Part shown: positions 1-64,000 of the stretch, in pieces
Numbering within the stretch: position 1 is the first letter of the stretch
Layout: each line of letters starts with the position of its first letter
NCBI RefSeq assembly: GCF_036237315.1
Contig: NZ_CP108356.1
Location: forward strand, 7,755,501 to 7,819,500
From: Streptomyces sp. NBC_01351
GTDB taxonomy: Bacteria; Actinomycetota; Actinomycetes; Streptomycetales; Streptomycetaceae
Length of the DNA stretch: 64,000 nucleotides
Direction of reading: 5' to 3'
Notes under the pieces: model-generated
Seen by the model: only the letters and a program-made list of their open reading frames with translations
What the model was told of the DNA's origin: nothing
Database searches by the model: none
Made by a program: the position numbers and the translations under genes

Positions 1-178
1 TCGCGCGGGCCCCGCGCTTCTCCGCCAGGGCGACGACCTCCTCGGCCGCGCGGCGGTTGGCGTGATAGCCGACGGCGATCTGCGCCTTCTCGTCGGCGAA
101 CGCCAGCGCGGTCGCTCGGCCGATGCCCGAACTGGCGCCGGTGATCAGGACTGTTCTGCCTGCCAATCCCAGGTCCAT
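1..178 (-). CDS. SDR-family oxidoreductase, N-terminal part (cut by window edge)
   Basis: The first 59 codons of a short-chain dehydrogenase/reductase; the rest lies beyond the left edge. Translation from the ATG at 178 gives the Rossmann opening GRTVLITGASSGIGRATAL, with the TGxxxGIG cofactor loop of classical SDRs at about residues 13-20. It lies 32 bp downstream of the MarR gene on the same strand, so the two are probably co-transcribed and this enzyme is a likely target of that regulator. The substrate cannot be inferred from this fragment. Confidence 0.85.
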   Translation of the reverse strand, partial: MDLGLAGRTVLITGASSGIGRATALAFADEKAQIAVGYHANRRAAEEVVALAEKRGARA

Positions 179-210
179 CTGTTCCCCCTTGGTTTTCCCT
201 GACGTGCGTT

Positions 211-651
211 CTAAGGACGGTTGTCGCGGATCTTGTTCAGGATCCGGGTGAGCTCAGTGGTTTCCGCTTCGGTGAGTCCGCTGGTGGAGGCCCTGTCGGC
301 GTCCGCCCAGGCGGTGACGACCTCCTGGACGGCGGCTTCGCCGCGCTCGGTCAGGCGCAGCCGGGTCACCCGTCGGTCGGCGGGGTCGGCGGCGCGTGCC
401 ACGAACCCGGTCCGTTCCATGCGGGTGATGGCTTTGGCGACGGTGGGCTGCTCGAAACCGAGCCGCTGAACCAGCTCCGCCTGGGTGGTCCCGGGATGCT
501 CGTGAACGTCCACCAGTAGGAGTTCCTGTCCCAGGTGGAGGCCGAGCGGCCCCACCCTGAGCTGCAGTTGGGCGCGGTGGGCCTTGGCGGCCTCGCTGAG
601 CGCGTAGCCGACCGGCCCGGTCGCGGCCGCGACCGCACGGCCGCTCGTCAC
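211..651 (-). CDS. MarR-family transcriptional regulator
   Basis: A 146-aa protein with GTG start, the usual MarR length. The winged helix-turn-helix lies at about residues 50-105: a recognition-helix segment (TQAELVQRLGFEQPTVAKAI) is followed by a wing containing DPADRRV, typical of MarR proteins. Flanking helices would form the dimer interface. It heads a leftward unit with a truncated SDR gene and diverges from the hypothetical gene at 889. A perfect 45-bp palindrome 40 bp upstream of the start is the obvious operator and implies autoregulation. The ligand is unknown; MarR proteins beside oxidoreductases often sense phenolics or oxidants. Confidence 0.93.
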   Translation of the reverse strand: MTSGRAVAAATGPVGYALSEAAKAHRAQLQLRVGPLGLHLGQELLLVDVHEHPGTTQAELVQRLGFEQPTVAKAITRMERTGFVARAADPADRRVTRLRLTERGEAAVQEVVTAWADADRASTSGLTEAETTELTRILNKIRDNRP

Positions 652-690
652 GTGGAGACCGGGGGCTGCAGAGCCCGGACGCGGACATCG

Positions 691-735
691 AAGGGTTCCA
701 TAGTCGGCTATTCTATAGCCGACTATGGAACCCTT
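691..735. promoter_or_regulatory. 45-bp perfect palindrome, probable MarR operator
   Basis: Arms 691-711 and 715-735 are perfect 21-bp reverse complements around a 3-bp centre (tct). The core reads tagtcggctat/atagccgacta. It lies between marR (start 651) and the divergent gene at 889, 40 bp from the marR start. MarR dimers usually bind 16-20 bp palindromes, so this could hold one dimer on the core plus contacts outside it, or two dimers. The inner sequence is AT-rich enough to include a -10 region in both directions. Confidence 0.8.
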
Positions 736-888
736 TCAAGGGCCCGAACCGCACTGTCCGGACGTGATGTCGAGGCGGAGCCGAAGATCGCGTATACCTC
801 TCTGTGGGCAGCGATGCGGACGGCCACGGATGAGCCCCGCAGCTGCCCGACCGAACCGCCCTACAAGCGAAATGAAGCGACTCGTACC

Positions 889-1410
889 GTGAACGACATA
901 GACCCGGCACCCATGGCACCCATCGAGGACACGCGCTTCGGCGCGATCACCGTCCGGCAGGACGGCCAGGACCGCATCGAGGTCGCGGGCGAGGCGATCC
1001 CGCACGTGGTCCTGGAGCGCGACCCGGCGGCGGAGGCCGACCCGCAGATCGCCATCGGCACACGTGACCCGGCCCGCCTCACCCTGCGAATCGACGGCGT
1101 GGAAGTGGAGTTGAAGCCGGCCAAGGGCAGGCTGAGCCGCCGCTCGTACCGGGTGGACGTGGAGTACGAGGGGACGAGCTACCGCCTGGTCCCGGACTCC
1201 GTCCCCAGCAGCCGGCTGACCCGCGACGGCGCGCACATCGGTGACTTCTCCTCGGACGGCGACGAGATGGTCATCGCCGAATGGCGGGAGGGTTCCGAGA
1301 TCCGGCCGGCGGACGCGGCGATCGGCTACGCCCTGGCCTCGGCGTTCGGCACGGGCGGACTGCCCATGTGGATGATGATCGTCGACGGCGTGAGCAGCGC
1401 GCTCCCCTAG
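889..1410 (+). CDS. Hypothetical beta-rich protein
   Basis: A 173-aa protein from the GTG at 889; the ATG at 913 is an alternative. No signal peptide or membrane segment is visible. The sequence alternates short hydrophobic and charged stretches (ITVRQDG, LTLRIDGVEVELK, YRVDVEYEG) as in a beta-barrel or tubby/LURP-one-like fold, and ends with a hydrophobic helix (AAIGYALASAFGTG) before the C-terminus. That fold assignment is an impression only. It diverges from marR across the 45-bp palindrome, so it may belong to the same regulon. Confidence 0.7.
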   Translation: MNDIDPAPMAPIEDTRFGAITVRQDGQDRIEVAGEAIPHVVLERDPAAEADPQIAIGTRDPARLTLRIDGVEVELKPAKGRLSRRSYRVDVEYEGTSYRLVPDSVPSSRLTRDGAHIGDFSSDGDEMVIAEWREGSEIRPADAAIGYALASAFGTGGLPMWMMIVDGVSSALP

Positions 1411-1476
1411 ACCTCAGACCTCAGACTTCAGACCATGGACCTTGGACACAAGGCCGGTCGGCTGCTGTCGCTGTGT

Positions 1477-2088
1477 TCATGCCGCTCCCCGCGACTTCCA
1501 CGACCACACCGCGTGCTCCAACCCGCCGGGCTCGTGACCGAGAGCGGCGGCCGCGCCCTCGTACGCGCTCCGCAGCGCCTCGTACCGCAGGCCGACGACC
1601 CCCGCATCCGCCGCGAAGGCACGCAGGTGCACATCCACGGCGACCTGGGAGCGGCCGACGAGGTTACCGATGTAGTCCACGGTCTTCGGCCCGACCCCCT
1701 TCACCGAACGCAGCGCGGCACGGTTGGCGGCGTGGTCGAGCCACACGTGGAGGTCGGCCCGGGTGTCGACGCCCTGGGCGGCCAGCAGATCCGCGATGCC
1801 GTGGGCCGTCGCGACCCGGCGGGGGTCGGCGAAGTCCATGGCGACGGCGAGGTCTTCGGCGGCGAGCCGGGAGCGGAAGCCGCCGACGGTGGCCGCGTCG
1901 GGCCACGCCGCCTGGAGCCGGAGAATCCGCGGCCGGATCGTGAACTCGTACTTCCGGCGGGCCTGGAAACTCGCGTCGCAGATCACGGCGCCCATGTGCG
2001 TCCAGCCGCCGGGAGGCGGGAACGGGCCGTCGCCGAGGACGGCCCGTACGTGGACGGTGAGCTGCCGGACAGGGTCGAGTGCCGTCAT
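1477..2088 (-). CDS. HhH-GPD DNA glycosylase, endonuclease III-like
   Basis: A 203-aa protein in the endonuclease III superfamily. The helix-hairpin-helix is at residues 128-142 (SVKGVGPKTVDYIGN), with K135 at the position of the Nth catalytic lysine. D152 in VDVHLRAF matches the catalytic aspartate 17-18 residues later. This pairing predicts a bifunctional glycosylase/AP lyase acting on damaged bases. Unlike classical Nth it has no four-cysteine [4Fe-4S] motif at the C-terminus and is slightly short, so it belongs to a cluster-less subgroup with uncertain substrate. The ATG at 2088 is preceded by no rival start close by. Confidence 0.8.
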   Translation of the reverse strand: MTALDPVRQLTVHVRAVLGDGPFPPPGGWTHMGAVICDASFQARRKYEFTIRPRILRLQAAWPDAATVGGFRSRLAAEDLAVAMDFADPRRVATAHGIADLLAAQGVDTRADLHVWLDHAANRAALRSVKGVGPKTVDYIGNLVGRSQVAVDVHLRAFAADAGVVGLRYEALRSAYEGAAAALGHEPGGLEHAVWSWKSRGAA

Positions 2089-2164
2089 GGGCCCATCATT
2101 GCCTTGTGCCAGGCGGCTCCGCAGCCCGATGGGGCAACGGCCCCTCCGGCTCGCGGTACCCGCG

Positions 2165-2596
2165 TCAGTCGAGGGCGTCGAGCAGCGCCCGTGCCCCGTT
2201 CGCCAGGGCCGCCAGGTCGGCGCGGGAGGCGCTGACGGCCTCGATGTGCGGGACCCCGTCCCGGCGGGAACCGAAGTACGCGTCGACGATGACGTACGGC
2301 TCCGACTGGTCGAAGCCGACCACCGCGTCCACCCGGGCGTAGCCGTCGTCGTACAGCGGCAGGGAGTCGGACTCGCCGGCCCCGGCCGCCAGGGTGTCGA
2401 GGATGCCGCGGGCGAAGCCCCGTACGTCCTCCGCGCGCGCCACGCCCAACAGGTGCGGCGTGATCTCCACGAGCCAGCTACCGTCCACCGCCCTGCGCCA
2501 GACGGTGAAGCGGACCGACTGGCCCCGGCCGTCCTCCAGGGCGCCGAACTGCGCCGCGATCTCGCTGTCTTCCCGTATCGCCCGAACGTCGTCCAT
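2165..2596 (-). CDS. Hypothetical protein, 143 aa
   Basis: An ATG-started acidic soluble protein with high coding quality but no motif I recognise. It contains a central beta-like stretch (SVRFTVWRRAVDGSWLVEIT), then an amphipathic helix (VRGFARGILDTLAAGA), and ends in an alanine/leucine-rich helix (RADLAALANGARALLDALD). Nothing indicates secretion or DNA binding. It lies 76 bp upstream of, and on the same strand as, the glycosylase gene, so co-transcription is possible. No function is proposed. Confidence 0.7.
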   Translation of the reverse strand: MDDVRAIREDSEIAAQFGALEDGRGQSVRFTVWRRAVDGSWLVEITPHLLGVARAEDVRGFARGILDTLAAGAGESDSLPLYDDGYARVDAVVGFDQSEPYVIVDAYFGSRRDGVPHIEAVSASRADLAALANGARALLDALD

Positions 2597-2753
2597 GCGC
2601 AGACGCTATCCCCACAGCTCGGCGGGAGCCCGGCGGACTACCGAGGCCCTGCGAGCCGGAGGCGATCGGTAGCCGCTCGATCCATGGCGTGCGCAACCGG
2701 TCGCCGCCCCCGGGGAAGAACCACGCGGGGCGGCAGGTTGTGAACATGGCTAC

Positions 2754-2775
2754 GTGTGCGCACGCATGCGCACAC
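2754..2775. promoter_or_regulatory. 22-bp inverted repeat upstream of cupin gene
   Basis: Arms gtgtgcgca (2754-2762) and tgcgcacac (2767-2775) are perfect reverse complements around cgca. The repeat ends 21 bp before the cupin ATG, just ahead of its ribosome-binding site, so a bound repressor would block transcription or early elongation. The symmetry and size suit a TetR-, MarR- or GntR-type dimer. No regulator gene is adjacent. Confidence 0.6.
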
Positions 2776-2796
2776 AAGACACGGGAGGGGAAAGAG

Positions 2797-3279
2797 ATGT
2801 CGTACCCGGAGCCCCGCTATTTCGCGGACAACGGTGAGGCCAGCGCCGTGTTCAGGCCGGTGGACACGCCGGCCGAGCTGTCGTCTCCGAAGGGGGACGC
2901 CACGCACTACCTGGCCACGAAGGCGTCCACCAACGGGGAGTTCGGCCTCTACCGCGTCGAGATGAGCGCCGGCGCCGGCGGTCCGAAGACGCACTTCCAC
3001 AAGACCATCTCGGAGTCGTTCTTCATCCTGGACGGGACGGTACGGCTGTTCAACGGCGCCGACTGGATAGACGCGAAGAAGGGCGACTTCCTGTACGTGC
3101 CGCAGGGCGGCTTGCACGCCTTCCGCAACGACTCGGACGCGCCGGCGGAGATGCTGATGCTGTTCGCGCCGGGGGCGCCGCGGGAGGAGTACTTCGAGGG
3201 GCTGTCACAGCTCGCCGACGCGACCGACGAAGAGCGCACCGAGTTCTTCATCAGGCACGACTCGTACTTCGTCGACTAG
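2797..3279 (+). CDS. Cupin-domain protein
   Basis: A 160-aa single-domain cupin. Metal ligands fit H66 and H68 in KTHFHK, E73 in ISESF, and H107 in GGLHAF, matching the G(X)5HXH(X)3-4E and second cupin motifs. Such proteins act as small dioxygenases, isomerases or sensors; the substrate cannot be told. The ATG at 2797 was chosen because ggaggggaaag precedes it at good spacing. An in-frame ATG at 2746 would put the 22-bp inverted repeat inside the gene and lacks a comparable ribosome-binding site. Confidence 0.85.
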   Translation: MSYPEPRYFADNGEASAVFRPVDTPAELSSPKGDATHYLATKASTNGEFGLYRVEMSAGAGGPKTHFHKTISESFFILDGTVRLFNGADWIDAKKGDFLYVPQGGLHAFRNDSDAPAEMLMLFAPGAPREEYFEGLSQLADATDEERTEFFIRHDSYFVD

Positions 3280-3358
3280 CCGGTCCGCCGGCCCTTGGCG
3301 CGCACCCGAGCCGGGATGGTGCCACGCTGGACATGCAGTCTTCCCGTGGAGAAGAGCC

Positions 3359-3928
3359 ATGGCCCGTGCACTCACGCGTGATCCGGCGGCGCAAGCCTCG
3401 CGCATGCCGCTGGCCTCGGCCCTCCTGGCCTGTGCTCTGCTCGCCGGGCCAGGCGGCCCGATGGCCGCGGCTGCCGGCGGACGCGACGACGTACGAGCGG
3501 GTTCCGTACCCCCTTGCCAGGGCAGCGGGCTCGTGGCGGACGGTGCCCAGCGTCTCGGGGCGACCCGGATACGGATCACCGTGGTCAACGAAGGCCCGCA
3601 GCCCTGCGCCCTCCAAGGCCATCCCACCCTCGCCCTCGCCGGCCAGGGCTCCCCGCACCGGAACAGGCCCCTCGCCGTGCACAGGGAGGGCGTCGCGCGG
3701 CCGGTGCAGCTGGCCGTCGGAGGTGTCGCGGAAGCCCTCGTCTCGTTCACCCCGGTCCTCGGTGAGGCCGACGGATACTGCGCCTCCCGCGACGCCGAGC
3801 CGTTCGTCGCGCCCTCGATGGTCGTGGGCATCGCAGGCGGCCGGTTCCAGCTGGCACTCGACGACGGCGGGAACTTCGCCCTGTGCGGCGGCAGCGTCCA
3901 CGCCACCGCCTTCCGTCCGGCCTCCTGA
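3359..3928 (+). CDS. Secreted DUF4232-family protein
   Basis: A 189-aa protein with an N-terminal signal-like hydrophobic stretch (about residues 16-38, PLASALLACALLAG...MAAAAG). The mature part carries the DUF4232 pattern: VNEGPQPCALQGHPTLAL resembles the conserved N-x-G-x-x-x-C-x-L-x-G-x-P segment, with further cysteines at CQGSG, YCASR and LCGGS that could form disulfides. This family is common and exported in actinomycetes, without a defined function. The start is supported by ggagaag 5 bp upstream. Confidence 0.75.
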   Translation: MARALTRDPAAQASRMPLASALLACALLAGPGGPMAAAAGGRDDVRAGSVPPCQGSGLVADGAQRLGATRIRITVVNEGPQPCALQGHPTLALAGQGSPHRNRPLAVHREGVARPVQLAVGGVAEALVSFTPVLGEADGYCASRDAEPFVAPSMVVGIAGGRFQLALDDGGNFALCGGSVHATAFRPAS

Positions 3929-3956
3929 ACCGGGGGAGACGAGTGCAGCGGGTAGT

Positions 3957-3977
3957 GTCGATCACGGCCGTGTCGAC
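3957..3977. promoter_or_regulatory. Inverted repeat before the NAD(P)H oxidoreductase gene
   Basis: The segment has outer arms gtcga/tcgac and an inner perfect palindrome cacggccgtg, interrupted by one unpaired t. It ends 11 bp before the ATG at 3989 and overlaps the only plausible -10 sequence (tagtgt, 3953-3958). It is a candidate operator, but short palindromes are common in such GC-rich DNA. Confidence 0.4.
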
Positions 3978-3988
3978 AGGGGGACAAG

Positions 3989-4645
3989 ATGCGTACAGGC
4001 GTGTATCTCGCACATCCGCGTCCGGGGAGCTTCAACCACGCGGTGTTCGACGCCGTCGTGAAGGAGCTGCGCGGGCAAGGGGCCGAGGTGTTGGCGCACG
4101 ACCTCTACGCCGAGGGCTTCGCACCGCTGCTCACCGCCGAGGAGACGGGAACGGTCGAGTCGGCCGCACCCGCCCACGACGCGCAACTGGCGCTGCACCG
4201 ACGCGAAGTGGCCACACTGGACGCCATGGTGTTCGTCCACCCGAACTGGTGGGGCATGCCGCCCGCCGTCCTGACGGGCTGGGTGCAACGCGTACTCGTG
4301 CCCGGAGTCGCCTACAAGCTGGGTACCGCGGAGGGTGAACCCGCCGGTCTCCTCAAGGCGGGCAGGGCCCTCGTCCTGAACACCTCCGACACCCCCGCCG
4401 AGCGGGAAGAGGGGGAGTTCGGCGACCCGTTGCAGCGGATCTGGTCCGCGTGCGTCCTGCCGTACGTCGGCGTCTCCGACGTGCGCCGGGTCGTCTTCCG
4501 AACGGTCACCGACTCGGCCGAGGAAGAACGCGCGGCCTGGTTGGAGCGGGCACGCCTGGAGGCAGCCTCCCTCTTGGTGCAGCCGAGTCCGCTCGGTGCA
4601 GACGGCGGGCGGTGGCCCGTCGTCCGGACGGGAGGCGGGTCGTGA
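3989..4645 (+). CDS. NAD(P)H:quinone oxidoreductase-like flavodoxin-fold protein
   Basis: A 218-aa protein of the flavodoxin_2 family (MdaB/KefF/NQO type). The N-terminus (GVYLAHPRPGSFNHAV) forms the FMN/FAD phosphate loop, and HPNWWGMPPAVLTGWVQRVLVPGVAY at about residues 89-114 is the family's flavin-binding signature. It should reduce quinones or other electrophiles by two-electron transfer in the cytosol. The tail after residue 190 is longer than usual and probably disordered. The gene stands alone and converges on the membrane NTPase. Confidence 0.88.
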   Translation: MRTGVYLAHPRPGSFNHAVFDAVVKELRGQGAEVLAHDLYAEGFAPLLTAEETGTVESAAPAHDAQLALHRREVATLDAMVFVHPNWWGMPPAVLTGWVQRVLVPGVAYKLGTAEGEPAGLLKAGRALVLNTSDTPAEREEGEFGDPLQRIWSACVLPYVGVSDVRRVVFRTVTDSAEEERAAWLERARLEAASLLVQPSPLGADGGRWPVVRTGGGS

Positions 4646-4714
4646 GCGGCCACCGCGCGTCGCGGCCCACGCCCGACCGGGGACTGTGGCCGGCCGCGGT
4701 CCCCGGCACGCCCG

Positions 4715-7513
4715 TCACGCGGACAGGCTCGGCAGCCCCCAGGCGCGTCGGACCCGCTCGATGAGTACGAGGGCGCTGTACGGGGAAACGGCCAGCTCCA
4801 GCCGCATGTCGGCGAGACGTTGGGCCGAGCCGTCCGGCTCACCGGCTTCGACCACCCCGCTGCGCTGGTCGAAGCCGGTGGGGGTGAAGATCTGGAGCAG
4901 GGTCAGCACGTACGCGACGTACGACCGGGCTTCGGCGATCAGCGAGCGGGTCCCCTCGGGAAGCGCCGCCTCGCCCACGGCCGGGTGGCGGGCGAACGCC
5001 CCCAGCACCGCGATGAGTTGGTCGGCACTCTGCGGGGTCGCCGCGTCCAGCCGCTCGGCGAGGAGCCGGTGCCCGACCATCACGGGCGCGCTCTCCGGCG
5101 TCCACGACTGGGCGGCCAGCAGGGTCCGGAACCCGGCCAGGGTATCGGACAGTTCCTCCGCCAGCATCAGCAGAGCGATGTCGGGCAGTTCCACGTACGC
5201 GGTGCTCTGGCGCAGCTCGACCAGGCCGAGCGCGCACCGGATGAGATCGCGCGGGATCCCGCCGGACAGTGCGTGGGCGAGGACGGCGTACGGGCGGGGC
5301 AGCCCGGGCACGCGCTCGGCCAGGATCGCCACCGACTCCGTCACCGTCATCGGGCGCACGTGGACCACGTCGTCGAAGGTGCTGTCCGTGGTGTCGCGGT
5401 GCGGCAGCCCCCGACGCACGAACCCCGCGCTGACGTCCTCGGCCACCGACACCAGGCAGTAGATCCTGGGTATGCCGAGGATCGCCTTGATCTCGCCGAG
5501 AAACGTGCGCGCCTGCTCCGGCGTCCCCATCCGGTCGAGTTCGTCGATGCACAGGAACACGTGACCGCCGCTGCTCTTCGTGGTCAGCTCGTCCGCGATC
5601 GCCCCCACCAAGTCCCGGAACTCCGCCACCAGTTGGGGGAAGTTCGGCGGCATGCTGGAAAGGGTGGAGGCGTGTGCGCTCCCGAACAGGGCTCCCGGGG
5701 CCAGGTTGAGGGCGGCGGACGTGCCCTGGACCGTGCGGAGCCGGTAGAGCTGGTCCAGGCAGCGCCGGGCGAGATCGGTCTGCGTCGAGCGCCGTTTGCG
5801 CCGCGGCGCCGCGAAGGCGACCAGCGCCAACCCGACCATGAGCAGCCCCAGTCGGGCGGGGTTCTCGGCGTCGTACACGATCGGGCGGGTGATCGAGAAG
5901 GCCGACATGAGGGCGATGAGGGAGAGGCCGCTCAACGCCGCGCCCATGAGTGAACGGTCGCCTCCGGTGAGCCGGCGCGGGAAGCGGGAGCCGACGACGA
6001 GCAGGAACACGAACGGCGGAGCGCCCAACGTGACGACGATGGGCACGACCTCGGCCACCGAGCCGTTGAGATCGCCGAGGGGAGGGAAGGCGCGGTAGCA
6101 GTTCGCCAAGCCGTCGACCAGTGGTACGGCCGTCACGAGCCAGCCGACGGCCCACAGGAGGACCCAGCCGGCCCGGTCCTCCTTCTCCACCCCCAGGAGG
6201 CGGCGGAGCCGGCCGGGTGCGCGAAGGCGCCACACCGCGTAGCCCGCGTACACGATCGTCAGGGAGAAGAGGACGGACTGGCCCCGCCACATCAGGATCA
6301 CCGTCTGGACGAGGTCGTGGCCCGCCTCCGTGACCGGGCCCAGCAGCCCCTTGCCGTGGCCGCCCCACCATCCGCGCACCGCCGCGGCCGTGCCCAGGAC
6401 CAGCAGCGCGGCAGTCGGCACGGCGAACAGCAGCCAGCGGACGCCGCGCCGGACCCGCCCGACGGCCAGGCGCCGCAGTCGTACGAGCCCCGACAAGCGG
6501 CTGAAGTCCGGAACCGGTTGGCCGTTCTGCCACAAGTACCGCTCGCACACCCCGATCAGGCAGGTCAGCAGGAAGTCGTACGGGGTGTAGGCGGCGGGTA
6601 CGGCGACCTTGATCACCAGGTCCGGCTCGGGCACGCTTTCCGTGCCGAGTTCCGGGGGCTCGTGCCGCAGCAGCCGGCTCGCGGCGTCCAGCAGGGTGGT
6701 CTTGCCCACGCCGCGCGGCCCGCTGAGCGCGATGGTCCCGCCGTCGATCAGGCTCAGCTTGCGCGCCAACTGGGTCGCGCACGCACTGCGTACGAAGAAC
6801 CGGGCGTCGCCGCGGGCCCGAAGGCCCTGGTAGCCGTCGTACATCAGGACCGAGTGCGGGTCCTCCCCGAGCAGTGCCTCGATGACCTCCAACAAGACCT
6901 GGCGGGCACTGCGCGCGGTGAAATCGGTGGCGAGCTCCCGCAGCGTGCGGTCGACCTCGCTGTCGTCCAGCAGCAACAGTTGCAGGCGGGATCGGGAGTA
7001 CGCGGGCAGGGCGCGCAGTTGACGGCGGGCGAGGGGGCGCCGCCACAGCCAAGCGCCCACCGCCAGCAGGAGCCCGGACTCCGCCAACTGCACACCGATC
7101 GGCACCCCGTCGTACACCCCGGGAACGGCCAGCACCGCGATCAGGGTCAACAGGGCGGCCACCGAGGCCGGCTCCAAACCGATCTGGGCCCGCGCCCTGG
7201 CCAGCCGGCGCCGCGTCCGCGTCCGTCCTTCCAGGGCCCGGCACACCGCCACGTGGGCATCCGCCCCGAGCGCGAGCACCCGCTCCACGGCAGCCGGCGC
7301 CTCCATGGCGGCGCGCACCGCGTCGGCCGTCACCTCCGGGCGGCTCTGCAGCCGGCCGACGATGGCCTGCTCGGTCAGCAGCTGCTCGACCGCGCGCCGG
7401 TACACCGCGGCCTCCGCAGCGAAGCGCCAGCCACGGAACGGCGCGAGCGGAACGACCGCCGGCCCGGCCGGTTCCGGCGGAGCGGCCCCTGGATGCGTCA
7501 CGGCCTCCGTCAT
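4715..7513 (-). CDS. Membrane-embedded KAP-like P-loop NTPase
   Basis: A 932-aa protein. A Walker A motif (GPRGVGKTT, residues 265-273) and a Walker B motif (HVFLCIDELDRM, 651-662) are split by about 380 residues containing several hydrophobic segments (around 363-378, 410-427, 450-466, 490-508, 525-535, 555-570). A further hydrophobic pair lies near 117-157. Transmembrane helices inserted within an NTPase domain and the D-E-L-D-R Walker B resemble KAP-family P-loop NTPases, some of which act in defence or membrane organisation. The ATG at 7513 follows ggggaggag; the upstream in-frame extension has no ribosome-binding site. It stands alone. Confidence 0.75.
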   Translation of the reverse strand: MTEAVTHPGAAPPEPAGPAVVPLAPFRGWRFAAEAAVYRRAVEQLLTEQAIVGRLQSRPEVTADAVRAAMEAPAAVERVLALGADAHVAVCRALEGRTRTRRRLARARAQIGLEPASVAALLTLIAVLAVPGVYDGVPIGVQLAESGLLLAVGAWLWRRPLARRQLRALPAYSRSRLQLLLLDDSEVDRTLRELATDFTARSARQVLLEVIEALLGEDPHSVLMYDGYQGLRARGDARFFVRSACATQLARKLSLIDGGTIALSGPRGVGKTTLLDAASRLLRHEPPELGTESVPEPDLVIKVAVPAAYTPYDFLLTCLIGVCERYLWQNGQPVPDFSRLSGLVRLRRLAVGRVRRGVRWLLFAVPTAALLVLGTAAAVRGWWGGHGKGLLGPVTEAGHDLVQTVILMWRGQSVLFSLTIVYAGYAVWRLRAPGRLRRLLGVEKEDRAGWVLLWAVGWLVTAVPLVDGLANCYRAFPPLGDLNGSVAEVVPIVVTLGAPPFVFLLVVGSRFPRRLTGGDRSLMGAALSGLSLIALMSAFSITRPIVYDAENPARLGLLMVGLALVAFAAPRRKRRSTQTDLARRCLDQLYRLRTVQGTSAALNLAPGALFGSAHASTLSSMPPNFPQLVAEFRDLVGAIADELTTKSSGGHVFLCIDELDRMGTPEQARTFLGEIKAILGIPRIYCLVSVAEDVSAGFVRRGLPHRDTTDSTFDDVVHVRPMTVTESVAILAERVPGLPRPYAVLAHALSGGIPRDLIRCALGLVELRQSTAYVELPDIALLMLAEELSDTLAGFRTLLAAQSWTPESAPVMVGHRLLAERLDAATPQSADQLIAVLGAFARHPAVGEAALPEGTRSLIAEARSYVAYVLTLLQIFTPTGFDQRSGVVEAGEPDGSAQRLADMRLELAVSPYSALVLIERVRRAWGLPSLSA

Positions 7514-7719
7514 CGCTCGACTCCTCCCCAACGGCGCGGCCGGGCGAGCGTAGAACGCCCCGCCGGACTCGCGCAGTCGAACGCCACGATCGCCGCCGCC
7601 GCGGTCCGCGCGGGCGGGCCGGCCGCCGGGTGTGGTGGGTACCGGAAGACGAGACACGACACCGCCGGACCTCACGCGGCCCGCAGACCGTGGACCGGGC
7701 TCCGTGCCACTGTGGTGTC

Positions 7720-8292
7720 ATGACCATCGAAGTTCGTCCGGCCTCGGCCTTCGAGGACGTCCGCCTGGTGCTCGGACCGAAGTCACCCGCGTCCAACGTC
7801 TGCTGGTGCCTGAGCTACCGGATCCCGTCCAAGCTCAACAACGAGCTCCGCGGGCCCGCCCGCGGCGAGTACGTCGCCGAGCTGTGCCGGGCGGAGCCGC
7901 CTCCGGGAGTGATCGCGTACGACGGCGACGAGCCGGTCGGCTGGGCGGCGGTGGCGCCGCGCGCGGACACCTCCTTCGCGCACAGCCGGAAGATCCCGCA
8001 CGTGGACGACCTGCCGGTCTGGTCGCTGTGGTGCATCCGCGTACGACCCGGCCACCGCAAGCAGGGCATCTCCCACGCCCTCATCACCGGCGCCGTCGAG
8101 TTCGCCCGCTCCCACGGCGCACCGGCGATCGAGGCATACCCCCTCGACAACGGTGACGCCAAGGTCGACCTGACGATGGCGTACGCCGGGATCCGGAAGA
8201 ACTTCGAACGCGCCGGATTCGTCCACGCCGCCGACACCACCTCGGTGCTGGCCGGGCATCCCCGGATCCTGATGCGGCTCGACCTCCGCTGA
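7720..8292 (+). CDS. GNAT-family N-acetyltransferase
   Basis: A 190-aa protein. The acetyl-CoA-binding motif A is visible at about residues 103-122 (WCIRVRPGHRKQGISHALI), followed by helix alpha-3 and the motif B region (NFERAGFVHAADT). A cysteine-tryptophan segment (NVCWCLSYRIPS) near residue 28 is typical of a subgroup often annotated simply as GNAT. The start at 7720 (MTIEVRP) gives the normal family length. The acceptor is unknown. The gene diverges from the NTPase. Confidence 0.85.
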   Translation: MTIEVRPASAFEDVRLVLGPKSPASNVCWCLSYRIPSKLNNELRGPARGEYVAELCRAEPPPGVIAYDGDEPVGWAAVAPRADTSFAHSRKIPHVDDLPVWSLWCIRVRPGHRKQGISHALITGAVEFARSHGAPAIEAYPLDNGDAKVDLTMAYAGIRKNFERAGFVHAADTTSVLAGHPRILMRLDLR

Positions 8293-8296
8293 CGCG

Positions 8297-8494
8297 TCAG
8301 GCGGAGGCACTCAGGTCGCTCGGCTCCTCGGCCGGCGCGCACGGGCCGCCGGCGGCCGCACCGTCGAGCGCGGACGCCGCCGCCCGCTGGCGGCGGACGT
8401 GGCGGCCGCGCACGGCGGCGTACAGCGCGGCGACGACGAGCCCGGCGGCGAACCAGGCGGCGAGGACCACGGCGATCGTGGGGAGCACGGACAC
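8297..8494 (-). CDS. Small single-pass membrane protein, 65 aa
   Basis: A GTG-started ORF preceded by gaggag at suitable spacing. Residues 5-28 form one transmembrane helix (PTIAVVLAAWFAAGLVVAALY), followed by a basic stretch (RGRHVRRQR) that would place the C-terminus in the cytosol. The tail is acidic and disordered. It is convergent with the GNAT gene, leaving 4 bp between stops. No family is recognised, and it could be a non-conserved ORF. Confidence 0.5.
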   Translation of the reverse strand: MSVLPTIAVVLAAWFAAGLVVAALYAAVRGRHVRRQRAAASALDGAAAGGPCAPAEEPSDLSASA

Positions 8495-8764
8495 GAGGGC
8501 TCCTCGGGGTGTCGGACGGCAGGGCCGGGGGACGGGCAGGGCAGCGGCGTCGGCCGCTGTCTCGGATCAACGAGCGGGAGGGCGTTGACGGTTCGGCCGC
8601 GGTCCCTCGTGCCGGGACGAACTCGCCGCGTCGCATGCCTGGTTCCCGCTGCCGAGGCACCTCACACGCGCCGGGGATCCCCGTACGGCTTTCCGCGGCG
8701 GTGCCGCGCCCGCCCGGGTGTGGTTATCGGCCCGTTTCCGTCGGCGGGGTGGCAGGGTGGGGGT

Positions 8765-9499
8765 ATGTGTGGTCGATATGCCTCCTCGCGGGCCCCGGAA
8801 GACCTGGCAGGCCTCTTCGACGCCGAGCAGGACTCCGGCGCCGGGGAACTCGGGCCTTCGTGGAACGTGGCTCCCACCGATGACGTGTGGGCGGTCCTGG
8901 AGCGGGCCGACCGGGAAACCGGGGAGGTGGCGCGGCGGCTGCGGCCGGTGCGGTGGGGTCTGGTGCCGTCGTGGGCGAAGGATCCGGCGGTCGGCTCGCG
9001 GATGATCAACGCGAGGGTCGAGACCGTGCACGAGAAGCCGGCGTACCGGCGCGCGTTCACCCGGCGGCGCTGTCTGCTGCCCGCGGACGGCTTCTACGAA
9101 TGGGTCGCCGTGCCCGCCGAGGGCTCGGCCAAGGCCTACAAGCAGCCGTACTTCATCCGCCCCGAGGACGCCGGGGTGATGGCCATGGCCGGGCTGTACG
9201 AGTTCTGGCGCGACCCGGCCGTCAAGGACGACGACGACCCCTCGGCCTGGCTGACCACGGCCACGATCATCACCACCGAGGCCACCGACCAGGCGGGCCG
9301 GGTCCACCCCCGCATGCCGCTGGCCCTCGACCCGGGGGACTACGACACCTGGCTCGACCCCGCCCACCAGGACACGGCGGACCTCCGCGCCCTCCTCCAC
9401 ACCCCGGCCGGAGGCCGCCTCGCGGTGACGGCGGTGTCCACCGCGGTCAACAGCGTCCGCAACAACGGCCCCCACCTGCTGGACCCGGCCACTCCCTGA
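8765..9499 (+). CDS. SRAP (SOS response-associated peptidase) protein, YedK/HMCES family
   Basis: A 244-aa SRAP protein. After Met removal, C2 becomes the N-terminal cysteine that forms a thiazolidine crosslink with abasic sites in single-stranded DNA. The other conserved residues are present: N82 in INARVET, E112 in FYEW, and H181 in VHPRMP. The WNVAPT motif is at residues 33-38. The ATG at 8765 is fixed because the family requires MCGRY at the N-terminus. It protects abasic sites during replication. It is a single gene with about 270 bp of unremarkable sequence upstream. Confidence 0.95.
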   Translation: MCGRYASSRAPEDLAGLFDAEQDSGAGELGPSWNVAPTDDVWAVLERADRETGEVARRLRPVRWGLVPSWAKDPAVGSRMINARVETVHEKPAYRRAFTRRRCLLPADGFYEWVAVPAEGSAKAYKQPYFIRPEDAGVMAMAGLYEFWRDPAVKDDDDPSAWLTTATIITTEATDQAGRVHPRMPLALDPGDYDTWLDPAHQDTADLRALLHTPAGGRLAVTAVSTAVNSVRNNGPHLLDPATP

Positions 9500-9592
9500 G
9501 CCGGGCGGTGCTGGCCCGCACCGCCGGCACCCCGGGCGACCGACTCCCTACGACACGCCCGCCGCCGGAACGGCAGCGCCGTGAGGTCCTCG

Positions 9593-10147
9593 TCAGGCGA
9601 CGCGACGGGCCAGTACCTGTCCCGGCCACGCCTCGGACAGGAAGCGGTCGGTGCGGGTGAATCCGTTGCGCTCGTAGTACGCCACCAGCTCGCCCGCGCC
9701 GCCCGCCCAGCAGTCGACGCGCAGCAGCTCCACGCCGGCCCGACGGGTCTCCTCGGCGGCGTGGGCCAGCAGCGCCGCCCCGACTTCCAGGCCGGCGTAC
9801 CGGCGGTCGGAGACCAGCAGGCGGACGTACCGCTCGGGTTCCCCGGCCGGCGCGATCGGCATCTGCGGGCTCGGCCCGGTGTCCAGCACCAGGGCTCCGA
9901 CCGGCGTTCCGTCCAACTCCGCGATGTACGGGGTGTTCTCGGTGGTGTACCGCTCGACCCGAGCCACCCCGCCGGGCTTCTGCGAATACGGTGTCGTGCC
10001 CCACTGCTCGGTGTTGCCGCGAGCGTTCATCCAGGCCACCGCGGAGTCGAGCATGGCCAGAACGGCCGGTGCGTCGGCCAGGCTGCCCGGTCTGATCCGT
10101 ATGCCGTTCGTGCTGCCGTTCGTACGGTCGTTCGTGCTGTCGTTCAC
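9593..10147 (-). CDS. GNAT-family N-acetyltransferase
   Basis: A 184-aa protein with GTG start. The GNAT fold is evident from IRIRPGSLADAPAVLAMLD at the N-terminus, motif A (VRLLVSDRRYAGLEVGAALL) and the C-terminal YYERNGFTRTDRF, where the tyrosine usually serves as general acid. The first 15 residues are a low-complexity N/D/S/T/G stretch encoded by a 12-bp tandem repeat, so the true start could be a little further in. The substrate is unknown. Confidence 0.85.
   Translation of the reverse strand: MNDSTNDRTNGSTNGIRIRPGSLADAPAVLAMLDSAVAWMNARGNTEQWGTTPYSQKPGGVARVERYTTENTPYIAELDGTPVGALVLDTGPSPQMPIAPAGEPERYVRLLVSDRRYAGLEVGAALLAHAAEETRRAGVELLRVDCWAGGAGELVAYYERNGFTRTDRFLSEAWPGQVLARRVA
10103..10147. 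repeat. 12-bp tandem repeat, about 3.75 copies, in the GNAT 5' end
   Basis: Copies are at 10103-10114, 10115-10126, 10127-10138 and a partial copy at 10139-10147, with consensus g(c/t)cgttcgt(g/a)c(t/g). The repeat encodes four-residue units of the form N-D/G-S/R-T at the protein N-terminus. Its in-frame period means that length changes by slippage would not shift the reading frame. Confidence 0.8.
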
Positions 10148-10278
10148 GGCGGAAGTCTAGACAAGGCCGCGCACGGCCGCCCCTGACCCCCGTCGGCCCG
10201 AAGAGCGTCGGAGACACCCGAGGGTGGGGAATCGGCGAATTCGGGGCGGCGGCGCGCAGCGGTTGCCACGATGAGGTC

Positions 10279-11361
10279 ATGGAACCTCGGGATGTGGGGC
10301 CGGGCGGGGCGCGGCCCGTGGTGGTGCGGGTGCCGGTCGAGCCGGTGGAGGCGGCGATCGAAGCCGACGCGATCGACGCCGCGGCGCGCGCGGGCAACGT
10401 GGTCGTGCGCGGCCCGCTGTTCGGGGTGGCGGCGCAGGGTGCCGGGGACGGGCCGCGGTGGCGGGTGGTGCTCGAAGTGACGTCCGGCTGCCCGCAGCTG
10501 GCCCGCGACTCGCTGAACTCGATGCTCTGGTTCCGTGCGAAGGACGACGCGAAGGACAGGGAGGAGCGGCGCTCCCTGCTGGCCGCCGTCGCCAGGCTGG
10601 AGAGCGAGCGGGTCGACGCACTCACGGCCGCCGGGACCCGGTACCGGATCGTGCGCGCCGAGGAGTACGCGGTCGCGGGCCCGGACGGTATCGAGCAGCC
10701 CCGCCCGACCGACCCGGAGCCCCCCGTCCCGAACTGGGACCGCGCCGCCAGGGACCCGGGCATCGACGACGGCCTGCTCCTGGACCCCGACGCACCGGTC
10801 ACCCCCACCCAGGCCGTCGAGCAGCTGGCGCTGCGCACCCTGCACTACACCGGGGAGCGGTTCCCCGAAGACGTACGGGCCGACGCGCACCGGTCACTGG
10901 ACACCCACCCGGACGTCCTCCTGCTCCCGGCGACGTTCACGGTCGTGGAGCAGACCGCCGCGCGCGGCTGGAGCCCGGTCGCGGGCCCGCACCCGACCGC
11001 GCACGCCGCCCGCAAGTCCCTGGACTTCTCCCTGACGTGGATGTGGCCACGGATGCACGGCCTCATCCCCGAGGGCGCCGACCCGCGGTCCGACGCGCGC
11101 ACCCACGCAACGGCGCCGGCCGACCAGCGGGCGGCCGCCGCACTGGCCGCGTACGTCGAGGCCGCCGACTCCCTCCGGACCGGGCGCGTCCACCGGCTGG
11201 AGTTCCAGGGCACCGTCTACCAGATCGTCCGCACCCGGCGCCTGCTGCGGTGGGGCCCCGACGGACCGGAAGGACCGCGCCCGTCCGACGTCAACAGCCA
11301 GGAACCCACCCGCATCCACCTCGCGCTCGACGAGGACGGCCAGGTGATCCCCGAAGACTGA
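10279..11361 (+). CDS. DUF5954-family protein
   Basis: A 360-aa soluble protein. It matches my recollection of the DUF5954 family of actinobacteria: an N-terminal VVVRGPLFGVA segment, an RWRVV motif, the SLNSMLWFRAKDDAKD stretch near residues 79-94, then TRYRIVRAEEY and PRPTDPEPP. A similar element recurs at the C-terminus (YQIVRTRRLLRWGPDGPEG). No catalytic residues are evident and the function is unknown. It precedes the LRV repeat gene on the same strand with a 100-bp gap. Confidence 0.7.
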   Translation: MEPRDVGPGGARPVVVRVPVEPVEAAIEADAIDAAARAGNVVVRGPLFGVAAQGAGDGPRWRVVLEVTSGCPQLARDSLNSMLWFRAKDDAKDREERRSLLAAVARLESERVDALTAAGTRYRIVRAEEYAVAGPDGIEQPRPTDPEPPVPNWDRAARDPGIDDGLLLDPDAPVTPTQAVEQLALRTLHYTGERFPEDVRADAHRSLDTHPDVLLLPATFTVVEQTAARGWSPVAGPHPTAHAARKSLDFSLTWMWPRMHGLIPEGADPRSDARTHATAPADQRAAAALAAYVEAADSLRTGRVHRLEFQGTVYQIVRTRRLLRWGPDGPEGPRPSDVNSQEPTRIHLALDEDGQVIPED

Positions 11362-11461
11362 GCGGCGCTCCGGGCCGACCGGCGACACCCCCGCCCACCG
11401 TGCAACCGAAGGCTCCGGGAGATGATGCCGGGACGCACGAGGGGGAGGGGACACGGCGGAC

Positions 11462-13465
11462 GTGAACGACTACAGACGGCGGGACGGCGAGAGCTACGAG
11501 GCGCTGCTCGCCACGATGGGGCTGGAGCCCGTGGGCACGTGGTGGCTTCCGGGGATACGGAGGGCCGCCACGGCACGGCGGCTGCTGGCCGCCGCCGACG
11601 GCGTACCCGCTGTCGGGCCGGACGAGGCGGCCGGGCTCGTACTCGCCGGAGGCCACGAGTTCCTGCTCGCCTTCACCGGCCCGCACGCCCCCCGCGGCTG
11701 CGTGGGCAACGCGTGGCGCCGGGTCCGGATCCTCGCGACCGACCCGGTCGGAGCCCTCGCCGGTCTGCTCACCGGGGCCGACCCCGACCCGCGCGGGCTG
11801 CTCCTGTCCGCCCCGGACGGCGAGACCTTCGCCGGTACGGTGCCCGGCGTCGGCGGGGCCCCACGGCTGCTCGTCCTGTCCGGGGTCGGCGCGCGGATCG
11901 ACGCGGCGGCCGAGTCCGCGGCGGGGGAGAGCGCCGAAGAGGCCACGGCCGCCTGGGCCGGGTTCCTGGCCGGGTCCGACCCGGACCCGCGCGTCCTCGA
12001 AGCCTGGACGGACGGCCTCACCGCGAACAGGAGCACCCCGGAGGACATTCGCCGGGACCTGCTCCTGCGCTCCCCGCACCGGCTGCGAGGGCTCCCGCCG
12101 GACGAGCTCGTGGAGGCGGTGCTGGCGCAGCCGGATCCGAAACTCCGACTCCAGGCCGCGGAGATGCAGCCGCACCTGACCCCCGCCCACTGGTCCCGGC
12201 TGATCCGCGCGGCCGACACCGAACGGGAACGCTGGATCCTCGCCATGCTCGCCGCCGACCGGGGCACCGCGCTGGCGGAAGAGACGTACGCGACCCTGGT
12301 GGCCGATCCGTCCACCCGCGTCCGGGCCGAGGCCGCCAGACTGACGGGCCTGCCCCCGCGCCACGCCGCCGTGCTCGCGGAGGACCCCGACGCCGGGGTC
12401 CGGGCAGCGGCCTGCCGCACGGCCTGGTCCGTACTGTCGGCCGACCGCCGCGAGGCCCTGCGGACCGACGCGGCGGCCGGCGTACGGACCGAGGCGCTCC
12501 TGCGGCACCACGAGGACGAGCCGCTCTCGCGGGAGGCCTACGCGCGCGAGGAGCCGGGGGAGCGCGCCCTCGAACACTGCCGCCTGGGCCCCGACCTCGT
12601 CGAGCACCTCCTCGCGACCGGGGACGCCCGCCTGCGCACGGCACTCGCGGCCAACCCCCGGCTCGACCCCGAAACCGTGGCCCGCCTCGCCGGGGACACC
12701 GACGAAGGGGTCCGCCACACCGTCGCCCTTCGCGCCGATCTCACCGAGGAGCAGCGGGCCGCGATCCGGGTGGACGTCGATCCGGGCTCCCGCTCCCACA
12801 CCCTGCCGTGGGTCGCGGAGCTCCACGAGGACCCGGACGCGATGCGACGGCTCGCCGCCTCCTCCCACCACCTGGTCCGCCGGAGCGTGGCCCGGGCCCG
12901 GAGGCTCCCGCCGGACGTGGTCCACCGCTTGGCCTGGGACCCGGACCGGGTCGTCCAGCTGTTCCTCGCCGAATCCTGCGAGGACGCACCCGCCGAGATG
13001 CTGCTGCGGGTGTGGACCTGGTGGACCGGCAGCCTGTCCTCCCCGGGGCGCCCCCGCAGCCACCCCAACTTCCCCCGCGAAGGCATGCTGCGGTACGCGG
13101 ACGACCCGCACGGGCGGATGCGGCGGCTCGCCCTGGACGACCCGCTCTCGCCCCCCGAACTCGTCGCCCGGTTCGCCCGGGACCGAGACCCGGAGGTGCG
13201 CCACCGGGCAGCCGAGGACCCCCGCCTGCCGATCGAGGACGCCGCCCGGCTGACCGAGGACCCGGACGACTCCGTCCGAACCGTCGTCCTGCGGCAGCGG
13301 AGCCTTCCCGCGAGCGTGCTCACGGCGCGGCTGCGCGATCCCGAGGCGGTCCGGGACGCCGCCTGCAACCCGGGCATCCCGCCGCACGTGATCCGCGCGA
13401 TGGCGACCCGGTGCGCCGAGTGGAGGCAGGGCACGGCGCCGGCTAGCTCCGCGGGACATCCTTGA
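11462..13465 (+). CDS. LRV/HEAT-like helical repeat protein
   Basis: A 667-aa protein with GTG start. From about residue 185 to 650 it consists of roughly 24-residue helical repeats with the pattern D-P-x-x-x-V-R-x-x-A-A ... L-P-x-x, for example DPSTRVRAEAARLTGLP and DRDPEVRHRAAEDPRLP, as in leucine-rich repeat variant (LRV) or HEAT-like solenoids. The N-terminal 180 residues form a separate domain with no match I know. Such solenoids usually bind proteins. There is no signal peptide. Its 3' end overlaps the convergent esterase gene by 23 bp. Confidence 0.75.
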   Translation: MNDYRRRDGESYEALLATMGLEPVGTWWLPGIRRAATARRLLAAADGVPAVGPDEAAGLVLAGGHEFLLAFTGPHAPRGCVGNAWRRVRILATDPVGALAGLLTGADPDPRGLLLSAPDGETFAGTVPGVGGAPRLLVLSGVGARIDAAAESAAGESAEEATAAWAGFLAGSDPDPRVLEAWTDGLTANRSTPEDIRRDLLLRSPHRLRGLPPDELVEAVLAQPDPKLRLQAAEMQPHLTPAHWSRLIRAADTERERWILAMLAADRGTALAEETYATLVADPSTRVRAEAARLTGLPPRHAAVLAEDPDAGVRAAACRTAWSVLSADRREALRTDAAAGVRTEALLRHHEDEPLSREAYAREEPGERALEHCRLGPDLVEHLLATGDARLRTALAANPRLDPETVARLAGDTDEGVRHTVALRADLTEEQRAAIRVDVDPGSRSHTLPWVAELHEDPDAMRRLAASSHHLVRRSVARARRLPPDVVHRLAWDPDRVVQLFLAESCEDAPAEMLLRVWTWWTGSLSSPGRPRSHPNFPREGMLRYADDPHGRMRRLALDDPLSPPELVARFARDRDPEVRHRAAEDPRLPIEDAARLTEDPDDSVRTVVLRQRSLPASVLTARLRDPEAVRDAACNPGIPPHVIRAMATRCAEWRQGTAPASSAGHP

Positions 13466-14660
13466 CGAACACGAGCCCGTCGCTGTCCGCCAGGTGGGCC
13501 GGGTTGAGCGGGGCGTAGCCGAACCAGGGGGATACGCGCGGCTCCGGCCGCGTGCCGCCCAGGGCGGTGGCAAGCCGCGCCGCGTCGACGACGCAGCGGT
13601 CCTCCGGGAGCGCGTACAGGAGTCCCTCGACGGTGTCCGGCGGCGGCGTGTCCACTCCCTGGTGCCGGATCGTGCCGAGGGCCGTGGCCACGAAGGCGTA
13701 CTCCTCGCCGAGCTCGGCGCTCACCAACGCACCGGCACTCCACCACTCCAGCGGCATCCCGCCCATCCGCATCGTGCTCTTCTCCCGCTGGAGATGGGAG
13801 TTGTGGGCGTGGACGAACGCCGGGCCCCGAGCGGCCACGGCGAGGAGGGTGCGCGCCATCATCAGGTCCCGCAGGCCCGCCAGCCGGGACAAGCGGGCCG
13901 GTGAGGTGTCGGCCATCCAGTGGTGGTAGCGCAGCAGGCCGATCGCGGTGCGCCCGTACAGGCACGCCCGGTCCCATGCGTCGTACGAGGTCCCCGTGCG
14001 CAGCTGCGGCGTGTGCGCGTCGAGCAGCGCCACCAGTTCGTCGGCGAGCAGCCGCACCTGCCCGGCCTCGGCCGACTGCCCCACGGACCGGGCCGGTTCC
14101 ATCATCGCGGCGGGATCGGTCCACCGGTCGTCGGTGCCGAGCAGCCGGTCGAGGGCTTCCGCGGTACAGGGGAGCAGGTCCGCGTCCAGCCGGGCCGACA
14201 GGTAGCCGTGGAGTGCGGTGAGGGCCCGCCGCGGGCTCGCGGCGCCGGTGATCTCCAGCGGACCGTCGAAACCGGCGAAGCGGAGCCGATCGGACGGGGG
14301 GCGGCCGTCGTTGTCCGCGCGGATGTTGTGGGCGCGCATCCAGCGGACGAGCTCGCGGTTGGCGGCGGAGGTGCCCCAGCCGTGACTGAATCCGTGCTCC
14401 ATGACCTCGTCGAGGGTGCCCTTGCCCGAGGTGACGTGGTCGTCCACGACCAGGCCCCGCAGGCAGTCGCTCTCGATCGCGATCGTCCGGTAGCCCTCCT
14501 GCTCGACGAGCTGCCGGAAGAGTTCGTTGCGCAGGTGGAGAAGGGAGTCTTCGCCGTGGGTGGGCTCGCCGAGGGCGAGCAGCCGGGGCCGGTTCGGGAG
14601 CAGCCTCATGACGGAGGCAGCGTCGACGGAACGGGCGGTGTCCTTGATGTCGGTCGCCAT
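13443..14660 (-). CDS. Erythromycin-esterase-family protein
   Basis: A 405-aa member of the EreA/EreB superfamily. The signature LGEPTHGEDSLLHLRNELF (about residues 30-48) holds the metal-coordinating or catalytic Glu and His, and further conserved parts are FDGPLEITG, HAHNSHLQ and FVATALG. Ere enzymes hydrolyse macrolide lactones, but most family members in soil actinomycetes have not been tested, so a resistance role is only possible. The ATG at 14660 excludes a 20-residue extension lacking a ribosome-binding site. It diverges from the TioE-like regulator 58 bp away, which suggests control by it. Confidence 0.82.
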   Translation of the reverse strand: MATDIKDTARSVDAASVMRLLPNRPRLLALGEPTHGEDSLLHLRNELFRQLVEQEGYRTIAIESDCLRGLVVDDHVTSGKGTLDEVMEHGFSHGWGTSAANRELVRWMRAHNIRADNDGRPPSDRLRFAGFDGPLEITGAASPRRALTALHGYLSARLDADLLPCTAEALDRLLGTDDRWTDPAAMMEPARSVGQSAEAGQVRLLADELVALLDAHTPQLRTGTSYDAWDRACLYGRTAIGLLRYHHWMADTSPARLSRLAGLRDLMMARTLLAVAARGPAFVHAHNSHLQREKSTMRMGGMPLEWWSAGALVSAELGEEYAFVATALGTIRHQGVDTPPPDTVEGLLYALPEDRCVVDAARLATALGGTRPEPRVSPWFGYAPLNPAHLADSDGLVFVKDVPRS

Positions 14661-14663
14661 GCC

Positions 14664-14681
14664 TTCAACGCTATCGTTGAA
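14664..14681. promoter_or_regulatory. Inverted repeat in esterase/MerR intergenic region
   Basis: The repeat ttcaacg-ctat-cgttgaa has perfect 7-bp arms. A third half-site (ggttgaa, 14687-14693) follows. The 58-bp gap must hold promoters for both genes, and MerR-type proteins bind within their own divergent promoters, so this is the probable operator of the TioE-like regulator. Confidence 0.6.
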
Positions 14682-14718
14682 CCTTCGGTTGAAACTTTTC
14701 CGCGATATCCTCGGTCTC

Positions 14719-15468
14719 ATGGCGCCAAACCTTCAAAGCGGTGGTCGGCTCCGGCCGGTTGACCTGGCGCGCGGGCACGGTCTGTCGACGCAGGCGATCA
14801 GGAACTACGAGGAGGCCGGCATCCTTCCGGCCGCCGGTCGCACACCCCACGGCTACCGCACCTACACCTCGGTGCACGCCGGGGCCCTGCGCGCCTTCCT
14901 CGCCCTGGTGCCCGGCCACGGACACCCGACGGCGACGTCGATCATGCGCGCCGTGAACCAGGGCGGGGTCGACGAGGCGCTCCGGCTCGTCGACGAGAGC
15001 CACGCCCGGCTGCTCGACGACCGGCGGACCCTTCAGGCCGTGGAGAACGCCCTGCGCGACCTACCGCCCACCACCACGACGACCGAGACCGCGACCGAAC
15101 CCGGCGCGGCGCTGTCCGGGCCGGGCGGTACGTTCGTCGGACCGCTGGCGGCGCAGCTCGGCATCCGGCCGGCGACGCTGCGCAAGTGGGAGCGCGCCGG
15201 GCTGGTGCACCCGCGCCGCGACCCGCTGACCGGGTACCGCGTCTACGAAGAGGCCGACGTACGGGACGCCAGGCTGGCCCACCAGCTCAGGCGGGGCGGC
15301 TATCTGCTGGATCAGATCGCCCCGCTGATCGCCCAAGTGCGGGCCGCCGGCGGGCTGGAGCCGCTGGAGGCCGCACTGGGGGACTGGCGCGCCCGGCTGT
15401 CCGCCCGTGGGCGGGCGATGCTGGCCGGGGCCGCCGAGCTGGAGGCGTACCTGCGCGAGCGGGAATGA
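14719..15468 (+). CDS. TioE-like MerR-family regulator with two HTH domains
   Basis: A 249-aa protein. The first MerR-type helix-turn-helix is at residues 10-55 (LRPVDLARGHGLSTQAIRNY, then a wing ending GYRTYT). A second, similar one is near 138-190 (LAAQLGIRPATLRKWERAG, then GYRVYEE). This duplicated arrangement is that of the TioE family of MerR regulators. It diverges from the erythromycin-esterase gene over 58 bp and probably controls it. The ATG at 14719 starts just before the first domain. The inducer is unknown. Confidence 0.85.
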   Translation: MAPNLQSGGRLRPVDLARGHGLSTQAIRNYEEAGILPAAGRTPHGYRTYTSVHAGALRAFLALVPGHGHPTATSIMRAVNQGGVDEALRLVDESHARLLDDRRTLQAVENALRDLPPTTTTTETATEPGAALSGPGGTFVGPLAAQLGIRPATLRKWERAGLVHPRRDPLTGYRVYEEADVRDARLAHQLRRGGYLLDQIAPLIAQVRAAGGLEPLEAALGDWRARLSARGRAMLAGAAELEAYLRERE

Positions 15469-15514
15469 GCCGGCGGCGCGCGGCCGGGTGACCGCGACGC
15501 CGCGGGCGTCGTGC

Positions 15515-16552
15515 TCAGACGGCCGGCCCCCGGTCCGGCGCCGCGGAGTCCGAAGAAAGCAGAGGCGCGGGCGCGGGCGGGGCCGCCGGTCTGCCGGACT
15601 CCGCCGCGGGGTCGTCGTCCGGGGTCCACGGGCGCAGTTTCTCGGGGTTGCGGACCGCCCAGATACGCGTGATCCGGTCACCGTCGAGCGCGAACGCGGC
15701 GACCGTCACGGTGGCCCCGCGGATCTGGGCCACGAGACCCGGTCGGCCGTTGACCGAACGCTCCAGGAGCGTCATACCGGGCGCCCTGATGCCGATCTCG
15801 ATGAGGTAGCGGGCGATCAGGCCGCTGCCCGAGACCGGGCGGAGCGCGGCGCCGACCAGACCGCCGCCATCGGCGATCATCGTGGCATCGGGGTCGAGCA
15901 GGCCGACCAGGGCGGCGATGTCCTGGGCCTCCCACGCCTGCTTGAAGTCCCGTACGACGCCGGCCTGTCCGCGCGCCGGAGCCATGGAAGTCCGGGCCGC
16001 GCCGATGCGACGCCGCGCGGACGAAGCCAGTTGCCGGCAGGCGGCCGGCGTCCGGCCGACGATCGTGGCCACTTCGGTGAAGGGGTAACGGAAGACGTCG
16101 TGGAGGATGAAGGAGACCCGTTCGGCCGGAGTCATCGACTCGAGCACGACGAGGAAGGCCATGTCGACCGACTCGTCCAAGGTGACCCGGTCGGCAGGAT
16201 CGCCCCCGCCGTGGTCCAGCCGCCCGCTCATCCACTCCGTACGGTCGGGCAGCGGCTCCGGGACCCATTCGCCCACGTACCTCTCGCGCCGGGCCCGCGC
16301 CGAGCCGAGGAGGTCGAGACAGATGCGGCCGGCCACCTTCGTCAGCCAGGCGCCGGGGGACTCGATGGCCTCCTGCTCCTCCCGGGACATGGCGTACCAG
16401 CGTACGTAGGTCTCCTGCACGGCGTCCTCGGCCTCGGCCAGGGAGCCGAGGAGCCGGTAGGCCAGATTGGTCAGCTGCCGGCGCTCGCTCATGATCAACG
16501 TCAGGCCCGGATCGGGCTCGCCGTCTCCCGGCGCGGGCGTTGTTTCGGTCAT
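15515..16552 (-). CDS. sigJ: ECF41-type RNA polymerase sigma factor with SnoaL-like C-terminal domain
   Basis: A 345-aa ECF sigma factor. Region 2 (LAYRLLGSLAEAEDAVQETYVRW) and region 4 (FILHDVFRYPFTEVATIVGRTPAACRQLASSARRR) are clear. They are followed by a linker bearing the ECF41 hallmark DGGGLVGAALRPVSG and a SnoaL-like domain that regulates activity in this group in place of an anti-sigma factor. ECF41 genes usually sit beside a carboxymuconolactone decarboxylase, oxidoreductase or epimerase (COE) gene, but here the neighbour is the divergent Rox monooxygenase. The start at 16552 (MTETTP) has gaggga upstream; 16588 is an alternative. Confidence 0.88.
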   Translation of the reverse strand: MTETTPAPGDGEPDPGLTLIMSERRQLTNLAYRLLGSLAEAEDAVQETYVRWYAMSREEQEAIESPGAWLTKVAGRICLDLLGSARARRERYVGEWVPEPLPDRTEWMSGRLDHGGGDPADRVTLDESVDMAFLVVLESMTPAERVSFILHDVFRYPFTEVATIVGRTPAACRQLASSARRRIGAARTSMAPARGQAGVVRDFKQAWEAQDIAALVGLLDPDATMIADGGGLVGAALRPVSGSGLIARYLIEIGIRAPGMTLLERSVNGRPGLVAQIRGATVTVAAFALDGDRITRIWAVRNPEKLRPWTPDDDPAAESGRPAAPPAPAPLLSSDSAAPDRGPAV

Positions 16553-16684
16553 GGTCTCGACGGCTCCCTCGTTCAGGTCTTGCCTCATGATCCACGACGA
16601 GACGTTCGGACCGAGGGGCGGACGCCTCGTGCGCTGCACAGGGCAGGAGCGCGGGAGAGGCGGACCAAAGAGAAAGGCAAGGAG

Positions 16685-18223
<1,539 letters not shown>

Positions 18224-18225
<2 letters not shown>

Positions 18226-18278
18226 TCGGGCGCCCGCGGATCGATCGGGCGCCCGCGGATCGATCGGGCGCCCGCCGG
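18224..18278. repeat. 19-bp tandem repeat, three copies, at the rox 3' end
   Basis: Copies of gatcgggcgcccgcggatc occur at 18224-18242, 18243-18261 and 18262-18278, the last one partial and diverged at its end. The first copy overlaps the rox stop codon. Each unit holds the palindrome gggcgccc, so the transcript can form stacked small hairpins. Confidence 0.9.
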
Positions 18279-18292
18279 CTGAGCGCGCGACA

Positions 18293-18308
18293 GCGGCGGG
18301 CCCGCCGC
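18293..18308. terminator. Palindromic hairpin between rox and the CHRD gene
   Basis: The segment is a perfect 16-bp palindrome (gcggcgggcccgccgc), followed nearby by a second (gacgggcccgtc, from 18320). It lies between convergent genes, without a T-tract. GC-rich hairpins of this type probably end transcription in both directions in Streptomyces, but the assignment is weak. Confidence 0.4.
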
Positions 18309-18351
18309 ACCCCATGTGCGACGGGCCCGTCCGTTGCGCGGCCGGCACGGA

Positions 18352-19320
18352 TCAGCGGAACAGCTGGCCGCGTACGGCCCCGTCGGGGAACTCCGCGGTG
18401 TGGATGTTGGAGTAGTGATCGCGGGGGTTCTCCTGGAGCCGGCGGACGTCCTCGGCCTTCTGTCCGGTCAGCTTGCCCGAAACGGCGAAGATCCCTTCGG
18501 GGACGGGCTTGTCGAGCAGGTTGAAGACCACGTCGCCGTTCTTGCCGAAGGGCCCGCGGTGGATGTGACCGAGGGTCGGGCTCTTGATGTTGACCCAGGC
18601 CAGTGAGTAGTCCACGTTCGTCCCCGAAGGCTGCAGGAACGTCGCGGCGAAGCCGTCGGGGTCACCCACCTTGGAGGTGTCGTTCTTCGGTACCTCCTGG
18701 GCGCCGTTGGACAGAGCGCGGAGCTTGCCGCCCTTCAGGATGGAGAGCGGGTTGACGGGCCGGTTGAGCGCGCCCAGTTGGCCGCGCACCGCTCCTCCGG
18801 GGAACTCGGCGCTGTGCAGGTTGACGTAGAAACCGGCCGGGTCGGTCCGCAGCCGCTGTGCGAGCGCCGCGTCGGTGACGGCCACCTGCCCGGCGGCGGA
18901 ATGCACGCTCGAGGGCATGGCAGTGCCGAAGAGCGGGACCTTCACCGCTCCGTTCTGTCCCGCGACGCCCTCGTGGACATGGCCGAGGCTGGGCGTGAGT
19001 CCCTTCCAGTTCAGCGAGAAGGTCACGCGGTCGCCCTGCACCTGTACGAACGCGACCGCCTCACCGTCCGGGTCGTCGACGGCGGGTCCACCGGCGACCG
19101 GCACCTCCTGGTTGCCGTCGAGGCGGGCGACGAGTGTCACGGCGCGGCCGGACGAAGGAGCCTTGAACGCCGCGGGCGACCCGGCGGACCGGTCGGCCCC
19201 GGCGGTTCCCGGCGCGGCACCGTGCGCGCCGTGCCCGTCGTCGGCGTGGGCCGGGGCGATGGTGGTGGCACCCGCCGCGAGCAGGCAGGCCGTGGTCGCG
19301 AGAAGCCGCATCTTCGTCAT
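18352..19320 (-). CDS. Secreted protein with two CHRD domains
   Basis: A 322-aa protein. An N-terminal Sec signal (KMRLLATTACLLAAGATTIAPAHA) ends near residue 27. Two CHRD domains follow, at about 58-190 and 195-322. Each carries the family pattern of LDGNQEVP or NGAQEVP, a DPDG loop, SLGHVHEG or TLGHIHRG, and the terminal Y-x-N-I/L-H-T/S-A-E-F-P-x-G-A-V-R-G-Q-L. CHRD domains are found in chordin and in bacterial exported proteins of unknown role. The ATG at 19320 has gggagg upstream. It diverges from a lipoprotein gene and may share its promoter region. Confidence 0.92.
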   Translation of the reverse strand: MTKMRLLATTACLLAAGATTIAPAHADDGHGAHGAAPGTAGADRSAGSPAAFKAPSSGRAVTLVARLDGNQEVPVAGGPAVDDPDGEAVAFVQVQGDRVTFSLNWKGLTPSLGHVHEGVAGQNGAVKVPLFGTAMPSSVHSAAGQVAVTDAALAQRLRTDPAGFYVNLHSAEFPGGAVRGQLGALNRPVNPLSILKGGKLRALSNGAQEVPKNDTSKVGDPDGFAATFLQPSGTNVDYSLAWVNIKSPTLGHIHRGPFGKNGDVVFNLLDKPVPEGIFAVSGKLTGQKAEDVRRLQENPRDHYSNIHTAEFPDGAVRGQLFR

Positions 19321-19370
19321 GTGAGTCGTTCCTCCCTGAGAACCCGGCCCTCGGTGGCCGGTCACAGGAC

Positions 19371-19449
19371 ATACGGATCGCCCAAGCCCCTTGTTCAATA
19401 TTGGATTTACTGATTTTCCATTGAACCGTCTGCCGGATGGGACCCGTGA
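19371..19449. promoter_or_regulatory. Symmetric divergent ECF-type promoter pair
   Basis: Arms gttcaat (19393-19399) and attgaac (19420-19426) are perfect complements 20 bp apart, so ttgaac reads outwards in both directions. Leftward it is followed after 16 bp by ccgtat (19376-19371). Rightward it is followed after 17 bp by ccgtga (19444-19449). The AAC plus CGT pairing at 16-17 bp resembles ECF sigma promoters. The intervening DNA is unusually AT-rich for this window. Confidence 0.5.
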
Positions 19450-19499
19450 CCACCGAGAAAACCCGGTCCCGCACCCACTGCAGAAGGAAGATGAAGACG

Positions 19500-19979
19500 A
19501 TGCGTGCCCCCAAGACCGCCACCGCGCTCGCCCCGGCGCTCGCACTGACCGTGCTGGCCCTGACGGCCTGCGGCGGCGGAGACTCCGCAGCAAGGGACGA
19601 CGGCAAGCCCGCCGCGGCCGCCCCGCCGGCCTCCGTCCGCGTCGCGGACTCCGAGCTCGGCCCGATCCTCGTCGACGGAGCCGGCCGGACGCTGTACGGC
19701 TTCACCAAGGACAAGGCCGGTGCGAGCAACTGCGACGCCGACTGCGTCGCCGTCTGGCCGGCCCTCATCGCTCCGGAGGTCTCGGCGGGCGCGGGAGCCG
19801 AGGCGAAGCTCGTCGACAAGACCCCTCTGACCGAGGGCGCCACGCAGGCCAGGTACGGGGACTGGCCGCTCTACTACTACGTGGGGGACGCGGTCCCGGG
19901 AGACGTCAGCGGCCAGGGCCTGGACGACGAGTGGTTCGTGATCGGAGCGGACGGCAAGCTCGTCAAGCGCACGGCCTGA
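19500..19979 (+). CDS. Lipoprotein with Yx(FWY)xxD motifs (COG4315-like)
   Basis: A 159-aa protein. A signal peptide ends in lipobox LTAC (cysteine at about residue 20), so it is membrane-anchored outside. The mature part has two copies of the Yx(FWY)xxD motif, YGFTKD and YYYVGD, plus a cysteine pair in NCDADCVAVWP, the arrangement of the COG4315 secreted repeat family. The function is unknown. The ATG at 19500 has ggaag at good spacing; the ATG at 19491 is too close to it. It diverges from the CHRD gene. Confidence 0.85.
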   Translation: MRAPKTATALAPALALTVLALTACGGGDSAARDDGKPAAAAPPASVRVADSELGPILVDGAGRTLYGFTKDKAGASNCDADCVAVWPALIAPEVSAGAGAEAKLVDKTPLTEGATQARYGDWPLYYYVGDAVPGDVSGQGLDDEWFVIGADGKLVKRTA

Positions 19980-20054
19980 CGCGGGCCCGCTACTCAGGTG
20001 GGAGTGAGTACCCGCGCCCTGCCCACCGTTCCGACGGTCCAGCACACTCATGGC

Positions 20055-20462
20055 ATGAGCAACGCACCGCGGAACACCGTTCCCCCGCTCCTGACGGCCC
20101 TGCTGGCCGGTGTCGCGATGGCGGCATGGGCCGCCTGGCTGGGCTGGGACCAGCACCGTGACGTGCACCCCGACGGTTCGACGACCGGTCCCTACGAGGC
20201 GTGGCAGGTGATCGGGCTCGTACTGACCCTGCTGGTCCCGGTGTCCTGGGCGGCCTTCCGGAACCACGTCGCGGCCGCGGTGGTCGGCACCACGGCCGGG
20301 TTGACCATCGCCGCCGCCTACGACTGGTCCGACGACGCGACCGGGCTCTTCGGCGTCGGGGTCGCCCTCGTCCTGATCGGGAGCCTGGCCGTGACCGGCG
20401 CCGTGGCGAACCTGATCGCCCTCTTCGGCCGGGCGGCGGCCGGGCGCGGGCCCCGACGCTGA
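20055..20462 (+). CDS. Small four-helix membrane protein
   Basis: A 135-aa protein with four predicted transmembrane helices at about residues 10-32, 51-72, 74-95 and 98-126. Loops are short, and the first extracellular loop is charged (DQHRDVHPDGSTTGPYEAW). The C-terminus is basic (GRGPRR), consistent with a cytosolic end. No motif or family is recognised. The start at 20055 was taken as the ATG nearest the first helix. It is convergent with the serine hydrolase gene. Confidence 0.65.
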   Translation: MSNAPRNTVPPLLTALLAGVAMAAWAAWLGWDQHRDVHPDGSTTGPYEAWQVIGLVLTLLVPVSWAAFRNHVAAAVVGTTAGLTIAAAYDWSDDATGLFGVGVALVLIGSLAVTGAVANLIALFGRAAAGRGPRR

Positions 20463-20517
20463 ACCGTCGCGGGGGAGACGATCCTCCTCCGCGACGGATC
20501 GATGCCGTGGACTCCGG

Positions 20518-21753
20518 CTACGAGACGAAGGCCGGGCCCTGCGGGGCCGTGCCGCCGCACATCGCCTGCCGGTACAGCGTCTCCAGCGCGTCGTCGACGG
20601 GGTGGTGCTGCGGTGTCCCCGACGAGTCCGGCTTCTTCCACCTCTGGAGGTTGACCGCGACGGACATCTGGCGCTTGGCGTCGTCCCGGGTCAGGGAAAT
20701 CGTTCCGGCGCCCCATACCGTGCCGTCGTGGCCCCAGAAGGTGCCGCACCCCTCGATGTCGACCTTGTGCAGACCGAGGCCGTACTGGATCGTCGATCCG
20801 TCCAGAGCGATGACCGGGATCGTGCGCTGCATCTCCGCCAGCGACGACCGGCTGACGATCCTGCCGTCGAGCAACTTGCCGTAGAAACGGTTGAGATCGT
20901 CCATCGTGGACACCAGAGCGGCCCCCGTCCCGGTCCACGACATGTTGTAGACGCTGTAGTCGCGCGGCGGGTCGATCGAGCCGAACAGGGCCTCGTACAT
21001 CCGTGAGTGCGGTCCCTTGATGCGCGGTCCGGCCGGAAACTCGGTGTGCCGGAGCCCGGCACGCTCGATGACGTTCCGGGTGATGTACTCCTCGGCCGGG
21101 GTACCGGTCACCTGCTCCAGCAGCTCGCCGAGGAGCAGCCAATTGGTGTTGGAGTACACCCCTAGGGGGCCTCCGGGCTCGCCGGTGGGAGGCGCGGCCA
21201 GTCCCAGCTCGATCAGCTCGGCCGGGCGGAACTGCCTGAACCGGTGGTCGTCCAGGCTCTCGGGCGAGGGAGTCCGGAGGGACGGGAAGGCGTAGGGGAT
21301 GTAGTCGGGGATGCCGCTGGTGTTGTTGAGCAGCATGCGGACCGTGATCTTCCGGCCGCGTTCTCCCGGCACGAGCTGCGGCAGGTGGTCGCCGATCGGC
21401 GCGTCGAGCCGGATCCGGCCCTGCTCGACCTGCTGCATGACGGCGGCGGCGGTGAAGGTCTTGGTGATGCTGCCGACGCGCTGCCGCATGTCGGGCGTCA
21501 CGGGACGGCCGGTCGTGACGTCGGCGACTCCCGAAGCGCCGCGCCAGGTCCGGCCGGCATCGCGCACCTCGGCGTACACCCCCGGGATCCCCGCGCGGTG
21601 GACACCGTCCATGGCGGACTTCAGCCCGGCGGGATGCAAGGTGGTCGACCGGCTCGCGCTGCCGGCCGCCGCGGTCCTCGTCCCGTCGGGCACGGGAGCT
21701 GCCGCCACCGTGCCCGCACAGACGCTCAGCGCGGCCACGCTCGCGCACATCAT
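20518..21753 (-). CDS. Secreted serine hydrolase, beta-lactamase/D-Ala-D-Ala carboxypeptidase family
   Basis: A 411-aa protein. Residues 1-20 form a signal peptide (ending VAAAP). The catalytic SxxK is S95-I-T-K98, the second motif is Y200-S-N, and the third is the HDG in WGHDGTVWG near residue 345. These are the elements of class C beta-lactamase-fold hydrolases, including Streptomyces R61-type DD-carboxypeptidases and esterases. It should act outside the membrane on peptidoglycan or small esters. The start is the first of two adjacent ATGs, with gagga 9 bp upstream. Confidence 0.88.
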   Translation of the reverse strand: MMCASVAALSVCAGTVAAAPVPDGTRTAAAGSASRSTTLHPAGLKSAMDGVHRAGIPGVYAEVRDAGRTWRGASGVADVTTGRPVTPDMRQRVGSITKTFTAAAVMQQVEQGRIRLDAPIGDHLPQLVPGERGRKITVRMLLNNTSGIPDYIPYAFPSLRTPSPESLDDHRFRQFRPAELIELGLAAPPTGEPGGPLGVYSNTNWLLLGELLEQVTGTPAEEYITRNVIERAGLRHTEFPAGPRIKGPHSRMYEALFGSIDPPRDYSVYNMSWTGTGAALVSTMDDLNRFYGKLLDGRIVSRSSLAEMQRTIPVIALDGSTIQYGLGLHKVDIEGCGTFWGHDGTVWGAGTISLTRDDAKRQMSVAVNLQRWKKPDSSGTPQHHPVDDALETLYRQAMCGGTAPQGPAFVS

Positions 21754-21839
21754 CAGTCGGATCCTCAAGAAGGCCGTCCTCTCGTGGGCGATGAGCGCGT
21801 GCGACGGGGACGCTCCCCGTGCCGTTCGGCGTGCGCGGC

Positions 21840-22751
21840 TCACGCGCGCAGGGCGCGGCGCAGGACGGCGCCGAGTTCGGCGTTCTGCCGCTGCGAGACC
21901 TCGGCGAACACGAGCGCCTGCGACCCGTGGAAGGTGCCGGGCCACTGGTGCAGCTCGACCGACACGCCCGCCCGCATCAGCTGCAGCGCGTACTCGATGC
22001 CCTCGTCGCGGTTCGGACAGAACTCCGCGGTGGCGATGTAGGCCGGTGGCAGCCCCGACAGGTCGGATGCGCGCGCGGGGGCGGCGTACGGGGTGGCGGG
22101 CCGGGAGCCCAGGTAGTGCCGCCACGCCGCGGTGACCTTGCCGCGGTCGAACCAGGGCGTGTCGGTGAAGTTCCGCGCGGACCACGTCTCCTGCCGGTCG
22201 TCCAGTCCCGGCTGGTTGAGGAGCTGGAAGCGGATCGCCGGCCCCTGCTCGTCGCGGGCCCGCAGAGCCACCGCGGCCGCGAGGTTCGCGCCGGCGCTGT
22301 GTCCGCCGACCGCGATCCGCGCCGGGTCCGTGCCCAGTTCGGCAGCGTGCTCGGCCGTCCAGGCCAGCGCGGCGTAGGCGTCGTCCAGGGCGGCCGGGAA
22401 GGGGTACTCGGGCGCGAGGCGATAGCCCACCGAGATCACTGCCGCCCCGGAGAGGTCCGCGATCCGGGCGGCCCACGGGTGCTCGGTGTCCAGGTCGCCG
22501 AAGACTCCACCGCCGCCGTGCAGCCAGACAATGGCGCCCTGTGCCTGGTGCGGACGGTAGAGCCGTATGGGCACGCCCGGGTCGGCGGGGACCGTGCGGT
22601 CCTCGACCTCCATGTTCGAGGTATCCGGTGGCGGCGCCGCGGAGGCCCGCTCGGCGACCTCCTTGCGCGCGGCCACCGGATCGTTCATGTCGAGTTGCGG
22701 GAAGAAGGGGATGAACGCTTCGAGTTCGGGATCGATGAGGACCATCCTCAC
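21840..22751 (-). CDS. Alpha/beta-hydrolase, HSL (hormone-sensitive lipase) family esterase
   Basis: A 303-aa esterase. The HSL oxyanion motif HGGGG is at residues 78-82, the nucleophile elbow GHSAG at 150-154 (S152), and the catalytic Asp and His are likely in CPNRDEG (about 253) and GTFHGSQ (about 274). It is cytosolic with no signal. The GTG at 22751 has ggggg at good spacing, whereas the ATG at 22745 has none. It lies 86 bp upstream of the serine hydrolase on the same strand and diverges from the MFS gene. It probably acts on short acyl esters. Confidence 0.88.
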   Translation of the reverse strand: MRMVLIDPELEAFIPFFPQLDMNDPVAARKEVAERASAAPPPDTSNMEVEDRTVPADPGVPIRLYRPHQAQGAIVWLHGGGGVFGDLDTEHPWAARIADLSGAAVISVGYRLAPEYPFPAALDDAYAALAWTAEHAAELGTDPARIAVGGHSAGANLAAAVALRARDEQGPAIRFQLLNQPGLDDRQETWSARNFTDTPWFDRGKVTAAWRHYLGSRPATPYAAPARASDLSGLPPAYIATAEFCPNRDEGIEYALQLMRAGVSVELHQWPGTFHGSQALVFAEVSQRQNAELGAVLRRALRA

Positions 22752-22874
22752 GGGGTGCCGCCCCCGAGGTCATCCGCCGACTGTCGGGCCTCCCGCCCCG
22801 ATCACGCGCCGATCGGCGCGACCTCGCCCCGCCCGGTGGAGACGCCGAGCCGAGTGCCGAGACGGGCTGTGTGT

Positions 22875-22935
22875 TAAAATCACTGCGTTGGCCTTCGGAG
22901 CCGCCCCACCGGGTGTGCGTCGGAGGCTTTTTTTC
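22875..22935 (+). promoter_or_regulatory. Promoter and structured leader that hides the MFS ribosome-binding site
   Basis: A consensus-like -10 (taaaat, 22875-22880) predicts a transcript start near 22887 and a leader of about 50 nt. In the leader, gccttcgg (22891-22898) can pair with tcggaggc (22920-22927), which contains the only Shine-Dalgarno (ggagg, 22922-22926). Seven thymines (22928-22934) run up to the start codon. The hairpin plus U-tract could therefore act as a terminator or as a translational block. Confidence 0.55.
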
Positions 22936-24177
22936 ATGCCTTCTGACACGTTGACTCCCGCCACACCCCCCACCAGCAGCTACCGGGCACTGCTCGGCAA
23001 TCGTGAATTCGCAGGCCTGTACGCGGGCTTCACCCTCACCGTCGCCGCGACCACCCTGTCGGGCTTCGCGCTCGGCACCCTGGTCAACCAGCAGACCCGG
23101 TCCCCGTTCCTGACCGCCGTGAGCATGTACGGGGCCACCTTCGCGATGGTGCTCGGCGCGCTGACGCTGATGTCGGTCGCGGACGGAAAGCGCCCCCGCC
23201 GGACCCTCGTCGCACTCCAGTGCGTCTCGTTGGCGGGCGTCGCCGCCCAGGCCGTTCCGGGGCTCCCGCTGGCCGTCCGGTTCGGACTCCTCCTGGTGCT
23301 GGGCTTCTTCCAGTCCCTGGGGACCGGCACGCGCATGGGGCTGCTCGCCGAAGTCGTGCCGACCACCTCGTACGCGCTCGCGCGTTCGCTGATGAACATC
23401 ACCTCGGGCGGCACGGCGATCCTCGGCTACGCCATCGGCGCCCTGCTGCTGCGGCACCTGAGCCCGCAAGGCGTCTTCGTCGTCGCGACGGCGCTGACCG
23501 CACTCGGGCTGGTCGCCGTCGCCACCACCGTCCGCGAACGCTCGATCCGGCTGACCCGCCGCCCGGGGCTCCGGCAGACCTGGACCACCAACACCGCGCT
23601 CTTCTCCCACCCCGGCCGGCGGGCCCTGCTGCTCAACCTGTGGGTGCCCAACGGCCTGATCGTCGGCTGCGAGGCCCTGTTCATCTCCTACGACCCGGAA
23701 CAGGCCGGCGTCCTCCTGGCCGCCGGATCGGCCGGCATGCTGCTCGGGGACCTGGCGGTCGGGCGACTGCTCACCGCCGACCGGCGTCACCGCTACGCGT
23801 TCGTCCTGCGGCTGCTGCTCGCCGTCCCCTACCTGGTGTTCGCCTTCCACCCGCCCACCCCGGTCGCGATGGCCGCGGTGTTCGTCGCCGGCGCCGGCTT
23901 CGCCGCCACCCTGCCGCTCCAGGAACAGCTCCTCGCCCTGACCCCCGATCCGGTACGAGGCCAGGTCCAGGGAGTCGAGTCCGCAGGCCGGATGACGTGG
24001 CAGGGCATCGGTGCGGCGATCGCGGGCGGCCTCGCCCAGTACCTCAGCCCCCACACGGTGATCGCCGCACTGGCCGCGGCGTCCATTGCCGTCACCGTCC
24101 TCTCCCGGCCGCACGTGCTCCGTGCCGGCGCCGCCAGGAGCGAGAACCCACTGACGAGCCGCCTGCTGAACCCGTAG
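22936..24177 (+). CDS. MFS transporter
   Basis: A 413-aa polytopic protein with about 12 hydrophobic segments. After TM2-3, VADGKRPRRTLVALQ fits the loop 2-3 basic motif A of MFS carriers, and a similar element (LLTADRRHRYAFVLR) occurs in the second half. It probably exports a small molecule. Start and ribosome-binding site (ggagg, 9 nt upstream) are clear, but that site is buried in a leader hairpin. It diverges from the HSL esterase, and an SDR gene follows 92 bp downstream. Confidence 0.88.
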   Translation: MPSDTLTPATPPTSSYRALLGNREFAGLYAGFTLTVAATTLSGFALGTLVNQQTRSPFLTAVSMYGATFAMVLGALTLMSVADGKRPRRTLVALQCVSLAGVAAQAVPGLPLAVRFGLLLVLGFFQSLGTGTRMGLLAEVVPTTSYALARSLMNITSGGTAILGYAIGALLLRHLSPQGVFVVATALTALGLVAVATTVRERSIRLTRRPGLRQTWTTNTALFSHPGRRALLLNLWVPNGLIVGCEALFISYDPEQAGVLLAAGSAGMLLGDLAVGRLLTADRRHRYAFVLRLLLAVPYLVFAFHPPTPVAMAAVFVAGAGFAATLPLQEQLLALTPDPVRGQVQGVESAGRMTWQGIGAAIAGGLAQYLSPHTVIAALAAASIAVTVLSRPHVLRAGAARSENPLTSRLLNP

Positions 24178-24269
24178 GTCCTGCCGGTGAACTCCACCAC
24201 CTCACCCGTCACGACTGTGGGGGGCGGACACATGGGAGCGGCGCCCGCACGTCACGGATGATTCCCGGC

Positions 24270-25055
24270 ATGACTAGCGGAATCACACCCCCGTCCGGCG
24301 CAACCGCAGGTGTCGACCTCTCGGGACGCACGGCCATGGTGACGGGCGCCGGCAGCGGGATCGGCCGGGCCTGTGCCCGGGCGCTCGCCGCCGCCGGCGC
24401 GTTCGTCCACGTGGTCGACCTCGACGCCGCGGCGGCCGAGTCGGTGGCCGAGGCGGTGGGCGGGCGTGCCCACGTGGTGGACCTCGCCGAGGGCCGGCTC
24501 GTGGCGGAACTCCCCACCGGCATCGACATCCTGGTCAACAACGCGGGACTGCAGCACGTCGCGCCCCTGGCCGATTTCCCGGTGGACCGCTTCGAACTCC
24601 TCCAACGGGTGATGGTCCAGGCCCCGTTCCTGCTCATCCGCCAGACCCTGCCGCACATGTACGCACGCGGTTGGGGCCGCATCGTCAACGTCTCCAGCGT
24701 GCACGGCCTCCGCGCCAGCGCCTTCAAGGCCGGATACGTGACCGCCAAGCACGCCCTCGAAGGACTGAGCAAGGTCACGGCCCTCGAAGGCGCCCCGCAC
24801 GGTGTCACCAGCAACTGCGTCAATCCCGGATACGTCCGCACGCCCCTGGTGGAACGGCAGATCGCCGCGCAGGCCGCCGCCCACGGCATCCCCCCGGAGC
24901 AGGTGGTCGGCGAGGTGCTGCTCAGCCGCTCCGCGATCAAGCGGCTGATCGAACCGGAGGAGGTCGCCGATGTCGCCGTCTGGCTCTGCGGCCCGCACAC
25001 CGGCTACATCAGCGGTGCTTCCCTCCCCGTCGACGGGGGCTGGAGCGCAGCCTGA
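24270..25055 (+). CDS. SDR-family dehydrogenase, 3-hydroxybutyrate dehydrogenase-like
   Basis: A 261-aa classical SDR. The cofactor loop GAGSGIG is near residue 26, NNAG near 89, and the catalytic triad is Ser in NVSSVHG, Tyr and Lys in YVTAKH. The substrate-side loop PGYVRTPLVERQI and the IAAQAAAHG region are typical of D-3-hydroxybutyrate dehydrogenases (3-hydroxybutyrate to acetoacetate with NAD). I am confident of the family and fairly confident of the substrate. The ATG at 24270 is preferred; the in-frame ATG at 24258 is possible. Confidence 0.85.
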   Translation: MTSGITPPSGATAGVDLSGRTAMVTGAGSGIGRACARALAAAGAFVHVVDLDAAAAESVAEAVGGRAHVVDLAEGRLVAELPTGIDILVNNAGLQHVAPLADFPVDRFELLQRVMVQAPFLLIRQTLPHMYARGWGRIVNVSSVHGLRASAFKAGYVTAKHALEGLSKVTALEGAPHGVTSNCVNPGYVRTPLVERQIAAQAAAHGIPPEQVVGEVLLSRSAIKRLIEPEEVADVAVWLCGPHTGYISGASLPVDGGWSAA

Positions 25056-25094
25056 CCGCCCGTCATCGGGGAGAATCCGGCCGCGAGCGGCAGG

Positions 25095-25217
25095 TCATTG
25101 GCCGTTCGGGTCACCGCCTTCGCGACGGTTGCGGCGGCGTCGGCCCAGGGCCGCCGCCAAACCGATCAAGCCGCCCGCGATCGCGCCGGACACGAGGGTG
25201 CGCAGCAGGTCATCCAT
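25095..25217 (-). CDS. 40-aa small membrane protein
   Basis: ATG at 25217 with a strong ribosome-binding site (aggggag, 6 nt away). Residues 8-24 (LVSGAIAGGLIGLAAAL) form a glycine-rich helix able to span the membrane. A run of arginines (GRRRRNRREGG) follows, so the positive C-terminus would be cytosolic. The stop is TGA. It lies between convergent-side SDR and AraC genes with its own leader. No family is recognised; the Shine-Dalgarno and composition support a real small protein. Confidence 0.55.
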   Translation of the reverse strand: MDDLLRTLVSGAIAGGLIGLAAALGRRRRNRREGGDPNGQ

Positions 25218-25300
25218 CGAGTACTCCCCTTTGATCGACTACGAACGGGGACACTAGCGACGCGCGGACGGCCTGGCTTGGACAAATTTGACCTCGCCCC

Positions 25301-26227
25301 TCACAGGGCGAGCGCGCCCTCCGCGACACGAGCGGAGGCCATCCGGCCGGGGGTGGTGCCGGCCAGGGCGCGGAACTCGCGGTTGAGGTGCGCCTGGTCG
25401 TAGAAGCCGCAGGCCGCGGTCACCTGGGTGGGACTCGCCCCCTCGCGGGTGAGCAGCCGCACCGCCCGGTGGAAGCGCAGGACCCGGGCGGACATCTTGG
25501 GCGTCAGGCCGACCTGTTCGGTGAACCGGCGGATCAGGTACCCCTGGCTCCAGCCCACTTCGGCCGCGATCCGGCCGACCGGGATCGCCCCGCCGGCGCG
25601 GGACAGCAGGTGCCAGGCGTGCCCCACCTCGGGCGCGGGCAGCGGGCCGCGCTCGAGCCGGGCGGACAACGCGAGGTCCAGCAGGTCGAACCGGGCTCCC
25701 CAGTCACCGGTGGCCGCCAGTTGCTCCACCAGCACGCCGGCCCCGGGGCCGAGTACGTCGCGCAGTTCGACCGCCCGGTTGGTCAACTCGCCCATCGGCA
25801 CGGCGAACAGCCGGTAGGCCCCCAGCGGGGTCAACTCCAGCCGGATCGCCTCCTGGCCGCCGGGATGGTCACACACCCGGGGCCCGTCTTCGAGACCCAC
25901 GGCCAGCGAGCCGGTGACCTGACTGCCCGGGCTCGCGTCCCCGAGCCGGCGAACCTGGGCGAACGGCTCACCGAGACTGATCACCACGACGGCCCGGCCT
26001 GTGGGAACCACCCGCACCCGGAAGGGCGTTGCCGCCGCATCCCAGTAACCGGCGTAGCTGTGCACGATCGGGCGCAGATGGGGCGGCCACGGTCGCGTGA
26101 CCCGCCACCGGCCGCCCAGCCGGGTCACTTCGACTCCATGACCGGCCAAAGCCGTCCCTCCGGCCACCGGCCACCCCTCTTCCTGCCGCGCCCCGACCCC
26201 CGCACCACGTACGTCACGTATCAGCAT
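25301..26227 (-). CDS. AraC-family transcriptional regulator
   Basis: A 308-aa protein. The C-terminal AraC DNA-binding domain has two helix-turn-helix units at about residues 222-300: GRIAAEVGWSQGYLIRRFTEQVGLTPK, and the second unit ending FYDQAHLNREFRALAGTTPGRM. The N-terminal 200 residues would bind ligand (DUF6597-like in style, not verified). The ATG at 26227 lies 4 bp after the kinase stop, implying co-transcription. An internal GTG near residue 32 would give a more usual length. Confidence 0.85.
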   Translation of the reverse strand: MLIRDVRGAGVGARQEEGWPVAGGTALAGHGVEVTRLGGRWRVTRPWPPHLRPIVHSYAGYWDAAATPFRVRVVPTGRAVVVISLGEPFAQVRRLGDASPGSQVTGSLAVGLEDGPRVCDHPGGQEAIRLELTPLGAYRLFAVPMGELTNRAVELRDVLGPGAGVLVEQLAATGDWGARFDLLDLALSARLERGPLPAPEVGHAWHLLSRAGGAIPVGRIAAEVGWSQGYLIRRFTEQVGLTPKMSARVLRFHRAVRLLTREGASPTQVTAACGFYDQAHLNREFRALAGTTPGRMASARVAEGALAL

Positions 26228-26231
26228 GGTC

Positions 26232-28343
26232 TCAGCGCCAGGCGGGATGGCCTTCGGCGGAGCCGTCGGCGGTGAGCCGGCGTTCGTCGGTCTTGTCCGC
26301 GCGTACGGCCCAGACCACGGGCTTCTCGTACGGGCCGCGGACGAAGGCCAGCCAGGTGCCGTCCACGGACCAGGCGGGGTCCATCTCGTGGGCGGAGCCG
26401 GAGACCAGTGCGCGATCGGCGGTGCCGTCGGCGGCCACGAGGCGGATGTCGCCCTGGGTGCCCGTGCCGTACGTACCCGAGGTGTACGCGAAGGTCGCGC
26501 CGTCCGGGGACCACACCGGGTCGAGCGCCGGATGGGGCAGTTGGGTCACCTGCTGCGGGGCGCGGCCGGGGGAGGCGGGGTCGACCAGGTGGATCTGCCA
26601 GTTCCCGGGCTCCGTCTTCTCCATGCAGACCGCGATGTGCTTGCCGTCCGGCGACCACGCGGGGTCCTCGACCGGGACCCCGCCCGAGGTGAGCTGCACG
26701 GCCGCACCGTCGGCGACGTTGACCGCGAACAACTGCTGCACGCCGTCCTTCTTGCGGAGTACGGCGAGCCGGCTGCCGTCCGGAGACCAGGACACCCTGC
26801 CGCCGGCGATGGGGGCGACCCGCCGCGCGTTCGACCCGTCGGCGTCGGCGGTCCACACGGCCGTGCCCTCAGGCGTGGTGCGGGTGAACGCGAAGGACCT
26901 GCGGTCGGGCGACCACTGGGGCAGCATGTCGCACGCGCCCCCCGCGACGAGCCGCACGGGAGTCTCCTTGCCCGGATCCCGGCGGGCGATGACGCCGTGA
27001 CACGTCCCGGGCCAGCCGGGGGCGGTGTCCAGCCGGACCAGCAGGGGGTCGTTCGGGAACGGGGCCGGAGTGGGGGCGGTGGCGGACGCGGAGCCGGTGG
27101 GCGTGACGGCGCCCGTCTTGGCGTCGTCCTTGGCGGAGCGGTTCCAGGGCTGCCACACGAGCACGCCGACGGCCGCGAGGGAGACCACGAGCACGGCCGC
27201 CACCACCGCACGGCGTCGGCCGGGCCGCGCGCCGGCCGGCCGCGGCGCCACCTCGGCGGGGCCGGGGGAGTGGAGCCCCGCGGGTCCCGAGGGCCCGGTC
27301 TCGGTGTGCGGCTGTTCCGGGCAGGGCTCGGCGCCGACCGGACCGGGGACGGGCGGTGCCGGGGTGTCCCGGAGGTCCGGGGTGGCCGGCGCGGTGTCAT
27401 GAGGGGTGGCCTGCGCGGCGCCTGGAGGGGCTCCCGCGGGGGAGTCGTACGGGGTGTCCGGCGCGGTGGGATGCGCCGTGGGCTCCTGCCGGGGGAGCAG
27501 CTGCGATGCCGCGTCCGGCAGCCAGCAGTCGCCGGCCGGGTGGCGGACGGTCAGACTGTCCAGCAGGGCGGTCGGGGTGGGCCGGGCAGCCGGATCCTTG
27601 GACAGGCACGCACCGACCGCTTCGCGGAGTTCGCCGGGGACTGCGGTCAGGTCCGGCTCCTCGTGGACGACCTTGTAGTGCCTGGCCGCGGACGGGCCGT
27701 CGCCGAAGGGCGTGCCGCCCGCCGCCTGCGTGAGCACCACCCCCAGCGCGAACATGTCGACCGCGGGGGTCACGGCCCCGCCGGTGAGCTGCTCGGGGGC
27801 AAGGAATCCCGGCGTGCCGATCTGCAGCCCGGTCTGGGTCAGGGCCGTTCCGTCCAGGGCGCGCGCGATGCCGAAGTCGATGACGCGCGGCCCGTCCTCC
27901 GCGACGATGATGTTCGCGGGCTTGAGGTCGCGGTGGATGACCCCCGCCCGGTGGATCGCCTCCAGCGCCTCGGCCAGGCCGGCGGCCAGGACGGTGAGCG
28001 TGTCCAGCGGCAGGGATCCGACGCGCGCGAGCACCGCTTGGAGGGTGGGGCCGGGTACGAAGGCCGTCACCAGCCAGGCCGGTTCCCCGTCGGGGTCCGC
28101 GTCGACGACCGGTGCGGTGTGGAAGCCGCCGACCCGCCGCGAGGCCGCCACCTCGTCGGCGAACCTTCGCTTGAAGCCGGGCTCGTTGCTCAGCTCGGGA
28201 CGTACGACCTTGACGGCCACGGCGCGGCCGGACTGGGACCGGCCCAGGTAGACCACACCCATGCCCCCCTGGCCGAGCCGCCCTACCAGTCGGTAGCGGC
28301 CTTCGCCGACCGAGGTGGGATCGCCCGCTTCGAGCGGCTTCAT
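26232..28343 (-). CDS. Membrane Ser/Thr protein kinase with C-terminal beta-propeller
   Basis: A 703-aa PknB-type kinase. It has a glycine loop GQGGMG (24-29), lysine K45, catalytic loop HRDLKPAN (137-144), DFG (156-158) and APEQ activation-segment end. A proline/alanine-rich juxtamembrane stretch (about 290-380) leads to one transmembrane helix (about 384-402). The outer part, about 430-703, consists of TolB/PD40-like WSPDG repeats (WSPDGSRLAVL, WSPDGKHIAV, WSPDGATFAY) forming a beta-propeller, probably a sensor for an extracellular ligand. It heads a unit with the AraC gene. Confidence 0.93.
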   Translation of the reverse strand: MKPLEAGDPTSVGEGRYRLVGRLGQGGMGVVYLGRSQSGRAVAVKVVRPELSNEPGFKRRFADEVAASRRVGGFHTAPVVDADPDGEPAWLVTAFVPGPTLQAVLARVGSLPLDTLTVLAAGLAEALEAIHRAGVIHRDLKPANIIVAEDGPRVIDFGIARALDGTALTQTGLQIGTPGFLAPEQLTGGAVTPAVDMFALGVVLTQAAGGTPFGDGPSAARHYKVVHEEPDLTAVPGELREAVGACLSKDPAARPTPTALLDSLTVRHPAGDCWLPDAASQLLPRQEPTAHPTAPDTPYDSPAGAPPGAAQATPHDTAPATPDLRDTPAPPVPGPVGAEPCPEQPHTETGPSGPAGLHSPGPAEVAPRPAGARPGRRRAVVAAVLVVSLAAVGVLVWQPWNRSAKDDAKTGAVTPTGSASATAPTPAPFPNDPLLVRLDTAPGWPGTCHGVIARRDPGKETPVRLVAGGACDMLPQWSPDRRSFAFTRTTPEGTAVWTADADGSNARRVAPIAGGRVSWSPDGSRLAVLRKKDGVQQLFAVNVADGAAVQLTSGGVPVEDPAWSPDGKHIAVCMEKTEPGNWQIHLVDPASPGRAPQQVTQLPHPALDPVWSPDGATFAYTSGTYGTGTQGDIRLVAADGTADRALVSGSAHEMDPAWSVDGTWLAFVRGPYEKPVVWAVRADKTDERRLTADGSAEGHPAWR

Positions 28344-28463
28344 GGGTCCCCCGTTTCACACCGTGCGCAATGAACAGCCTCTCCCTACCCGTCGCGCCGC
28401 GCAGCAGTCAAGCCGGGCCTTGTGGCCGTGGCCCCGGCTCCTTCCTGCGCCGATCCTGCGGGC

Positions 28464-28526
28464 TTCCTTAAGGGACCTTGAAGAACGCCTCCGGGACGCT
28501 CTTTTCGCTGGTCACGGCCCTAGGCT
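28464..28526 (+). promoter_or_regulatory. Shared upstream element and -10 of the CAP-protein gene
   Basis: The element at 28464-28488 begins ttccttaagggaccttgaag and ends aacgc. It is 21/25 identical to the one at 30244-30268, and in both cases the -10-like hexamer starts exactly 57 bp after the element starts (taggct, 28521-28526 here). Inside it, ccttaag and ccttgaag repeat at about one helical turn, the spacing favoured by OmpR-family response regulators. Confidence 0.65.
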
Positions 28527-28569
28527 CGGTCGGACCCTCCTCCCCCTCTCTCTGTGAGGTGCTACCGGC

Positions 28570-29394
28570 ATGAGCCGCAGCCGAACTCCCGGAACGCCGT
28601 CCCGCGTCGAAGCACGACGCAACAAGAAGGTGCGCACGCGCATCGTGCTGTCCCTCACGGCGGCGGCCGCGGCCGTGGCGGTCGGGGTCGCGGTGGCCGA
28701 TTCCGACGGCGGTCCGCGCGGGGACCAGCGGGCCGACGGCGTCACGGGACCGAAGTCCGCGGCGGCGGGCTCCGGTGACGGGGCGGCGACGGCCACCCCT
28801 CTTCCCACCCTCCCCGCGCCCACCACCGACGCCCCGTCCGCGACCCCGTCCGGAACGCCCGGCGCCGACGCCACGGGATCCGCGGCTCCCACGAAGTCCG
28901 CGGCGGGGGCGAGCAGCCCGGCCGCCTCGGCACCGGCCAAGCCTGCCAAGCCCGCACGGACGACTGCCGCGACCGCCGGGGGCGGCTCCTCCGGCGGTGG
29001 CTCCGGCGGGTCCGAGTCCGAGTCCGCGGTCCTCGCCCTGGTCAACAAGGAGCGGGCCGCGGCGGGGTGCGGTCCCCTGACCGCGAACGCCAAGCTGAGC
29101 GCCGCGGCACGGGCGTACAGCGACACCATGGCCGCCAGTGGCGTCATGTCCCACACCGGACCGGACGGGTCCACCATGACCACCCGGGTTGAGGCCGCCG
29201 GATACGGCTGGTCCCGGCTCGGAGAGAACATAGCCCGCGGGCAGGCCGACGCCGACGCGGTCATGAACGCGTGGATGAACAGCCCCGGCCACAAGGCGAA
29301 CATCCTCAACTGCGCCTTCCGGGAGATCGGCATAGGCGTCCACAAGGGCGACGGCGGCCCCTGGTGGACGCAGAACTTCGGGACGCCCAAGTAG
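28570..29394 (+). CDS. Exported CAP-domain (SCP-like) protein
   Basis: A 274-aa protein. The basic N-terminus and hydrophobic segment (about 23-43) form a signal or anchor. A long Ala/Pro/Ser/Thr linker (50-148) leads to a CAP domain (about 150-274) with the family features ALVNKERAAAGCGPL, SHTGPDG, GENIARG, W-M-N-S-P-G-H-K-A-N-I-L and the final W-W-T-Q-N-F-G. C(GCGPL) and C(NCAF) could form a disulfide. Bacterial CAP proteins are exported and of unclear function. Its promoter shares an element with the thioredoxin operon. A hairpin terminator follows. Confidence 0.92.
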   Translation: MSRSRTPGTPSRVEARRNKKVRTRIVLSLTAAAAAVAVGVAVADSDGGPRGDQRADGVTGPKSAAAGSGDGAATATPLPTLPAPTTDAPSATPSGTPGADATGSAAPTKSAAGASSPAASAPAKPAKPARTTAATAGGGSSGGGSGGSESESAVLALVNKERAAAGCGPLTANAKLSAAARAYSDTMAASGVMSHTGPDGSTMTTRVEAAGYGWSRLGENIARGQADADAVMNAWMNSPGHKANILNCAFREIGIGVHKGDGGPWWTQNFGTPK

Positions 29395-29425
29395 GTCCCG
29401 CGCCGGCCCTCCCGCAGCGCGGCAC

Positions 29426-29460
29426 ACGTCCTCCGACCCGCACCCGGGTCAGGAGGACGT
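29426..29460 (+). terminator. Strong hairpin terminator after the CAP gene
   Basis: Arms acgtcctccgacccg (29426-29440) and cgggtc-a-ggaggacgt (29445-29460) pair over 15 bp with a single bulged a (29451) and a 4-nt loop. It lies 32 bp after the stop codon. There is no T-tract, as is usual for Streptomyces terminators. Confidence 0.7.
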
Positions 29461-29548
29461 CGGCGTTCGCCCGCGGATCCGGGGGCGGCCCTGTCCGTTC
29501 GGGGGGAGGTGGTGACGGGCGGCTCCGTGCGTCGGTCACTATGGGGCC

Positions 29549-30112
29549 GTGCCAAGAATTCCGCGCTACCTGCTCATATGGCTGTCCTGCACGGCCGCCA
29601 GCGTGACCGCCGTGCTCGGCACGGTCCAGTTCGTGGTCGGTTCGACCAGGCACACGCCGCCGGTGGCGCGGTCCGCCCCGATGGTCTTCGACTCGCCACC
29701 GGCCTGGCAGGCGGGGCAGGGCGGGTCACCGAGCCCGCAGTCCCCGAGCGCGTCCGCCGGCGGTTCGCCCTCCGAGAGCGGGCGACCGTCTCCCTCGGCT
29801 CCGACGTCCACACCCACGAAGGCCCCGACGGGATCACCCCGGACGACGGCGCCGAAGCCCCCCGTCGACTGTGAGGGGGGTGGATACGGCCTGCACACCG
29901 TCCCTTCCCAGGGAGGCAAGGTCACGGTGCGGTACGGGAAGGTCGGCGTCTGTCTGATCTCCGCGATACCCAGCCGCGGGTTCAAGGCCACCACGTCACA
30001 GACCGCGGACGACACCCTGACGGTCACCTTCACCAGCGCGGACCACCGCTCCGTGATCACGGCGACGATCGAGCCGACGGCGAAGGCCACGGTCCGCGAG
30101 TCGTCGTTCTGA
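29549..30112 (+). CDS. Exported or membrane-anchored hypothetical protein
   Basis: A 187-aa protein with GTG start. Residues 7-30 (YLLIWLSCTAASVTAVLGTVQFVV) are a signal anchor. A Ser/Pro/Gly-rich linker (about 45-105) leads to a small C-terminal domain (108-187) with two cysteines (VDCEGGG and VCLISA) and beta-like segments (KVTVRYGKVG, DTLTVTFT, SVITATIEP). No family is recognised. It lies between the two promoters that share the ttcctta element but does not itself carry one. Confidence 0.6.
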   Translation: MPRIPRYLLIWLSCTAASVTAVLGTVQFVVGSTRHTPPVARSAPMVFDSPPAWQAGQGGSPSPQSPSASAGGSPSESGRPSPSAPTSTPTKAPTGSPRTTAPKPPVDCEGGGYGLHTVPSQGGKVTVRYGKVGVCLISAIPSRGFKATTSQTADDTLTVTFTSADHRSVITATIEPTAKATVRESSF

Positions 30113-30436
30113 CGCCGCGGCGGCTCCGGCCGCTCCGGTCGCCCCGGCCGCTGCGCACCTCGTAACTCCGCTGTCCTGTTTGGGCATTTCACCTCCTTGT
30201 GTGTGCCCATCGCCCGCGTGCCGGCGAAGCGGAACGTGAGCTGTTCCTTAGGGGAACCTGAAGATCGCGCTCAGGCCGTTCGGGCGGCCCCGGGCGGTCC
30301 TATGCTCGCGTCAGCCGAACGGCCACCGGCGCCCGGGCGTAATGCCCCGGAGACGCGTCGGGCCGTCGGCTTCACCGATCCGGGAGGCGTTCCGCCCTTC
30401 CCGTGGTCCCGAACCGTGCCTTGGGGTGTCTTCGCC
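30113..30436 (+). other. 324-bp intergenic region before the thioredoxin operon
   Basis: The region contains a weak inverted repeat (tgggca, 30181-30186, and tgccca, 30204-30209), then the shared regulatory element (30244-30268) and its -10 (30301-30306). The expected transcript starts near 30313, giving a leader of about 125 nt before the ATG at 30437. I see no gene in it. Confidence 0.6.
30244..30306 (+). promoter_or_regulatory. Shared upstream element and -10 of the thioredoxin operon
   Basis: The element at 30244-30268 begins ttccttaggggaacctgaag and ends atcgc, and tatgct (30301-30306) starts 57 bp after it. The sequence and spacing repeat those at 28464-28526 upstream of the CAP gene. 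The internal repeat (ccttagg, cctgaag) has about 11-bp period. Confidence 0.65.
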
Positions 30437-31186
30437 ATGAGTCCTCGCATACTCCGACCCGCCCGCACCGCCGCGCCCCTGGGGGTGCGCCTGCCGCTCG
30501 TCGCCGCAGCCGTGGTCGCCGTCGGGCTGACCGCGGCCTGCGGTCCGTCCTCCCAGTCGGCCGGCGCCGCCTCCTCCTCCCCCTCCGCGGTCGGAGAGCC
30601 GTCGCAGAGCCTTCCCGCCGGCACGGAGTCCGCGTCCGCGTCCGCCGAGGCGTCCCCGACGGCCTCGGCCTCGCCGTCGGCGTCCGCCGGTACCCCGTCC
30701 GCCTCCGCGCCGACCCCTTCCCGTACCCAGGCGGCTCCGGCCACGCCCAAACCCTCCCGTACGTCCGCCGCGCCCGCGCCCGCGCCGGCCAAGATCCCCG
30801 GGCCCGGCTACGACAGTTCCGCCGATGCGCAGAAGGCGATCGACGCGGCCCTGCGCGCGGCCAAGGCCGACGGGAGGATGGTGCTGCTCGACTTCGGCGC
30901 CAACTGGTGCGGCAACTGCAAGGCGGCCGACAAGGTGTTCGCCCAGCCGCAGACGGCGGCGATCCTCGGAGCCTCCTACCACCTGGTCAAGGTCGACATC
31001 GGCGGCAACAGCTCCGCCAACTCCGCGCTCCTGCGCAAGTACAGCCCCTCGGGCGGCACTTACAAGATGCCCGTCCTGATCGTCGTCTCGCCGTCCGGAA
31101 CGGTGCGCACCGACACCCACGCCACCGGCAACCCCGCCCTGACCTCGGACGGCATCAACTCCTTCCTGCGCCAGTGGGCGTCGTGA
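30437..31186 (+). CDS. Thioredoxin-fold lipoprotein with CGNC active site
   Basis: A 249-aa protein. A signal peptide with lipobox LTAAC puts the lipidated cysteine at residue 35. A Ser/Ala/Pro linker (36-120) spaces out a thioredoxin domain (about 125-249) with active site WCGNC (C158, C161) and the cis-proline loop YKMPVLIVV. It should act as a thiol:disulfide oxidoreductase on the outer face of the membrane. It is first in a run with TlpA-, CcdA- and nDsbD-like genes; its stop overlaps the next start by 4 bp. Confidence 0.92.
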   Translation: MSPRILRPARTAAPLGVRLPLVAAAVVAVGLTAACGPSSQSAGAASSSPSAVGEPSQSLPAGTESASASAEASPTASASPSASAGTPSASAPTPSRTQAAPATPKPSRTSAAPAPAPAKIPGPGYDSSADAQKAIDAALRAAKADGRMVLLDFGANWCGNCKAADKVFAQPQTAAILGASYHLVKVDIGGNSSANSALLRKYSPSGGTYKMPVLIVVSPSGTVRTDTHATGNPALTSDGINSFLRQWAS

Positions 31187-31794
31187 GACGACCTGTCCTG
31201 CGGCCGGCCGTCCTGGCCGGTGCCGGCCTCGTGGTGGCCGCCGCGGGCTGCGTCTTCGCCGCCTCCGGGGGCGCCGGCGACGGCGGGCCGAACACGCGGC
31301 CCGCCGGCGTCTCCGTCAGGGCCGCGGCCGCGGCCACCGTCGTGGCCCCCGGCGCCCGGCCGGCCGCGCCCGCGCTGGCGGGCGTCGACCTGGACGGAGA
31401 GCCGGTCGGCCTCGACGGGTTCCAGGGGCAGGTCGTCGTGCTCAACGTGTGGGGGTCGTGGTGCGGCCCCTGCCGGACCGAGGCCGACGACCTCGCGCGG
31501 CTCAGCGGGCGGACCCGGGCCGAAGGGGTCCGGTTCCTCGGGATCAACACCCGTGACCGGGAGCGCGCGGCGGCGCAGTCCTTCGTACGCGCGCACGGCC
31601 TCGGCTTCCCCAGCCTCCACGACCCGGACGGGGAGCTCCTGCTCCGTTTCCCTCCCGCCCTCCTCAACCCGCAGACGATCCCTTCGACCCTGGTGATCGA
31701 CCGCCGGGGACGCGTCGCCGTCAGCATCGGGGGCGCGGTCACCGAAGAGGAGCTGGGCCCCCTGATCGCACGCGTGGCGGAGGAAGGCCCATGA
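31183..31794 (+). CDS. TlpA/ResA-like extracytoplasmic thioredoxin
   Basis: A 203-aa protein with GTG start overlapping the previous stop (GTGA). The N-terminal hydrophobic segment ends in a lipobox-like AAAGC (C23), so it is probably lipidated. The redoxin domain has active site WCGPC (C94, C97), NVWGSWCGPCRTE, LGINTRD and the cis-Pro segment QTIPSTLVIDRRG, the TlpA/ResA pattern. Such proteins reduce apocytochrome c or other exported thiols using electrons from CcdA, which is encoded next with a 4-bp overlap. Confidence 0.92.
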   Translation: MRRPVLRPAVLAGAGLVVAAAGCVFAASGGAGDGGPNTRPAGVSVRAAAAATVVAPGARPAAPALAGVDLDGEPVGLDGFQGQVVVLNVWGSWCGPCRTEADDLARLSGRTRAEGVRFLGINTRDRERAAAQSFVRAHGLGFPSLHDPDGELLLRFPPALLNPQTIPSTLVIDRRGRVAVSIGGAVTEEELGPLIARVAEEGP

Positions 31795-32573
31795 CGACGC
31801 CCACGGGCATCACGCTCCTCGCCGCGGACGCCCCGTCCCTCCTCCAGGGGGCGCCGGCGGTCGCCGTTCCGGTGGCGTTCTTCGCGGGACTCGTCTCCTT
31901 CCTCTCGCCGTGCGTACTCCCGCTCGTGCCGGGCTACCTCAGCTACGTCACCAGCCTGTCGGTCTCCGACCTGGCGGACGCCCGGGGCGGGCAACGCGGG
32001 CGCATGGCGCTCGGCGCGGTGCTGTTCGTCCTGGGCTTCACGGCCGTCCTCGTCTCCGGGGGCGCCCTGTTCGGGTACTTCGGCCGTACCCTGCTGGCGC
32101 ACCAGGAGGTGGTCACCCGGGCCCTCGGTGTCTTCACCGTGCTGATGGGGCTGTCCTTCATGGGTTTCCTGCCGGGCTTCACGCAGCGGGAGTTCCGCAT
32201 CCACCGGCGGCCCGCGCTCGGCCTGGCGGGCGCCCCCCTGCTGGGTGCGGTGTTCGCGGTCGGATGGACCCCGTGCATCGGCCCGACGCTCGCCGCCGTG
32301 CAGGCGCTCGCCTGGAGCGAGGCGAGCGCGGTCCGCGGAGCCCTGCTGATGGCGGCCTACTGCCTCGGGCTGGGCCTGCCGTTCATCCTGGCGGCGCTGG
32401 CCTTCCGCCGCGCCCTGGGCGCTTTCGGCCTGGTCAAACGCCACTACCAGTGGGTCCTGCGGATCGGCGGCGGGATGCTCGTGCTCGTCGGGGTGCTGTT
32501 GGCCACCGGCGTGTGGAACGACCTGGTGTACCGGCTGCAGTTGTGGAGCGCGAACTTCACCACGGCCCTCTAG
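31791..32573 (+). CDS. ccdA: CcdA/DsbD-type transmembrane thiol electron carrier
   Basis: A 260-aa protein with six predicted membrane helices. The two conserved cysteines lie in SPCVLPLVPGY (C41) and WTPCIGPTL (C162), the cysteine-proline motifs of the CcdA/DsbD-beta family that pass electrons from cytosolic thioredoxin to extracytoplasmic partners. The start overlaps the TlpA stop (ATGA), so the two should be made together. No cytochrome c assembly genes are adjacent, so the recipients may be the two thioredoxin-like proteins and the nDsbD-like lipoprotein encoded beside it. Confidence 0.95.
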   Translation: MTTPTGITLLAADAPSLLQGAPAVAVPVAFFAGLVSFLSPCVLPLVPGYLSYVTSLSVSDLADARGGQRGRMALGAVLFVLGFTAVLVSGGALFGYFGRTLLAHQEVVTRALGVFTVLMGLSFMGFLPGFTQREFRIHRRPALGLAGAPLLGAVFAVGWTPCIGPTLAAVQALAWSEASAVRGALLMAAYCLGLGLPFILAALAFRRALGAFGLVKRHYQWVLRIGGGMLVLVGVLLATGVWNDLVYRLQLWSANFTTAL

Positions 32574-32617
32574 TCCCCACCCCTTCCCCTTGATCGATCC
32601 AAAGGCCAGAGACACAC

Positions 32618-33187
32618 ATGAACGTTTCCGCTGTTTCCCGGTTCACGAGGCGTCCCCGGAAGGCCCGCATCGCGACGGCCCTCCTCACCCTGGCCGCGCT
32701 CACGGCATGCGGCGAGCAGCCCGCCGGGGGCGCCGACGCCGCGCCCACGACGAGCTTCACCGAGAACGGGGTCACCGTCACGCTCTCCCTGTCCGACTGG
32801 CAGGCCAGGAACGGCACCCTGACCGCGGTCTTCACCCCCGAGGAGGGGTTCCACCTCTACAGCACCGACCTGCCGCCCACCGGAATCGAGGGCGTGGGCA
32901 GACCGACCGCGATGGACGTCACCGGGGTCCTGAAGGCGGGCGGGAAACTGGCGGCCGCGGCGGAGGTGCGGACGATCAGCCTGCCCGGCGTCGACGCCCC
33001 CGTCCCCGTCTACCCGGACGGGCCCGTCACCACCACCCTGCCCGTCCGCGCGGACGGTAACGGGGAGGCGACCGTCCTGCTCGGGTACGCGAGCTGCAAC
33101 GAGCGGGAGGGCTGCACCATCCCGGTGTCCGACCGTCCCGTGCACCTGCGCATCACCGACGACGGTCCGGCCTTCGCGGACCGATAG
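32618..33187 (+). CDS. Lipoprotein resembling the DsbD N-terminal domain
   Basis: A 189-aa protein. Signal peptide with lipobox LTAC (C31). The mature domain is beta-rich and carries ASCNEREGCTIP (C160, C166), which matches the C-x5-C pair of nDsbD that exchanges disulfides with substrates; FHLYSTDLPP also fits that family. In DsbD this domain is fused to the membrane and thioredoxin domains, but here it is a free lipoprotein 44 bp after the CcdA-like gene, so the set is a split DsbD system. Confidence 0.85.
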   Translation: MNVSAVSRFTRRPRKARIATALLTLAALTACGEQPAGGADAAPTTSFTENGVTVTLSLSDWQARNGTLTAVFTPEEGFHLYSTDLPPTGIEGVGRPTAMDVTGVLKAGGKLAAAAEVRTISLPGVDAPVPVYPDGPVTTTLPVRADGNGEATVLLGYASCNEREGCTIPVSDRPVHLRITDDGPAFADR

Positions 33188-33209
33188 GAACGATCGTTCA
33201 CCTAAGGTG
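33188..33209 (+). promoter_or_regulatory. Two small palindromes before the response-regulator gene
   Basis: The palindrome gaacgatcgttc (33188-33199) is a perfect 12-mer directly followed by cacct-a-aggtg (33199-33209), which covers the ribosome-binding site (aagg). Only 27 bp separate the nDsbD-like stop from the start, so these may modulate translation or bind the regulator itself. Confidence 0.35.
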
Positions 33210-33214
33210 TGCGC

Positions 33215-33946
33215 ATGCCCAGCGTCCTGGTCGTGGAAGACGACCCCAGCATCCGCCAGTCACTCATCGAAGTCCTGGCGGAGCACGGGTATGCCGTACG
33301 CAGCGCCGGTGACGGTTTCGGCGCCCTGCGCGAGGTCACCCAGATGCCCGTCGACGCGGTGGTCCTCGACCTGGGTCTGCCCGATCTGGACGGAGGGGAC
33401 GCACTGCGCATGATCCGGGGCATCTCCTCCGTTCCCGTACTGGTGGCCACCGCCCGCGACGACGAGGCGGAAATCATCAGGCTCCTCAACGCGGGCGCCG
33501 ACGACTACCTCGTCAAGCCCTTCTCGGGGGGACAACTGATCGCACGCCTCTCCGCCGTCCTGAGGCGCACCAGCCACATACCCGCCGGCCACGCCGCGCT
33601 CGCCGGTCAGGGTCCGCGGCCGGCGGCGGCGGCCGAGCCGCTGCGCGCCACCACCGTGGGCGAGTTGGCGGTGGACCCGGGCGCGCGCACCGCGTACCTG
33701 GCCGGCCGGGAGCTCCACCTCACCCGCCGGGAGTTCGACCTCTTGGCCTTCCTCGCCCACCACACCGGCCAGGTCGTCTCCAAACGGCGGCTGCTGACGG
33801 AGGTCTGGCGCGAGCCGTACGTGGACGACCAGACCGTCGACGTGCACCTGTCGTCCCTGCGCCGCAAGCTCGGCGAACGCGCGGCCGCCCCGCGCTACCT
33901 GCTCACGGTCCGCGGCGTCGGCATCAAGCTGGTGGCGCCGCGGTGA
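33215..33946 (+). CDS. OmpR/PhoB-family response regulator
   Basis: A 243-aa protein. Receiver domain 1-118: acidic pocket E8/D9/D10, phospho-acceptor D52 in VVLDLGLPD, T in VATARDD and K in YLVKPF. The winged-helix trans_reg_C domain (about 145-243) has LTRREFDLLAFLA and TVDVHLSSLRRKLGE. The ATG at 33215 has aagg 7 nt upstream. It overlaps the kinase gene by 4 bp and follows the redox genes by 27 bp, suggesting that it senses envelope thiol status and regulates them. Confidence 0.95.
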   Translation: MPSVLVVEDDPSIRQSLIEVLAEHGYAVRSAGDGFGALREVTQMPVDAVVLDLGLPDLDGGDALRMIRGISSVPVLVATARDDEAEIIRLLNAGADDYLVKPFSGGQLIARLSAVLRRTSHIPAGHAALAGQGPRPAAAAEPLRATTVGELAVDPGARTAYLAGRELHLTRREFDLLAFLAHHTGQVVSKRRLLTEVWREPYVDDQTVDVHLSSLRRKLGERAAAPRYLLTVRGVGIKLVAPR

Positions 33947-35382
33947 GACGCTCCCTGGCAGGGGTGGCGCTCGCCGTGACGTCGATGGTCGCCCTCTCCT
34001 TCCTCATACCGCTGGCCGCCCTGGTGATGTCGCTCGTCAAGGAGCAGAGCATCACCGCGGCCGAACAGCGGGCCGCCGCCCTGGCCCCCGTACTGACGCT
34101 GACCGCGGATCCGTCCGCCCTGCGGGAATCCGCCGCGAGTCTGGACGCGGCCGAGTACGTCGTCGTCCATCTGCCCGACGCCGCACCCCTCGGCAGCTCC
34201 CGGGCCCCCGCCGCGCTGCTCGAACGGGCGCAGCGGGGGCGCGAGTCCATCTCCCAGCAGATTCCGAGCGGCTGGATATGCCTGCAGCCGGTGGTGCTGC
34301 CCGGTGACCGGGTCGCCGTCATCGAGAACTTCGTCCCCGAGCAGGAGCTGACCCGCGGGGTCAAGGCCTCCTGGGCGGTCATGCTCCTCCTCGCCGTGGG
34401 GTTGGTCTGCGGTTCAGTACTCGTCGCCGACCGCCTCGGCGCGAAGGTCGTCCGGTCCTCCAAGCGCCTCGCCCACGCTTCCCAGGCGCTGGGCCAAGGC
34501 GACCTGGAGGCCCGGGTGGACCCCATGGGCCCCAGGGAACTGCGCGACGCGGGCATCGCGTTCAACGCCATGGCCCACCGGATGACCGAGCTGCTCGCCG
34601 TCGAACGGGAACTGGTCGCCGACCTGTCCCACCGGCTGCGCACCCCGCTGACCGCCCTGCACCTGGCATCGGAGCGGATGGCGGGCTCACCGGAATCGGC
34701 CAGGGTCGAGGCCGCGGTGTGCGCACTGGAGACGGAACTCCAGGCCATCATCACCGCGGCGCGCACCCCGCTCGCCGTGGGCCCGATGGGCCAGGGCATG
34801 CTCGGCGCGGAAGCGGGCGACGGCAAGGACGCGGGCAAGGCGACGGGCAAGGGCGCGGGCGCCCGCAGCACGAGCGCGGCCCCCGCCGGACCCCGCTGCG
34901 AGGCGGCCGAAGTCGTCTGCCGCCGGACCGCGTTCTGGGAGGTCCTGGCGGAGCAGCAGAGCCGGCCCTGCTCCGTGGAGGTCACCCAGGAGCCGTCGCC
35001 GGTCGGCCTCTCCGACGACGACATCGCCGCCGTGGTGGACGCGCTCATCGGCAACGTCTTCCGGCACACCCCGCCCGGCACCCCGTTCGGCGTCCGAGTC
35101 GTCCGTACCGCCCTGGCCGTGGAACTGGTCGTGGAGGACGCCGGTCCGGGCATCCCCGAACCGGACCGTGCCCTCTCCCGCGGGAGCAGTACGGGCTCAT
35201 CGGGGCTCGGCCTCGACATCGCGCGCAGGGCCGCGACCGTCACCGGCGGCTCGATGCACATCGCTCGCGGCCCTCGGGGAGGCGCGCGCATCACCGTCGT
35301 CTTCGCGCTCGCGGCAACCCTGCCGTCGGGCCGCGGGCCGCGCGGTTCCCGGAGGCGTACGGGATGGCCGCGCGGGCGGTGA
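33943..35382 (+). CDS. Membrane sensor histidine kinase
   Basis: A 479-aa kinase with GTG start overlapping the regulator stop. TM1 is about 5-31 and TM2 about 142-165, enclosing a roughly 110-residue extracytoplasmic domain with a single cysteine (C113, WICLQP). HAMP is about 165-215; the H box is DLSHRLRTPLTAL (H230). A low-complexity Gly/Lys/Ala insert (about 285-315) precedes the ATPase domain (IGNVFRHTPPGTP, VVEDAGPGIPE, SSGLGLDIA). The C-terminus is arginine-rich. The lone extracytoplasmic cysteine and neighbouring thiol-redox genes suggest redox sensing. Confidence 0.93.
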   Translation: MRRSLAGVALAVTSMVALSFLIPLAALVMSLVKEQSITAAEQRAAALAPVLTLTADPSALRESAASLDAAEYVVVHLPDAAPLGSSRAPAALLERAQRGRESISQQIPSGWICLQPVVLPGDRVAVIENFVPEQELTRGVKASWAVMLLLAVGLVCGSVLVADRLGAKVVRSSKRLAHASQALGQGDLEARVDPMGPRELRDAGIAFNAMAHRMTELLAVERELVADLSHRLRTPLTALHLASERMAGSPESARVEAAVCALETELQAIITAARTPLAVGPMGQGMLGAEAGDGKDAGKATGKGAGARSTSAAPAGPRCEAAEVVCRRTAFWEVLAEQQSRPCSVEVTQEPSPVGLSDDDIAAVVDALIGNVFRHTPPGTPFGVRVVRTALAVELVVEDAGPGIPEPDRALSRGSSTGSSGLGLDIARRAATVTGGSMHIARGPRGGARITVVFALAATLPSGRGPRGSRRRTGWPRGR

Positions 35383-35415
35383 GCACTCGCGGGCGGCGCA
35401 GGTTTTGGCAATCAG

Positions 35416-35434
35416 TGAGGTTAGGCTAACCTAA
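35416..35434 (+). promoter_or_regulatory. Iron box (DmdR1/IdeR operator)
   Basis: The 19-mer tgaggttaggctaacctaa matches the DmdR/IdeR consensus ttaggttaggctaacctaa at 18 of 19 positions. It ends 6 bp before the GTG of the importer ATPase, overlapping the expected -10 region, so iron-loaded DmdR should repress the operon. Confidence 0.92.
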
Positions 35435-35439
35435 CCAAC

Positions 35440-36300
35440 GTGCAAGGAGCTGAAGAGACCGCCGCGGCCTGCCGCCCCCACGGTCATGAACTGTCCGCCA
35501 GGGGCGTCACCGTGGCCTACGAAGGCGTCGACGTCGTACACGACGCCTCGTTGACGCTGCGACCCGGCGAAGTGACCGTTCTGGTGGGGCCGAACGGCAG
35601 TGGCAAGTCGACGCTGCTGCGCACCATCGCCCGGCTGCAGCGGCCCAGGACCGCCACGCTCGTCATCGACGGGGACACCGACGGCCTCGCGCTGAGTCCC
35701 CGTGAGTTCTCGCGCCGGGTCGCCCTGCTCACGCAGGGCCGCCCCACGCCGAGCGGGCTGACGGTACGGGACCTGGTCGAATTCGGCCGCTACCCGTACC
35801 GCGGACGCTGGGGCAGGGACGACCCGGGCGGTCGGGCCGCGGTGGACCGCGCGCTCGCCCTGACCGGGGTCACGGAACTCGCCGGGCGCGGCGCAGAACA
35901 CCTTTCCGGCGGGCAGCTCCAGCGCGTCTGGCTGGCCGGCTGCCTCGCGCAGGAGACGGGTGTGCTCCTGCTCGACGAGCCGACGACCTACCTCGACCTG
36001 CGGTACCAGGTCGAACTCCTCGACCTGATGAGGGATCTGGCGGAGGACCACGGCATCGCCGTCGGCGTCGTCCTGCACGACCTCGACCAGGCCGCGGCCG
36101 TCGCCGACCGGATCGTCCTGCTCGACACGGGACGCGTCATCGCCGACGGCGACCCCACCGACGTATTGACACCGCAGCGGCTGACCGACACGTACGGGAT
36201 CCCCATCCACGTCGAAACGGACCCGCTCACCGGCCGGCTGCGCACCCGCGCCATCGGCCGGCACCACTCGCGTACCGAAAGGCTCAGCACCACCTCATGA
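35440..36300 (+). CDS. Iron-siderophore ABC transporter ATP-binding protein
   Basis: A 286-aa FecE/FepC-type ATPase. Walker A GPNGSGKST (50-58), signature LSGGQLQRVWLAGCL (about 152-166), Walker B VLLLDEPTTYLDL and switch H in VLHDLDQ. It powers ferric-siderophore import by the permease encoded downstream. The GTG at 35440 has no upstream Shine-Dalgarno because the iron box lies there, so the mRNA is probably leaderless. Its stop overlaps the binding-protein gene (ATGA). Confidence 0.93.
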   Translation: MQGAEETAAACRPHGHELSARGVTVAYEGVDVVHDASLTLRPGEVTVLVGPNGSGKSTLLRTIARLQRPRTATLVIDGDTDGLALSPREFSRRVALLTQGRPTPSGLTVRDLVEFGRYPYRGRWGRDDPGGRAAVDRALALTGVTELAGRGAEHLSGGQLQRVWLAGCLAQETGVLLLDEPTTYLDLRYQVELLDLMRDLAEDHGIAVGVVLHDLDQAAAVADRIVLLDTGRVIADGDPTDVLTPQRLTDTYGIPIHVETDPLTGRLRTRAIGRHHSRTERLSTTS

Positions 36301-37274
36301 GACGACTCCTCCTCACCGCGGCGGCCGCCACCGCCGCGGCCCTCACCCTGACCGCCTGCGGAACCACCGAGCCCGCCGCCGACGACACCAAGCAGACCGC
36401 CGAGCGCATCACCCTCACCGATGACACGGGCACGAAGGTGGAGCTCGACGGGCCCGCCAAGAACGTCGTCGGGACCGAGTGGAACGTCGTCGAGAGCCTG
36501 ATCTGCCTGGGCGTAGCCCCGGTCGGCGTCTCCGACGTCAAGGGCTACAAGACGTGGAACACCGCGGTCCCGCTGAAGAACGAGCCCAAGGACGTCGGCA
36601 CGCGCGGTGAGCCGAGCATGGACACCATCGCTTCCCTGAAGCCGGACCTCATCCTCGCCACCACCGACCTGCCGCCGGCCGCCATCGAGCAGCTGCGCAA
36701 GGTCGCCCCGGTCCTGACGGTCCATGCCGCCGCCGCGTCCGACCCGATCGGTCAGATGACGAAGAACCTGGACCTCATCGCCCAGGCCACCGGCACCACC
36801 GAGAAGGCCGGAACGCTCAAGCAGCAGTTCCAGGCGAAGCTCGACGAGGGCAAGAAGGCGCTCGCCGACGCCGGTCGCGCCGGCACCCCGTTCGCCTTCG
36901 CCGACGGCTACGTCGTCTCCAACCAGGTCTCGATCCGCCCGTACACCAGCGGCTCGCTCCTCGGCGGAGTCAACGAGAAGCTCGGTCTGAAGAACGCCTG
37001 GACCGTCGAGGGCGACCCGGCCTACGGCCTCGGCACCACCGACGTCGAGGGCCTCACCAAGCTCGGCGACGTCGAGTTCGCCTACATCGGCAACGACGGC
37101 GACAAGGACAGCAACCCGTTCACAGGCGCGCTGGCCCAGGACAAGGTGTGGACCTCCCTGCCGTTCGTGCAGAAGGGCAACGTGCACCGACTGCCCGACG
37201 GCATCTGGATGTTCGGCGGTCCCGAGTCGATGAGCAAGTACGTCGACGCGGTCGTCGCCGCCCTGAAGAAGTAG
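36297..37274 (+). CDS. Iron-siderophore-binding lipoprotein
   Basis: A 325-aa FecB/FepB-type solute-binding protein. Lipobox LTAC (C20) anchors it outside. The two lobes are joined by a long helix. The features GTEWNVVESLICLGVAPVGV, EPSMDTIASLKPDLILAT and the C-terminal RLPDGIWMFGGPESMSKYVDAV are typical of class III periplasmic-binding proteins for ferric siderophores. It overlaps the ATPase gene by 4 bp and the permease gene follows 4 bp after its stop. The siderophore type cannot be told. Confidence 0.93.
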   Translation: MRRLLLTAAAATAAALTLTACGTTEPAADDTKQTAERITLTDDTGTKVELDGPAKNVVGTEWNVVESLICLGVAPVGVSDVKGYKTWNTAVPLKNEPKDVGTRGEPSMDTIASLKPDLILATTDLPPAAIEQLRKVAPVLTVHAAAASDPIGQMTKNLDLIAQATGTTEKAGTLKQQFQAKLDEGKKALADAGRAGTPFAFADGYVVSNQVSIRPYTSGSLLGGVNEKLGLKNAWTVEGDPAYGLGTTDVEGLTKLGDVEFAYIGNDGDKDSNPFTGALAQDKVWTSLPFVQKGNVHRLPDGIWMFGGPESMSKYVDAVVAALKK

Positions 37275-37278
37275 CACC

Positions 37279-39345
37279 ATGGCCGTCACCGCAACCACTC
37301 CCGCCATCACCGCGTCCGCGGTCAGGACCCGGACGGGGGCGGCCGCGGTGGCGGCCGCGCTGGTCCTCCTCGTCGCCGCGCTCGCCGCCGTCGACATCAC
37401 GCAGGGCACGGCCGCCGTCGGCGCGCCGGAGGTCTGGAAGGCGCTCACCGGCCGGTCCGATCCGGCCGACTCCTCCGTCCTCATCGCCTCCCGGCTGCCG
37501 CGGATGACCGCCGGCCTGCTCGTCGGCGCCCTCCTCGGCATGGCGGGCGCCGCCCTGCAGGCCGTCAGCCGCAACGTCCTCGCCTCACCGGACACCCTCG
37601 CCGTCAACGCCGGCTCCTACTTCGGCCTCGGCATCGCCGCCGTCACCGGCGTCTCGCTCCCGCTTCTGGCCTCCTCCGGCATCGCGTTCGCCGGCGGCCT
37701 CGCGGCCGCGGCCGTCGTCCTCGGACTGTCCGGACTGGGCACCGGCACCGTCCGGCTCGTCCTCGCGGGCAGCGCCCTCACCCTCGGCCTCACCGCCCTC
37801 ACCGAGGGCCTGCTCCTGCTGTTCCCCCAGGACACCGAGGGCGTCTACCACTGGAACCAGGGCAGCATCGCCCAGCACGGGTTCGACGGCGTGCTGCAGG
37901 TGGCACCGATCGGCGTCGTCGCCCTCATCGGGCTGCTGCTCCTCGCCCGCCGGATCGACGCCCTGGCCCTCGGCGACGACGCCGCCCGCGGCCTCGGCGT
38001 CCCGGTCCGCTCGACCCGGGTCACCGCCGTCGTACTCGCCGCCCTGCTCTCCACGGCCGCCGTCACCCTCGCCGGCCCCATCGGCTTCGTCGGCCTCTGC
38101 GCACCCGCCCTCGTCCGCCCCCTCGCCCGGAGGTTCCGCGGCTTCACCCGGACGCGCGGGAGCCTGCCGGTCGCCGGGCTCACCGGCGCCGCGCTGGTGA
38201 TCGGCTCCGACGTCCTGCTGCGCGCCCTCGTACCGTCGGACGTGGCCGTCGCCGTGCCGACCGGTGTCGTCACCAGCCTGGTCGGCGCCGTCTTCCTCAT
38301 CGTCATGGCCGTACGGGTCCGGGACACGGCCGGATCCACCGCGCCCGACCGGCTGCGCATCAGGACCCGCGGCGTCTTCCTCACCACCACGGCCGTCCTG
38401 GCGGTCGTGCTCGTCGGCGTGATCATCGCCGCCGTACTGGTCGGAGACAGCAAACTGCTGCTCGGCGACGTGGTGAACTGGGCTCAAGGACGGGCCGGCC
38501 GGACCGTCACCTTCGTCCTCGACACCCGGGTGCCCCGGGTCCTCGCCGCGCTCTTCGCCGGTGCGGCCCTCGCCCTCGCCGGCACCCTCATCCAGGCCGT
38601 GACCCGCAACCCCCTCGCCGAACCGAGCATCCTGGGCGTCTCCGGAGGCGCCGCGCTCGGCGCCGTCCTCCTCGTGACGACCGTGCCCCTGGCCGGAACG
38701 TGGAGCGTGGCCGGTGCGGCGTTCGCGGGCGCCGCGGGCGCCTCCGTCCTCGTCTTCGGGCTGGCCGCGCGGGGCGGGTTCCAGCAGAACCGGCTGGTCC
38801 TCGTCGGATTCGGCGTCGCCACCGGGTCGGCCGCCCTGGTCAGCCTCCTCATCATCCTCACCGACCCGTTCAACGCGACGAAGGCGCTCACCTGGCTGTC
38901 GGGCTCCACCTACGGGAGGAACCTGACCGACGTGGCGCCCCTCGCGGCCGTCCTCGCCGTGGGCGTGGCCGTCGCGGTCATGCGGCGCACCGAACTCGAC
39001 CTCGTATCGCTCGACGAGGACACCCCGAGGCTGCTCGGACTCAGCCTGGGACGCGGACGTTTCGGCTTCCTCGCCCTCGGCGTCCTGCTCACCGCCACCG
39101 CCGTGGCCGCCGCCGGAACCATCGGCTTCGTCGGGCTCGTGGCACCCCACGCGGCCCGCGCCCTCGTGGGACGGCAGCACGCCCGGGTGGTACCGGTCGC
39201 GGTGCTCCTCGGCGCCATCCTCGTCTGCACGGCGGACCTGGTGGGCCGAACCGTGATCGCCCCGGCCCAGCTCGGCGCCGGCGTCATGACCGCGGTGATC
39301 GGCACGCCGTACTTCCTCTACCTGCTCGTCCGCAGCCGCCGGTAG
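37279..39345 (+). CDS. Fused double FecCD-type siderophore permease
   Basis: A 688-aa permease made of two FecCD domains in one chain (about 1-350 and 360-688), as in E. coli FhuB. The coupling-helix motif occurs twice (GPIGFVGLCAPALVRPLAR and GTIGFVGLVAPHAARALVG). About 20 transmembrane helices are expected. With a single ATPase and binding protein the operon is a complete importer. No siderophore biosynthesis or utilisation gene is adjacent. Confidence 0.94.
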   Translation: MAVTATTPAITASAVRTRTGAAAVAAALVLLVAALAAVDITQGTAAVGAPEVWKALTGRSDPADSSVLIASRLPRMTAGLLVGALLGMAGAALQAVSRNVLASPDTLAVNAGSYFGLGIAAVTGVSLPLLASSGIAFAGGLAAAAVVLGLSGLGTGTVRLVLAGSALTLGLTALTEGLLLLFPQDTEGVYHWNQGSIAQHGFDGVLQVAPIGVVALIGLLLLARRIDALALGDDAARGLGVPVRSTRVTAVVLAALLSTAAVTLAGPIGFVGLCAPALVRPLARRFRGFTRTRGSLPVAGLTGAALVIGSDVLLRALVPSDVAVAVPTGVVTSLVGAVFLIVMAVRVRDTAGSTAPDRLRIRTRGVFLTTTAVLAVVLVGVIIAAVLVGDSKLLLGDVVNWAQGRAGRTVTFVLDTRVPRVLAALFAGAALALAGTLIQAVTRNPLAEPSILGVSGGAALGAVLLVTTVPLAGTWSVAGAAFAGAAGASVLVFGLAARGGFQQNRLVLVGFGVATGSAALVSLLIILTDPFNATKALTWLSGSTYGRNLTDVAPLAAVLAVGVAVAVMRRTELDLVSLDEDTPRLLGLSLGRGRFGFLALGVLLTATAVAAAGTIGFVGLVAPHAARALVGRQHARVVPVAVLLGAILVCTADLVGRTVIAPAQLGAGVMTAVIGTPYFLYLLVRSRR

Positions 39346-39423
39346 GGCATTGCCGTGGGGCGGCGGCACGGGTGCGTCCCGATGCCGCCGTCCGGCTGCT
39401 CGGCGGACACGCCGACGACGCCC

Positions 39424-40035
39424 TCAGACCTCCGGGAAGTCCGGGGCGATCCCCAGGGCCGGCGCGATCGCCCGCCAGACCGTCGACTGGGCCGTGGCCA
39501 GGTCGACCCGGGGGTCCTCCAGCATCAGACGGATGCCCAGGCCGTCGCACAGCGCCAGCACCAGCGTGCTGATCGAGGAGACGTCGCAGTCGGTGAACTC
39601 ACCCGAAGCGACGCCCCGTTCCACGACCCCGCCGACCCACGCGTGCAGCTGGTCGTACAGGTCGACGGCCAGGTGCCGGGCCGTCGCGTCGCGCTGGGCC
39701 CGTACCCACAGCTCCTGCCACAGCTTCCAGTCCTGGCGCAGCTCCGCGTCCGTGGGCAGCATGCTCCGTACGATCCGGGCCAGGACGGCGGCGGCCGGGA
39801 GCGAATCGTCCTCGCTGCCGGTGTCCGTACCGGTCTTCGCGAAGGAGTGCGTCATCGCTTCGGCGAACAGCTTCTCCCGCGTGTCGAAGTGGTAGTGCAG
39901 CAGCGCCTTGGAGACGGCGGCGTGCTCCGCGACCTTGCGCATGCTGACGTGTTCAAAACCGATGTCGGCGATCACTTCGCACGCGGCCGTGAGGATTCGC
40001 TCACGCGTTTCGAGTGCGCGCTCGGCCTTGGTCAC
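39424..40035 (-). CDS. TetR-family transcriptional regulator
   Basis: A 203-aa protein from the GTG at 40035, which follows aggggagc; the longer upstream ORF is repeat-rich and unlikely to be coding. Helix-turn-helix at about 10-55 (ERILTAACEVIADIGFEHVSMRKVAEHAAVSKALLHYHFDTREKLF). The C-terminal ligand domain resembles the BetI-type TetR_C. It is the last gene of the leftward catabolic run, and the 18-bp palindrome at 47873 is its likely operator. The ligand is probably an intermediate of the pathway. Confidence 0.9.
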   Translation of the reverse strand: MTKAERALETRERILTAACEVIADIGFEHVSMRKVAEHAAVSKALLHYHFDTREKLFAEAMTHSFAKTGTDTGSEDDSLPAAAVLARIVRSMLPTDAELRQDWKLWQELWVRAQRDATARHLAVDLYDQLHAWVGGVVERGVASGEFTDCDVSSISTLVLALCDGLGIRLMLEDPRVDLATAQSTVWRAIAPALGIAPDFPEV

Positions 40036-40172
40036 GTTGGCTGCTCCCCTTGTCGGCGCCCGTTGCATCGGGTGGGTGGGTGGATGGAAGGCCCGGGAGG
40101 CCCGGCCCGCCGGACCCCCATCCTCGCGCATGGGGCTTACGGGGTCCCGCCGTCGGGGCACCGCGGTCGGAA

Positions 40173-40217
40173 GACGGATGGTCAGGCGACGGATGGTCAG
40201 GCGACGGACGGTCAGGA
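40173..40217. repeat. 15-bp tandem repeat, three copies plus degenerate fourth
   Basis: Copies of gacggatggtcaggc occur at 40173-40187 and 40188-40202, with a variant at 40203-40217 and a decayed copy to about 40232. The repeat fills the end of the 204-bp gap between the hydroxyacyl-CoA dehydrogenase stop and the TetR gene. The function is unknown; it may serve as regulator binding sites or be neutral. Confidence 0.85.
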
Positions 40218-40239
40218 AACGGTCGGTCAAGACGTGCGG

Positions 40240-41100
40240 TCAGGAATAGGTGTGGAAACCCCGGCCGGTCTTCCGGCCGAGCAGGCCCGCGTCCACCATC
40301 CGCGCCAGCAACGGCGGCGGTGCGTACAGCGGCTCCCGGTACTCCGCGTACATCGACCGGGCGATGGCCTGGACGGTGTCCAGCCCGATCAGGTCGGCCA
40401 GGGCCAGCGGTCCGAGCGGATGCGCGCAGCCCAGGGTCATGCCGCGGTCGATGTCCTCGGCCGACGCGGTCCGCGATTCGGCCATCCGTACGGCGGCCAG
40501 CAGGTAGGGAACGAGGAGCGCGTTCACCACGAATCCCGCCCGGTCCTCGGCCCGGACCACCTGCTTGCCCAGCACGCCGGAGGCGAACTCCCGGGCGCGC
40601 AGGACCGTCTCCTCGGCGGTGAGCAGGGACGGCACCAGCTCGACCAGGGGAAGCACCGGGACGGGATTGAAGAAGTGGAGGCCGACGACCTGCTCCGGCC
40701 GGGACGTGGCCGCCGCCAGCCGGATGACCGGGATGGAGGAGGTGTTCGTCGCGAGCACCGCGTCCCTGCGCTCCACCGTTCGGTCGAGCCGGTCGAAGAC
40801 CTCCAGCTTCGCCCGCTCGTCCTCGGCGACCGCTTCGACGACGAGGTCCCGGTCCGCCATGCGCTCCATGTCCGTGGTCATCGCGATCCGGCCGACCGCC
40901 GCGTCCCGTTCGGCGTCCGTCAGCTTCCCGGCGGCCGAGGCGCGGGCCAGGGAACGGCGGATGCGCTCCAGGCCGGCGTCCGCGGCCGGTCTGCTCGTCT
41001 CCACCACCACCACGTCCCGCCCGGCGCGGGCGCAGACCTCGGCGATACCGGAGCCCATCAGGCCGCACCCCACGATCCCGACGCGTTCGACATCGGTCAT
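40240..41100 (-). CDS. 3-hydroxyacyl-CoA dehydrogenase (3-hydroxybutyryl-CoA type)
   Basis: A 286-aa enzyme of the HBD/FadB-C type. NAD-binding GCGLMGSGIA (11-20), catalytic histidine and glutamate region GLHFFNPVPVLPLVELVP with H in LHFFNP, SSIPVIRLAA and the C-terminal GLLGRKTGRGFHTY are diagnostic. It oxidises (S)-3-hydroxyacyl-CoA to 3-ketoacyl-CoA with NAD or NADP. In the leftward catabolic run it would follow the acyl-CoA dehydrogenases; no enoyl-CoA hydratase or thiolase is in this window. Confidence 0.94.
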   Translation of the reverse strand: MTDVERVGIVGCGLMGSGIAEVCARAGRDVVVVETSRPAADAGLERIRRSLARASAAGKLTDAERDAAVGRIAMTTDMERMADRDLVVEAVAEDERAKLEVFDRLDRTVERRDAVLATNTSSIPVIRLAAATSRPEQVVGLHFFNPVPVLPLVELVPSLLTAEETVLRAREFASGVLGKQVVRAEDRAGFVVNALLVPYLLAAVRMAESRTASAEDIDRGMTLGCAHPLGPLALADLIGLDTVQAIARSMYAEYREPLYAPPPLLARMVDAGLLGRKTGRGFHTYS

Positions 41101-41191
41101 CGGTTCTCCCTTTTCGGACGGTTCTCGTACGGACGGAGGCGGCGGGCGGTCCGGGCCGCACCGCGGGTGTGGCCCGGACCGCCGCGCCGGG

Positions 41192-42367
41192 TCACACGGA
41201 GGACGGCATCCGCAGCACGCCCGTGCCGCGCTTGACGAGTTCGCCCGCGATGATCAGGCGCTGGATCTCGGAGGTGCCCTCCCAGATGCGGTCGACGCGC
41301 AGTTCGCGGTAGAGCCGCTCGACGGGGTACGAGCGGTCGTAGCCGCGGCCCCCGAAGATCTGCAGGCAGCGGTCGATGACCCGGCCGGACGCCTCGCTCG
41401 CCGACAGCTTGGCGATGGCGGCCTTGGCGTGCAGCGTCTTGCGGTCGAGGACGCCCTCGTCGACCTCCCAGGCGACCTGGTGGGTGTAGGCGCGGTTGAC
41501 GGCGATGTCGACGGCGCAGTCGGCGAGCATGCCCTGGATCAGCTGGAAGTCGGCGATGGGGGAGCCGAACTGGCGGCGTTCCACCGCCCAGTCACGGGCG
41601 AGTTCCAGGGCCCGCTCCGCCGCTCCGATCGTGCGCGCGGCGATCATCAGCCGTTCTTCGGTGAACCAGGAGCGGGTGATGTCGTAGCCGGTCCCCACCT
41701 CCCCGAGCACCGCGTCGGCGGGCAGGCGCACATCGGTGAAGGTGAACTCGGGGTGCTCGTAGACGAAGGTGTGCATCCAGCGGGGCACCCGGGTCATCTC
41801 GATGCCCGGGGTGTCCTTGTCGACGAGGAACAGGGTCGGCGCCCCCTCCTCCCCGGCGGCCGCGAGCACGATCATGAAGTCCGCGTGGTCGCCGACGGTG
41901 ACGAACCACTTCTCGCCGTTCAGAACCCATCCGCCGTCCCCGGTCCGCGTCGCCGTGGTCCGCAGGCTCTGCGGGTCGGAGCCCGCTTCGGGCTCGCTCA
42001 CCGCGTAGCAGTCGCGGCGCCGGCCCCGGATCACCGGGACGAGGTAGCGCTCGCGCTGCTCCGGCGTGCAGAAGGACAGTGCGTTGGCCGGCCGCCACAC
42101 CATGTCCCACAGGGCGCCGGTGAGCCGTCCGAGCTCGGCCTGGACGGTGACCTGCTCCAGGATCGTGAGGCCGGCGCCGCCCCACTCCGCGGGCATGTTG
42201 ACGGCCTGGAGGCCGCTGTCGAGGACGGCGTCACGGATCTCGGTGTGGGCCTGCGGGGGCAGGCCGTTGTTCTCCTCGCAGTCGAGCTCGTACTTCATGA
42301 TGAATCCGGTGAGGGCGCGCGCCGAGTCCCGGAGCTCTTCCTGACGGGCGGTGAGGCGGAAGTCCAT
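41192..42367 (-). CDS. Acyl-CoA dehydrogenase (first paralogue)
   Basis: A 391-aa flavoenzyme that introduces an alpha-beta double bond into acyl-CoA. N-terminal helical domain, beta domain with CYAVSEPEAGSDPQSL and NGEKWFVTVGDHADF, and C-terminal helices with RRQFGSPIADFQLIQGMLAD. The region FGGRGYDRSYPVERLYRELRVDRIWEGTSEIQ includes the glutamate position used as catalytic base in many family members. It is strongly similar to the gene at 42429, giving a tandem duplication. Substrate chain length is unknown. Confidence 0.94.
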   Translation of the reverse strand: MDFRLTARQEELRDSARALTGFIMKYELDCEENNGLPPQAHTEIRDAVLDSGLQAVNMPAEWGGAGLTILEQVTVQAELGRLTGALWDMVWRPANALSFCTPEQRERYLVPVIRGRRRDCYAVSEPEAGSDPQSLRTTATRTGDGGWVLNGEKWFVTVGDHADFMIVLAAAGEEGAPTLFLVDKDTPGIEMTRVPRWMHTFVYEHPEFTFTDVRLPADAVLGEVGTGYDITRSWFTEERLMIAARTIGAAERALELARDWAVERRQFGSPIADFQLIQGMLADCAVDIAVNRAYTHQVAWEVDEGVLDRKTLHAKAAIAKLSASEASGRVIDRCLQIFGGRGYDRSYPVERLYRELRVDRIWEGTSEIQRLIIAGELVKRGTGVLRMPSSV

Positions 42368-42428
42368 GTCTTGTTCGTCCTCGTGATCGTGATCGTGGTT
42401 ACGGGAGCAGGTGTGGCGAGGGGACCCG

Positions 42429-43604
42429 TCAGGAGTGGCCGGGCAGAGCGAGTGCCCGCGTACCCCGCTTGACGAGCTCGTTGGCGATGATCAGGCGCTG
42501 GATCTCGGAGGTGCCCTCCCAGATGCGGTCGACGCGCAGTTCGCGGTACATCCGCTCGACGGGGTACGAGCGGTCGTAGCCGCGGCCCCCGAAGATCTGC
42601 ACGCACCGGTCGATGACCCGTCCGGCGGCCTCGCTCGCGGCGAGCTTCGCCGTCGACGCCTTGGCGTGCAGGGTCTTTGGATCGGTGTGCGGCTGGTCGG
42701 CCTCCCAGGCGACCTGGTGGGTGTAGGCGCGGTTGACGGCGATGTCGACGGCGCAGTCGGCGAGCATGCCCTGGATCAGCTGGAAGTCGGCGATGGGCGA
42801 GCCGAACTGGCGTCGCCGGACCGCCCAGTCGCGGGCGAGCTCCAGGGCCCGTTCGGCGGCGCCGACGGTCCGGGCGGCGATCATCAGCCGCTCGTCGGTG
42901 AACCACTCCTTGGTCAGCTCGTAGCCGTTCCCGACCCCGCCGAGCACGTCCTCGTCGGCGACGAAGACGTCGGTGAAGGTGAACTCGGGGTGCCCGTTCA
43001 CCGCGGAGTGCATGAACCGGGGGACCCGCGTCATCTCGACACCCGGTGCCTGCTTGTCCACGAAGAACAGGGTCGGGGCCCGCTCCGGGCCCGCATCGGC
43101 CTGCACCAGCAGGAAGTCCGAGATGTCGCCGCAGGTCACGAACCACTTCTCGCCGCTCACGAGCCAGCCGCCCTCGGTGCGGGTCGCGGTGCTCGTGCAC
43201 GAGCCGGGGTCGGAGCCCGCACCCGGTTCGGTGACCGCGAACGCGTCGAACCGCTCGCCCCGGATGACGGGCAGCAGGTACTTCTCGCGCTGTGCCTCGG
43301 TGCCGTGGGCGAGGACGTTCGCGGGCCGCCAGGGGATGTCCCAGAGGCAGTTGGTGACCTTGCCGAACTCCTCCTCGACGATGACCTGGTCCAGCAGGGA
43401 CAGGCCGGCCCCGCCCCATTCGGCGGGCATGTTGATCGCGTAGACGCCGGCGTCCATCGCGGCGCGGGTCAGTTCGCGGACCGTCTCGGCGGGCAGCGGG
43501 CCGCCCGCCTCCTCGGACTGGTCCTCGTACCCCATCAGGAGCTGGGCGTAGGCGGCGGCGCGGGCCTTGAGGTCGGCCTGCTCGGGCGTGTAGCGGAAGT
43601 CCAT
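42429..43604 (-). CDS. Acyl-CoA dehydrogenase (second paralogue)
   Basis: A 391-aa enzyme of exactly the same length as its downstream neighbour. The C-terminal halves are nearly identical (RQFGSPIADFQLIQG through RIWEGTSEIQRLII), whereas the N-terminal domain and substrate-facing parts differ (for example DIPWRPANVLAHGTEAQREKY against DMVWRPANALSFCTPEQRERY). The pair could form a heteromer or act on different acyl-CoAs. The 61-bp gap to the downstream paralogue suggests one transcript. Confidence 0.94.
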   Translation of the reverse strand: MDFRYTPEQADLKARAAAYAQLLMGYEDQSEEAGGPLPAETVRELTRAAMDAGVYAINMPAEWGGAGLSLLDQVIVEEEFGKVTNCLWDIPWRPANVLAHGTEAQREKYLLPVIRGERFDAFAVTEPGAGSDPGSCTSTATRTEGGWLVSGEKWFVTCGDISDFLLVQADAGPERAPTLFFVDKQAPGVEMTRVPRFMHSAVNGHPEFTFTDVFVADEDVLGGVGNGYELTKEWFTDERLMIAARTVGAAERALELARDWAVRRRQFGSPIADFQLIQGMLADCAVDIAVNRAYTHQVAWEADQPHTDPKTLHAKASTAKLAASEAAGRVIDRCVQIFGGRGYDRSYPVERMYRELRVDRIWEGTSEIQRLIIANELVKRGTRALALPGHS

Positions 43605-43664
43605 GGTGTTCTCCGGGAAGACGGAAAGAGGACGGGGGACTCTGGGTTCGGGAGGGCGGGCCGG

Positions 43665-45743
43665 TCAGCCCAGGACGGCCCGGGCGTCCAGCGTCAGGGC
43701 GCCGTCCGGGCGGACCAGCAGGGGGTTGACCTCCAGCTCCGCGATCTCCGGATGGGCGGCGGCCACCGTCGTGATGCGTTCGATCACGGCGGCCGCGGCG
43801 GCCACGTCCACGGCCGGACGGCCGCGAACTCCCGCGAGCAGGGCGGCGGAACGGAGCCCCCGCAGCAGCTCCTCGGCCCGCCGGGCCGGTACGGGCGCCA
43901 GCGCGAAGGCCACGTCCCGCAGGGTCTCGGTGAGGATCCCGCCGAGCCCGACCATGGCCACCGGTCCGAACCGGGGGTCCCGGTTCACGCCCACGATCAG
44001 CTCGACGCCGTCCGAGAGGTCCGCCATCGCCTCCACCGAGTACGAGCCCGCGCCGAGCCGGGCGCGCATGTCCCGGTACGCGGCGAGGAGCGCGTCCCGG
44101 TCGGCCAGGCGCAGCGCCACGCCACCCGCGTCGGACTTGTGCAGCAGGTGCAGCGCCTTCAGCACGTACGGGCCCTCGAACTCCCCGGCCGCGGCCAGCA
44201 CTCCGGCCTCGTCGGTGACCTCACGTGCGGCCGGGAACGGCACACCGGCGGCGGCGAGCAGTCCGCGCACCCCGTGGTACCCGGCGTCCCGCAGCGGCGC
44301 GGCGGCGGCGGGCAGCGCGGCGAACTCCGGTGCGGAGCGCGCCGCCCGGCCGGTCATGGCAGCCAGCGCGCGAGCGGCGTCCTCGGTTGCGGCGAACACC
44401 GGTATCCCGGCCCCGGCCAGCACCCGGCAGCTCGGCGACCCCGGGTACATCGACTGGACCACCAGGGGCTTCGGCGAGCCCGCGAGGTGCGCGACGATCT
44501 TCTCGGCGGCCCGCGTCTCGCCCTCGGCGAGCACGGAGCCGCCCGCCTGGCCGCCGCCCAGGCCGCCCTCGGACGCCGCGTACCCGCCGAAGTAGCCCGT
44601 CATCAGGACCGCGTCGACCTCCTCGGCGCCCAGCAGGTGCGCGACTGTGTCGGCGTACGAGAGGGGCTGCTGCTCGCCCATCCCCGCCAGGTCGACCGGA
44701 TTGCCGACCGCGGACTGCTCCCACAGCACGGTCCGCAGCCCCGCCTGGGTCGCCGCGCCGAGCTCCGGTACGTCGAGCCCGGCGTCCTCGGCCGCGTCGG
44801 CCGCGATCGCGCCGTGCCCGCCGCCGTCGGTGAATACCGCGGTCCGGGTCCCTCCCGTACGAGGCCCCGGTCGGCTGCTCACGGCGGCCAGGACGACGGT
44901 CATCTCCCTCGGCGTGCACACGAGTTCGACCCCCGCGTCGCGGCAGGCGGCGGCCACGACGTCGGCCGAGGTGGTGAGCGCCCCGGTGTGCGACTGGGCG
45001 CTGCGGGCGGACGCGGAGCCGCGCCCGGCGGTGAGCAGCACCACCGGCTTGCCCGCCGCGGCGGCGGCCCGGGCGAAGGCCCTGCCGTCGCCGAAGTCCT
45101 CGGCGTACACGGCGATCGCCGCGGTGGCCTCGTGGCGGGCGCAGTCCTCGACGAGGTCGACGAGGGTGACGTCGGCCTGGTTGCCGAGGGAGACGAACCG
45201 GGAGAAGCCCAGGCCGTGCGGAGCGACGCGGAGTTGGAGTTCGAGGGCGAGGTTGCCGCTCTGGCTCAGCAGGGCGACACCGCCGGGCGCGAAACGGTCC
45301 GAGGCGAGGTACAGCTCGGTGGTGTTGTCGGCGATGCCGAGGCAGTTGGGTCCGACGAGCACGGCTCCGGCCTCCCGGACGCGGGCGACGACCGCGCGCT
45401 GCCGAGCCGCTCCCGCCGGACCGGCCTCGGCGAAGCCGGCGGTGATGCCGACGATCGCTTTGGCCCCGCAGGCCAGGGCGTCCTCCACGGCGGCCTCGAA
45501 GCCGCTGCCGGGGACGGAGACCACCACCAGCTCGACGGGTTCGCCGATCGCGGCGAGGGACGGGGCCGCCGGCTTGCCGAGGACGGTGCCGCCGCGCCGG
45601 TTCACCAGGTACACCGGCCGCCGCCGCCCTTCGGCGCGCAGCGCCTGGGAGGCCACCGCGTGGCCGTACTTCGCGGGGTCGTCGCTGGCGCCGACCACGG
45701 CGACCGAGCGGGGGTCGAACAGGGCGGTCAGATCGCGTTCCAT
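43665..45743 (-). CDS. ADP-forming acyl-CoA synthetase
   Basis: A 692-aa protein of the acetate-CoA ligase (ADP-forming) family. It has a CoA-binding domain (about 1-130, SVAVVGASDDPAKYGHAV), two succinyl-CoA-ligase-like domains with the phospho-histidine segment SHTGALTTSADV (about 253), and an ATP-grasp domain at the C-terminus (YVLKALHLLHKSDAGGVAL, MVGLGGILTE, ELEVNPLLV). It activates a carboxylic acid to its CoA ester. It follows the ferredoxin stop by 1 bp. In this locus it would activate the acid made by the aldehyde dehydrogenase. Confidence 0.92.
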   Translation of the reverse strand: MERDLTALFDPRSVAVVGASDDPAKYGHAVASQALRAEGRRRPVYLVNRRGGTVLGKPAAPSLAAIGEPVELVVVSVPGSGFEAAVEDALACGAKAIVGITAGFAEAGPAGAARQRAVVARVREAGAVLVGPNCLGIADNTTELYLASDRFAPGGVALLSQSGNLALELQLRVAPHGLGFSRFVSLGNQADVTLVDLVEDCARHEATAAIAVYAEDFGDGRAFARAAAAAGKPVVLLTAGRGSASARSAQSHTGALTTSADVVAAACRDAGVELVCTPREMTVVLAAVSSRPGPRTGGTRTAVFTDGGGHGAIAADAAEDAGLDVPELGAATQAGLRTVLWEQSAVGNPVDLAGMGEQQPLSYADTVAHLLGAEEVDAVLMTGYFGGYAASEGGLGGGQAGGSVLAEGETRAAEKIVAHLAGSPKPLVVQSMYPGSPSCRVLAGAGIPVFAATEDAARALAAMTGRAARSAPEFAALPAAAAPLRDAGYHGVRGLLAAAGVPFPAAREVTDEAGVLAAAGEFEGPYVLKALHLLHKSDAGGVALRLADRDALLAAYRDMRARLGAGSYSVEAMADLSDGVELIVGVNRDPRFGPVAMVGLGGILTETLRDVAFALAPVPARRAEELLRGLRSAALLAGVRGRPAVDVAAAAAVIERITTVAAAHPEIAELEVNPLLVRPDGALTLDARAVLG

Positions 45744-45744
45744 G

Positions 45745-45936
45745 TCACTTCTCCACTCGGAGCGCGGAGTTGGGGCAGCTTTCGACGCAGGCGCGCGCCG
45801 CTTCCTCGGAGCCGGGCGGGACGGCGACGGCGAGGACCTTCGCGTAGCCCCACTCGTCGAGTTCGACCAGGTGGGGTGCGTGTTCCTGGCACAGTCCGTA
45901 GCCCTGGCAGCGGGTCGAGTCCAGCAGGAGTTTCAC
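45745..45936 (-). CDS. Small ferredoxin
   Basis: A 63-aa ferredoxin with GTG start. Cysteines RCQGYGLC (C-x5-C) and ACVESCP (C-x3-CP) match the single-cluster ferredoxins of actinomycetes, often [3Fe-4S], that usually serve P450s. No P450 lies nearby; the likely partners are the NuoF-like flavoprotein, whose gene overlaps by 4 bp, and the Rieske oxygenase encoded divergently. The gene is too short for many ORF finders but fits tightly between its neighbours. Confidence 0.92.
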   Translation of the reverse strand: MKLLLDSTRCQGYGLCQEHAPHLVELDEWGYAKVLAVAVPPGSEEAARACVESCPNSALRVEK

Positions 45937-47243
45937 GGTGTTCCCTTCAGCACGGGCGTGCGGGTTGCGGTCCGGTCGTCCTCGGCCGCGGTGGCGACCT
46001 CCGGAACAGGGACGGCGAGGCGGCGTCCGTGACCGCCCGCGGTCGGGGCGGCGGCGCCGCGGTCGGGGCACGGGCCACCGAGGTGGGACCGGACGTGTTC
46101 GGGGAAGGCGTACAGGAGGCTGCCGGCGATGCCGGCGGCGGCGTCGAGCAGGCCGCACGCTCCGCGCCCGGGCAGGCCCTGTGCCCACCGGTCCAGCCGG
46201 GCGGGGGTGTCGGGTCCGGCGGTGCCCGCGGTGAGCGCGTGCACGGCGTCGCGGATCGCAGCCGTGCCCGATACGCAGACGCCGCACTGGCGTGCGCTCT
46301 CGGCGGCGAGGTGGCCGACGGCGTCGGCGGCGGTGCGCACCGGGCAGGCGCCGGCGGTGAGGAAGCGGATCGCTCCGCAGCCCAGCGCGGTGCCCGCCGC
46401 GGCGAGTGCCTCGGGTTCGAGGGGGAGGTCCAGGGCGAGGGCGTCGACGAGCCCGCCGAACAGCCCGCCCATGAGGGCCCCGGCGGCGTCCGGGGTGCCG
46501 TGCGCGGCCGCCAGGGCGCGCAGCGTGACTCCGTAGGCGACTTCCGTGAGGACGGGGGCCGCGCTCCCGCCGGAGAGCGTCACCAGGGTGGAGCGGGCGA
46601 TCGCCTGCCGCAGGTCGGGCCGTGCGGCGGTGAGGGCGATGCGGGCGAGGGTCTCGACGTTGGACACCAGGGTCGGTGCGCCGCCGACGCCCCGTTCGAA
46701 GGGGCGGGGCGGTTTGGCGGTGGGCAGGGCCGGCCCGCCGTCGATGCGGCGGACGACCGCGCTCTCCTCCCCGGCGACGTAGGTGTGGGCGGTCTCGACG
46801 ACCTCGACGAGCAGCCGCGGCTCCCGTTCGGCGAGGGCCCGGCGGACGCGGTCTGCCGCGACCGGGTCCGAGAGGTAGACGTAGCCGCGTACGGCGCCGG
46901 TGACCGCGGCGGCGCGGGCGAGCCCGTCCAGGACCAGGTGGGGCCGGGCCCGCAGCAGCCAGCGGTCCTTGACCGATCCGGGCTCGCCCTCCTCGCCGTT
47001 CGCCACCACCACCGGGACGCCGCCGCGGTCGCGGACGGCGGCCAGTTTCACGGCGGCCGGGAAGCCGGCCCCGCCCCGCCCGCGCAGGCCGGATGCGGAA
47101 AGGTGCTGCAGCAGTTCGTCGGGGCAGGTGGCGCCGGCGTAGCCGCCGGTGGCGCGGTAGGCCTCGGCGTCCTCCGTCAGGCCCGGCGTTGCGCCGAGTA
47201 CGCCGCCGGGCGGCGGGGTGGTCGGAAGTCGGATCGTGGTCAT
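45933..47243 (-). CDS. NuoF-like NADH-oxidising flavoprotein
   Basis: A 436-aa protein related to the NuoF subunit of complex I. The FMN/NADH region is clear: GLRGRGGAGFPAAVK (about 52-66), ANGEEGEPGSVKDR (about 80-93), AGEESAVVRRIDGG and PTLVSNVETLA. An SLBB-like domain follows. The C-terminal Fe-S domain keeps cysteines in QCGVCVSG and ACGLLD, but not in the exact NuoF spacing. It should pass electrons from NADH to the co-encoded ferredoxin. Both neighbours overlap it by 4 bp. Confidence 0.88.
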   Translation of the reverse strand: MTTIRLPTTPPPGGVLGATPGLTEDAEAYRATGGYAGATCPDELLQHLSASGLRGRGGAGFPAAVKLAAVRDRGGVPVVVANGEEGEPGSVKDRWLLRARPHLVLDGLARAAAVTGAVRGYVYLSDPVAADRVRRALAEREPRLLVEVVETAHTYVAGEESAVVRRIDGGPALPTAKPPRPFERGVGGAPTLVSNVETLARIALTAARPDLRQAIARSTLVTLSGGSAAPVLTEVAYGVTLRALAAAHGTPDAAGALMGGLFGGLVDALALDLPLEPEALAAAGTALGCGAIRFLTAGACPVRTAADAVGHLAAESARQCGVCVSGTAAIRDAVHALTAGTAGPDTPARLDRWAQGLPGRGACGLLDAAAGIAGSLLYAFPEHVRSHLGGPCPDRGAAAPTAGGHGRRLAVPVPEVATAAEDDRTATRTPVLKGTP

Positions 47244-47698
47244 GGGGTGCTTCCTGTCCGGGGGTCGGCGCGCAGGGTCCGTACGGCGCTTTCGAGCGCG
47301 GCGCGGTCCCCGGCGGTGCGGGCGTATCCCGTTCCCGGGAGGCCGATCAGCATGCGGTGGTGGTCGAGGACCACCTCGCCGGCGAGGAGGGCGGCCGCGC
47401 GGTCGCCCCGTTCCGGGTCGGCGGCCACCGAGGTCACCAGCGCGGTGACCTCGGCCAGGTAGCGGAGCCAGTCGCGCCGGCCGCCCCGCAGGACGAGGCG
47501 CTCCACGCGGCGCCGCTCGGCGGCCGCCGGCTCCGCGAGCTCTGCGCCATCTGCTGCTGCCGGTGCTGTTGCCGCTGCGGTTGCCGCCGCAGCGGGCGGA
47601 TCGTGCGAGGAGGCGCGCAGGGCGGCTACCGCTGCGGGCAGTTCCCGCTCGGGTTCGGGGGTGAGCCCGAGCCAGTCCAGACGCCGACGACCGCTCAT
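47240..47698 (-). CDS. Hypothetical protein at the head of the leftward operon
   Basis: A 152-aa protein. It begins MSGRRRLDWLGL, has an Ala-rich low-complexity stretch (about 33-55) encoded by gctgctgcc-like triplet repeats, then a helical domain (RRDWLRYLAEVTALVTSVA, LLAGEVVLDHHRML). No signal or known motif. Its stop overlaps the NuoF-like start by 4 bp and it is the first gene after the control region, so a helper role for the flavoprotein is plausible. That is inference. Confidence 0.65.
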   Translation of the reverse strand: MSGRRRLDWLGLTPEPERELPAAVAALRASSHDPPAAAATAAATAPAAADGAELAEPAAAERRRVERLVLRGGRRDWLRYLAEVTALVTSVAADPERGDRAAALLAGEVVLDHHRMLIGLPGTGYARTAGDRAALESAVRTLRADPRTGSTP

Positions 47699-47872
47699 GC
47701 GTGCCTCCGGGAGGGGTGGGTCGCCGCGGCCGGCGGGGCCGGTGACGGGAGCCGAGGGCGGGGGAGAGAGCAGGGGAATGGGGTGCCCGGGGCTGGCCTC
47801 GGGCGGGGCTGCGTCCGGCCCGAAAGGGCGCAGAAGTGGATGAACCTCGTTGCAGCGACGAGAATTACGCTA

Positions 47873-47890
47873 GCTGACCGATCGGTCAGC
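47873..47890. promoter_or_regulatory. 18-bp perfect palindrome, probable TetR operator
   Basis: gctgaccgatcggtcagc is fully symmetric and of the TGACCGATCGGTCA type bound by TetR dimers. It sits just upstream of the rightward -35 (47900) and within the likely leftward promoter, so one bound dimer could silence both operons. The second half-site at 47937-47947 would lie downstream of the rightward -10. Confidence 0.8.
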
Positions 47891-47899
47891 GTACAAGTC

Positions 47900-47928
47900 T
47901 TGACCCGGCGGAAATCAGCCAGCAATCT
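47900..47928 (+). promoter_or_regulatory. Rightward promoter of the Rieske/polyamine operon
   Basis: ttgacc (47900-47905) and caatct (47923-47928) are separated by 17 bp. The -35 is a close match to the housekeeping consensus and the -10 is weaker. The transcript would start near 47935, giving a leader of about 115 nt. Confidence 0.5.
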
Positions 47929-47933
47929 GGCTG
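47916..47933. promoter_or_regulatory. Inverted repeat over the rightward -10
   Basis: The repeat cagccag-caat-ctggctg has perfect 7-bp arms centred on the -10 hexamer. It differs in sequence from the TetR-type palindrome, so a second regulator may bind here. Confidence 0.5.
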
Positions 47934-48048
47934 TCCAATCGGTCAGCAAGGCCTCGGCGTCCGCCCCGGCCCGCTGCCCACCGTTGGGTCGTCTCGATGT
48001 CCATCGCCGAGACCGATCGCCGCACCGCCGGCACGGAGGAGTCACCCG

Positions 48049-49224
48049 ATGCACTCCAGAGCCCCTGAGGAACCCCCGGTCGACCAGCCGGTCCCGGACG
48101 CACCAGGGCCCGCCTTGTCAGCCCGCTACTACACCGATCCCGATACTGCCGCCGCCGAGACCCGAGAGGTCTTCGCCAAGGCCTGGCAGCTGGTCTGCCA
48201 CGAATCCGACCTGCCGAACCCGGGCGCCCGGCTCGCCGCCACCGTCGCGGGCCGCGAGGTGCTGGTCGTCCGTACCGAGGACGGCGCCCTCGCCGCCCAC
48301 CTCAACGTGTGCCGGCACCGCGGAACGCGCCTGGTCACCGCCCCCGAACCGGCCGGCAAGGCGATCCGCTGCCCCTACCACGGCTGGACCTACCGCCTCG
48401 ACGGAAGCCTTGTCGGCGCCCCTGAGGCCCGGCAGATCCCCTGCCTCGACAAGCCCGCGCTCGGCCTGTTCCCGGCCCGCGTCGAGTCCTTCCTCGGCTT
48501 CGTCTTCGTCAACCTCGACTTCGACGCCGTACCGCTGGCGAAGCAGTGCGCCGGACTCGCCGAAGCGGTCGGCCACTATGCCGGAGCCGACCTCGTACCG
48601 GTCGGCCGCAGCCGGATCCACGACCTGGCCGGCGCCGAAGTACAGCAGGCCAACTGGAAGGTGGCGGTCGACAACTACCTGGAGGGCTACCACGTCCCGG
48701 TGGCCCATCCCGGTCTGATGCGGCTGCTCGACTACCAGGGCTACACCTGCGAGATCGAGGAGTCCTACGCGCTGTTCGCCTCGCCCCTGCGGGAGAAACC
48801 CTCCTCGAACTGGGCCGAACGCCTCTACCAGCGCATCGCCGCCCCGATGCCCGGCCTCGCCGAAGCCGACCGGCGGGTCTGGCGGTACGCGGTGATCTAC
48901 CCGAACACCCTCATCGACTTCTACCCCGACCACGTGCTGGCCTGGACCGCGATCCCCACGGCGGTGGACCGGGTGGCCGTACCCGGCGCCTTCTACACCC
49001 GGCGCGGCACGGGCCTGCGCACCCGCCTCGCCCGCCGCCTGAACATCCACATCGGCTGGATCACCAACGACGAGGACGCCGAGCTGGTCGCCCGCGTCCA
49101 ACAGGGGCTCTCCACCCCCGGTTTCGAACCCGGGCCCCTGTCCCGCCGCGAGTCGGCGGTCGGCTGGTTCGCCGGCCGCATCCGAGCCGACCTCGACGCC
49201 GAGGCCGACGCCGGCCGGCGCTGA
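48049..49224 (+). CDS. Rieske non-heme iron oxygenase, large subunit
   Basis: A 391-aa protein. The Rieske [2Fe-2S] ligands are C88 and H90 (VCRHRG) and C108 and H111 (CPYHGWTY). The mononuclear iron site is H215 and H220 with bridging D208 in DNYLEGYHVPVAHPGL. This arrangement is like choline/carnitine-type monooxygenases and aryl-ring hydroxylases. There is no beta subunit or dedicated reductase alongside, so electrons probably come from the divergently encoded NuoF-like protein and ferredoxin. ggagga precedes the ATG. It heads the polyamine-type import and oxidation genes. Confidence 0.93.
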   Translation: MHSRAPEEPPVDQPVPDAPGPALSARYYTDPDTAAAETREVFAKAWQLVCHESDLPNPGARLAATVAGREVLVVRTEDGALAAHLNVCRHRGTRLVTAPEPAGKAIRCPYHGWTYRLDGSLVGAPEARQIPCLDKPALGLFPARVESFLGFVFVNLDFDAVPLAKQCAGLAEAVGHYAGADLVPVGRSRIHDLAGAEVQQANWKVAVDNYLEGYHVPVAHPGLMRLLDYQGYTCEIEESYALFASPLREKPSSNWAERLYQRIAAPMPGLAEADRRVWRYAVIYPNTLIDFYPDHVLAWTAIPTAVDRVAVPGAFYTRRGTGLRTRLARRLNIHIGWITNDEDAELVARVQQGLSTPGFEPGPLSRRESAVGWFAGRIRADLDAEADAGRR

Positions 49225-49294
49225 ACCCCTCCCACTGACGAACCCCCCACGCCCCGCCCGCCCTGCCCCTCACCCCCCACGGAGAGGACCCCGC

Positions 49295-50425
49295 ATGTCC
49301 CCCGAGGCACACTCCCTGTCCAGGCGCTCCTTCCTCCGCGCCGGCACCGCCGCGACCCTCGGCCTCACGGCCGCCGGTTGCGGGTTCGCATCCGGTGACG
49401 ACCCGGCCGGCAAGGCGTCCGAAACGCCGCCCATCGACGTCAAGGTCGACGGCGACCTGGTCTATTTCAACTGGGCCGACTTCATCGACCCGGCCGTCTT
49501 CGAAGGCTTCGAGAAGGAGTACGGCGTCAAGGTCGTCCAGTCGAACTACGACTCCATGGAAGGCATGGCCGCCAAGCTCAACTCCGGGAACCGGTACGAC
49601 ATCATCTTCCCCACGGCGAAGTGGTCGCAGCGCCTCGCCGCCGGAGGCAAACTGCGCGCCATCGACCACACCCGGCTGAAGAACGCCGAGGCCGTGTTCG
49701 GCGGTTACGACTACTTCGCCGACCCCTGGTACGACCCCGGCTCCCGGCACACCGTCCCCTTCACCATGTACAAGACCGGCATCGGCTGGCGCCGCGACCG
49801 GCTCGGGGACCTGACCGGATCCTGGGACGACCTGTGGAACGAGCAGGCCAAGGGCAAGGTCTTCGTACTCGACGACCGCGACGAGGTGCTCGGCATGGGC
49901 GCGCTCAAACTCGGCCTCGGCCTCAGCACCGAAGAGCCCAAGGACCTCGCACGGGTCACCGACACCCTGCGCTCGCTCCGCCCCCACCTGCGCGGCTTCT
50001 CCAGCGACAGCTACAACAACCTGCTCAACGGCAACGCCGACATGACCCAGGCCTGGAGCGGCGACATGGCGGCCATGCTCGCCCAGGCGGAGGACCCCGC
50101 CGTCTTCGGCTTCGAAGTCGCCCGGGAGGGCGCCCCCGTCAACTCCGACTGCTACGCCATCCCCGCCGACGCACAGCACCCCGGCACCGCGATGCTCTTC
50201 ATCGACTACATGCTCCGCCCCGAGAACGTGAAGAAGAACATCGAGTACATCGGCTACCCGATGCCCGTCCGCGGCAGCGAGGACACCTACACCGCGCTCG
50301 TGGAGCCCTTCCCCCAGTGCCTGGTGACGGCGGCCGACCTCAAGGACGACCTCTACTTCCGCAACGGCACGGCCAAGGGCGAACAGCAGCGCGACACCGC
50401 CTGGACCGACGTGAAGGCCGGCTGA
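49295..50425 (+). CDS. potD: Polyamine-type ABC transporter substrate-binding lipoprotein
   Basis: A 376-aa PotD/PotF-like protein. The N-terminus combines a twin-arginine motif (RRSFLR) with a lipobox (LTAAGC, cysteine near residue 28), so it is exported folded and lipidated. The mature protein has VYFNWADFIDP and YDSMEGMAAKLNSGNRYDIIFPT, typical of spermidine/putrescine binders, and NSDCYAIPADAQHP in the second lobe. The ligand is likely a diamine, polyamine or similar cation. It is the first of four contiguous pot-type genes. Confidence 0.92.
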   Translation: MSPEAHSLSRRSFLRAGTAATLGLTAAGCGFASGDDPAGKASETPPIDVKVDGDLVYFNWADFIDPAVFEGFEKEYGVKVVQSNYDSMEGMAAKLNSGNRYDIIFPTAKWSQRLAAGGKLRAIDHTRLKNAEAVFGGYDYFADPWYDPGSRHTVPFTMYKTGIGWRRDRLGDLTGSWDDLWNEQAKGKVFVLDDRDEVLGMGALKLGLGLSTEEPKDLARVTDTLRSLRPHLRGFSSDSYNNLLNGNADMTQAWSGDMAAMLAQAEDPAVFGFEVAREGAPVNSDCYAIPADAQHPGTAMLFIDYMLRPENVKKNIEYIGYPMPVRGSEDTYTALVEPFPQCLVTAADLKDDLYFRNGTAKGEQQRDTAWTDVKAG

Positions 50426-50426
50426 C

Positions 50427-51332
50427 GTGCTTCGACCGAACCGATCCGCAACGGCCCGTCCGCCGCACGGCGGACGGGCCGGCGCGGAGGCGAGACTCTG
50501 GACCCGGCTCATGATCCCCGGCACCCTCTGGATGACCGGATTCCTCCTCGCCTCCCTCGTCCTGGTGGCCACCCTCGCGTTCGGAACCACCGACCCGCTC
50601 GGAAACCCGCGCTTCGGCCTCAACTTCGACAACTTCGCCGCCCTCGCCCAACCGGCCTACCGCACCGTCCTGCTGCGCTCCCTCGGCTACGCGCTGATCA
50701 CCTGCCTCATCTGCCTGGCCGTGGCCTACCCGGTCGCCTACGCCATCGCGCTGCGCGGCGGCCGCTTCAAGAACCTGCTGATCGCCGCGATCGTCGTACC
50801 GTTCTTCGCCAACTACCTGGTGCGGATGTACGGCTGGTCCGTCGTCCTCTCCGACGACGGACCGCTCCTGGACGCCCTGCGCGCCATCGGCATCGCCGAC
50901 GACGGCACCAAGATCCTGCAGACCGGACCGGGGGTCATCGCCGGGCTCGTCTACGGCTTCGTGGTCTTCATGATCATCCCGTTGTACGCGGCCATGGAAC
51001 GCATGGACACCTCGCTCATCGAGGCCGGGCGCGACCTGTACGGAGGCCCGCTTCGGACCTTCCTCTTCGTCACCGTCCCCGCCACCCGGCAGGGAGCGGC
51101 CGCCGGCTGCGTCCTCGTCTTCCTGCCCGCCATGGGCGACTTCGTCAGCGCACAGCTCATGGGAGGCCCCGACCAGATCATGATCGGCAACCTGATCCAG
51201 GACAAGTTCTTCCAGGGCCAGAACTGGCCCCTCGGCTCGGCCCTGACCATCCTGCTGATGGCGGTCCTGCTCCTCGGGATGCTCGGCTACCTGCGGCGCA
51301 CCCGCAAGGACGAGGCGGAGGCGGCCCGATGA
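50427..51332 (+). CDS. potB: Polyamine-type ABC transporter permease (PotB-like)
   Basis: A 301-aa membrane protein with six helices. The EAA coupling loop is visible as AMERMDTSLIEAGRDLYGGPLRTFLFVTVP. The GTG at 50427 follows the binding-protein stop by 1 bp, and the gene overlaps the next permease by 4 bp. It forms half of the transmembrane pore for the co-encoded binding protein and ATPase. Confidence 0.93.
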   Translation: MLRPNRSATARPPHGGRAGAEARLWTRLMIPGTLWMTGFLLASLVLVATLAFGTTDPLGNPRFGLNFDNFAALAQPAYRTVLLRSLGYALITCLICLAVAYPVAYAIALRGGRFKNLLIAAIVVPFFANYLVRMYGWSVVLSDDGPLLDALRAIGIADDGTKILQTGPGVIAGLVYGFVVFMIIPLYAAMERMDTSLIEAGRDLYGGPLRTFLFVTVPATRQGAAAGCVLVFLPAMGDFVSAQLMGGPDQIMIGNLIQDKFFQGQNWPLGSALTILLMAVLLLGMLGYLRRTRKDEAEAAR

Positions 51333-52300
51333 CCCCAGGTCCCGCCCCCCGCCGGGCCGCCCGCGCCGAGCCCTGGCCGCCGGCCGACCAGGCCGACCTG
51401 GCCGACCCGCCCGAGCACGCCGCCCTTGCGGGCGCCGACGGAACACGGGCCCTGCCCGCCGCCCGCCGACCGCTCCGGCGTCGCCGCCGCGGAGCCGATC
51501 GCCGGCCCCGCTTCGCCATCGCCGTCACCGCGGCCTTCTTCGCCCTGCTCTACCTCCCCGTCGCCGTCGTCGTCCTGTTCTCCTTCAACGCGCAGAAGTC
51601 CCTCACCGTCTTCGACGGCGTCAGCCTCCGCTGGTACACGGCGTTCCTCCACGACGACGCGCTGATCGACTCGCTCGGCATGAGCCTGCGGGTATCCCTG
51701 GTCGCCATGGCGGGCTCGCTCGTCCTCGGCGTGGCCCTGGCCCTCGGCCTGGTCCGGGGCCGCGGCCGCCTCGGCTCCTTCGCGGGTCTGGTCATGCTCG
51801 TCCCGCTCATCACACCGGAGATCGTCACCGGCGTGGCGGCGATGATGCTCTTCAAGGGCCTCGGCGTCACCCTGTCCACCACCACCGTGATGCTCGCCGA
51901 GATCACCTTCTCCATCTCCTACGTCACGGTCATCCTGCGCTCCCGCATCGCCGCCCTCAACCCGGAGGTCGAGGAGGCCGCGAGGGACCTCGGTGCCACC
52001 CGCCGCCAAGCCCTGTTCCTGGTGACCCTGCCCGCACTGCTGCCCAGCATCCTCGCCTCCGGGGTGCTGATCTTCGCCCTGGTCTTCGACGACTTCGTCC
52101 TCGCCTACTTCACCACCGGCGTCGACCCACAGCCGCTGTCCGTCCGCATCTACTCGGCGATCAGGTTCGGCGTCCAGCCCACCATCAACGCCGTCGGCAC
52201 GCTGATGCTCCTCGGATCCATCGGCCTCATCGTGCTCGCGCTCGCCATCCCGCGCCTGTTCGGCCGCCGCGGCGGCCTCGACCTGCTTTCCGGGAAGTGA
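51329..52300 (+). CDS. potC: Polyamine-type ABC transporter permease (PotC-like)
   Basis: A 323-aa membrane protein, longer than usual because of a roughly 65-residue charged N-terminal extension (basic and proline-rich) before TM1. The EAA loop reads NPEVEEAARDLGATRRQALFLVTLP, and VLFSFNAQKSLTVFDGVSLRWY after TM1 is typical of PotC. The ATG at 51329 overlaps the potB stop. It pairs with PotB to form the pore. Confidence 0.93.
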   Translation: MTPGPAPRRAARAEPWPPADQADLADPPEHAALAGADGTRALPAARRPLRRRRRGADRRPRFAIAVTAAFFALLYLPVAVVVLFSFNAQKSLTVFDGVSLRWYTAFLHDDALIDSLGMSLRVSLVAMAGSLVLGVALALGLVRGRGRLGSFAGLVMLVPLITPEIVTGVAAMMLFKGLGVTLSTTTVMLAEITFSISYVTVILRSRIAALNPEVEEAARDLGATRRQALFLVTLPALLPSILASGVLIFALVFDDFVLAYFTTGVDPQPLSVRIYSAIRFGVQPTINAVGTLMLLGSIGLIVLALAIPRLFGRRGGLDLLSGK

Positions 52301-52305
52301 CCCCC

Positions 52306-53409
52306 ATGCACCCCTCGCCTGTCCACCCGCACCCCGCCGTCCGGCTCGACCGGGTCGCCAAGCAGTACCGCAACGCCGACACCTACGCCGTCCGCGACGT
52401 CACCCTCGACGTGGCCGCCGGCGAGTTCTTCTCCCTCCTCGGCCCCTCCGGCTGCGGCAAGACCACCCTGCTGCGCATGACCGGCGGCTTCGCCGACCCC
52501 ACGGAAGGCAGCATCCTGCTCGACGGCCAGGACGTCACCGGGCTCCCGCCCAACAAGCGCAACGTCAACACCGTCTTCCAGAGCTACGCCCTCTTCGACC
52601 ACCTCTCGCTCGCCGACAACGTGGCCTTCGGCCTCAAGCGCAAGGGCGTCGCCCGCGCCGAGATCCGCGAACGGGTCGCCGACATGCTCGACCTCGTCCA
52701 GCTGGGGGGCCTGGCCGACCGCAAGCCGGCCACGCTCTCCGGCGGCCAACGGCAGCGCGTCGCCCTCGCCCGCGCCCTGGTCAACCGGCCCCAAGTCCTG
52801 CTGCTGGACGAGCCGCTGGCCGCCCTCGACCTCAAACTCCGCCGCCGGATGCAGGTCGAACTGAAGCAGATCCAGCGCGAGGTGGGCATCACCTTCGTCT
52901 TCGTCACCCACGACCAGGACGAGGCCCTGACCATGTCGGACCGCCTCGCCGTCATGAACGAGGGCCGCATCGAGCAGTGCGGCACGCCCGAGGACGTGTA
53001 CGAGCGCCCGACGAGCAGCTTCGTGGCCTCCTTCATGGGCACCTCCAACCTCGTCCCCGGCACCTACCGCTCCGGCCGGGTCCTCCTCGACGAGGGTCCC
53101 GCCCTGCCCGTGGGCCCCCGCTCGGGCGTCCCCGAGGGCAGCCGGGTGAGCCTCTCGATCCGCCCCGAGAAGATCTGGCTCTCCGACTTCGAACCGGGCA
53201 TGGCCCAGGTCGGCGGAGTCGTCCGGGAGACCGTCTACTGCGGCCCGACCACCACCTACCTCATCGAACTGGCCCCGGGCATCACGCTGTCCGTGCTCGA
53301 ACAGAACACCGTCCGCTCCCGCATGGAGGACCGCTGGAGCGGCGGCGAGCGGGTCGAGATCGCCTGGAAGCCCGAACACTGCCTGGTCCTCGACCACGCC
53401 GACGCCTGA
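52306..53409 (+). CDS. potA: Polyamine-type ABC transporter ATP-binding protein (PotA-like)
   Basis: A 367-aa ATPase with Walker A GPSGCGKTT (about 45-53), signature LSGGQRQRVALARAL, Walker B LLLDEPLAALDLKLR, H switch in FVTHDQDEALTMSDR, and a C-terminal TOBE domain (from about 250, SIRPEKIWLS) as in PotA. The ATG at 52306 has gggaa 10 nt upstream; the GTG at 52297 is too close to that site to be used. It powers the importer. Confidence 0.94.
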   Translation: MHPSPVHPHPAVRLDRVAKQYRNADTYAVRDVTLDVAAGEFFSLLGPSGCGKTTLLRMTGGFADPTEGSILLDGQDVTGLPPNKRNVNTVFQSYALFDHLSLADNVAFGLKRKGVARAEIRERVADMLDLVQLGGLADRKPATLSGGQRQRVALARALVNRPQVLLLDEPLAALDLKLRRRMQVELKQIQREVGITFVFVTHDQDEALTMSDRLAVMNEGRIEQCGTPEDVYERPTSSFVASFMGTSNLVPGTYRSGRVLLDEGPALPVGPRSGVPEGSRVSLSIRPEKIWLSDFEPGMAQVGGVVRETVYCGPTTTYLIELAPGITLSVLEQNTVRSRMEDRWSGGERVEIAWKPEHCLVLDHADA

Positions 53410-53425
53410 CCGGAGGGCACCCCCC

Positions 53426-54742
53426 ATGAACCACGACGTCATCGTGCTCGGCGCCGGACTGGCCGGTCTCGCCGCCGCGCGCGACCTGGCCGCCGGCGGA
53501 GCCGACGTCCTCGTCGTCGAGGCCCGGGACCGGGTCGGCGGACGCGTCGAACAGACCGCCCTCCCCGACGGCCGGCTGGTCCAGCTCGGCGGGGAGGTGG
53601 TGGGCCGCGCCCACACCGCGTACACCGCCCTGACCGCGGAGTTGGGCCTCACCCTGGTCCCCAGCTACGTCGCCGAGCCCGGCGCCCTCATCCGCGCCAC
53701 CCCCGAGGGGATCTCCGCCGGCGACCCGCCCCACTGGTTCGGCCCCGGTGACGAGGCCTGCCACGCCAAGGTCACCACCGCCTTCACCGCGCTCGCCGGA
53801 ACCGTCGACCCGGCCGACCCCTGGTCCCACCCCGAGGCCGCACACCTGGACGGCCTGTCAGTGGGCGACTGGCTCCGCTCCCAAGGCGCCACCCAGGCCG
53901 TCGGACGCCTCTGGGAGATCGGCCAACTCGCCCTCGCCGACGGCTCCTGCGAACGCACCTCCCTGCTCGCCGCCCTCCGCAAGCACGCCGCCGTCCCCGG
54001 CAGCGGCCACTACGAGTACGAGGCATGGGAGGGCCTGCGGGTCGCCGAAGGCTCCGCCACCGTGGCCCTGCGCATGGCCGAGGCCCTCGGCGGCCGGATC
54101 CGTACGGGCTCACCCGTCCGGGCCGTCGAGATACGTGGGCCGGGCCGCTGCACGGTACGCCTGGCGGGCGGCGAAACCCTGACCGCCGCCGCCGTGGTCA
54201 GCGCCCTCCCCGTCGGCCCGCTCCGCTCGGTCACCGTCACCGGCGTCTCCGACGAACGCCTCGCCTCCCTGCACCGCCAACGCCACGCCCTCGCAGCCAA
54301 GTTCACCGCCGCCTACGCCAGACCCTTCTGGCGCGACCGCGGCCTCAGCGGCCTGTCCGAATGCGAAGGACTCCTCGGCAGCACCTGGCCGCAGAGCGAA
54401 GGCGTCCTCTCCGCCCTCGTCCCGCCCGAACGCTACGGCGTCCTGCTCGCCGCGCCCGCCCCCCTGCGCACCGCCGAACTGCTGGCCGACATGGCCCGCC
54501 TCTACGGCGAGGAGGCACGGCACCCGCTCGCCACGTACGTCCGCATGTGGGGCACCGACCCGTGGACCCAGGGCTACGTCACCCAGTGGACCCCCGGCGA
54601 CGTCATGGCCGTCGGCCCCAGGCACGGTACCCACGAACCCCCCTTCTACATATGCGGATCCGACCAATGGGTGGCCGGCTACATGGAAGGCGCCGTACGC
54701 ACCGGACGCGACGCCGCCAAGGAGGCGCTGCGCCGTGGCTGA
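53426..54742 (+). CDS. FAD-dependent amine oxidase
   Basis: A 438-aa flavin amine oxidase of the MAO/PAO family. N-terminal FAD motif VIVLGAGLAGLAAARDLAAGGADVLVVEARDRVGGR, mid-region GSATVALRMAEALGGRI with SALPVGPL, and the C-terminal YICGSDQWVAGYMEGAVRTGRDAA that binds the isoalloxazine. It would oxidise a primary or secondary amine to an aldehyde with ammonia (or an amine) and peroxide. It lies 16 bp after the ATPase gene and overlaps the aldehyde dehydrogenase by 8 bp. Confidence 0.92.
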   Translation: MNHDVIVLGAGLAGLAAARDLAAGGADVLVVEARDRVGGRVEQTALPDGRLVQLGGEVVGRAHTAYTALTAELGLTLVPSYVAEPGALIRATPEGISAGDPPHWFGPGDEACHAKVTTAFTALAGTVDPADPWSHPEAAHLDGLSVGDWLRSQGATQAVGRLWEIGQLALADGSCERTSLLAALRKHAAVPGSGHYEYEAWEGLRVAEGSATVALRMAEALGGRIRTGSPVRAVEIRGPGRCTVRLAGGETLTAAAVVSALPVGPLRSVTVTGVSDERLASLHRQRHALAAKFTAAYARPFWRDRGLSGLSECEGLLGSTWPQSEGVLSALVPPERYGVLLAAPAPLRTAELLADMARLYGEEARHPLATYVRMWGTDPWTQGYVTQWTPGDVMAVGPRHGTHEPPFYICGSDQWVAGYMEGAVRTGRDAAKEALRRG

Positions 54743-56135
54743 CGACCTGCACAACCACATCGGGGGAGTGGACCGCCCCGCCGCCTCGGGCGCGACCATG
54801 CCCCTCACCGACCCCGCCACCGGCCGGGTGCACGGCCACGCCCCGCGCTCCGGCCCCGCCGACACGGACGCCGCCTGCTTCACCGCGGCAGCGGCGTACG
54901 GGCACTGGTCCACCACCACCCCGGCAGCCCGGCAGCGCGCCCTCCTCGGCATCGCCGACGCCGTCGAGGCGCACGCGGAGGCCTTCACGGCCGCCGAAAC
55001 CCGCGACACCGGCAAGCCCGCGGACCAGTTCAGGACCGAGGAACTGCCCGCGATCGTCGATACCTTCCGCTACTTCGCCGGAGCCGCGCGGAACCTCCCC
55101 GGCGCCGCGGCCGCCGAGTACACCGAGGGCCGCACCTCCCTGCTGCGCCGCGAACCCGTCGGCGTCTGCGCGCAGATCACCCCCTGGAACTATCCGCTGA
55201 TGATGGCCGCGTGGAAGATCGCCCCGGCGATCGCCGCCGGGAACACCACCGTGCTCAAACCCGCCGACACCACCCCCTCCTCGTCCGTGCTGCTGGCCCG
55301 GATCGCCGCGCGGCACCTGCCGCCGGGCGTGCTCAACGTCGTCTGCGGAGACCGCGACACCGGCCGCTCCCTCACCGCCCACCCGGCGGTCGCCCTGATC
55401 GCCGTCACCGGCAGCGTCCGCGCCGGCCAGGAGATCGCGGCGGCCGCCGCGGCCGACCTCAAACGGGTCCACCTGGAGCTCGGCGGCAACGCCCCCGCCG
55501 TCGTCCACGAGGACGTGGACGTCGAGTCCACGGCCGCCGCCCTCGCCGCGGTCGCCTACTACAACGCCGGCCAGGACTGCACCGCACCCACCCGGCTCCT
55601 GGTCCACCGCCGCGTCCACGACGCCTTCCTCGCGGCCTTCGCCGGCGCAACGGCCAAGCTCCGCACGGGTGTCGACTTCGGCCCCCTCAACAACGCGACC
55701 CAACTCGCCTCGGTACGGGCCCTGCTGGACCGCCTGCCGTCCCACGCCGAGATCGTCACCGGCGGCGGCCGGTTGCCGGGCCCCGGCTTCTTCCACGAGC
55801 CGACGGTCGTGGCCGGAGTGCGCCAGGACGACGAGATCGTGCAGGAGGAGATCTTCGGCCCCGTCGTGACCGTCCAGCCCTTCGCCGACGAGGCCGAGGC
55901 CCTGCACCTCGCCAACGGCGTGCGCTTCGGCCTCGCCGCGAGCGTATGGACCACCGACCACGACCGCGCGATGCGCGCCACCCGCGCCCTGCACACCGGC
56001 ATCGTCTGGGTGAACACCCACGGCACCACGGTCTCCGAGATGCCGCACGGCGGCGTCAAACACTCCGGCTACGGCAGCGACCTCTCCCTGTCCGGTCTCC
56101 TGGACTACACCCAGGCCAAGCACGTCATGCTCTGA
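54735..56135 (+). CDS. Aldehyde dehydrogenase (aminobutyraldehyde/betaine-aldehyde type)
   Basis: A 466-aa NAD(P)-dependent aldehyde dehydrogenase. Catalytic residues are N152 (TPWNYP), E248 (ELGGNAP) and C282 (GQDCTAPTR). The C-terminal HGTTVSEMPHGGVKHSGYGSDLS closely resembles gamma-aminobutyraldehyde and betaine-aldehyde dehydrogenases. GTG start inside the amine oxidase gene (8-bp overlap) implies translational coupling, so it probably takes the aldehyde made by that oxidase to the acid. Confidence 0.94.
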   Translation: MADDLHNHIGGVDRPAASGATMPLTDPATGRVHGHAPRSGPADTDAACFTAAAAYGHWSTTTPAARQRALLGIADAVEAHAEAFTAAETRDTGKPADQFRTEELPAIVDTFRYFAGAARNLPGAAAAEYTEGRTSLLRREPVGVCAQITPWNYPLMMAAWKIAPAIAAGNTTVLKPADTTPSSSVLLARIAARHLPPGVLNVVCGDRDTGRSLTAHPAVALIAVTGSVRAGQEIAAAAAADLKRVHLELGGNAPAVVHEDVDVESTAAALAAVAYYNAGQDCTAPTRLLVHRRVHDAFLAAFAGATAKLRTGVDFGPLNNATQLASVRALLDRLPSHAEIVTGGGRLPGPGFFHEPTVVAGVRQDDEIVQEEIFGPVVTVQPFADEAEALHLANGVRFGLAASVWTTDHDRAMRATRALHTGIVWVNTHGTTVSEMPHGGVKHSGYGSDLSLSGLLDYTQAKHVML

Positions 56136-56220
56136 GCGCAGCGGGCGACGCACGGTTTCGGCGGCCGCGAGGAGGGCAGCCGCCACATGGGGGTCCGGAC
56201 CGGGAGTGAGGAGTGCTGCC

Positions 56221-56466
56221 ATGGACGAGCAGGGCGGAGCAGGAGGAGTGCCGCTTCACGACGACGGGGCGCAGGCCCGGCGTCGGAAGCCGCACGGCGA
56301 TCGCCACGACGACGGGAAGACGGCGGCGGCCGACACGGACGAAGCCAGCCGTCTCGACCGCCCGCAGCGGTCCGATCAGCTGATCGACCGCCCGCAGCAG
56401 CCCGAGAAGCAGAGCGGGAAGCCGCGGGAGAAGGGGACACGCTGGGTGAGCCCGCAGGACGAATGA
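56221..56466 (+). CDS. Small hydrophilic, probably disordered protein
   Basis: An 81-aa protein with gaggag 7 nt before the ATG. It is rich in Asp, Arg, Gln, Lys and Pro, has no hydrophobic core, and contains repeats of the form DRPQ/RPQQ (LDRPQRSDQLIDRPQQPEKQ). It looks intrinsically disordered. It lies 66 bp upstream of the carboxylate-amine ligase on the same strand. No family recognised. Confidence 0.5.
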   Translation: MDEQGGAGGVPLHDDGAQARRRKPHGDRHDDGKTAAADTDEASRLDRPQRSDQLIDRPQQPEKQSGKPREKGTRWVSPQDE

Positions 56467-56532
56467 AGAGAGGCGAAGGAAGGGAGCGGGCCCGCGCGCC
56501 GAGAGCTGCCTGTCCTCACGAAGGGACCGCAC

Positions 56533-57723
56533 ATGACGACGACGTTGTCCGCGAGGGCAGACGGCACCCCGGACGGCCCGGAACGCGGCAAGGCCCCTGC
56601 CCGGTCGGTACGCACGCCCGACCGGACCCTGCTGACGATGGGGGTCGAGGAGGAGTTCCTCCTCGTCGACCGCGACAGCCGCGCGCCGGTCGGCCGCGCG
56701 CCACAGGTCATCGCGGCAACGAGGGAAGCCCTCGGCGCGCAGGTGCAGCAGGAGTTCTACACCGCTCAGGTGGAGACCTGCACCCGCCCCACTTCGGACA
56801 GCGCCGAACTACGGGCAGAACTCGCCCAGCTGCGGGACACCGTCATCCGCGCGACCTCGGACGAAGGCTGCATGCTGGTCGCCTCGGGAACACCGGTGAT
56901 CCCGCCGCAAACGCCCCTGGAGGTCGCACCCGACCCGCGCTACCAGCGGATGGCCGCCCGCTACGCATACGTCCTAGGTGACCTGCGGCAAGTGGTCTGC
57001 GGCTGTCACGTCCACATCGGCATGCCCGACAGGGCCCGGGCACTGGCCCTCGCCAACCACATGCGCCCCTGGCTGCCGGTGCTCCAGGCCCTCGCCGCCA
57101 ATTCTCCGTTCGACCGGGGCGCGGATTCCGGGTACGCGAGCTGGCGGTGGGTGGAGCACGCCGTGTGGCCCACCGTCGGGCCCGCCCCGGTCCTGGACGA
57201 GGCCCGGTACGAACGCACCGTGGCCGCGCTGCTGCTCACCGGCCGGCTCATGGACCGGCGGATGCTCTATTGGTACGCGCGTCCCTCCGAGCACGTGCCC
57301 ACCCTGGAGATCCGCGTCGCCGACGTGAACTCCGATCTCGACGTGCCGGTGTTGCTCGCGGTCCTCGTACGGGGACTCGCCACGGTCCTGCTTCGGGACG
57401 TTGAGGACGGTCTCCAGCCGCCGCACGTCGGGCCCAGGGAGCTGTACACCGCCCACCGCGCCGCGGCCCGCCACGGCCTGGAGGGAGACGGACTCGACCT
57501 GCGCAGCGGCCGGCGGGTACCCGCCTGGGACCTGGTCACCGCGCTCGTGGAGCGGGCCGCCCCGGGCCTGCACGCGGCCGGAGACCTGCCGATGACGATC
57601 ACCCTCCTCGACGGCCTGCGGGCCCGCGGTGGCGGTGCCGGCCGTCAGCGCTTGACCCATCGTCGCCTGCGCGACCTGCGCGCCGTGGTGGACGCCCTGG
57701 CCGAGACCACCGCGGCCGCCTGA
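56533..57723 (+). CDS. YbdK-like carboxylate-amine ligase (glutamate-cysteine ligase 2 family)
   Basis: A 396-aa GCS2 family enzyme. Diagnostic parts are GVEEEFLLVD (about 37-46), QQEFYTAQVETCT, CGCHVHIGMPD with the metal-binding histidines, and a late RVADVNSDLD. The family joins glutamate to an amine (cysteine or another) using ATP. YbdK proteins have weak glutamate-cysteine ligase activity and their true substrates are mostly unknown. It precedes a class II glutamine amidotransferase by 90 bp. Confidence 0.9.
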   Translation: MTTTLSARADGTPDGPERGKAPARSVRTPDRTLLTMGVEEEFLLVDRDSRAPVGRAPQVIAATREALGAQVQQEFYTAQVETCTRPTSDSAELRAELAQLRDTVIRATSDEGCMLVASGTPVIPPQTPLEVAPDPRYQRMAARYAYVLGDLRQVVCGCHVHIGMPDRARALALANHMRPWLPVLQALAANSPFDRGADSGYASWRWVEHAVWPTVGPAPVLDEARYERTVAALLLTGRLMDRRMLYWYARPSEHVPTLEIRVADVNSDLDVPVLLAVLVRGLATVLLRDVEDGLQPPHVGPRELYTAHRAAARHGLEGDGLDLRSGRRVPAWDLVTALVERAAPGLHAAGDLPMTITLLDGLRARGGGAGRQRLTHRRLRDLRAVVDALAETTAAA

Positions 57724-57813
57724 ACCGCGCGGGTCGCGACGCGGAGCACACCTGCGGCGACGTGGGCGCCTGCGGGGTTAGTCTCGAAGTCAGCGACGAA
57801 GGGGATGATGCGC

Positions 57814-58653
57814 ATGTGTCGCTGGCTGGCGTTCTACGGCTCGCCGGTGCTCCTCGACACGCTGCTGTACCGCCCGGAGCACTCGTTGATCAACCAGAGC
57901 CTGCGCGCCCGGATGGGTGCGGAACCCACGAACGGCGACGGCTTCGGGATCGGCTGGTACAGCGCGGAGGGCGACAACACGCCGGCCGTTTTCCGGGACA
58001 TCGGGCCGGCCTGGAACAACCGCAACCTGCGAGAGCTCGCCGCCCACGTGCGCTCGTCGCTCTTCTTCGCGCACGTCCGTGCCTCGACGGGCTCGGCGAT
58101 CCAGCAGACCAATTGCCATCCGTTCCGGCACGGCCGCTGGCTGTGGATGCACAACGGTTCCATCGCGGAATTCGAGCGGCTGCAACGAGACCTGTGCATG
58201 GCGGTCGACCCCGCCCTGTTCCCCTCCATCGAAGGGTCCACGGACTCGGAGGTGATGTTCTACCTCGCGGTGACCTTCGGCCTGGACCAGGACGTGCCGG
58301 GCGCGGTCGCCAGGATGGCGGGCCTCGTGGAGCGCCTCGGCAAGCAGCACGGTGTCGCCGACCCCCTCCAGATGACGGTGGCGGTCAGCGACGGCACCCG
58401 CGTATGGGCCTTCCGCTACTCGAGCCAGGGCAAGACGCGGTCCCTGTTCTACAGCAGCAAGGCCGAGACCGTACGACGGCTGTATCCGGAACTGGACTTC
58501 CTGAGCAACGTGTCCGACATCACCCGCATCGTGGTCTCCGAGCCGCTGGGGGACCTGCCCGGCATCTGGAACGAGCTCCCCGAAGCCAGCTATACCGTCA
58601 TCCCGTCGGCCGACGGAGCCGACTACGTGCCCTTCATCCCCGAGCTGCCTTGA
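57814..58653 (+). CDS. Class II glutamine amidotransferase (EgtC/YafJ-like)
   Basis: A 279-aa Ntn-hydrolase. The family needs an N-terminal cysteine nucleophile, so the ATG at 57814 (MCRWLAFYG) is the start; the ATGs at 57805 and 57808 would bury it. aagggg lies 9 nt upstream. NGDGFGIGWY, HVRAS and CHPFRHGRWLWMHNGSI line the active site. YafJ/EgtC proteins remove gamma-glutamyl groups or supply ammonia. With the adjacent YbdK-like ligase it resembles the EgtA/EgtC pairing of ergothioneine synthesis, but the other egt genes are absent here. Confidence 0.93.
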   Translation: MCRWLAFYGSPVLLDTLLYRPEHSLINQSLRARMGAEPTNGDGFGIGWYSAEGDNTPAVFRDIGPAWNNRNLRELAAHVRSSLFFAHVRASTGSAIQQTNCHPFRHGRWLWMHNGSIAEFERLQRDLCMAVDPALFPSIEGSTDSEVMFYLAVTFGLDQDVPGAVARMAGLVERLGKQHGVADPLQMTVAVSDGTRVWAFRYSSQGKTRSLFYSSKAETVRRLYPELDFLSNVSDITRIVVSEPLGDLPGIWNELPEASYTVIPSADGADYVPFIPELP

Positions 58654-58680
58654 CCTGGGCACTCCGGCCCACGAGTCCCC

Positions 58681-59034
58681 TCAGTCGTAGTTTCCCGCCT
58701 CGATTTCGAGGGCGAGCTCCTGAAGGACCTCCACCGCGGAGATGTCCGTCCGGCCGGCGTCGTGCGCCATCGCGAGGCTGGTGAACGCCAGACTGAACCC
58801 GGAGACCATCGTGTGCAGGGCCGGACCGAGCGCCACGGCGACGAGTCCGGCCACCTCCTGTGGCGTCGCGTCGGCGGGAACACTGATCGACGGCAGCATC
58901 TCGTTCAGGAGCTGGGTCGCGACTCCGGCGGTCGCCCCGTCGTCGTGCTCCTCCCCGGCTTCGGCCATCCGGCGGATCTCCTGTGCCTCGGTGAGGATGC
59001 CGATCACTCGCTTGAGAACCTCCGCGCGTTCCAT
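58681..59034 (-). CDS. Hypothetical helical protein, 117 aa
   Basis: ATG at 59034, chosen because the upstream extension is proline/glycine-rich and lacks a ribosome-binding site. The protein is mostly alpha-helical (AEVLKRVIGILTEAQEIRRMAEAGE, VLQELALEIEAGNYD), acidic and soluble. No motif recognised. It is convergent with the amidotransferase and divergent from the AI-2E transporter gene. Confidence 0.65.
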   Translation of the reverse strand: MERAEVLKRVIGILTEAQEIRRMAEAGEEHDDGATAGVATQLLNEMLPSISVPADATPQEVAGLVAVALGPALHTMVSGFSLAFTSLAMAHDAGRTDISAVEVLQELALEIEAGNYD

Positions 59035-59193
59035 GGGCGGAGCGTAGGGCAGGCGGAGGCCTTTCGTCGCCCTCGGACCCGCGTCGGATCCCCAGGCCCC
59101 GTTCCACGCCCGGGCGCCCGGGGTGCCGAAGCCCGGATCAGCCGCCAGCCTGGAGGGAGTGCTGGTACGCAAACCACTCGGAGGGACCGTGGG

Positions 59194-60522
59194 GTGGACC
59201 TGACTCGACTGCCCGGCTTCCGTGGATGGCGAGAACGCCTCAAGAAGGGAGCCGCGGGGCTCGGCGAGCGCCGTGCGATGCTCCAGAGCCGACGGGAGGC
59301 GGAGGACGCCGCAGAGTGGGAGGAGCCGGCGCCGTCGGACGCGGCACCCGGTGCCGGTCCCGGAGCGCGGGAGCCCGCTTGGGCGGTGCCTTGGTCGGTG
59401 AGGGTGGCCGCGGAAGCCGGATGGCGGTTCCTGGTGCTCGCCGCCACCCTCTGGGTGCTGATGCGGGTCATCGGGGCGGTACGGCTGGTCGTGCTCGCCT
59501 TCGTCGTCGCGCTCCTGGTCACCGCGCTTCTGGAGCCCACGGTCGCCCGGCTACAGCGGAGCGGACTCTCACGAGGCGCGGCGACGGCGCTCACCGCGAC
59601 CTGCGGATTCGTGCTGCTCGGACTGGTCGGATGGTTCATCGTCTGGCAGGTGCTCGACAACCTGGGCAACCTCTCCGAACGGGTTCAGCAGGGTATCGAG
59701 GAGCTCAAACGGTGGCTCATCGACAGCCCCCTCCACGTCACGGAACAGCAGATCAACGACATCGCCGACAGCCTGAGCGACTCCATCGGCACCAGCACGA
59801 GTGAGATCACCTCCACCGGCCTGCAAGGCGTGACGGTGCTGGTGGAGGTGATCACAGGTCTGCTGCTGGCCATGTTCGCCACCCTTTTCCTGCTGTACGA
59901 CGGCAAGCGGATCTGGCTGTGGACGCTCCGGCTGGTTCCCGCGGCCGCCCGTCCCGGGGTCGCTGGTGCCGGCCCGCGCGGCTGGCGGACACTCACCGCA
60001 TACATCCGGGGCACCATGATCGTCGCGCTGATCGACGCCGTTTTCATCGGCGTGGGCATTTACTTCCTCGGCGTACCGCTCGCCCTTCCCATCAGTGTGG
60101 TGATCTTCCTGTCGTCCTTCGTGCCCCTGGTCGGCGCCGTCGTCTCCGGAGCGCTCGCCGTCGTCGTCGCGCTCGTCACCGAGGGGGTCTTCACCGCGCT
60201 GATGGCTCTGATGGTCGTCCTCGTGGTGCAGCAGATCGAAGGACACCTCCTGCAGCCCTTCATCCTGGGCCGAGCCGTGCGGCTCCACCCGCTGGCGGTT
60301 GTCCTGGCCGTTGCCACGGGCGGCATCGTCGCGGGGATCGGCGGGGCCGTCGTGGCGGTCCCGCTCGTGGCCGTGGGCAACACGGTGGTCGGCTACCTCC
60401 GCGCGCATCCTGCCGCGAGCGCGACGGAACCGGCGCCCCCACCCGTTCCGCCACCCGTTCCTCCACCCGCTGCCCCTGCCGGGCCGCGGCCTGAGGGGGT
60501 GGGGGACGACGCGGACCACTGA
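59194..60522 (+). CDS. AI-2E family (PerM-type) transporter
   Basis: A 442-aa membrane protein with about 8 helices. A basic, disordered N-terminus (1-70) leads to the first helix pair (about 78-125). A large loop (about 150-215) follows, then the family-typical stretch GVPLALPISVVIFLSSFVPLVGAVVSGAL and the Q-Q-x-E-x-x-L-L-Q-P-x-x-x-G motif (VVQQIEGHLLQPFILGRAV). The C-terminus is proline-rich (PPPVPPP repeats). Family members export small solutes; the AI-2 link is from E. coli. GTG at 59194 has ggaggg 8 nt away. Confidence 0.9.
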   Translation: MDLTRLPGFRGWRERLKKGAAGLGERRAMLQSRREAEDAAEWEEPAPSDAAPGAGPGAREPAWAVPWSVRVAAEAGWRFLVLAATLWVLMRVIGAVRLVVLAFVVALLVTALLEPTVARLQRSGLSRGAATALTATCGFVLLGLVGWFIVWQVLDNLGNLSERVQQGIEELKRWLIDSPLHVTEQQINDIADSLSDSIGTSTSEITSTGLQGVTVLVEVITGLLLAMFATLFLLYDGKRIWLWTLRLVPAAARPGVAGAGPRGWRTLTAYIRGTMIVALIDAVFIGVGIYFLGVPLALPISVVIFLSSFVPLVGAVVSGALAVVVALVTEGVFTALMALMVVLVVQQIEGHLLQPFILGRAVRLHPLAVVLAVATGGIVAGIGGAVVAVPLVAVGNTVVGYLRAHPAASATEPAPPPVPPPVPPPAAPAGPRPEGVGDDADH

Positions 60523-60582
60523 ACATTGCCCGGGGCAGGCCCGTACCTCAGGCAGTCGGGGCGGCGCCGTCGTGGTCGCCGG

Positions 60583-60849
60583 TCAGGCGGGCCAGGTGCC
60601 GGTGAGGCGCTTGGTGGCCACCGCGCCGCTGCGGTCGATCAGGGCCTTGACGGCGGCGAAGACGGCACCCTGCAACGCCGCGGCGACGAGGACCTCCCGC
60701 CACGAGCGGTCCTCGTCGGTGGCGGTCGGTGCGTCGTCCTCATGACCGAGCCGCTTCCAGACCTGTTTGAACGCGATGCCGGCCAGGGCGCCTCCGATGG
60801 CGCCGAGGGCCAGGCCCACGGGCTTGTAGGCGACCTGCGAGGCCTTCAC
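60583..60849 (-). CDS. DUF4235 membrane protein
   Basis: An 88-aa protein with GTG start and ggagg upstream. Two hydrophobic helices (about 7-27, KPVGLALGAIGGALAGIAFKQVW; and about 48-66, LVAAALQGAVFAAVKALIDRSG) with a charged loop match the DUF4235 pattern. The start overlaps the stop of the 39-aa ORF upstream by 4 bp. The function is unknown; DUF4235 genes are common in actinomycetes beside small membrane proteins and stress genes. Confidence 0.85.
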   Translation of the reverse strand: MKASQVAYKPVGLALGAIGGALAGIAFKQVWKRLGHEDDAPTATDEDRSWREVLVAAALQGAVFAAVKALIDRSGAVATKRLTGTWPA

Positions 60850-60965
60850 CGGTGCCTCCGTTCCGTGAGCTGCCGGGCCACCAGCCACGCGGCGCATGCT
60901 GCGCCCACGCTCAGCAGCCACTTGTCGCGCCGCACTGCCCGCGACGCCGTTCGGCCCAGGGTCAT
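60846..60965 (-). CDS. 39-aa membrane peptide coupled to DUF4235
   Basis: ATG at 60965 with a short aagg upstream. The peptide has a basic head (LGRTASRAVRRDKW), one helix (WLLSVGAACAAWLVARQL) and a basic tail (TERRHR). Its TGA overlaps the DUF4235 GTG by 4 bp (GTGA), which argues that it is translated and coupled. No known family. Confidence 0.6.
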   Translation of the reverse strand: MTLGRTASRAVRRDKWLLSVGAACAAWLVARQLTERRHR

Positions 60966-61133
60966 CACGTTCACCTGCCTTCAGGGAGAGCGTCCCGATC
61001 GGGGAGCATCGCGGGCGGAGGTCATCGTCCGCACTCCCTCGTGGTCCGCGGTGGTTCGTCTCCTGGCGCCTGCCCGGTCGCGCGTGCGCCTAACAGCGCC
61101 GCACCTGCGAATCGGGCGGGACTTCGCCGAGGC

Positions 61134-62282
61134 TCACTCCCCGCGCCAGACACGCCGGTAAGCCTCCCGGTAGCCCTGCGGGTCCCAGGACGTGGCCCCG
61201 TCGCTGTTCTCGGCCGTCACCACGTGAACGGCCGCGACGTAGCCGCTGGCGGGCCGGCCGGCGAAGGACCGGTTGAACTCGTCGACGATCTGCCAGCCCT
61301 GCTGGGTCAGCGGCTCGGGGACGGTGGCGGCCTGGAAACGGCGACTGTTGATGCGCTGGAAGGCGGAAGGATCACCGTCGCCCGCACCGATGTTGAAGGG
61401 CGGCCCCTCGCCGGGGAGCCCGGCGGCACGCAGCGCCGGGGCGGCATCGGCGAAGTAGAGGTCGTTGATCGCGACGGAGTGGGTCCACCGGTCCCGGAAG
61501 CGGGACACCAGGGAGGAGACCTGCTGCGGCGTGCGCTGACTCGCGTCCGGGATGGGGATGTTCGCGGTCGCCAGCAGCCTCACCCCGGGGCAGGTTCCCA
61601 GCCGCCGTTTGATCAGCTCGGACTTGTTGCGGGCGAACGGGATGGAGTCGTCGGTGAAGACGACGACCCCGGCGTCGCCCTCGGACCGCGCGATGACCCA
61701 GTCCGCGCTGATCCCCGCCACCTCCTCCACCTTGGTGGTGATGTTGGTGAACAGCCGGGGACTCCTGCTCGGTCCGGGGGCGCCGACCGCGTGCCAGCCG
61801 ATCAGCGGGATCCCCGCGGCCTCTGCCCGCGTCGTCTGCTGCGCCGTGAGCAGGGGGTCGAAGCCGCCGATGACGATGCCCGAGGGCCTGAGCGTGACCG
61901 CTTGACTGAGCGCGGCCTGGATGCCCGCCGGGGTCCCCTCCCCGTCGATCACCCGGACCTGCCAGCCGATGGCCGCCGCGGCTTCCCGGACGCCCTTGGC
62001 GACTCCGGCGACACCGGGGTTGGTCATGGTCTGCGCGACGTAGACGATCGTCTTGCTTGGAACCGCCCCGGGGCCGGTCGTGGGCCCGTTCCAAGACGTG
62101 TCGGTACGCTCGGCCCGCGCGACGGCCTCCTTCGCCCGCGCGAGTACGGCCGGGCAGCCGGCGGACGGGGGCGAGGCCGCGGTGGAGGGCTCGGACGAGC
62201 CGCCTCCGCAGCCCGCGGCGAGGGTGGCGACGGCCGCCCACAAGGCCGCGGCCGCGAGGGTGCCGGTGCGGTTCGGGTACAC
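61134..62282 (-). CDS. Ribose-type ABC transporter substrate-binding lipoprotein
   Basis: A 382-aa RbsB-like protein. Signal peptide with lipobox LAAGC (about 25). The mature protein has the two-domain periplasmic-binding fold, with TIVYVAQTMTNPGVAGVAKGVREAA near the start and GIVIGGFDPLLTAQQTTRAEAAGIPLIGW in the first lobe. GTG start with ggag 4 nt upstream. It is the last gene of the ATPase-permease-binding-protein unit. The ligand (sugar or other) cannot be told from sequence. Confidence 0.9.
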   Translation of the reverse strand: MYPNRTGTLAAAALWAAVATLAAGCGGGSSEPSTAASPPSAGCPAVLARAKEAVARAERTDTSWNGPTTGPGAVPSKTIVYVAQTMTNPGVAGVAKGVREAAAAIGWQVRVIDGEGTPAGIQAALSQAVTLRPSGIVIGGFDPLLTAQQTTRAEAAGIPLIGWHAVGAPGPSRSPRLFTNITTKVEEVAGISADWVIARSEGDAGVVVFTDDSIPFARNKSELIKRRLGTCPGVRLLATANIPIPDASQRTPQQVSSLVSRFRDRWTHSVAINDLYFADAAPALRAAGLPGEGPPFNIGAGDGDPSAFQRINSRRFQAATVPEPLTQQGWQIVDEFNRSFAGRPASGYVAAVHVVTAENSDGATSWDPQGYREAYRRVWRGE

Positions 62283-62312
62283 GGTGCTCCTGACCGGGGG
62301 TGCGCTGGGGGT

Positions 62313-63356
62313 CTACGGGGCGTCGGCTGCCCGCGGCGCCGACGGCCCGGGCTGCGCGTTCGGAGGGTGGCCGTCCGCCGCGGGCCGCGTGCGCAGCCGC
62401 CGCCTGGCCGCGTAGCCGGCCAGGCCGACCGCCAGCAGCAGCGTGGCGCCGTTGAACAGCGGGGTGGCCCAGAACTGGGCGCCGAGCTGGCCGATCCCGG
62501 CGAGCCCGACGGCGAGCACGCTGACGGCGACGAGGGTGCCGAGCGCGTTGGCGCGGCCGGGTCTGATCGTGGTGGAGCCGAGCAGCGCGCCGACGAAGGC
62601 GGGCAGTAGGTAGTCCAGTCCGACACTCGGGTTGCCGATCTGCTGCTGCGCGGCGAGCAGGACCCCCGCGATGCCCACGACCAGGCCCGATCCGGCGAAG
62701 GCGTAGACGGAGTACCTGCGCGTGGGGATGCCGATGATCGCGGCGGCGCGGGGGTTGGAGCCGACGACGTACAAGTACCGGCCGAACGGCAGCCGTTCCA
62801 GCACCACCCACAGGACGACGACGGCGGCCAGGACGTAGAAGGCGGGCAGCGGCAGGCCAAGGAACCGGGCGTCGTAGAGTCCGGTGAAGGCGGCCGGCAG
62901 GCCCTCCGGACCGGGCACGATCCGGCTGCCGTCCGTGAGCCATCCGGTGAGGGCGTACATGATGCTCCCGGTGCCCAGCGTGGCGATGAGGGAGTCGATC
63001 CGGGCGAACTCGACGACGACCCCGTTCAGGGCGCCGACCAGCACCCCGCCGAGGACGACGACGAGGCAGGCGAGCGGCCAGGGCGTCCCCCCGTCGACGA
63101 CGAGGTACATCACGAGGACGTGCGCCAGGCCCAGCCCGTAGCCGATGGACAGGTCGAACTTGCCGGTCGCGATCGGGATCGTCGCACCGAGTGCGAGGAG
63201 GGCGGGGATCGACTGGTTGGACAGGATCGAGGACACGTTGTCCCGGGTCGGGAAGGTGTCCGGCAGGGCGACGGAGAAGAGCAGGAAGAGCAGGGCGGCG
63301 AGGGCCGGCAGGCCGTAGTTTCCGATGATGTGCCCGCGCGGGGACCAGGGGGTCAC
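62313..63356 (-). CDS. Ribose-type ABC transporter permease (RbsC-like)
   Basis: A 347-aa protein with 8-10 hydrophobic segments. GARYDLSIG-like GKFDLSIGYGLGL, the N-G-V-V-V motif (GALNGVVVEFARIDSLIATLGTGSIMYAL) and VGSNPRAAAIIGIP are typical of BPD_transp_2 permeases. Its GTG overlaps the ATPase stop by 4 bp. The C-terminal tail after residue 325 is proline-rich and outside the membrane region. Confidence 0.92.
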   Translation of the reverse strand: MTPWSPRGHIIGNYGLPALAALLFLLFSVALPDTFPTRDNVSSILSNQSIPALLALGATIPIATGKFDLSIGYGLGLAHVLVMYLVVDGGTPWPLACLVVVLGGVLVGALNGVVVEFARIDSLIATLGTGSIMYALTGWLTDGSRIVPGPEGLPAAFTGLYDARFLGLPLPAFYVLAAVVVLWVVLERLPFGRYLYVVGSNPRAAAIIGIPTRRYSVYAFAGSGLVVGIAGVLLAAQQQIGNPSVGLDYLLPAFVGALLGSTTIRPGRANALGTLVAVSVLAVGLAGIGQLGAQFWATPLFNGATLLLAVGLAGYAARRRLRTRPAADGHPPNAQPGPSAPRAADAP

Positions 63357-64000
63357 GGGGCCGTCGCGCTTCCGGTGATCGGAGGCATGGCCGACGCGGC
63401 GCGGGTGAGTTCCACGGGCGTCAGGGCGGCGCCCGCCGGCTCGGCCGCCACCGATCCGCGTACGAAGACCAGCGCGCGGTGGCAGAGGTCCGCGACCTCC
63501 TCGAAGTCGGTGGACACCAGCAGGACCGCCACGCCCTCGGCTGCCGCCCCGTCGAGCAGCCCGTGGATCGCCGCCTTGGCGCCCACGTCCACGCTCGCGG
63601 TCGGCTCCTCGAGGATCAACAGCCGCAGCCGCCCCCGGAGGGCCCGGCCGAGGACGACCTTCTGCTGGTGGCCGCCGGACAGGGTGGCGAGGGGCACCTC
63701 GCTGTCGCGGGGGCGCACCGAGAACCGTTCGATCAGACCGGCCGCCTCGCGCCGCTCGCGCCGGGGACCGAGCCATCGCCACGCGGGGACACCGGCAGCC
63801 CGCGGGTTCGCCAGGAGGTTCTCCCGGACCGTCAGATCGGGGGCGCAGCCCTCCTCCTGGCGGTTGGCGGGCACGAAACCGACGCCCCGGCCGAGGGCGG
63901 CGGCCACGGTGCGGGGGTGGTACGGCCGGCCGTCGAGCAGTGCCCGTCCGCCGAGCGGCGGCAGCGCGCCCGCGAGGGCGCGGCCCAGGTGCATGTGGCC
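63353..64000 (-). CDS. Ribose-type ABC ATPase, C-terminal part (cut by window edge)
   Basis: 215 codons of the RbsA-like tandem ATPase are visible, running off the right edge. They cover its second nucleotide-binding domain: LSGGHQQKVVLGRAL signature, LLILEEPTASVDVGAKAAI Walker B with the D-V-G-A-K motif of this family, and LLVSTDFEEVADLCHR. The second domain of RbsA proteins often has degenerate catalytic residues; here E-E-P replaces D-E-P. The stop overlaps the permease GTG. Confidence 0.9.
   Translation of the reverse strand, partial: GHMHLGRALAGALPPLGGRALLDGRPYHPRTVAAALGRGVGFVPANRQEEGCAPDLTVRENLLANPRAAGVPAWRWLGPRRERREAAGLIERFSVRPRDSEVPLATLSGGHQQKVVLGRALRGRLRLLILEEPTASVDVGAKAAIHGLLDGAAAEGVAVLLVSTDFEEVADLCHRALVFVRGSVAAEPAGAALTPVELTRAASAMPPITGSATAP

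What the first reader, a model, noticed from the sequence alone, without database searches (positions are those of the whole stretch)
39424..56135. Divergent locus for uptake and oxidation of an amine followed by beta-oxidation of the product
One control region drives a leftward run (hypothetical, NuoF-like, ferredoxin, ADP-forming acyl-CoA synthetase, two acyl-CoA dehydrogenases, 3-hydroxyacyl-CoA dehydrogenase, TetR) and a rightward run (Rieske oxygenase, Pot-type importer, amine oxidase, aldehyde dehydrogenase). Domain assignments are direct. Inferred pathway: import of a cationic amine, oxidation to aldehyde and acid, CoA activation, dehydrogenation and 3-hydroxyacyl oxidation, with the Rieske enzyme hydroxylating or N-demethylating a substrate. 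This combination exceeds ordinary putrescine or spermidine use and suggests a substituted polyamine, betaine-like or aryl-alkyl amine.
Basis: partly seen in the sequence, partly recalled or inferred. Interest (0 to 1): 0.78.

Follow-up and report, generated by a model that had tools for sequence, protein, structure and literature searches.

The report
Co-regulated amine uptake and breakdown locus
A Streptomyces chromosome carries one jointly controlled, widely conserved set of fifteen genes that most likely imports a positively charged, perhaps N-methylated amine and burns it as a coenzyme-A thioester, together with an oxygenase whose electron supply looks unusual.

Summary
In detail: window 39424-56135 is a divergent 15-gene locus (HypA, NuoF-like, ferredoxin, acyl-CoA synthetase ACS, two ACADs, HCDH, TetR | Rieske, PotDBCA, amine oxidase, ALDH). 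It is one unit: 30 of 40 named relatives keep all 14 other genes, and four misses are contig ends. The same 8 same-genus genomes of 296 hold close orthologs of HypA, NuoF, ACS, PotD and amine oxidase. Dyads 57 bp apart mark the control region in 39 of 42 loci. ACS and ACADa travel with hydratase- and SDR-like genes elsewhere, supporting beta-oxidation. Best reading: a diamine-like cation is imported, oxidised to an acid, CoA-activated and beta-oxidised; the CntA/Stc2-like Rieske enzyme acts at the charged nitrogen, probably fed by NuoF-like protein and ferredoxin, although that pair also occurs without a visible Rieske gene (L142, L143). N-methylation is favoured because amine-oxidase homologs adjoin dimethylglycine-oxidase-like genes. 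Substrate unproven; plain polyamine and guanidino amine remain rivals. Listings of searches showed no description of this locus. New variant of a known kind.

The parts
39424..40035 (-). TetR-family regulator (BetI-type C-terminal domain), last gene of the leftward run
   Evidence: Pfam TetR_N and TetR_C_6; start codon chosen; relocated to just after Rieske in family f3 genomes, Streptacidiphilus and the G333 group, still inside the locus
40240..41100 (-). 3-hydroxybutyryl-CoA dehydrogenase (HCDH)
   Evidence: NCBIfam PRK07819 473.9 bits, cut-off 319; in 30 of 40 named loci, not found in 5 untruncated ones and in the reduced L029
41192..42367 (-). acyl-CoA dehydrogenase ACADa
   Evidence: Pfam; WEGTSEIQR motif (sequence; its catalytic role recalled)
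42429..43604 (-). acyl-CoA dehydrogenase ACADb, paralog of ACADa
   Evidence: Pfam; same motif
43665..45743 (-). NDP-forming acyl-CoA synthetase (ACS)
   Evidence: Pfam CoA_binding_2, Succ_CoA_lig, ATP-grasp_5; closest solved 4-hydroxybutyrate-CoA ligase 8wzu
45745..45936 (-). 63-aa ferredoxin, CXXYXXC(X)nCP type
   Evidence: Fer4_15 (on the longer ORF); motif class in PMC6237146 (passages)
45933..47243 (-). NuoF-like flavoprotein with altered cluster motif (CGVCVSG)
   Evidence: Complex1_51K and NADH_4Fe-4S; alignment A6
47240..47698 (-). HypA, small orphan helical protein tied to this locus
   Evidence: no Pfam; in 9 of 296 genomes, each with locus genes; AlphaFold mean pLDDT 81
47873..47890 (.). 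operator 1, perfect 18-bp dyad GCTGACCGATCGGTCAGC
47930..47947 (.). operator 2, 2 mismatches, 57 bp after operator 1
48049..49224 (+). Rieske oxygenase alpha subunit, closest solved relatives CntA and Stc2
   Evidence: Pfam, PDB sequence search, alignment with E. coli YeaW, fold
49295..50425 (+). PotD-like polyamine-binding protein
   Evidence: pocket residues
50427..51332 (+). PotB-like permease
   Evidence: BPD_transp_1
51329..52300 (+). PotC-like permease
   Evidence: BPD_transp_1
52297..53409 (+). PotA-like ATPase
   Evidence: ABC_tran and TOBE_2
53426..54742 (+). FAD amine oxidase (MAO family), closest solved putrescine oxidase
54735..56135 (+). aldehyde dehydrogenase, aminobutyraldehyde type
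   Evidence: NCBIfam PRK13473 615.2 bits, cut-off 615; closest solved 1wnb and 6c43

Best explanation
This is one TetR-controlled catabolic regulon for a small cationic amine, most likely an N-methylated (tertiary or quaternary) diamine or polyamine derivative. PotABCD imports it. The putrescine-oxidase-like flavoenzyme turns a primary amino end into an aldehyde and the aldehyde dehydrogenase makes the acid. The NDP-forming synthetase makes the CoA thioester. ACADa and ACADb, a hydratase supplied from elsewhere in the genome, and the 3-hydroxyacyl-CoA dehydrogenase run a beta-oxidation round. The Rieske enzyme works at the cationic nitrogen (oxidative N-demethylation or C-N cleavage, as in Stc2 and CntA). 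Its electrons come from NADH through the NuoF-like flavoprotein and the small ferredoxin, with HypA as an accessory. TetR on its two operators represses both arms until an intermediate binds. Shown by comparison: gene families, single locus, conserved dyads, co-inheritance. Inferred: every reaction, the electron route, TetR binding, the substrate and the inducer.
For: Single unit; the same 8 same-genus genomes (own included) of 296 hold close orthologs of HypA, NuoF, ACS, PotD and the amine oxidase. Dyads: two in the divergent region, 0.08 expected, the only copies within 2 mismatches in 8.9 Mb, paired at 57 bp in 39 of 42 loci. Amine side: PotD keeps the acidic residues of PotD/PotF, amine oxidase nearest putrescine oxidase, ALDH just passes the aminobutyraldehyde cut-off. 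Beta-oxidation: HCDH passes PRK07819; in 3 of 5 loci of the G333 group, which all lack HCDH, hydratase-like and SDR-like genes stand with ACS and the ACADs, and 4 of 4 small loci (L223-L226) hold SDR, ACS, ACADa, hydratase and MFS homologs. Rieske: nearest solved chains CntA and Stc2; E212 and Y210 align with CntA E205 and Y203; NYLEGYH in 52 of 52 cluster loci read. Electron supply: NuoF-like genes also sit near Rieske oxygenases in unrelated loci L135 and L140, with an adjoining Fer4_15 ferredoxin in L140; S. sioyaensis L029 keeps only TetR, NuoF, HypA and Rieske. N-methylation: amine-oxidase homologs (54-57%) adjoin dimethylglycine-oxidase-like proteins in two other genera.
Against: No biochemistry. 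NuoF and ferredoxin stand side by side without a Rieske match in L142 (beside Pot and ACS), and no Rieske gene was seen beside the pair in L143, so the pair may serve another acceptor; the five G333-group loci have Fd, HypA and Rieske but no NuoF match. CntA was active only on quaternary amines and needs CntB; none of the locus genes hits such a reductase family. The Rieske enzyme lacks the Cys206/Cys209 pair, and Y210 also occurs in relatives with a bridging Asp. The PotD pocket has lost the distal aromatic residue. No hydratase or thiolase gene lies in the window locus. HCDH is not found in 5 of 35 untruncated loci, L029 aside. ALDH of the G333 group is only 38-39% identical where placed, so that step is not strictly conserved. 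A third MAO-only genome, G323, shows no demethylase neighbour. ACS relatives beside 5-guanidino-2-oxopentanoate decarboxylases point to guanidino compounds instead.
Confidence: 0.42

Rival explanations
1. The substrate is an ordinary polyamine (putrescine, cadaverine or spermidine). MAO and ALDH give GABA, 5-aminovalerate or beta-alanine, and the CoA enzymes beta-oxidise the omega-amino acid; the Rieske enzyme N-dealkylates spermidine or hydroxylates the amino acid.
For: Putrescine-oxidase and aminobutyraldehyde-dehydrogenase kinship; acidic PotD pocket; variants that pair Pot and/or MAO with ACS with no Rieske match in the stretch (L142, L187, L188) or only a distant one at 34% (L186).
Against: CntA rejects GABA and its mono- and dimethyl forms, a weak argument at about 30% identity. 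Streptomyces coelicolor has a glutamylation route for these polyamines (PMC8998196 passages). It leaves the Rieske/NuoF/Fd/HypA part without an obvious need.
Confidence: 0.27
2. The substrate is a guanidino amine such as agmatine; the acid is 4-guanidinobutyrate and the CoA route degrades it.
For: ACS relatives (39-53%) lie beside 5-guanidino-2-oxopentanoate decarboxylase and an amino-acid dehydrogenase: L196 passes that NCBIfam cut-off (539.7 against 500), L193 does not (438.4); plasmid loci L232 and L233 are so annotated; L228 looks alike but was not scanned. ACAD matches stand in all five of these loci.
Against: None of the five shows a MAO, PotD or Rieske match at 1e-3. No locus gene hits a ureohydrolase family, and no Rfam family was found in the window. 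Agmatine would need no Rieske step.
Confidence: 0.15
3. The locus makes a CoA thioester precursor for a natural product instead of degrading a nutrient.
For: 4-guanidinobutyryl-CoA serves as a polyketide starter in Streptomyces (recalled; one search lists Streptomyces polyketide papers that hold the term).
Against: A dedicated ABC importer, hydratase-bearing variants, and no PKS or NRPS domain among the locus genes; I did not search flanks for them.
Confidence: 0.06
4. Two unrelated operons happen to lie back to back.
For: L029 keeps only part of the set, and L219 has no Pot genes.
Against: Co-inheritance and shared paired dyads.
Confidence: 0.03

Closest known systems
Carnitine monooxygenase CntA/CntB (YeaW/YeaX) and stachydrine demethylase Stc2 (Rieske group V)
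   Same: Closest solved relatives of the Rieske protein; bridging Glu, facial triad and Rieske ligands aligned
   Different: About 30% identity to YeaW, no Cys pair, no CntB-type reductase in the locus; NuoF-like plus CXXYXXC ferredoxin nearby instead; coupled to CoA enzymes
Putrescine oxidase plus aminobutyraldehyde dehydrogenase with PotABCD import
   Same: Same enzyme families and import type
   Different: Product seems to go to CoA activation and beta-oxidation; no aminotransferase gene in the locus
Gamma-glutamylated polyamine pathway of Streptomyces coelicolor (GlnA2/GlnA3, EpuRI)
   Same: Polyamine use in Streptomyces (PMC8998196 passages)
   Different: No glutamine-synthetase-type gene among the locus genes; TetR-type regulator
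Complex I subunit NuoF and HydB-type flavoproteins
   Same: FMN and NADH motifs (roles recalled)
   Different: Third Cys of the CGxCxPC cluster motif is replaced; no other complex I gene in the locus; far below the NuoF cut-off (161.7 against 558.65)

Membership tests
Rieske group V (quaternary ammonium oxygenases) | Rieske ligands (two Cys, two His) plus 2-His-1-carboxylate | tested here: met
   C88, H90, C108, H111, H215, H220 and D343 invariant in 22 aligned sequences; D343 as the carboxylate is by alignment
Rieske group V (quaternary ammonium oxygenases) | Bridging glutamate (CntA E205) | tested here: met
   E212 aligns with it and is kept in 52 of 52 cluster loci read; nearest non-cluster relatives L059-L062 have Asp
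Rieske group V (quaternary ammonium oxygenases) | Aromatic residue at CntA 203 (clade Va) | tested here: inconclusive
   Y210 is there, but also in relatives with a bridging Asp
Rieske group V (quaternary ammonium oxygenases) | Cys-X-X-Cys beside the iron, reported for some members | tested here: not met
   G213 and V216 (PMC10952381 passages)
Rieske group V (quaternary ammonium oxygenases) | Oxidises a quaternary ammonium substrate | not testable with these tools
   Needs an enzyme assay
PotABCD polyamine importer | Polyamine-binding residues of PotD/PotF | tested here: inconclusive
   PotF W37, E185, W244, D247, D278 and Y314 (roles recalled) kept in the window and 19 of 19 relatives, D39 in 17 of 19; F276/W255 is Asn in the window and 18 of 19
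Aminobutyraldehyde dehydrogenase (PRK13473) | Score above the NCBIfam subfamily cut-off | tested here: met
   615.2 against 615; the equivalog TIGR03374 is not reached (488.7 against 909.3)
Putrescine oxidase | Diamine-specific active-site Glu324 (recalled) | tested here: inconclusive
   The alignment shifts by one residue there
Complex I NuoF | NuoF score cut-off and four-Cys cluster site (site recalled) | tested here: not met
   161.7 against 558.65; CGVCVSG
CXXYXXC(X)nCP ferredoxins | Motif with Tyr at the variable position | tested here: met
   CQGYGLC ... CP, class described in PMC6237146 (passages)
CXXYXXC(X)nCP ferredoxins | Neighbouring cytochrome P450 | tested here: not met
   None among the locus genes
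Glutamylpolyamine pathway | Glutamine-synthetase-type ligase in the locus | tested here: not met
   None among the locus genes; the flanking GCS2 ligase gene had no match in 47 relatives' stretches

The most novel reading that the evidence does not exclude
The locus encodes an undescribed aerobic, CoA-dependent pathway for N-methylated or quaternary diamines, and an undescribed Rieske electron chain: NADH to a NuoF-like flavoprotein with an altered cluster, to a CYP-type CXXYXXC ferredoxin, to the oxygenase, with the orphan helical protein HypA as obligate partner. (Probability lowered from 0.33 to 0.30 after one search showed a NuoF-ferredoxin pair without a Rieske match in L142.)
Probability: 0.3. 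Interest if true: 0.72.

Novelty: new variant of a known kind. Interest (0 to 1): 0.56.

Why it matters
If right, it adds a carbon and nitrogen source to soil actinomycetes, a new way to feed electrons to Rieske oxygenases (useful for biocatalysis), and a compact, operator-marked regulon whose inducer can be found by simple growth and reporter tests. The locus genes are found in 8 of the 31 same-genus genomes listed, so it is not rare.
Full report
Observation. The window lies at G000:C1:7755501-7819500 of an 8.9-Mb genome; the closest named Rieske relatives are in Streptomyces. ORFs and Pfam confirm every gene in the finding. The leftward run is HypA 47240-47698, NuoF-like 45933-47243, ferredoxin 45745-45936, NDP-forming acyl-CoA synthetase (ACS) 43665-45743, ACADb 42429-43604, ACADa 41192-42367, HCDH 40240-41100 and TetR 39424-40035. 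The rightward run is Rieske 48049-49224, PotD, PotB, PotC, PotA, amine oxidase 53426-54742 and ALDH 54735-56135. The neighbours are a FecCD-type uptake operon and a GCS2 ligase gene; the latter had no match in 47 relatives' stretches.

One locus, not two. Among 60 other genomes, 7 have a Rieske ortholog at 74-81% identity and the next-best hit has 34%. Six of the seven hold the entire set; the seventh contig ends inside NuoF. Among 40 named Streptomyces and Streptacidiphilus loci 30 hold all 14 other genes. Of the ten misses four are contig ends (L035, L039, L040, L051), five have no HCDH match (L020, L036, L043, L054, L055) and one, S. sioyaensis L029, is reduced to TetR, NuoF, HypA and Rieske, its TetR match being free of stops. 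In 296 genomes of the class the same eight same-genus genomes, own included, hold NuoF at 60% or more, PotD at 70% or more, ACS at 75% or more, HypA and the amine oxidase at 75% or more; the other 23 same-genus genomes appear in none of these at those levels. In G320 the pieces lie on different contigs. HypA occurs in one further genome, G333, which has the locus without NuoF. In family f3 genomes (L016-L019), Streptacidiphilus (L043, L055) and the G333 group (5 of 5) TetR has moved to just after Rieske, but stays inside the locus.

Control. The 350-bp region between the two arms holds a perfect 18-bp dyad, GCTGACCGATCGGTCAGC at 47873-47890, and a two-mismatch copy 57 bp further on. Two matches against 0.08 expected were found in the window. 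In the whole genome the only copies within two mismatches are these two; seven three-mismatch places compare with two for the backwards control. In relatives the dyad has drifted to ACTAACCAATTAGTCAGC and the like, yet 41 of 42 loci examined have a site and 39 have a pair at 57 bp. The miss is L039, where only 116 bases precede the Rieske match; Streptacidiphilus L043 and L055 have no pair at 57 bp, only overlapping matches at one place. The matrix was seeded from these loci; outside the region it rings twice in 816,466 bases. In L029 no site was found within 5 mismatches. Drift of the site with its spacing kept is what a TetR protein co-evolving with its own operators would give. Binding itself is inferred.

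Amine side. PotD is closest to putrescine- and spermidine-binding proteins. Of the residues that bind polyamines in E. coli PotF (recalled), W37, E185, W244, D247, D278 and Y314 are kept in the window and 19 of 19 relatives and D39 in 17 of 19, but the distal Phe/Trp is Asn in the window and 18 of 19. The amine oxidase is closest to putrescine oxidase. The ALDH just reaches the aminobutyraldehyde subfamily cut-off (615.2 against 615) and falls short of the equivalog. So a diamine-like ligand is likely, with one end altered.

CoA side. ACS is closest to 4-hydroxybutyrate-CoA ligase. Both ACADs keep the catalytic-Glu motif (role recalled). HCDH passes the PRK07819 cut-off. The missing hydratase appears in relatives. 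Of nine ACS homologs at 55% or more in the genus of G333 (13 of 198 genomes had a hit), five lie in a Rieske locus (L185, L219-L222); all five have HypA, Fd, ACS, an ACAD, TetR, Rieske and MAO matches, four have PotD-A, none has NuoF or HCDH, and three (L185, L221, L222) have hydratase and SDR homologs. The other four (L223-L226) have SDR, ACS, ACADa, hydratase and MFS homologs and none of the Rieske, MAO or PotD genes. The L185 hydratase is ECH-like but below its best subfamily cut-off (177 against 355); only it and the L185 SDR and L224 MFS were scanned with HMMs. ACS and ACADa thus look like an acid-degrading core fed by different uptake modules. The window's genome has 18 ECH_1 matches, none inside the window, so the step can be supplied.

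Rieske enzyme and its electrons. Closest solved chains by sequence are CntA and Stc2. E212 and Y210 align with the bridging Glu205 and Tyr203 of CntA; the Cys pair is missing (PMC7948474 passages and its substrate-binding section read, PMC10952381 passages read). NYLEGYH is kept in 52 of 52 cluster loci read, against NYSDGLH in L059-L062. By fold, CntA, terephthalate dioxygenase and Stc2 are tied. No locus gene hits a CntB-type reductase family. The ferredoxin has the CXXYXXC(X)nCP motif of P450-associated ferredoxins (PMC6237146 passages), and no P450 is among the locus genes. The NuoF-like protein keeps the FMN and NADH motifs but has CGVCVSG in place of the CGxCxPC cluster motif (complex I roles recalled). 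Of 14 non-cluster NuoF-like loci read, L135 and L140 have a Rieske oxygenase close by, L140 with an adjoining Fer4_15 ferredoxin, and L138, L139 and L149 have a small Rieske ferredoxin nearby; L134 has an unscanned look-alike; the other eight showed no Rieske partner. Among these eight L142 and L143 have NuoF and ferredoxin side by side, so the pair may also serve other acceptors. The retained TetR-NuoF-HypA-Rieske set of L029 favours the Rieske; the lack of NuoF in the G333 group speaks against a fixed partnership.

What is the amine? Three hints favour N-methylation. First, the Rieske kinship. Second, amine-oxidase homologs of G118 (57%) and G106 (54%) lie directly beside dimethylglycine dehydrogenase/oxidase-like proteins (DAO, FAO_M and GCV_T domains, 380 bits to 4pab in L248; in L249 only the end of such a protein is on the contig); the third MAO-only genome, G323, shows nothing of the kind. 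Third, a solA-annotated oxidase stands beside distant ACS relatives on two Streptomyces plasmids. The same plasmids, and L196, carry 5-guanidino-2-oxopentanoate decarboxylase, which hints at guanidino compounds instead. CntA itself rejects GABA and its mono- and dimethyl forms, which argues against plain polyamines only if specificity is shared.

Literature. Searches listed no paper whose title or abstract describes this combination; I saw 4 of 4, 20 of 22, 20 of 82, 12 of 424, 1 of 1 and 10 of 13 hits, and the library is open-access only. Searches served other points. The described Streptomyces polyamine route is glutamylation (PMC8998196 passages).

Verdict. The locus is real, single, co-inherited and probably co-regulated.

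Noticed in passing
L029 7244-11125: Streptomyces sioyaensis keeps only TetR, NuoF-like, HypA and Rieske of the locus, with open frames; no dyad found within 5 mismatches.
   Followed up: partly
L232 3828-13710 and L233 3581-13617: Streptomyces plasmids carry an amino-acid dehydrogenase, a solA-annotated oxidase, ACS, SDR, 5-guanidino-2-oxopentanoate decarboxylase and ACAD together, probably another amine or amino-acid route.
   Followed up: partly
L223-L226: Small cluster of SDR, ACS, ACADa, hydratase and MFS homologs without the amine genes, perhaps importing the acid directly.
   Followed up: partly
L142 208-12958 and L188 5200-15591: Variants with Pot importer and ACS beside genes that look (by eye) like 5-oxoprolinase subunits and a cysteine hydrolase; a possible lactam link.
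   Followed up: no
L134, L136-L139, L141, L148, L149: A NuoF-like gene recurs with amidohydrolase-like genes (by eye) and, in the three loci checked, a small Rieske ferredoxin in other actinobacteria.
   Followed up: partly
L248 9323-13144, L249 27-2037: Amine oxidase directly beside a dimethylglycine-oxidase-like protein in two genera.
   Followed up: yes
window 37279-39345: One ORF carries two FecCD permease stretches beside a siderophore-type uptake operon.
   Followed up: no
window 56533-57723: GCS2-family carboxylate-amine ligase just after the locus, with no match in the relatives' stretches.
   Followed up: partly
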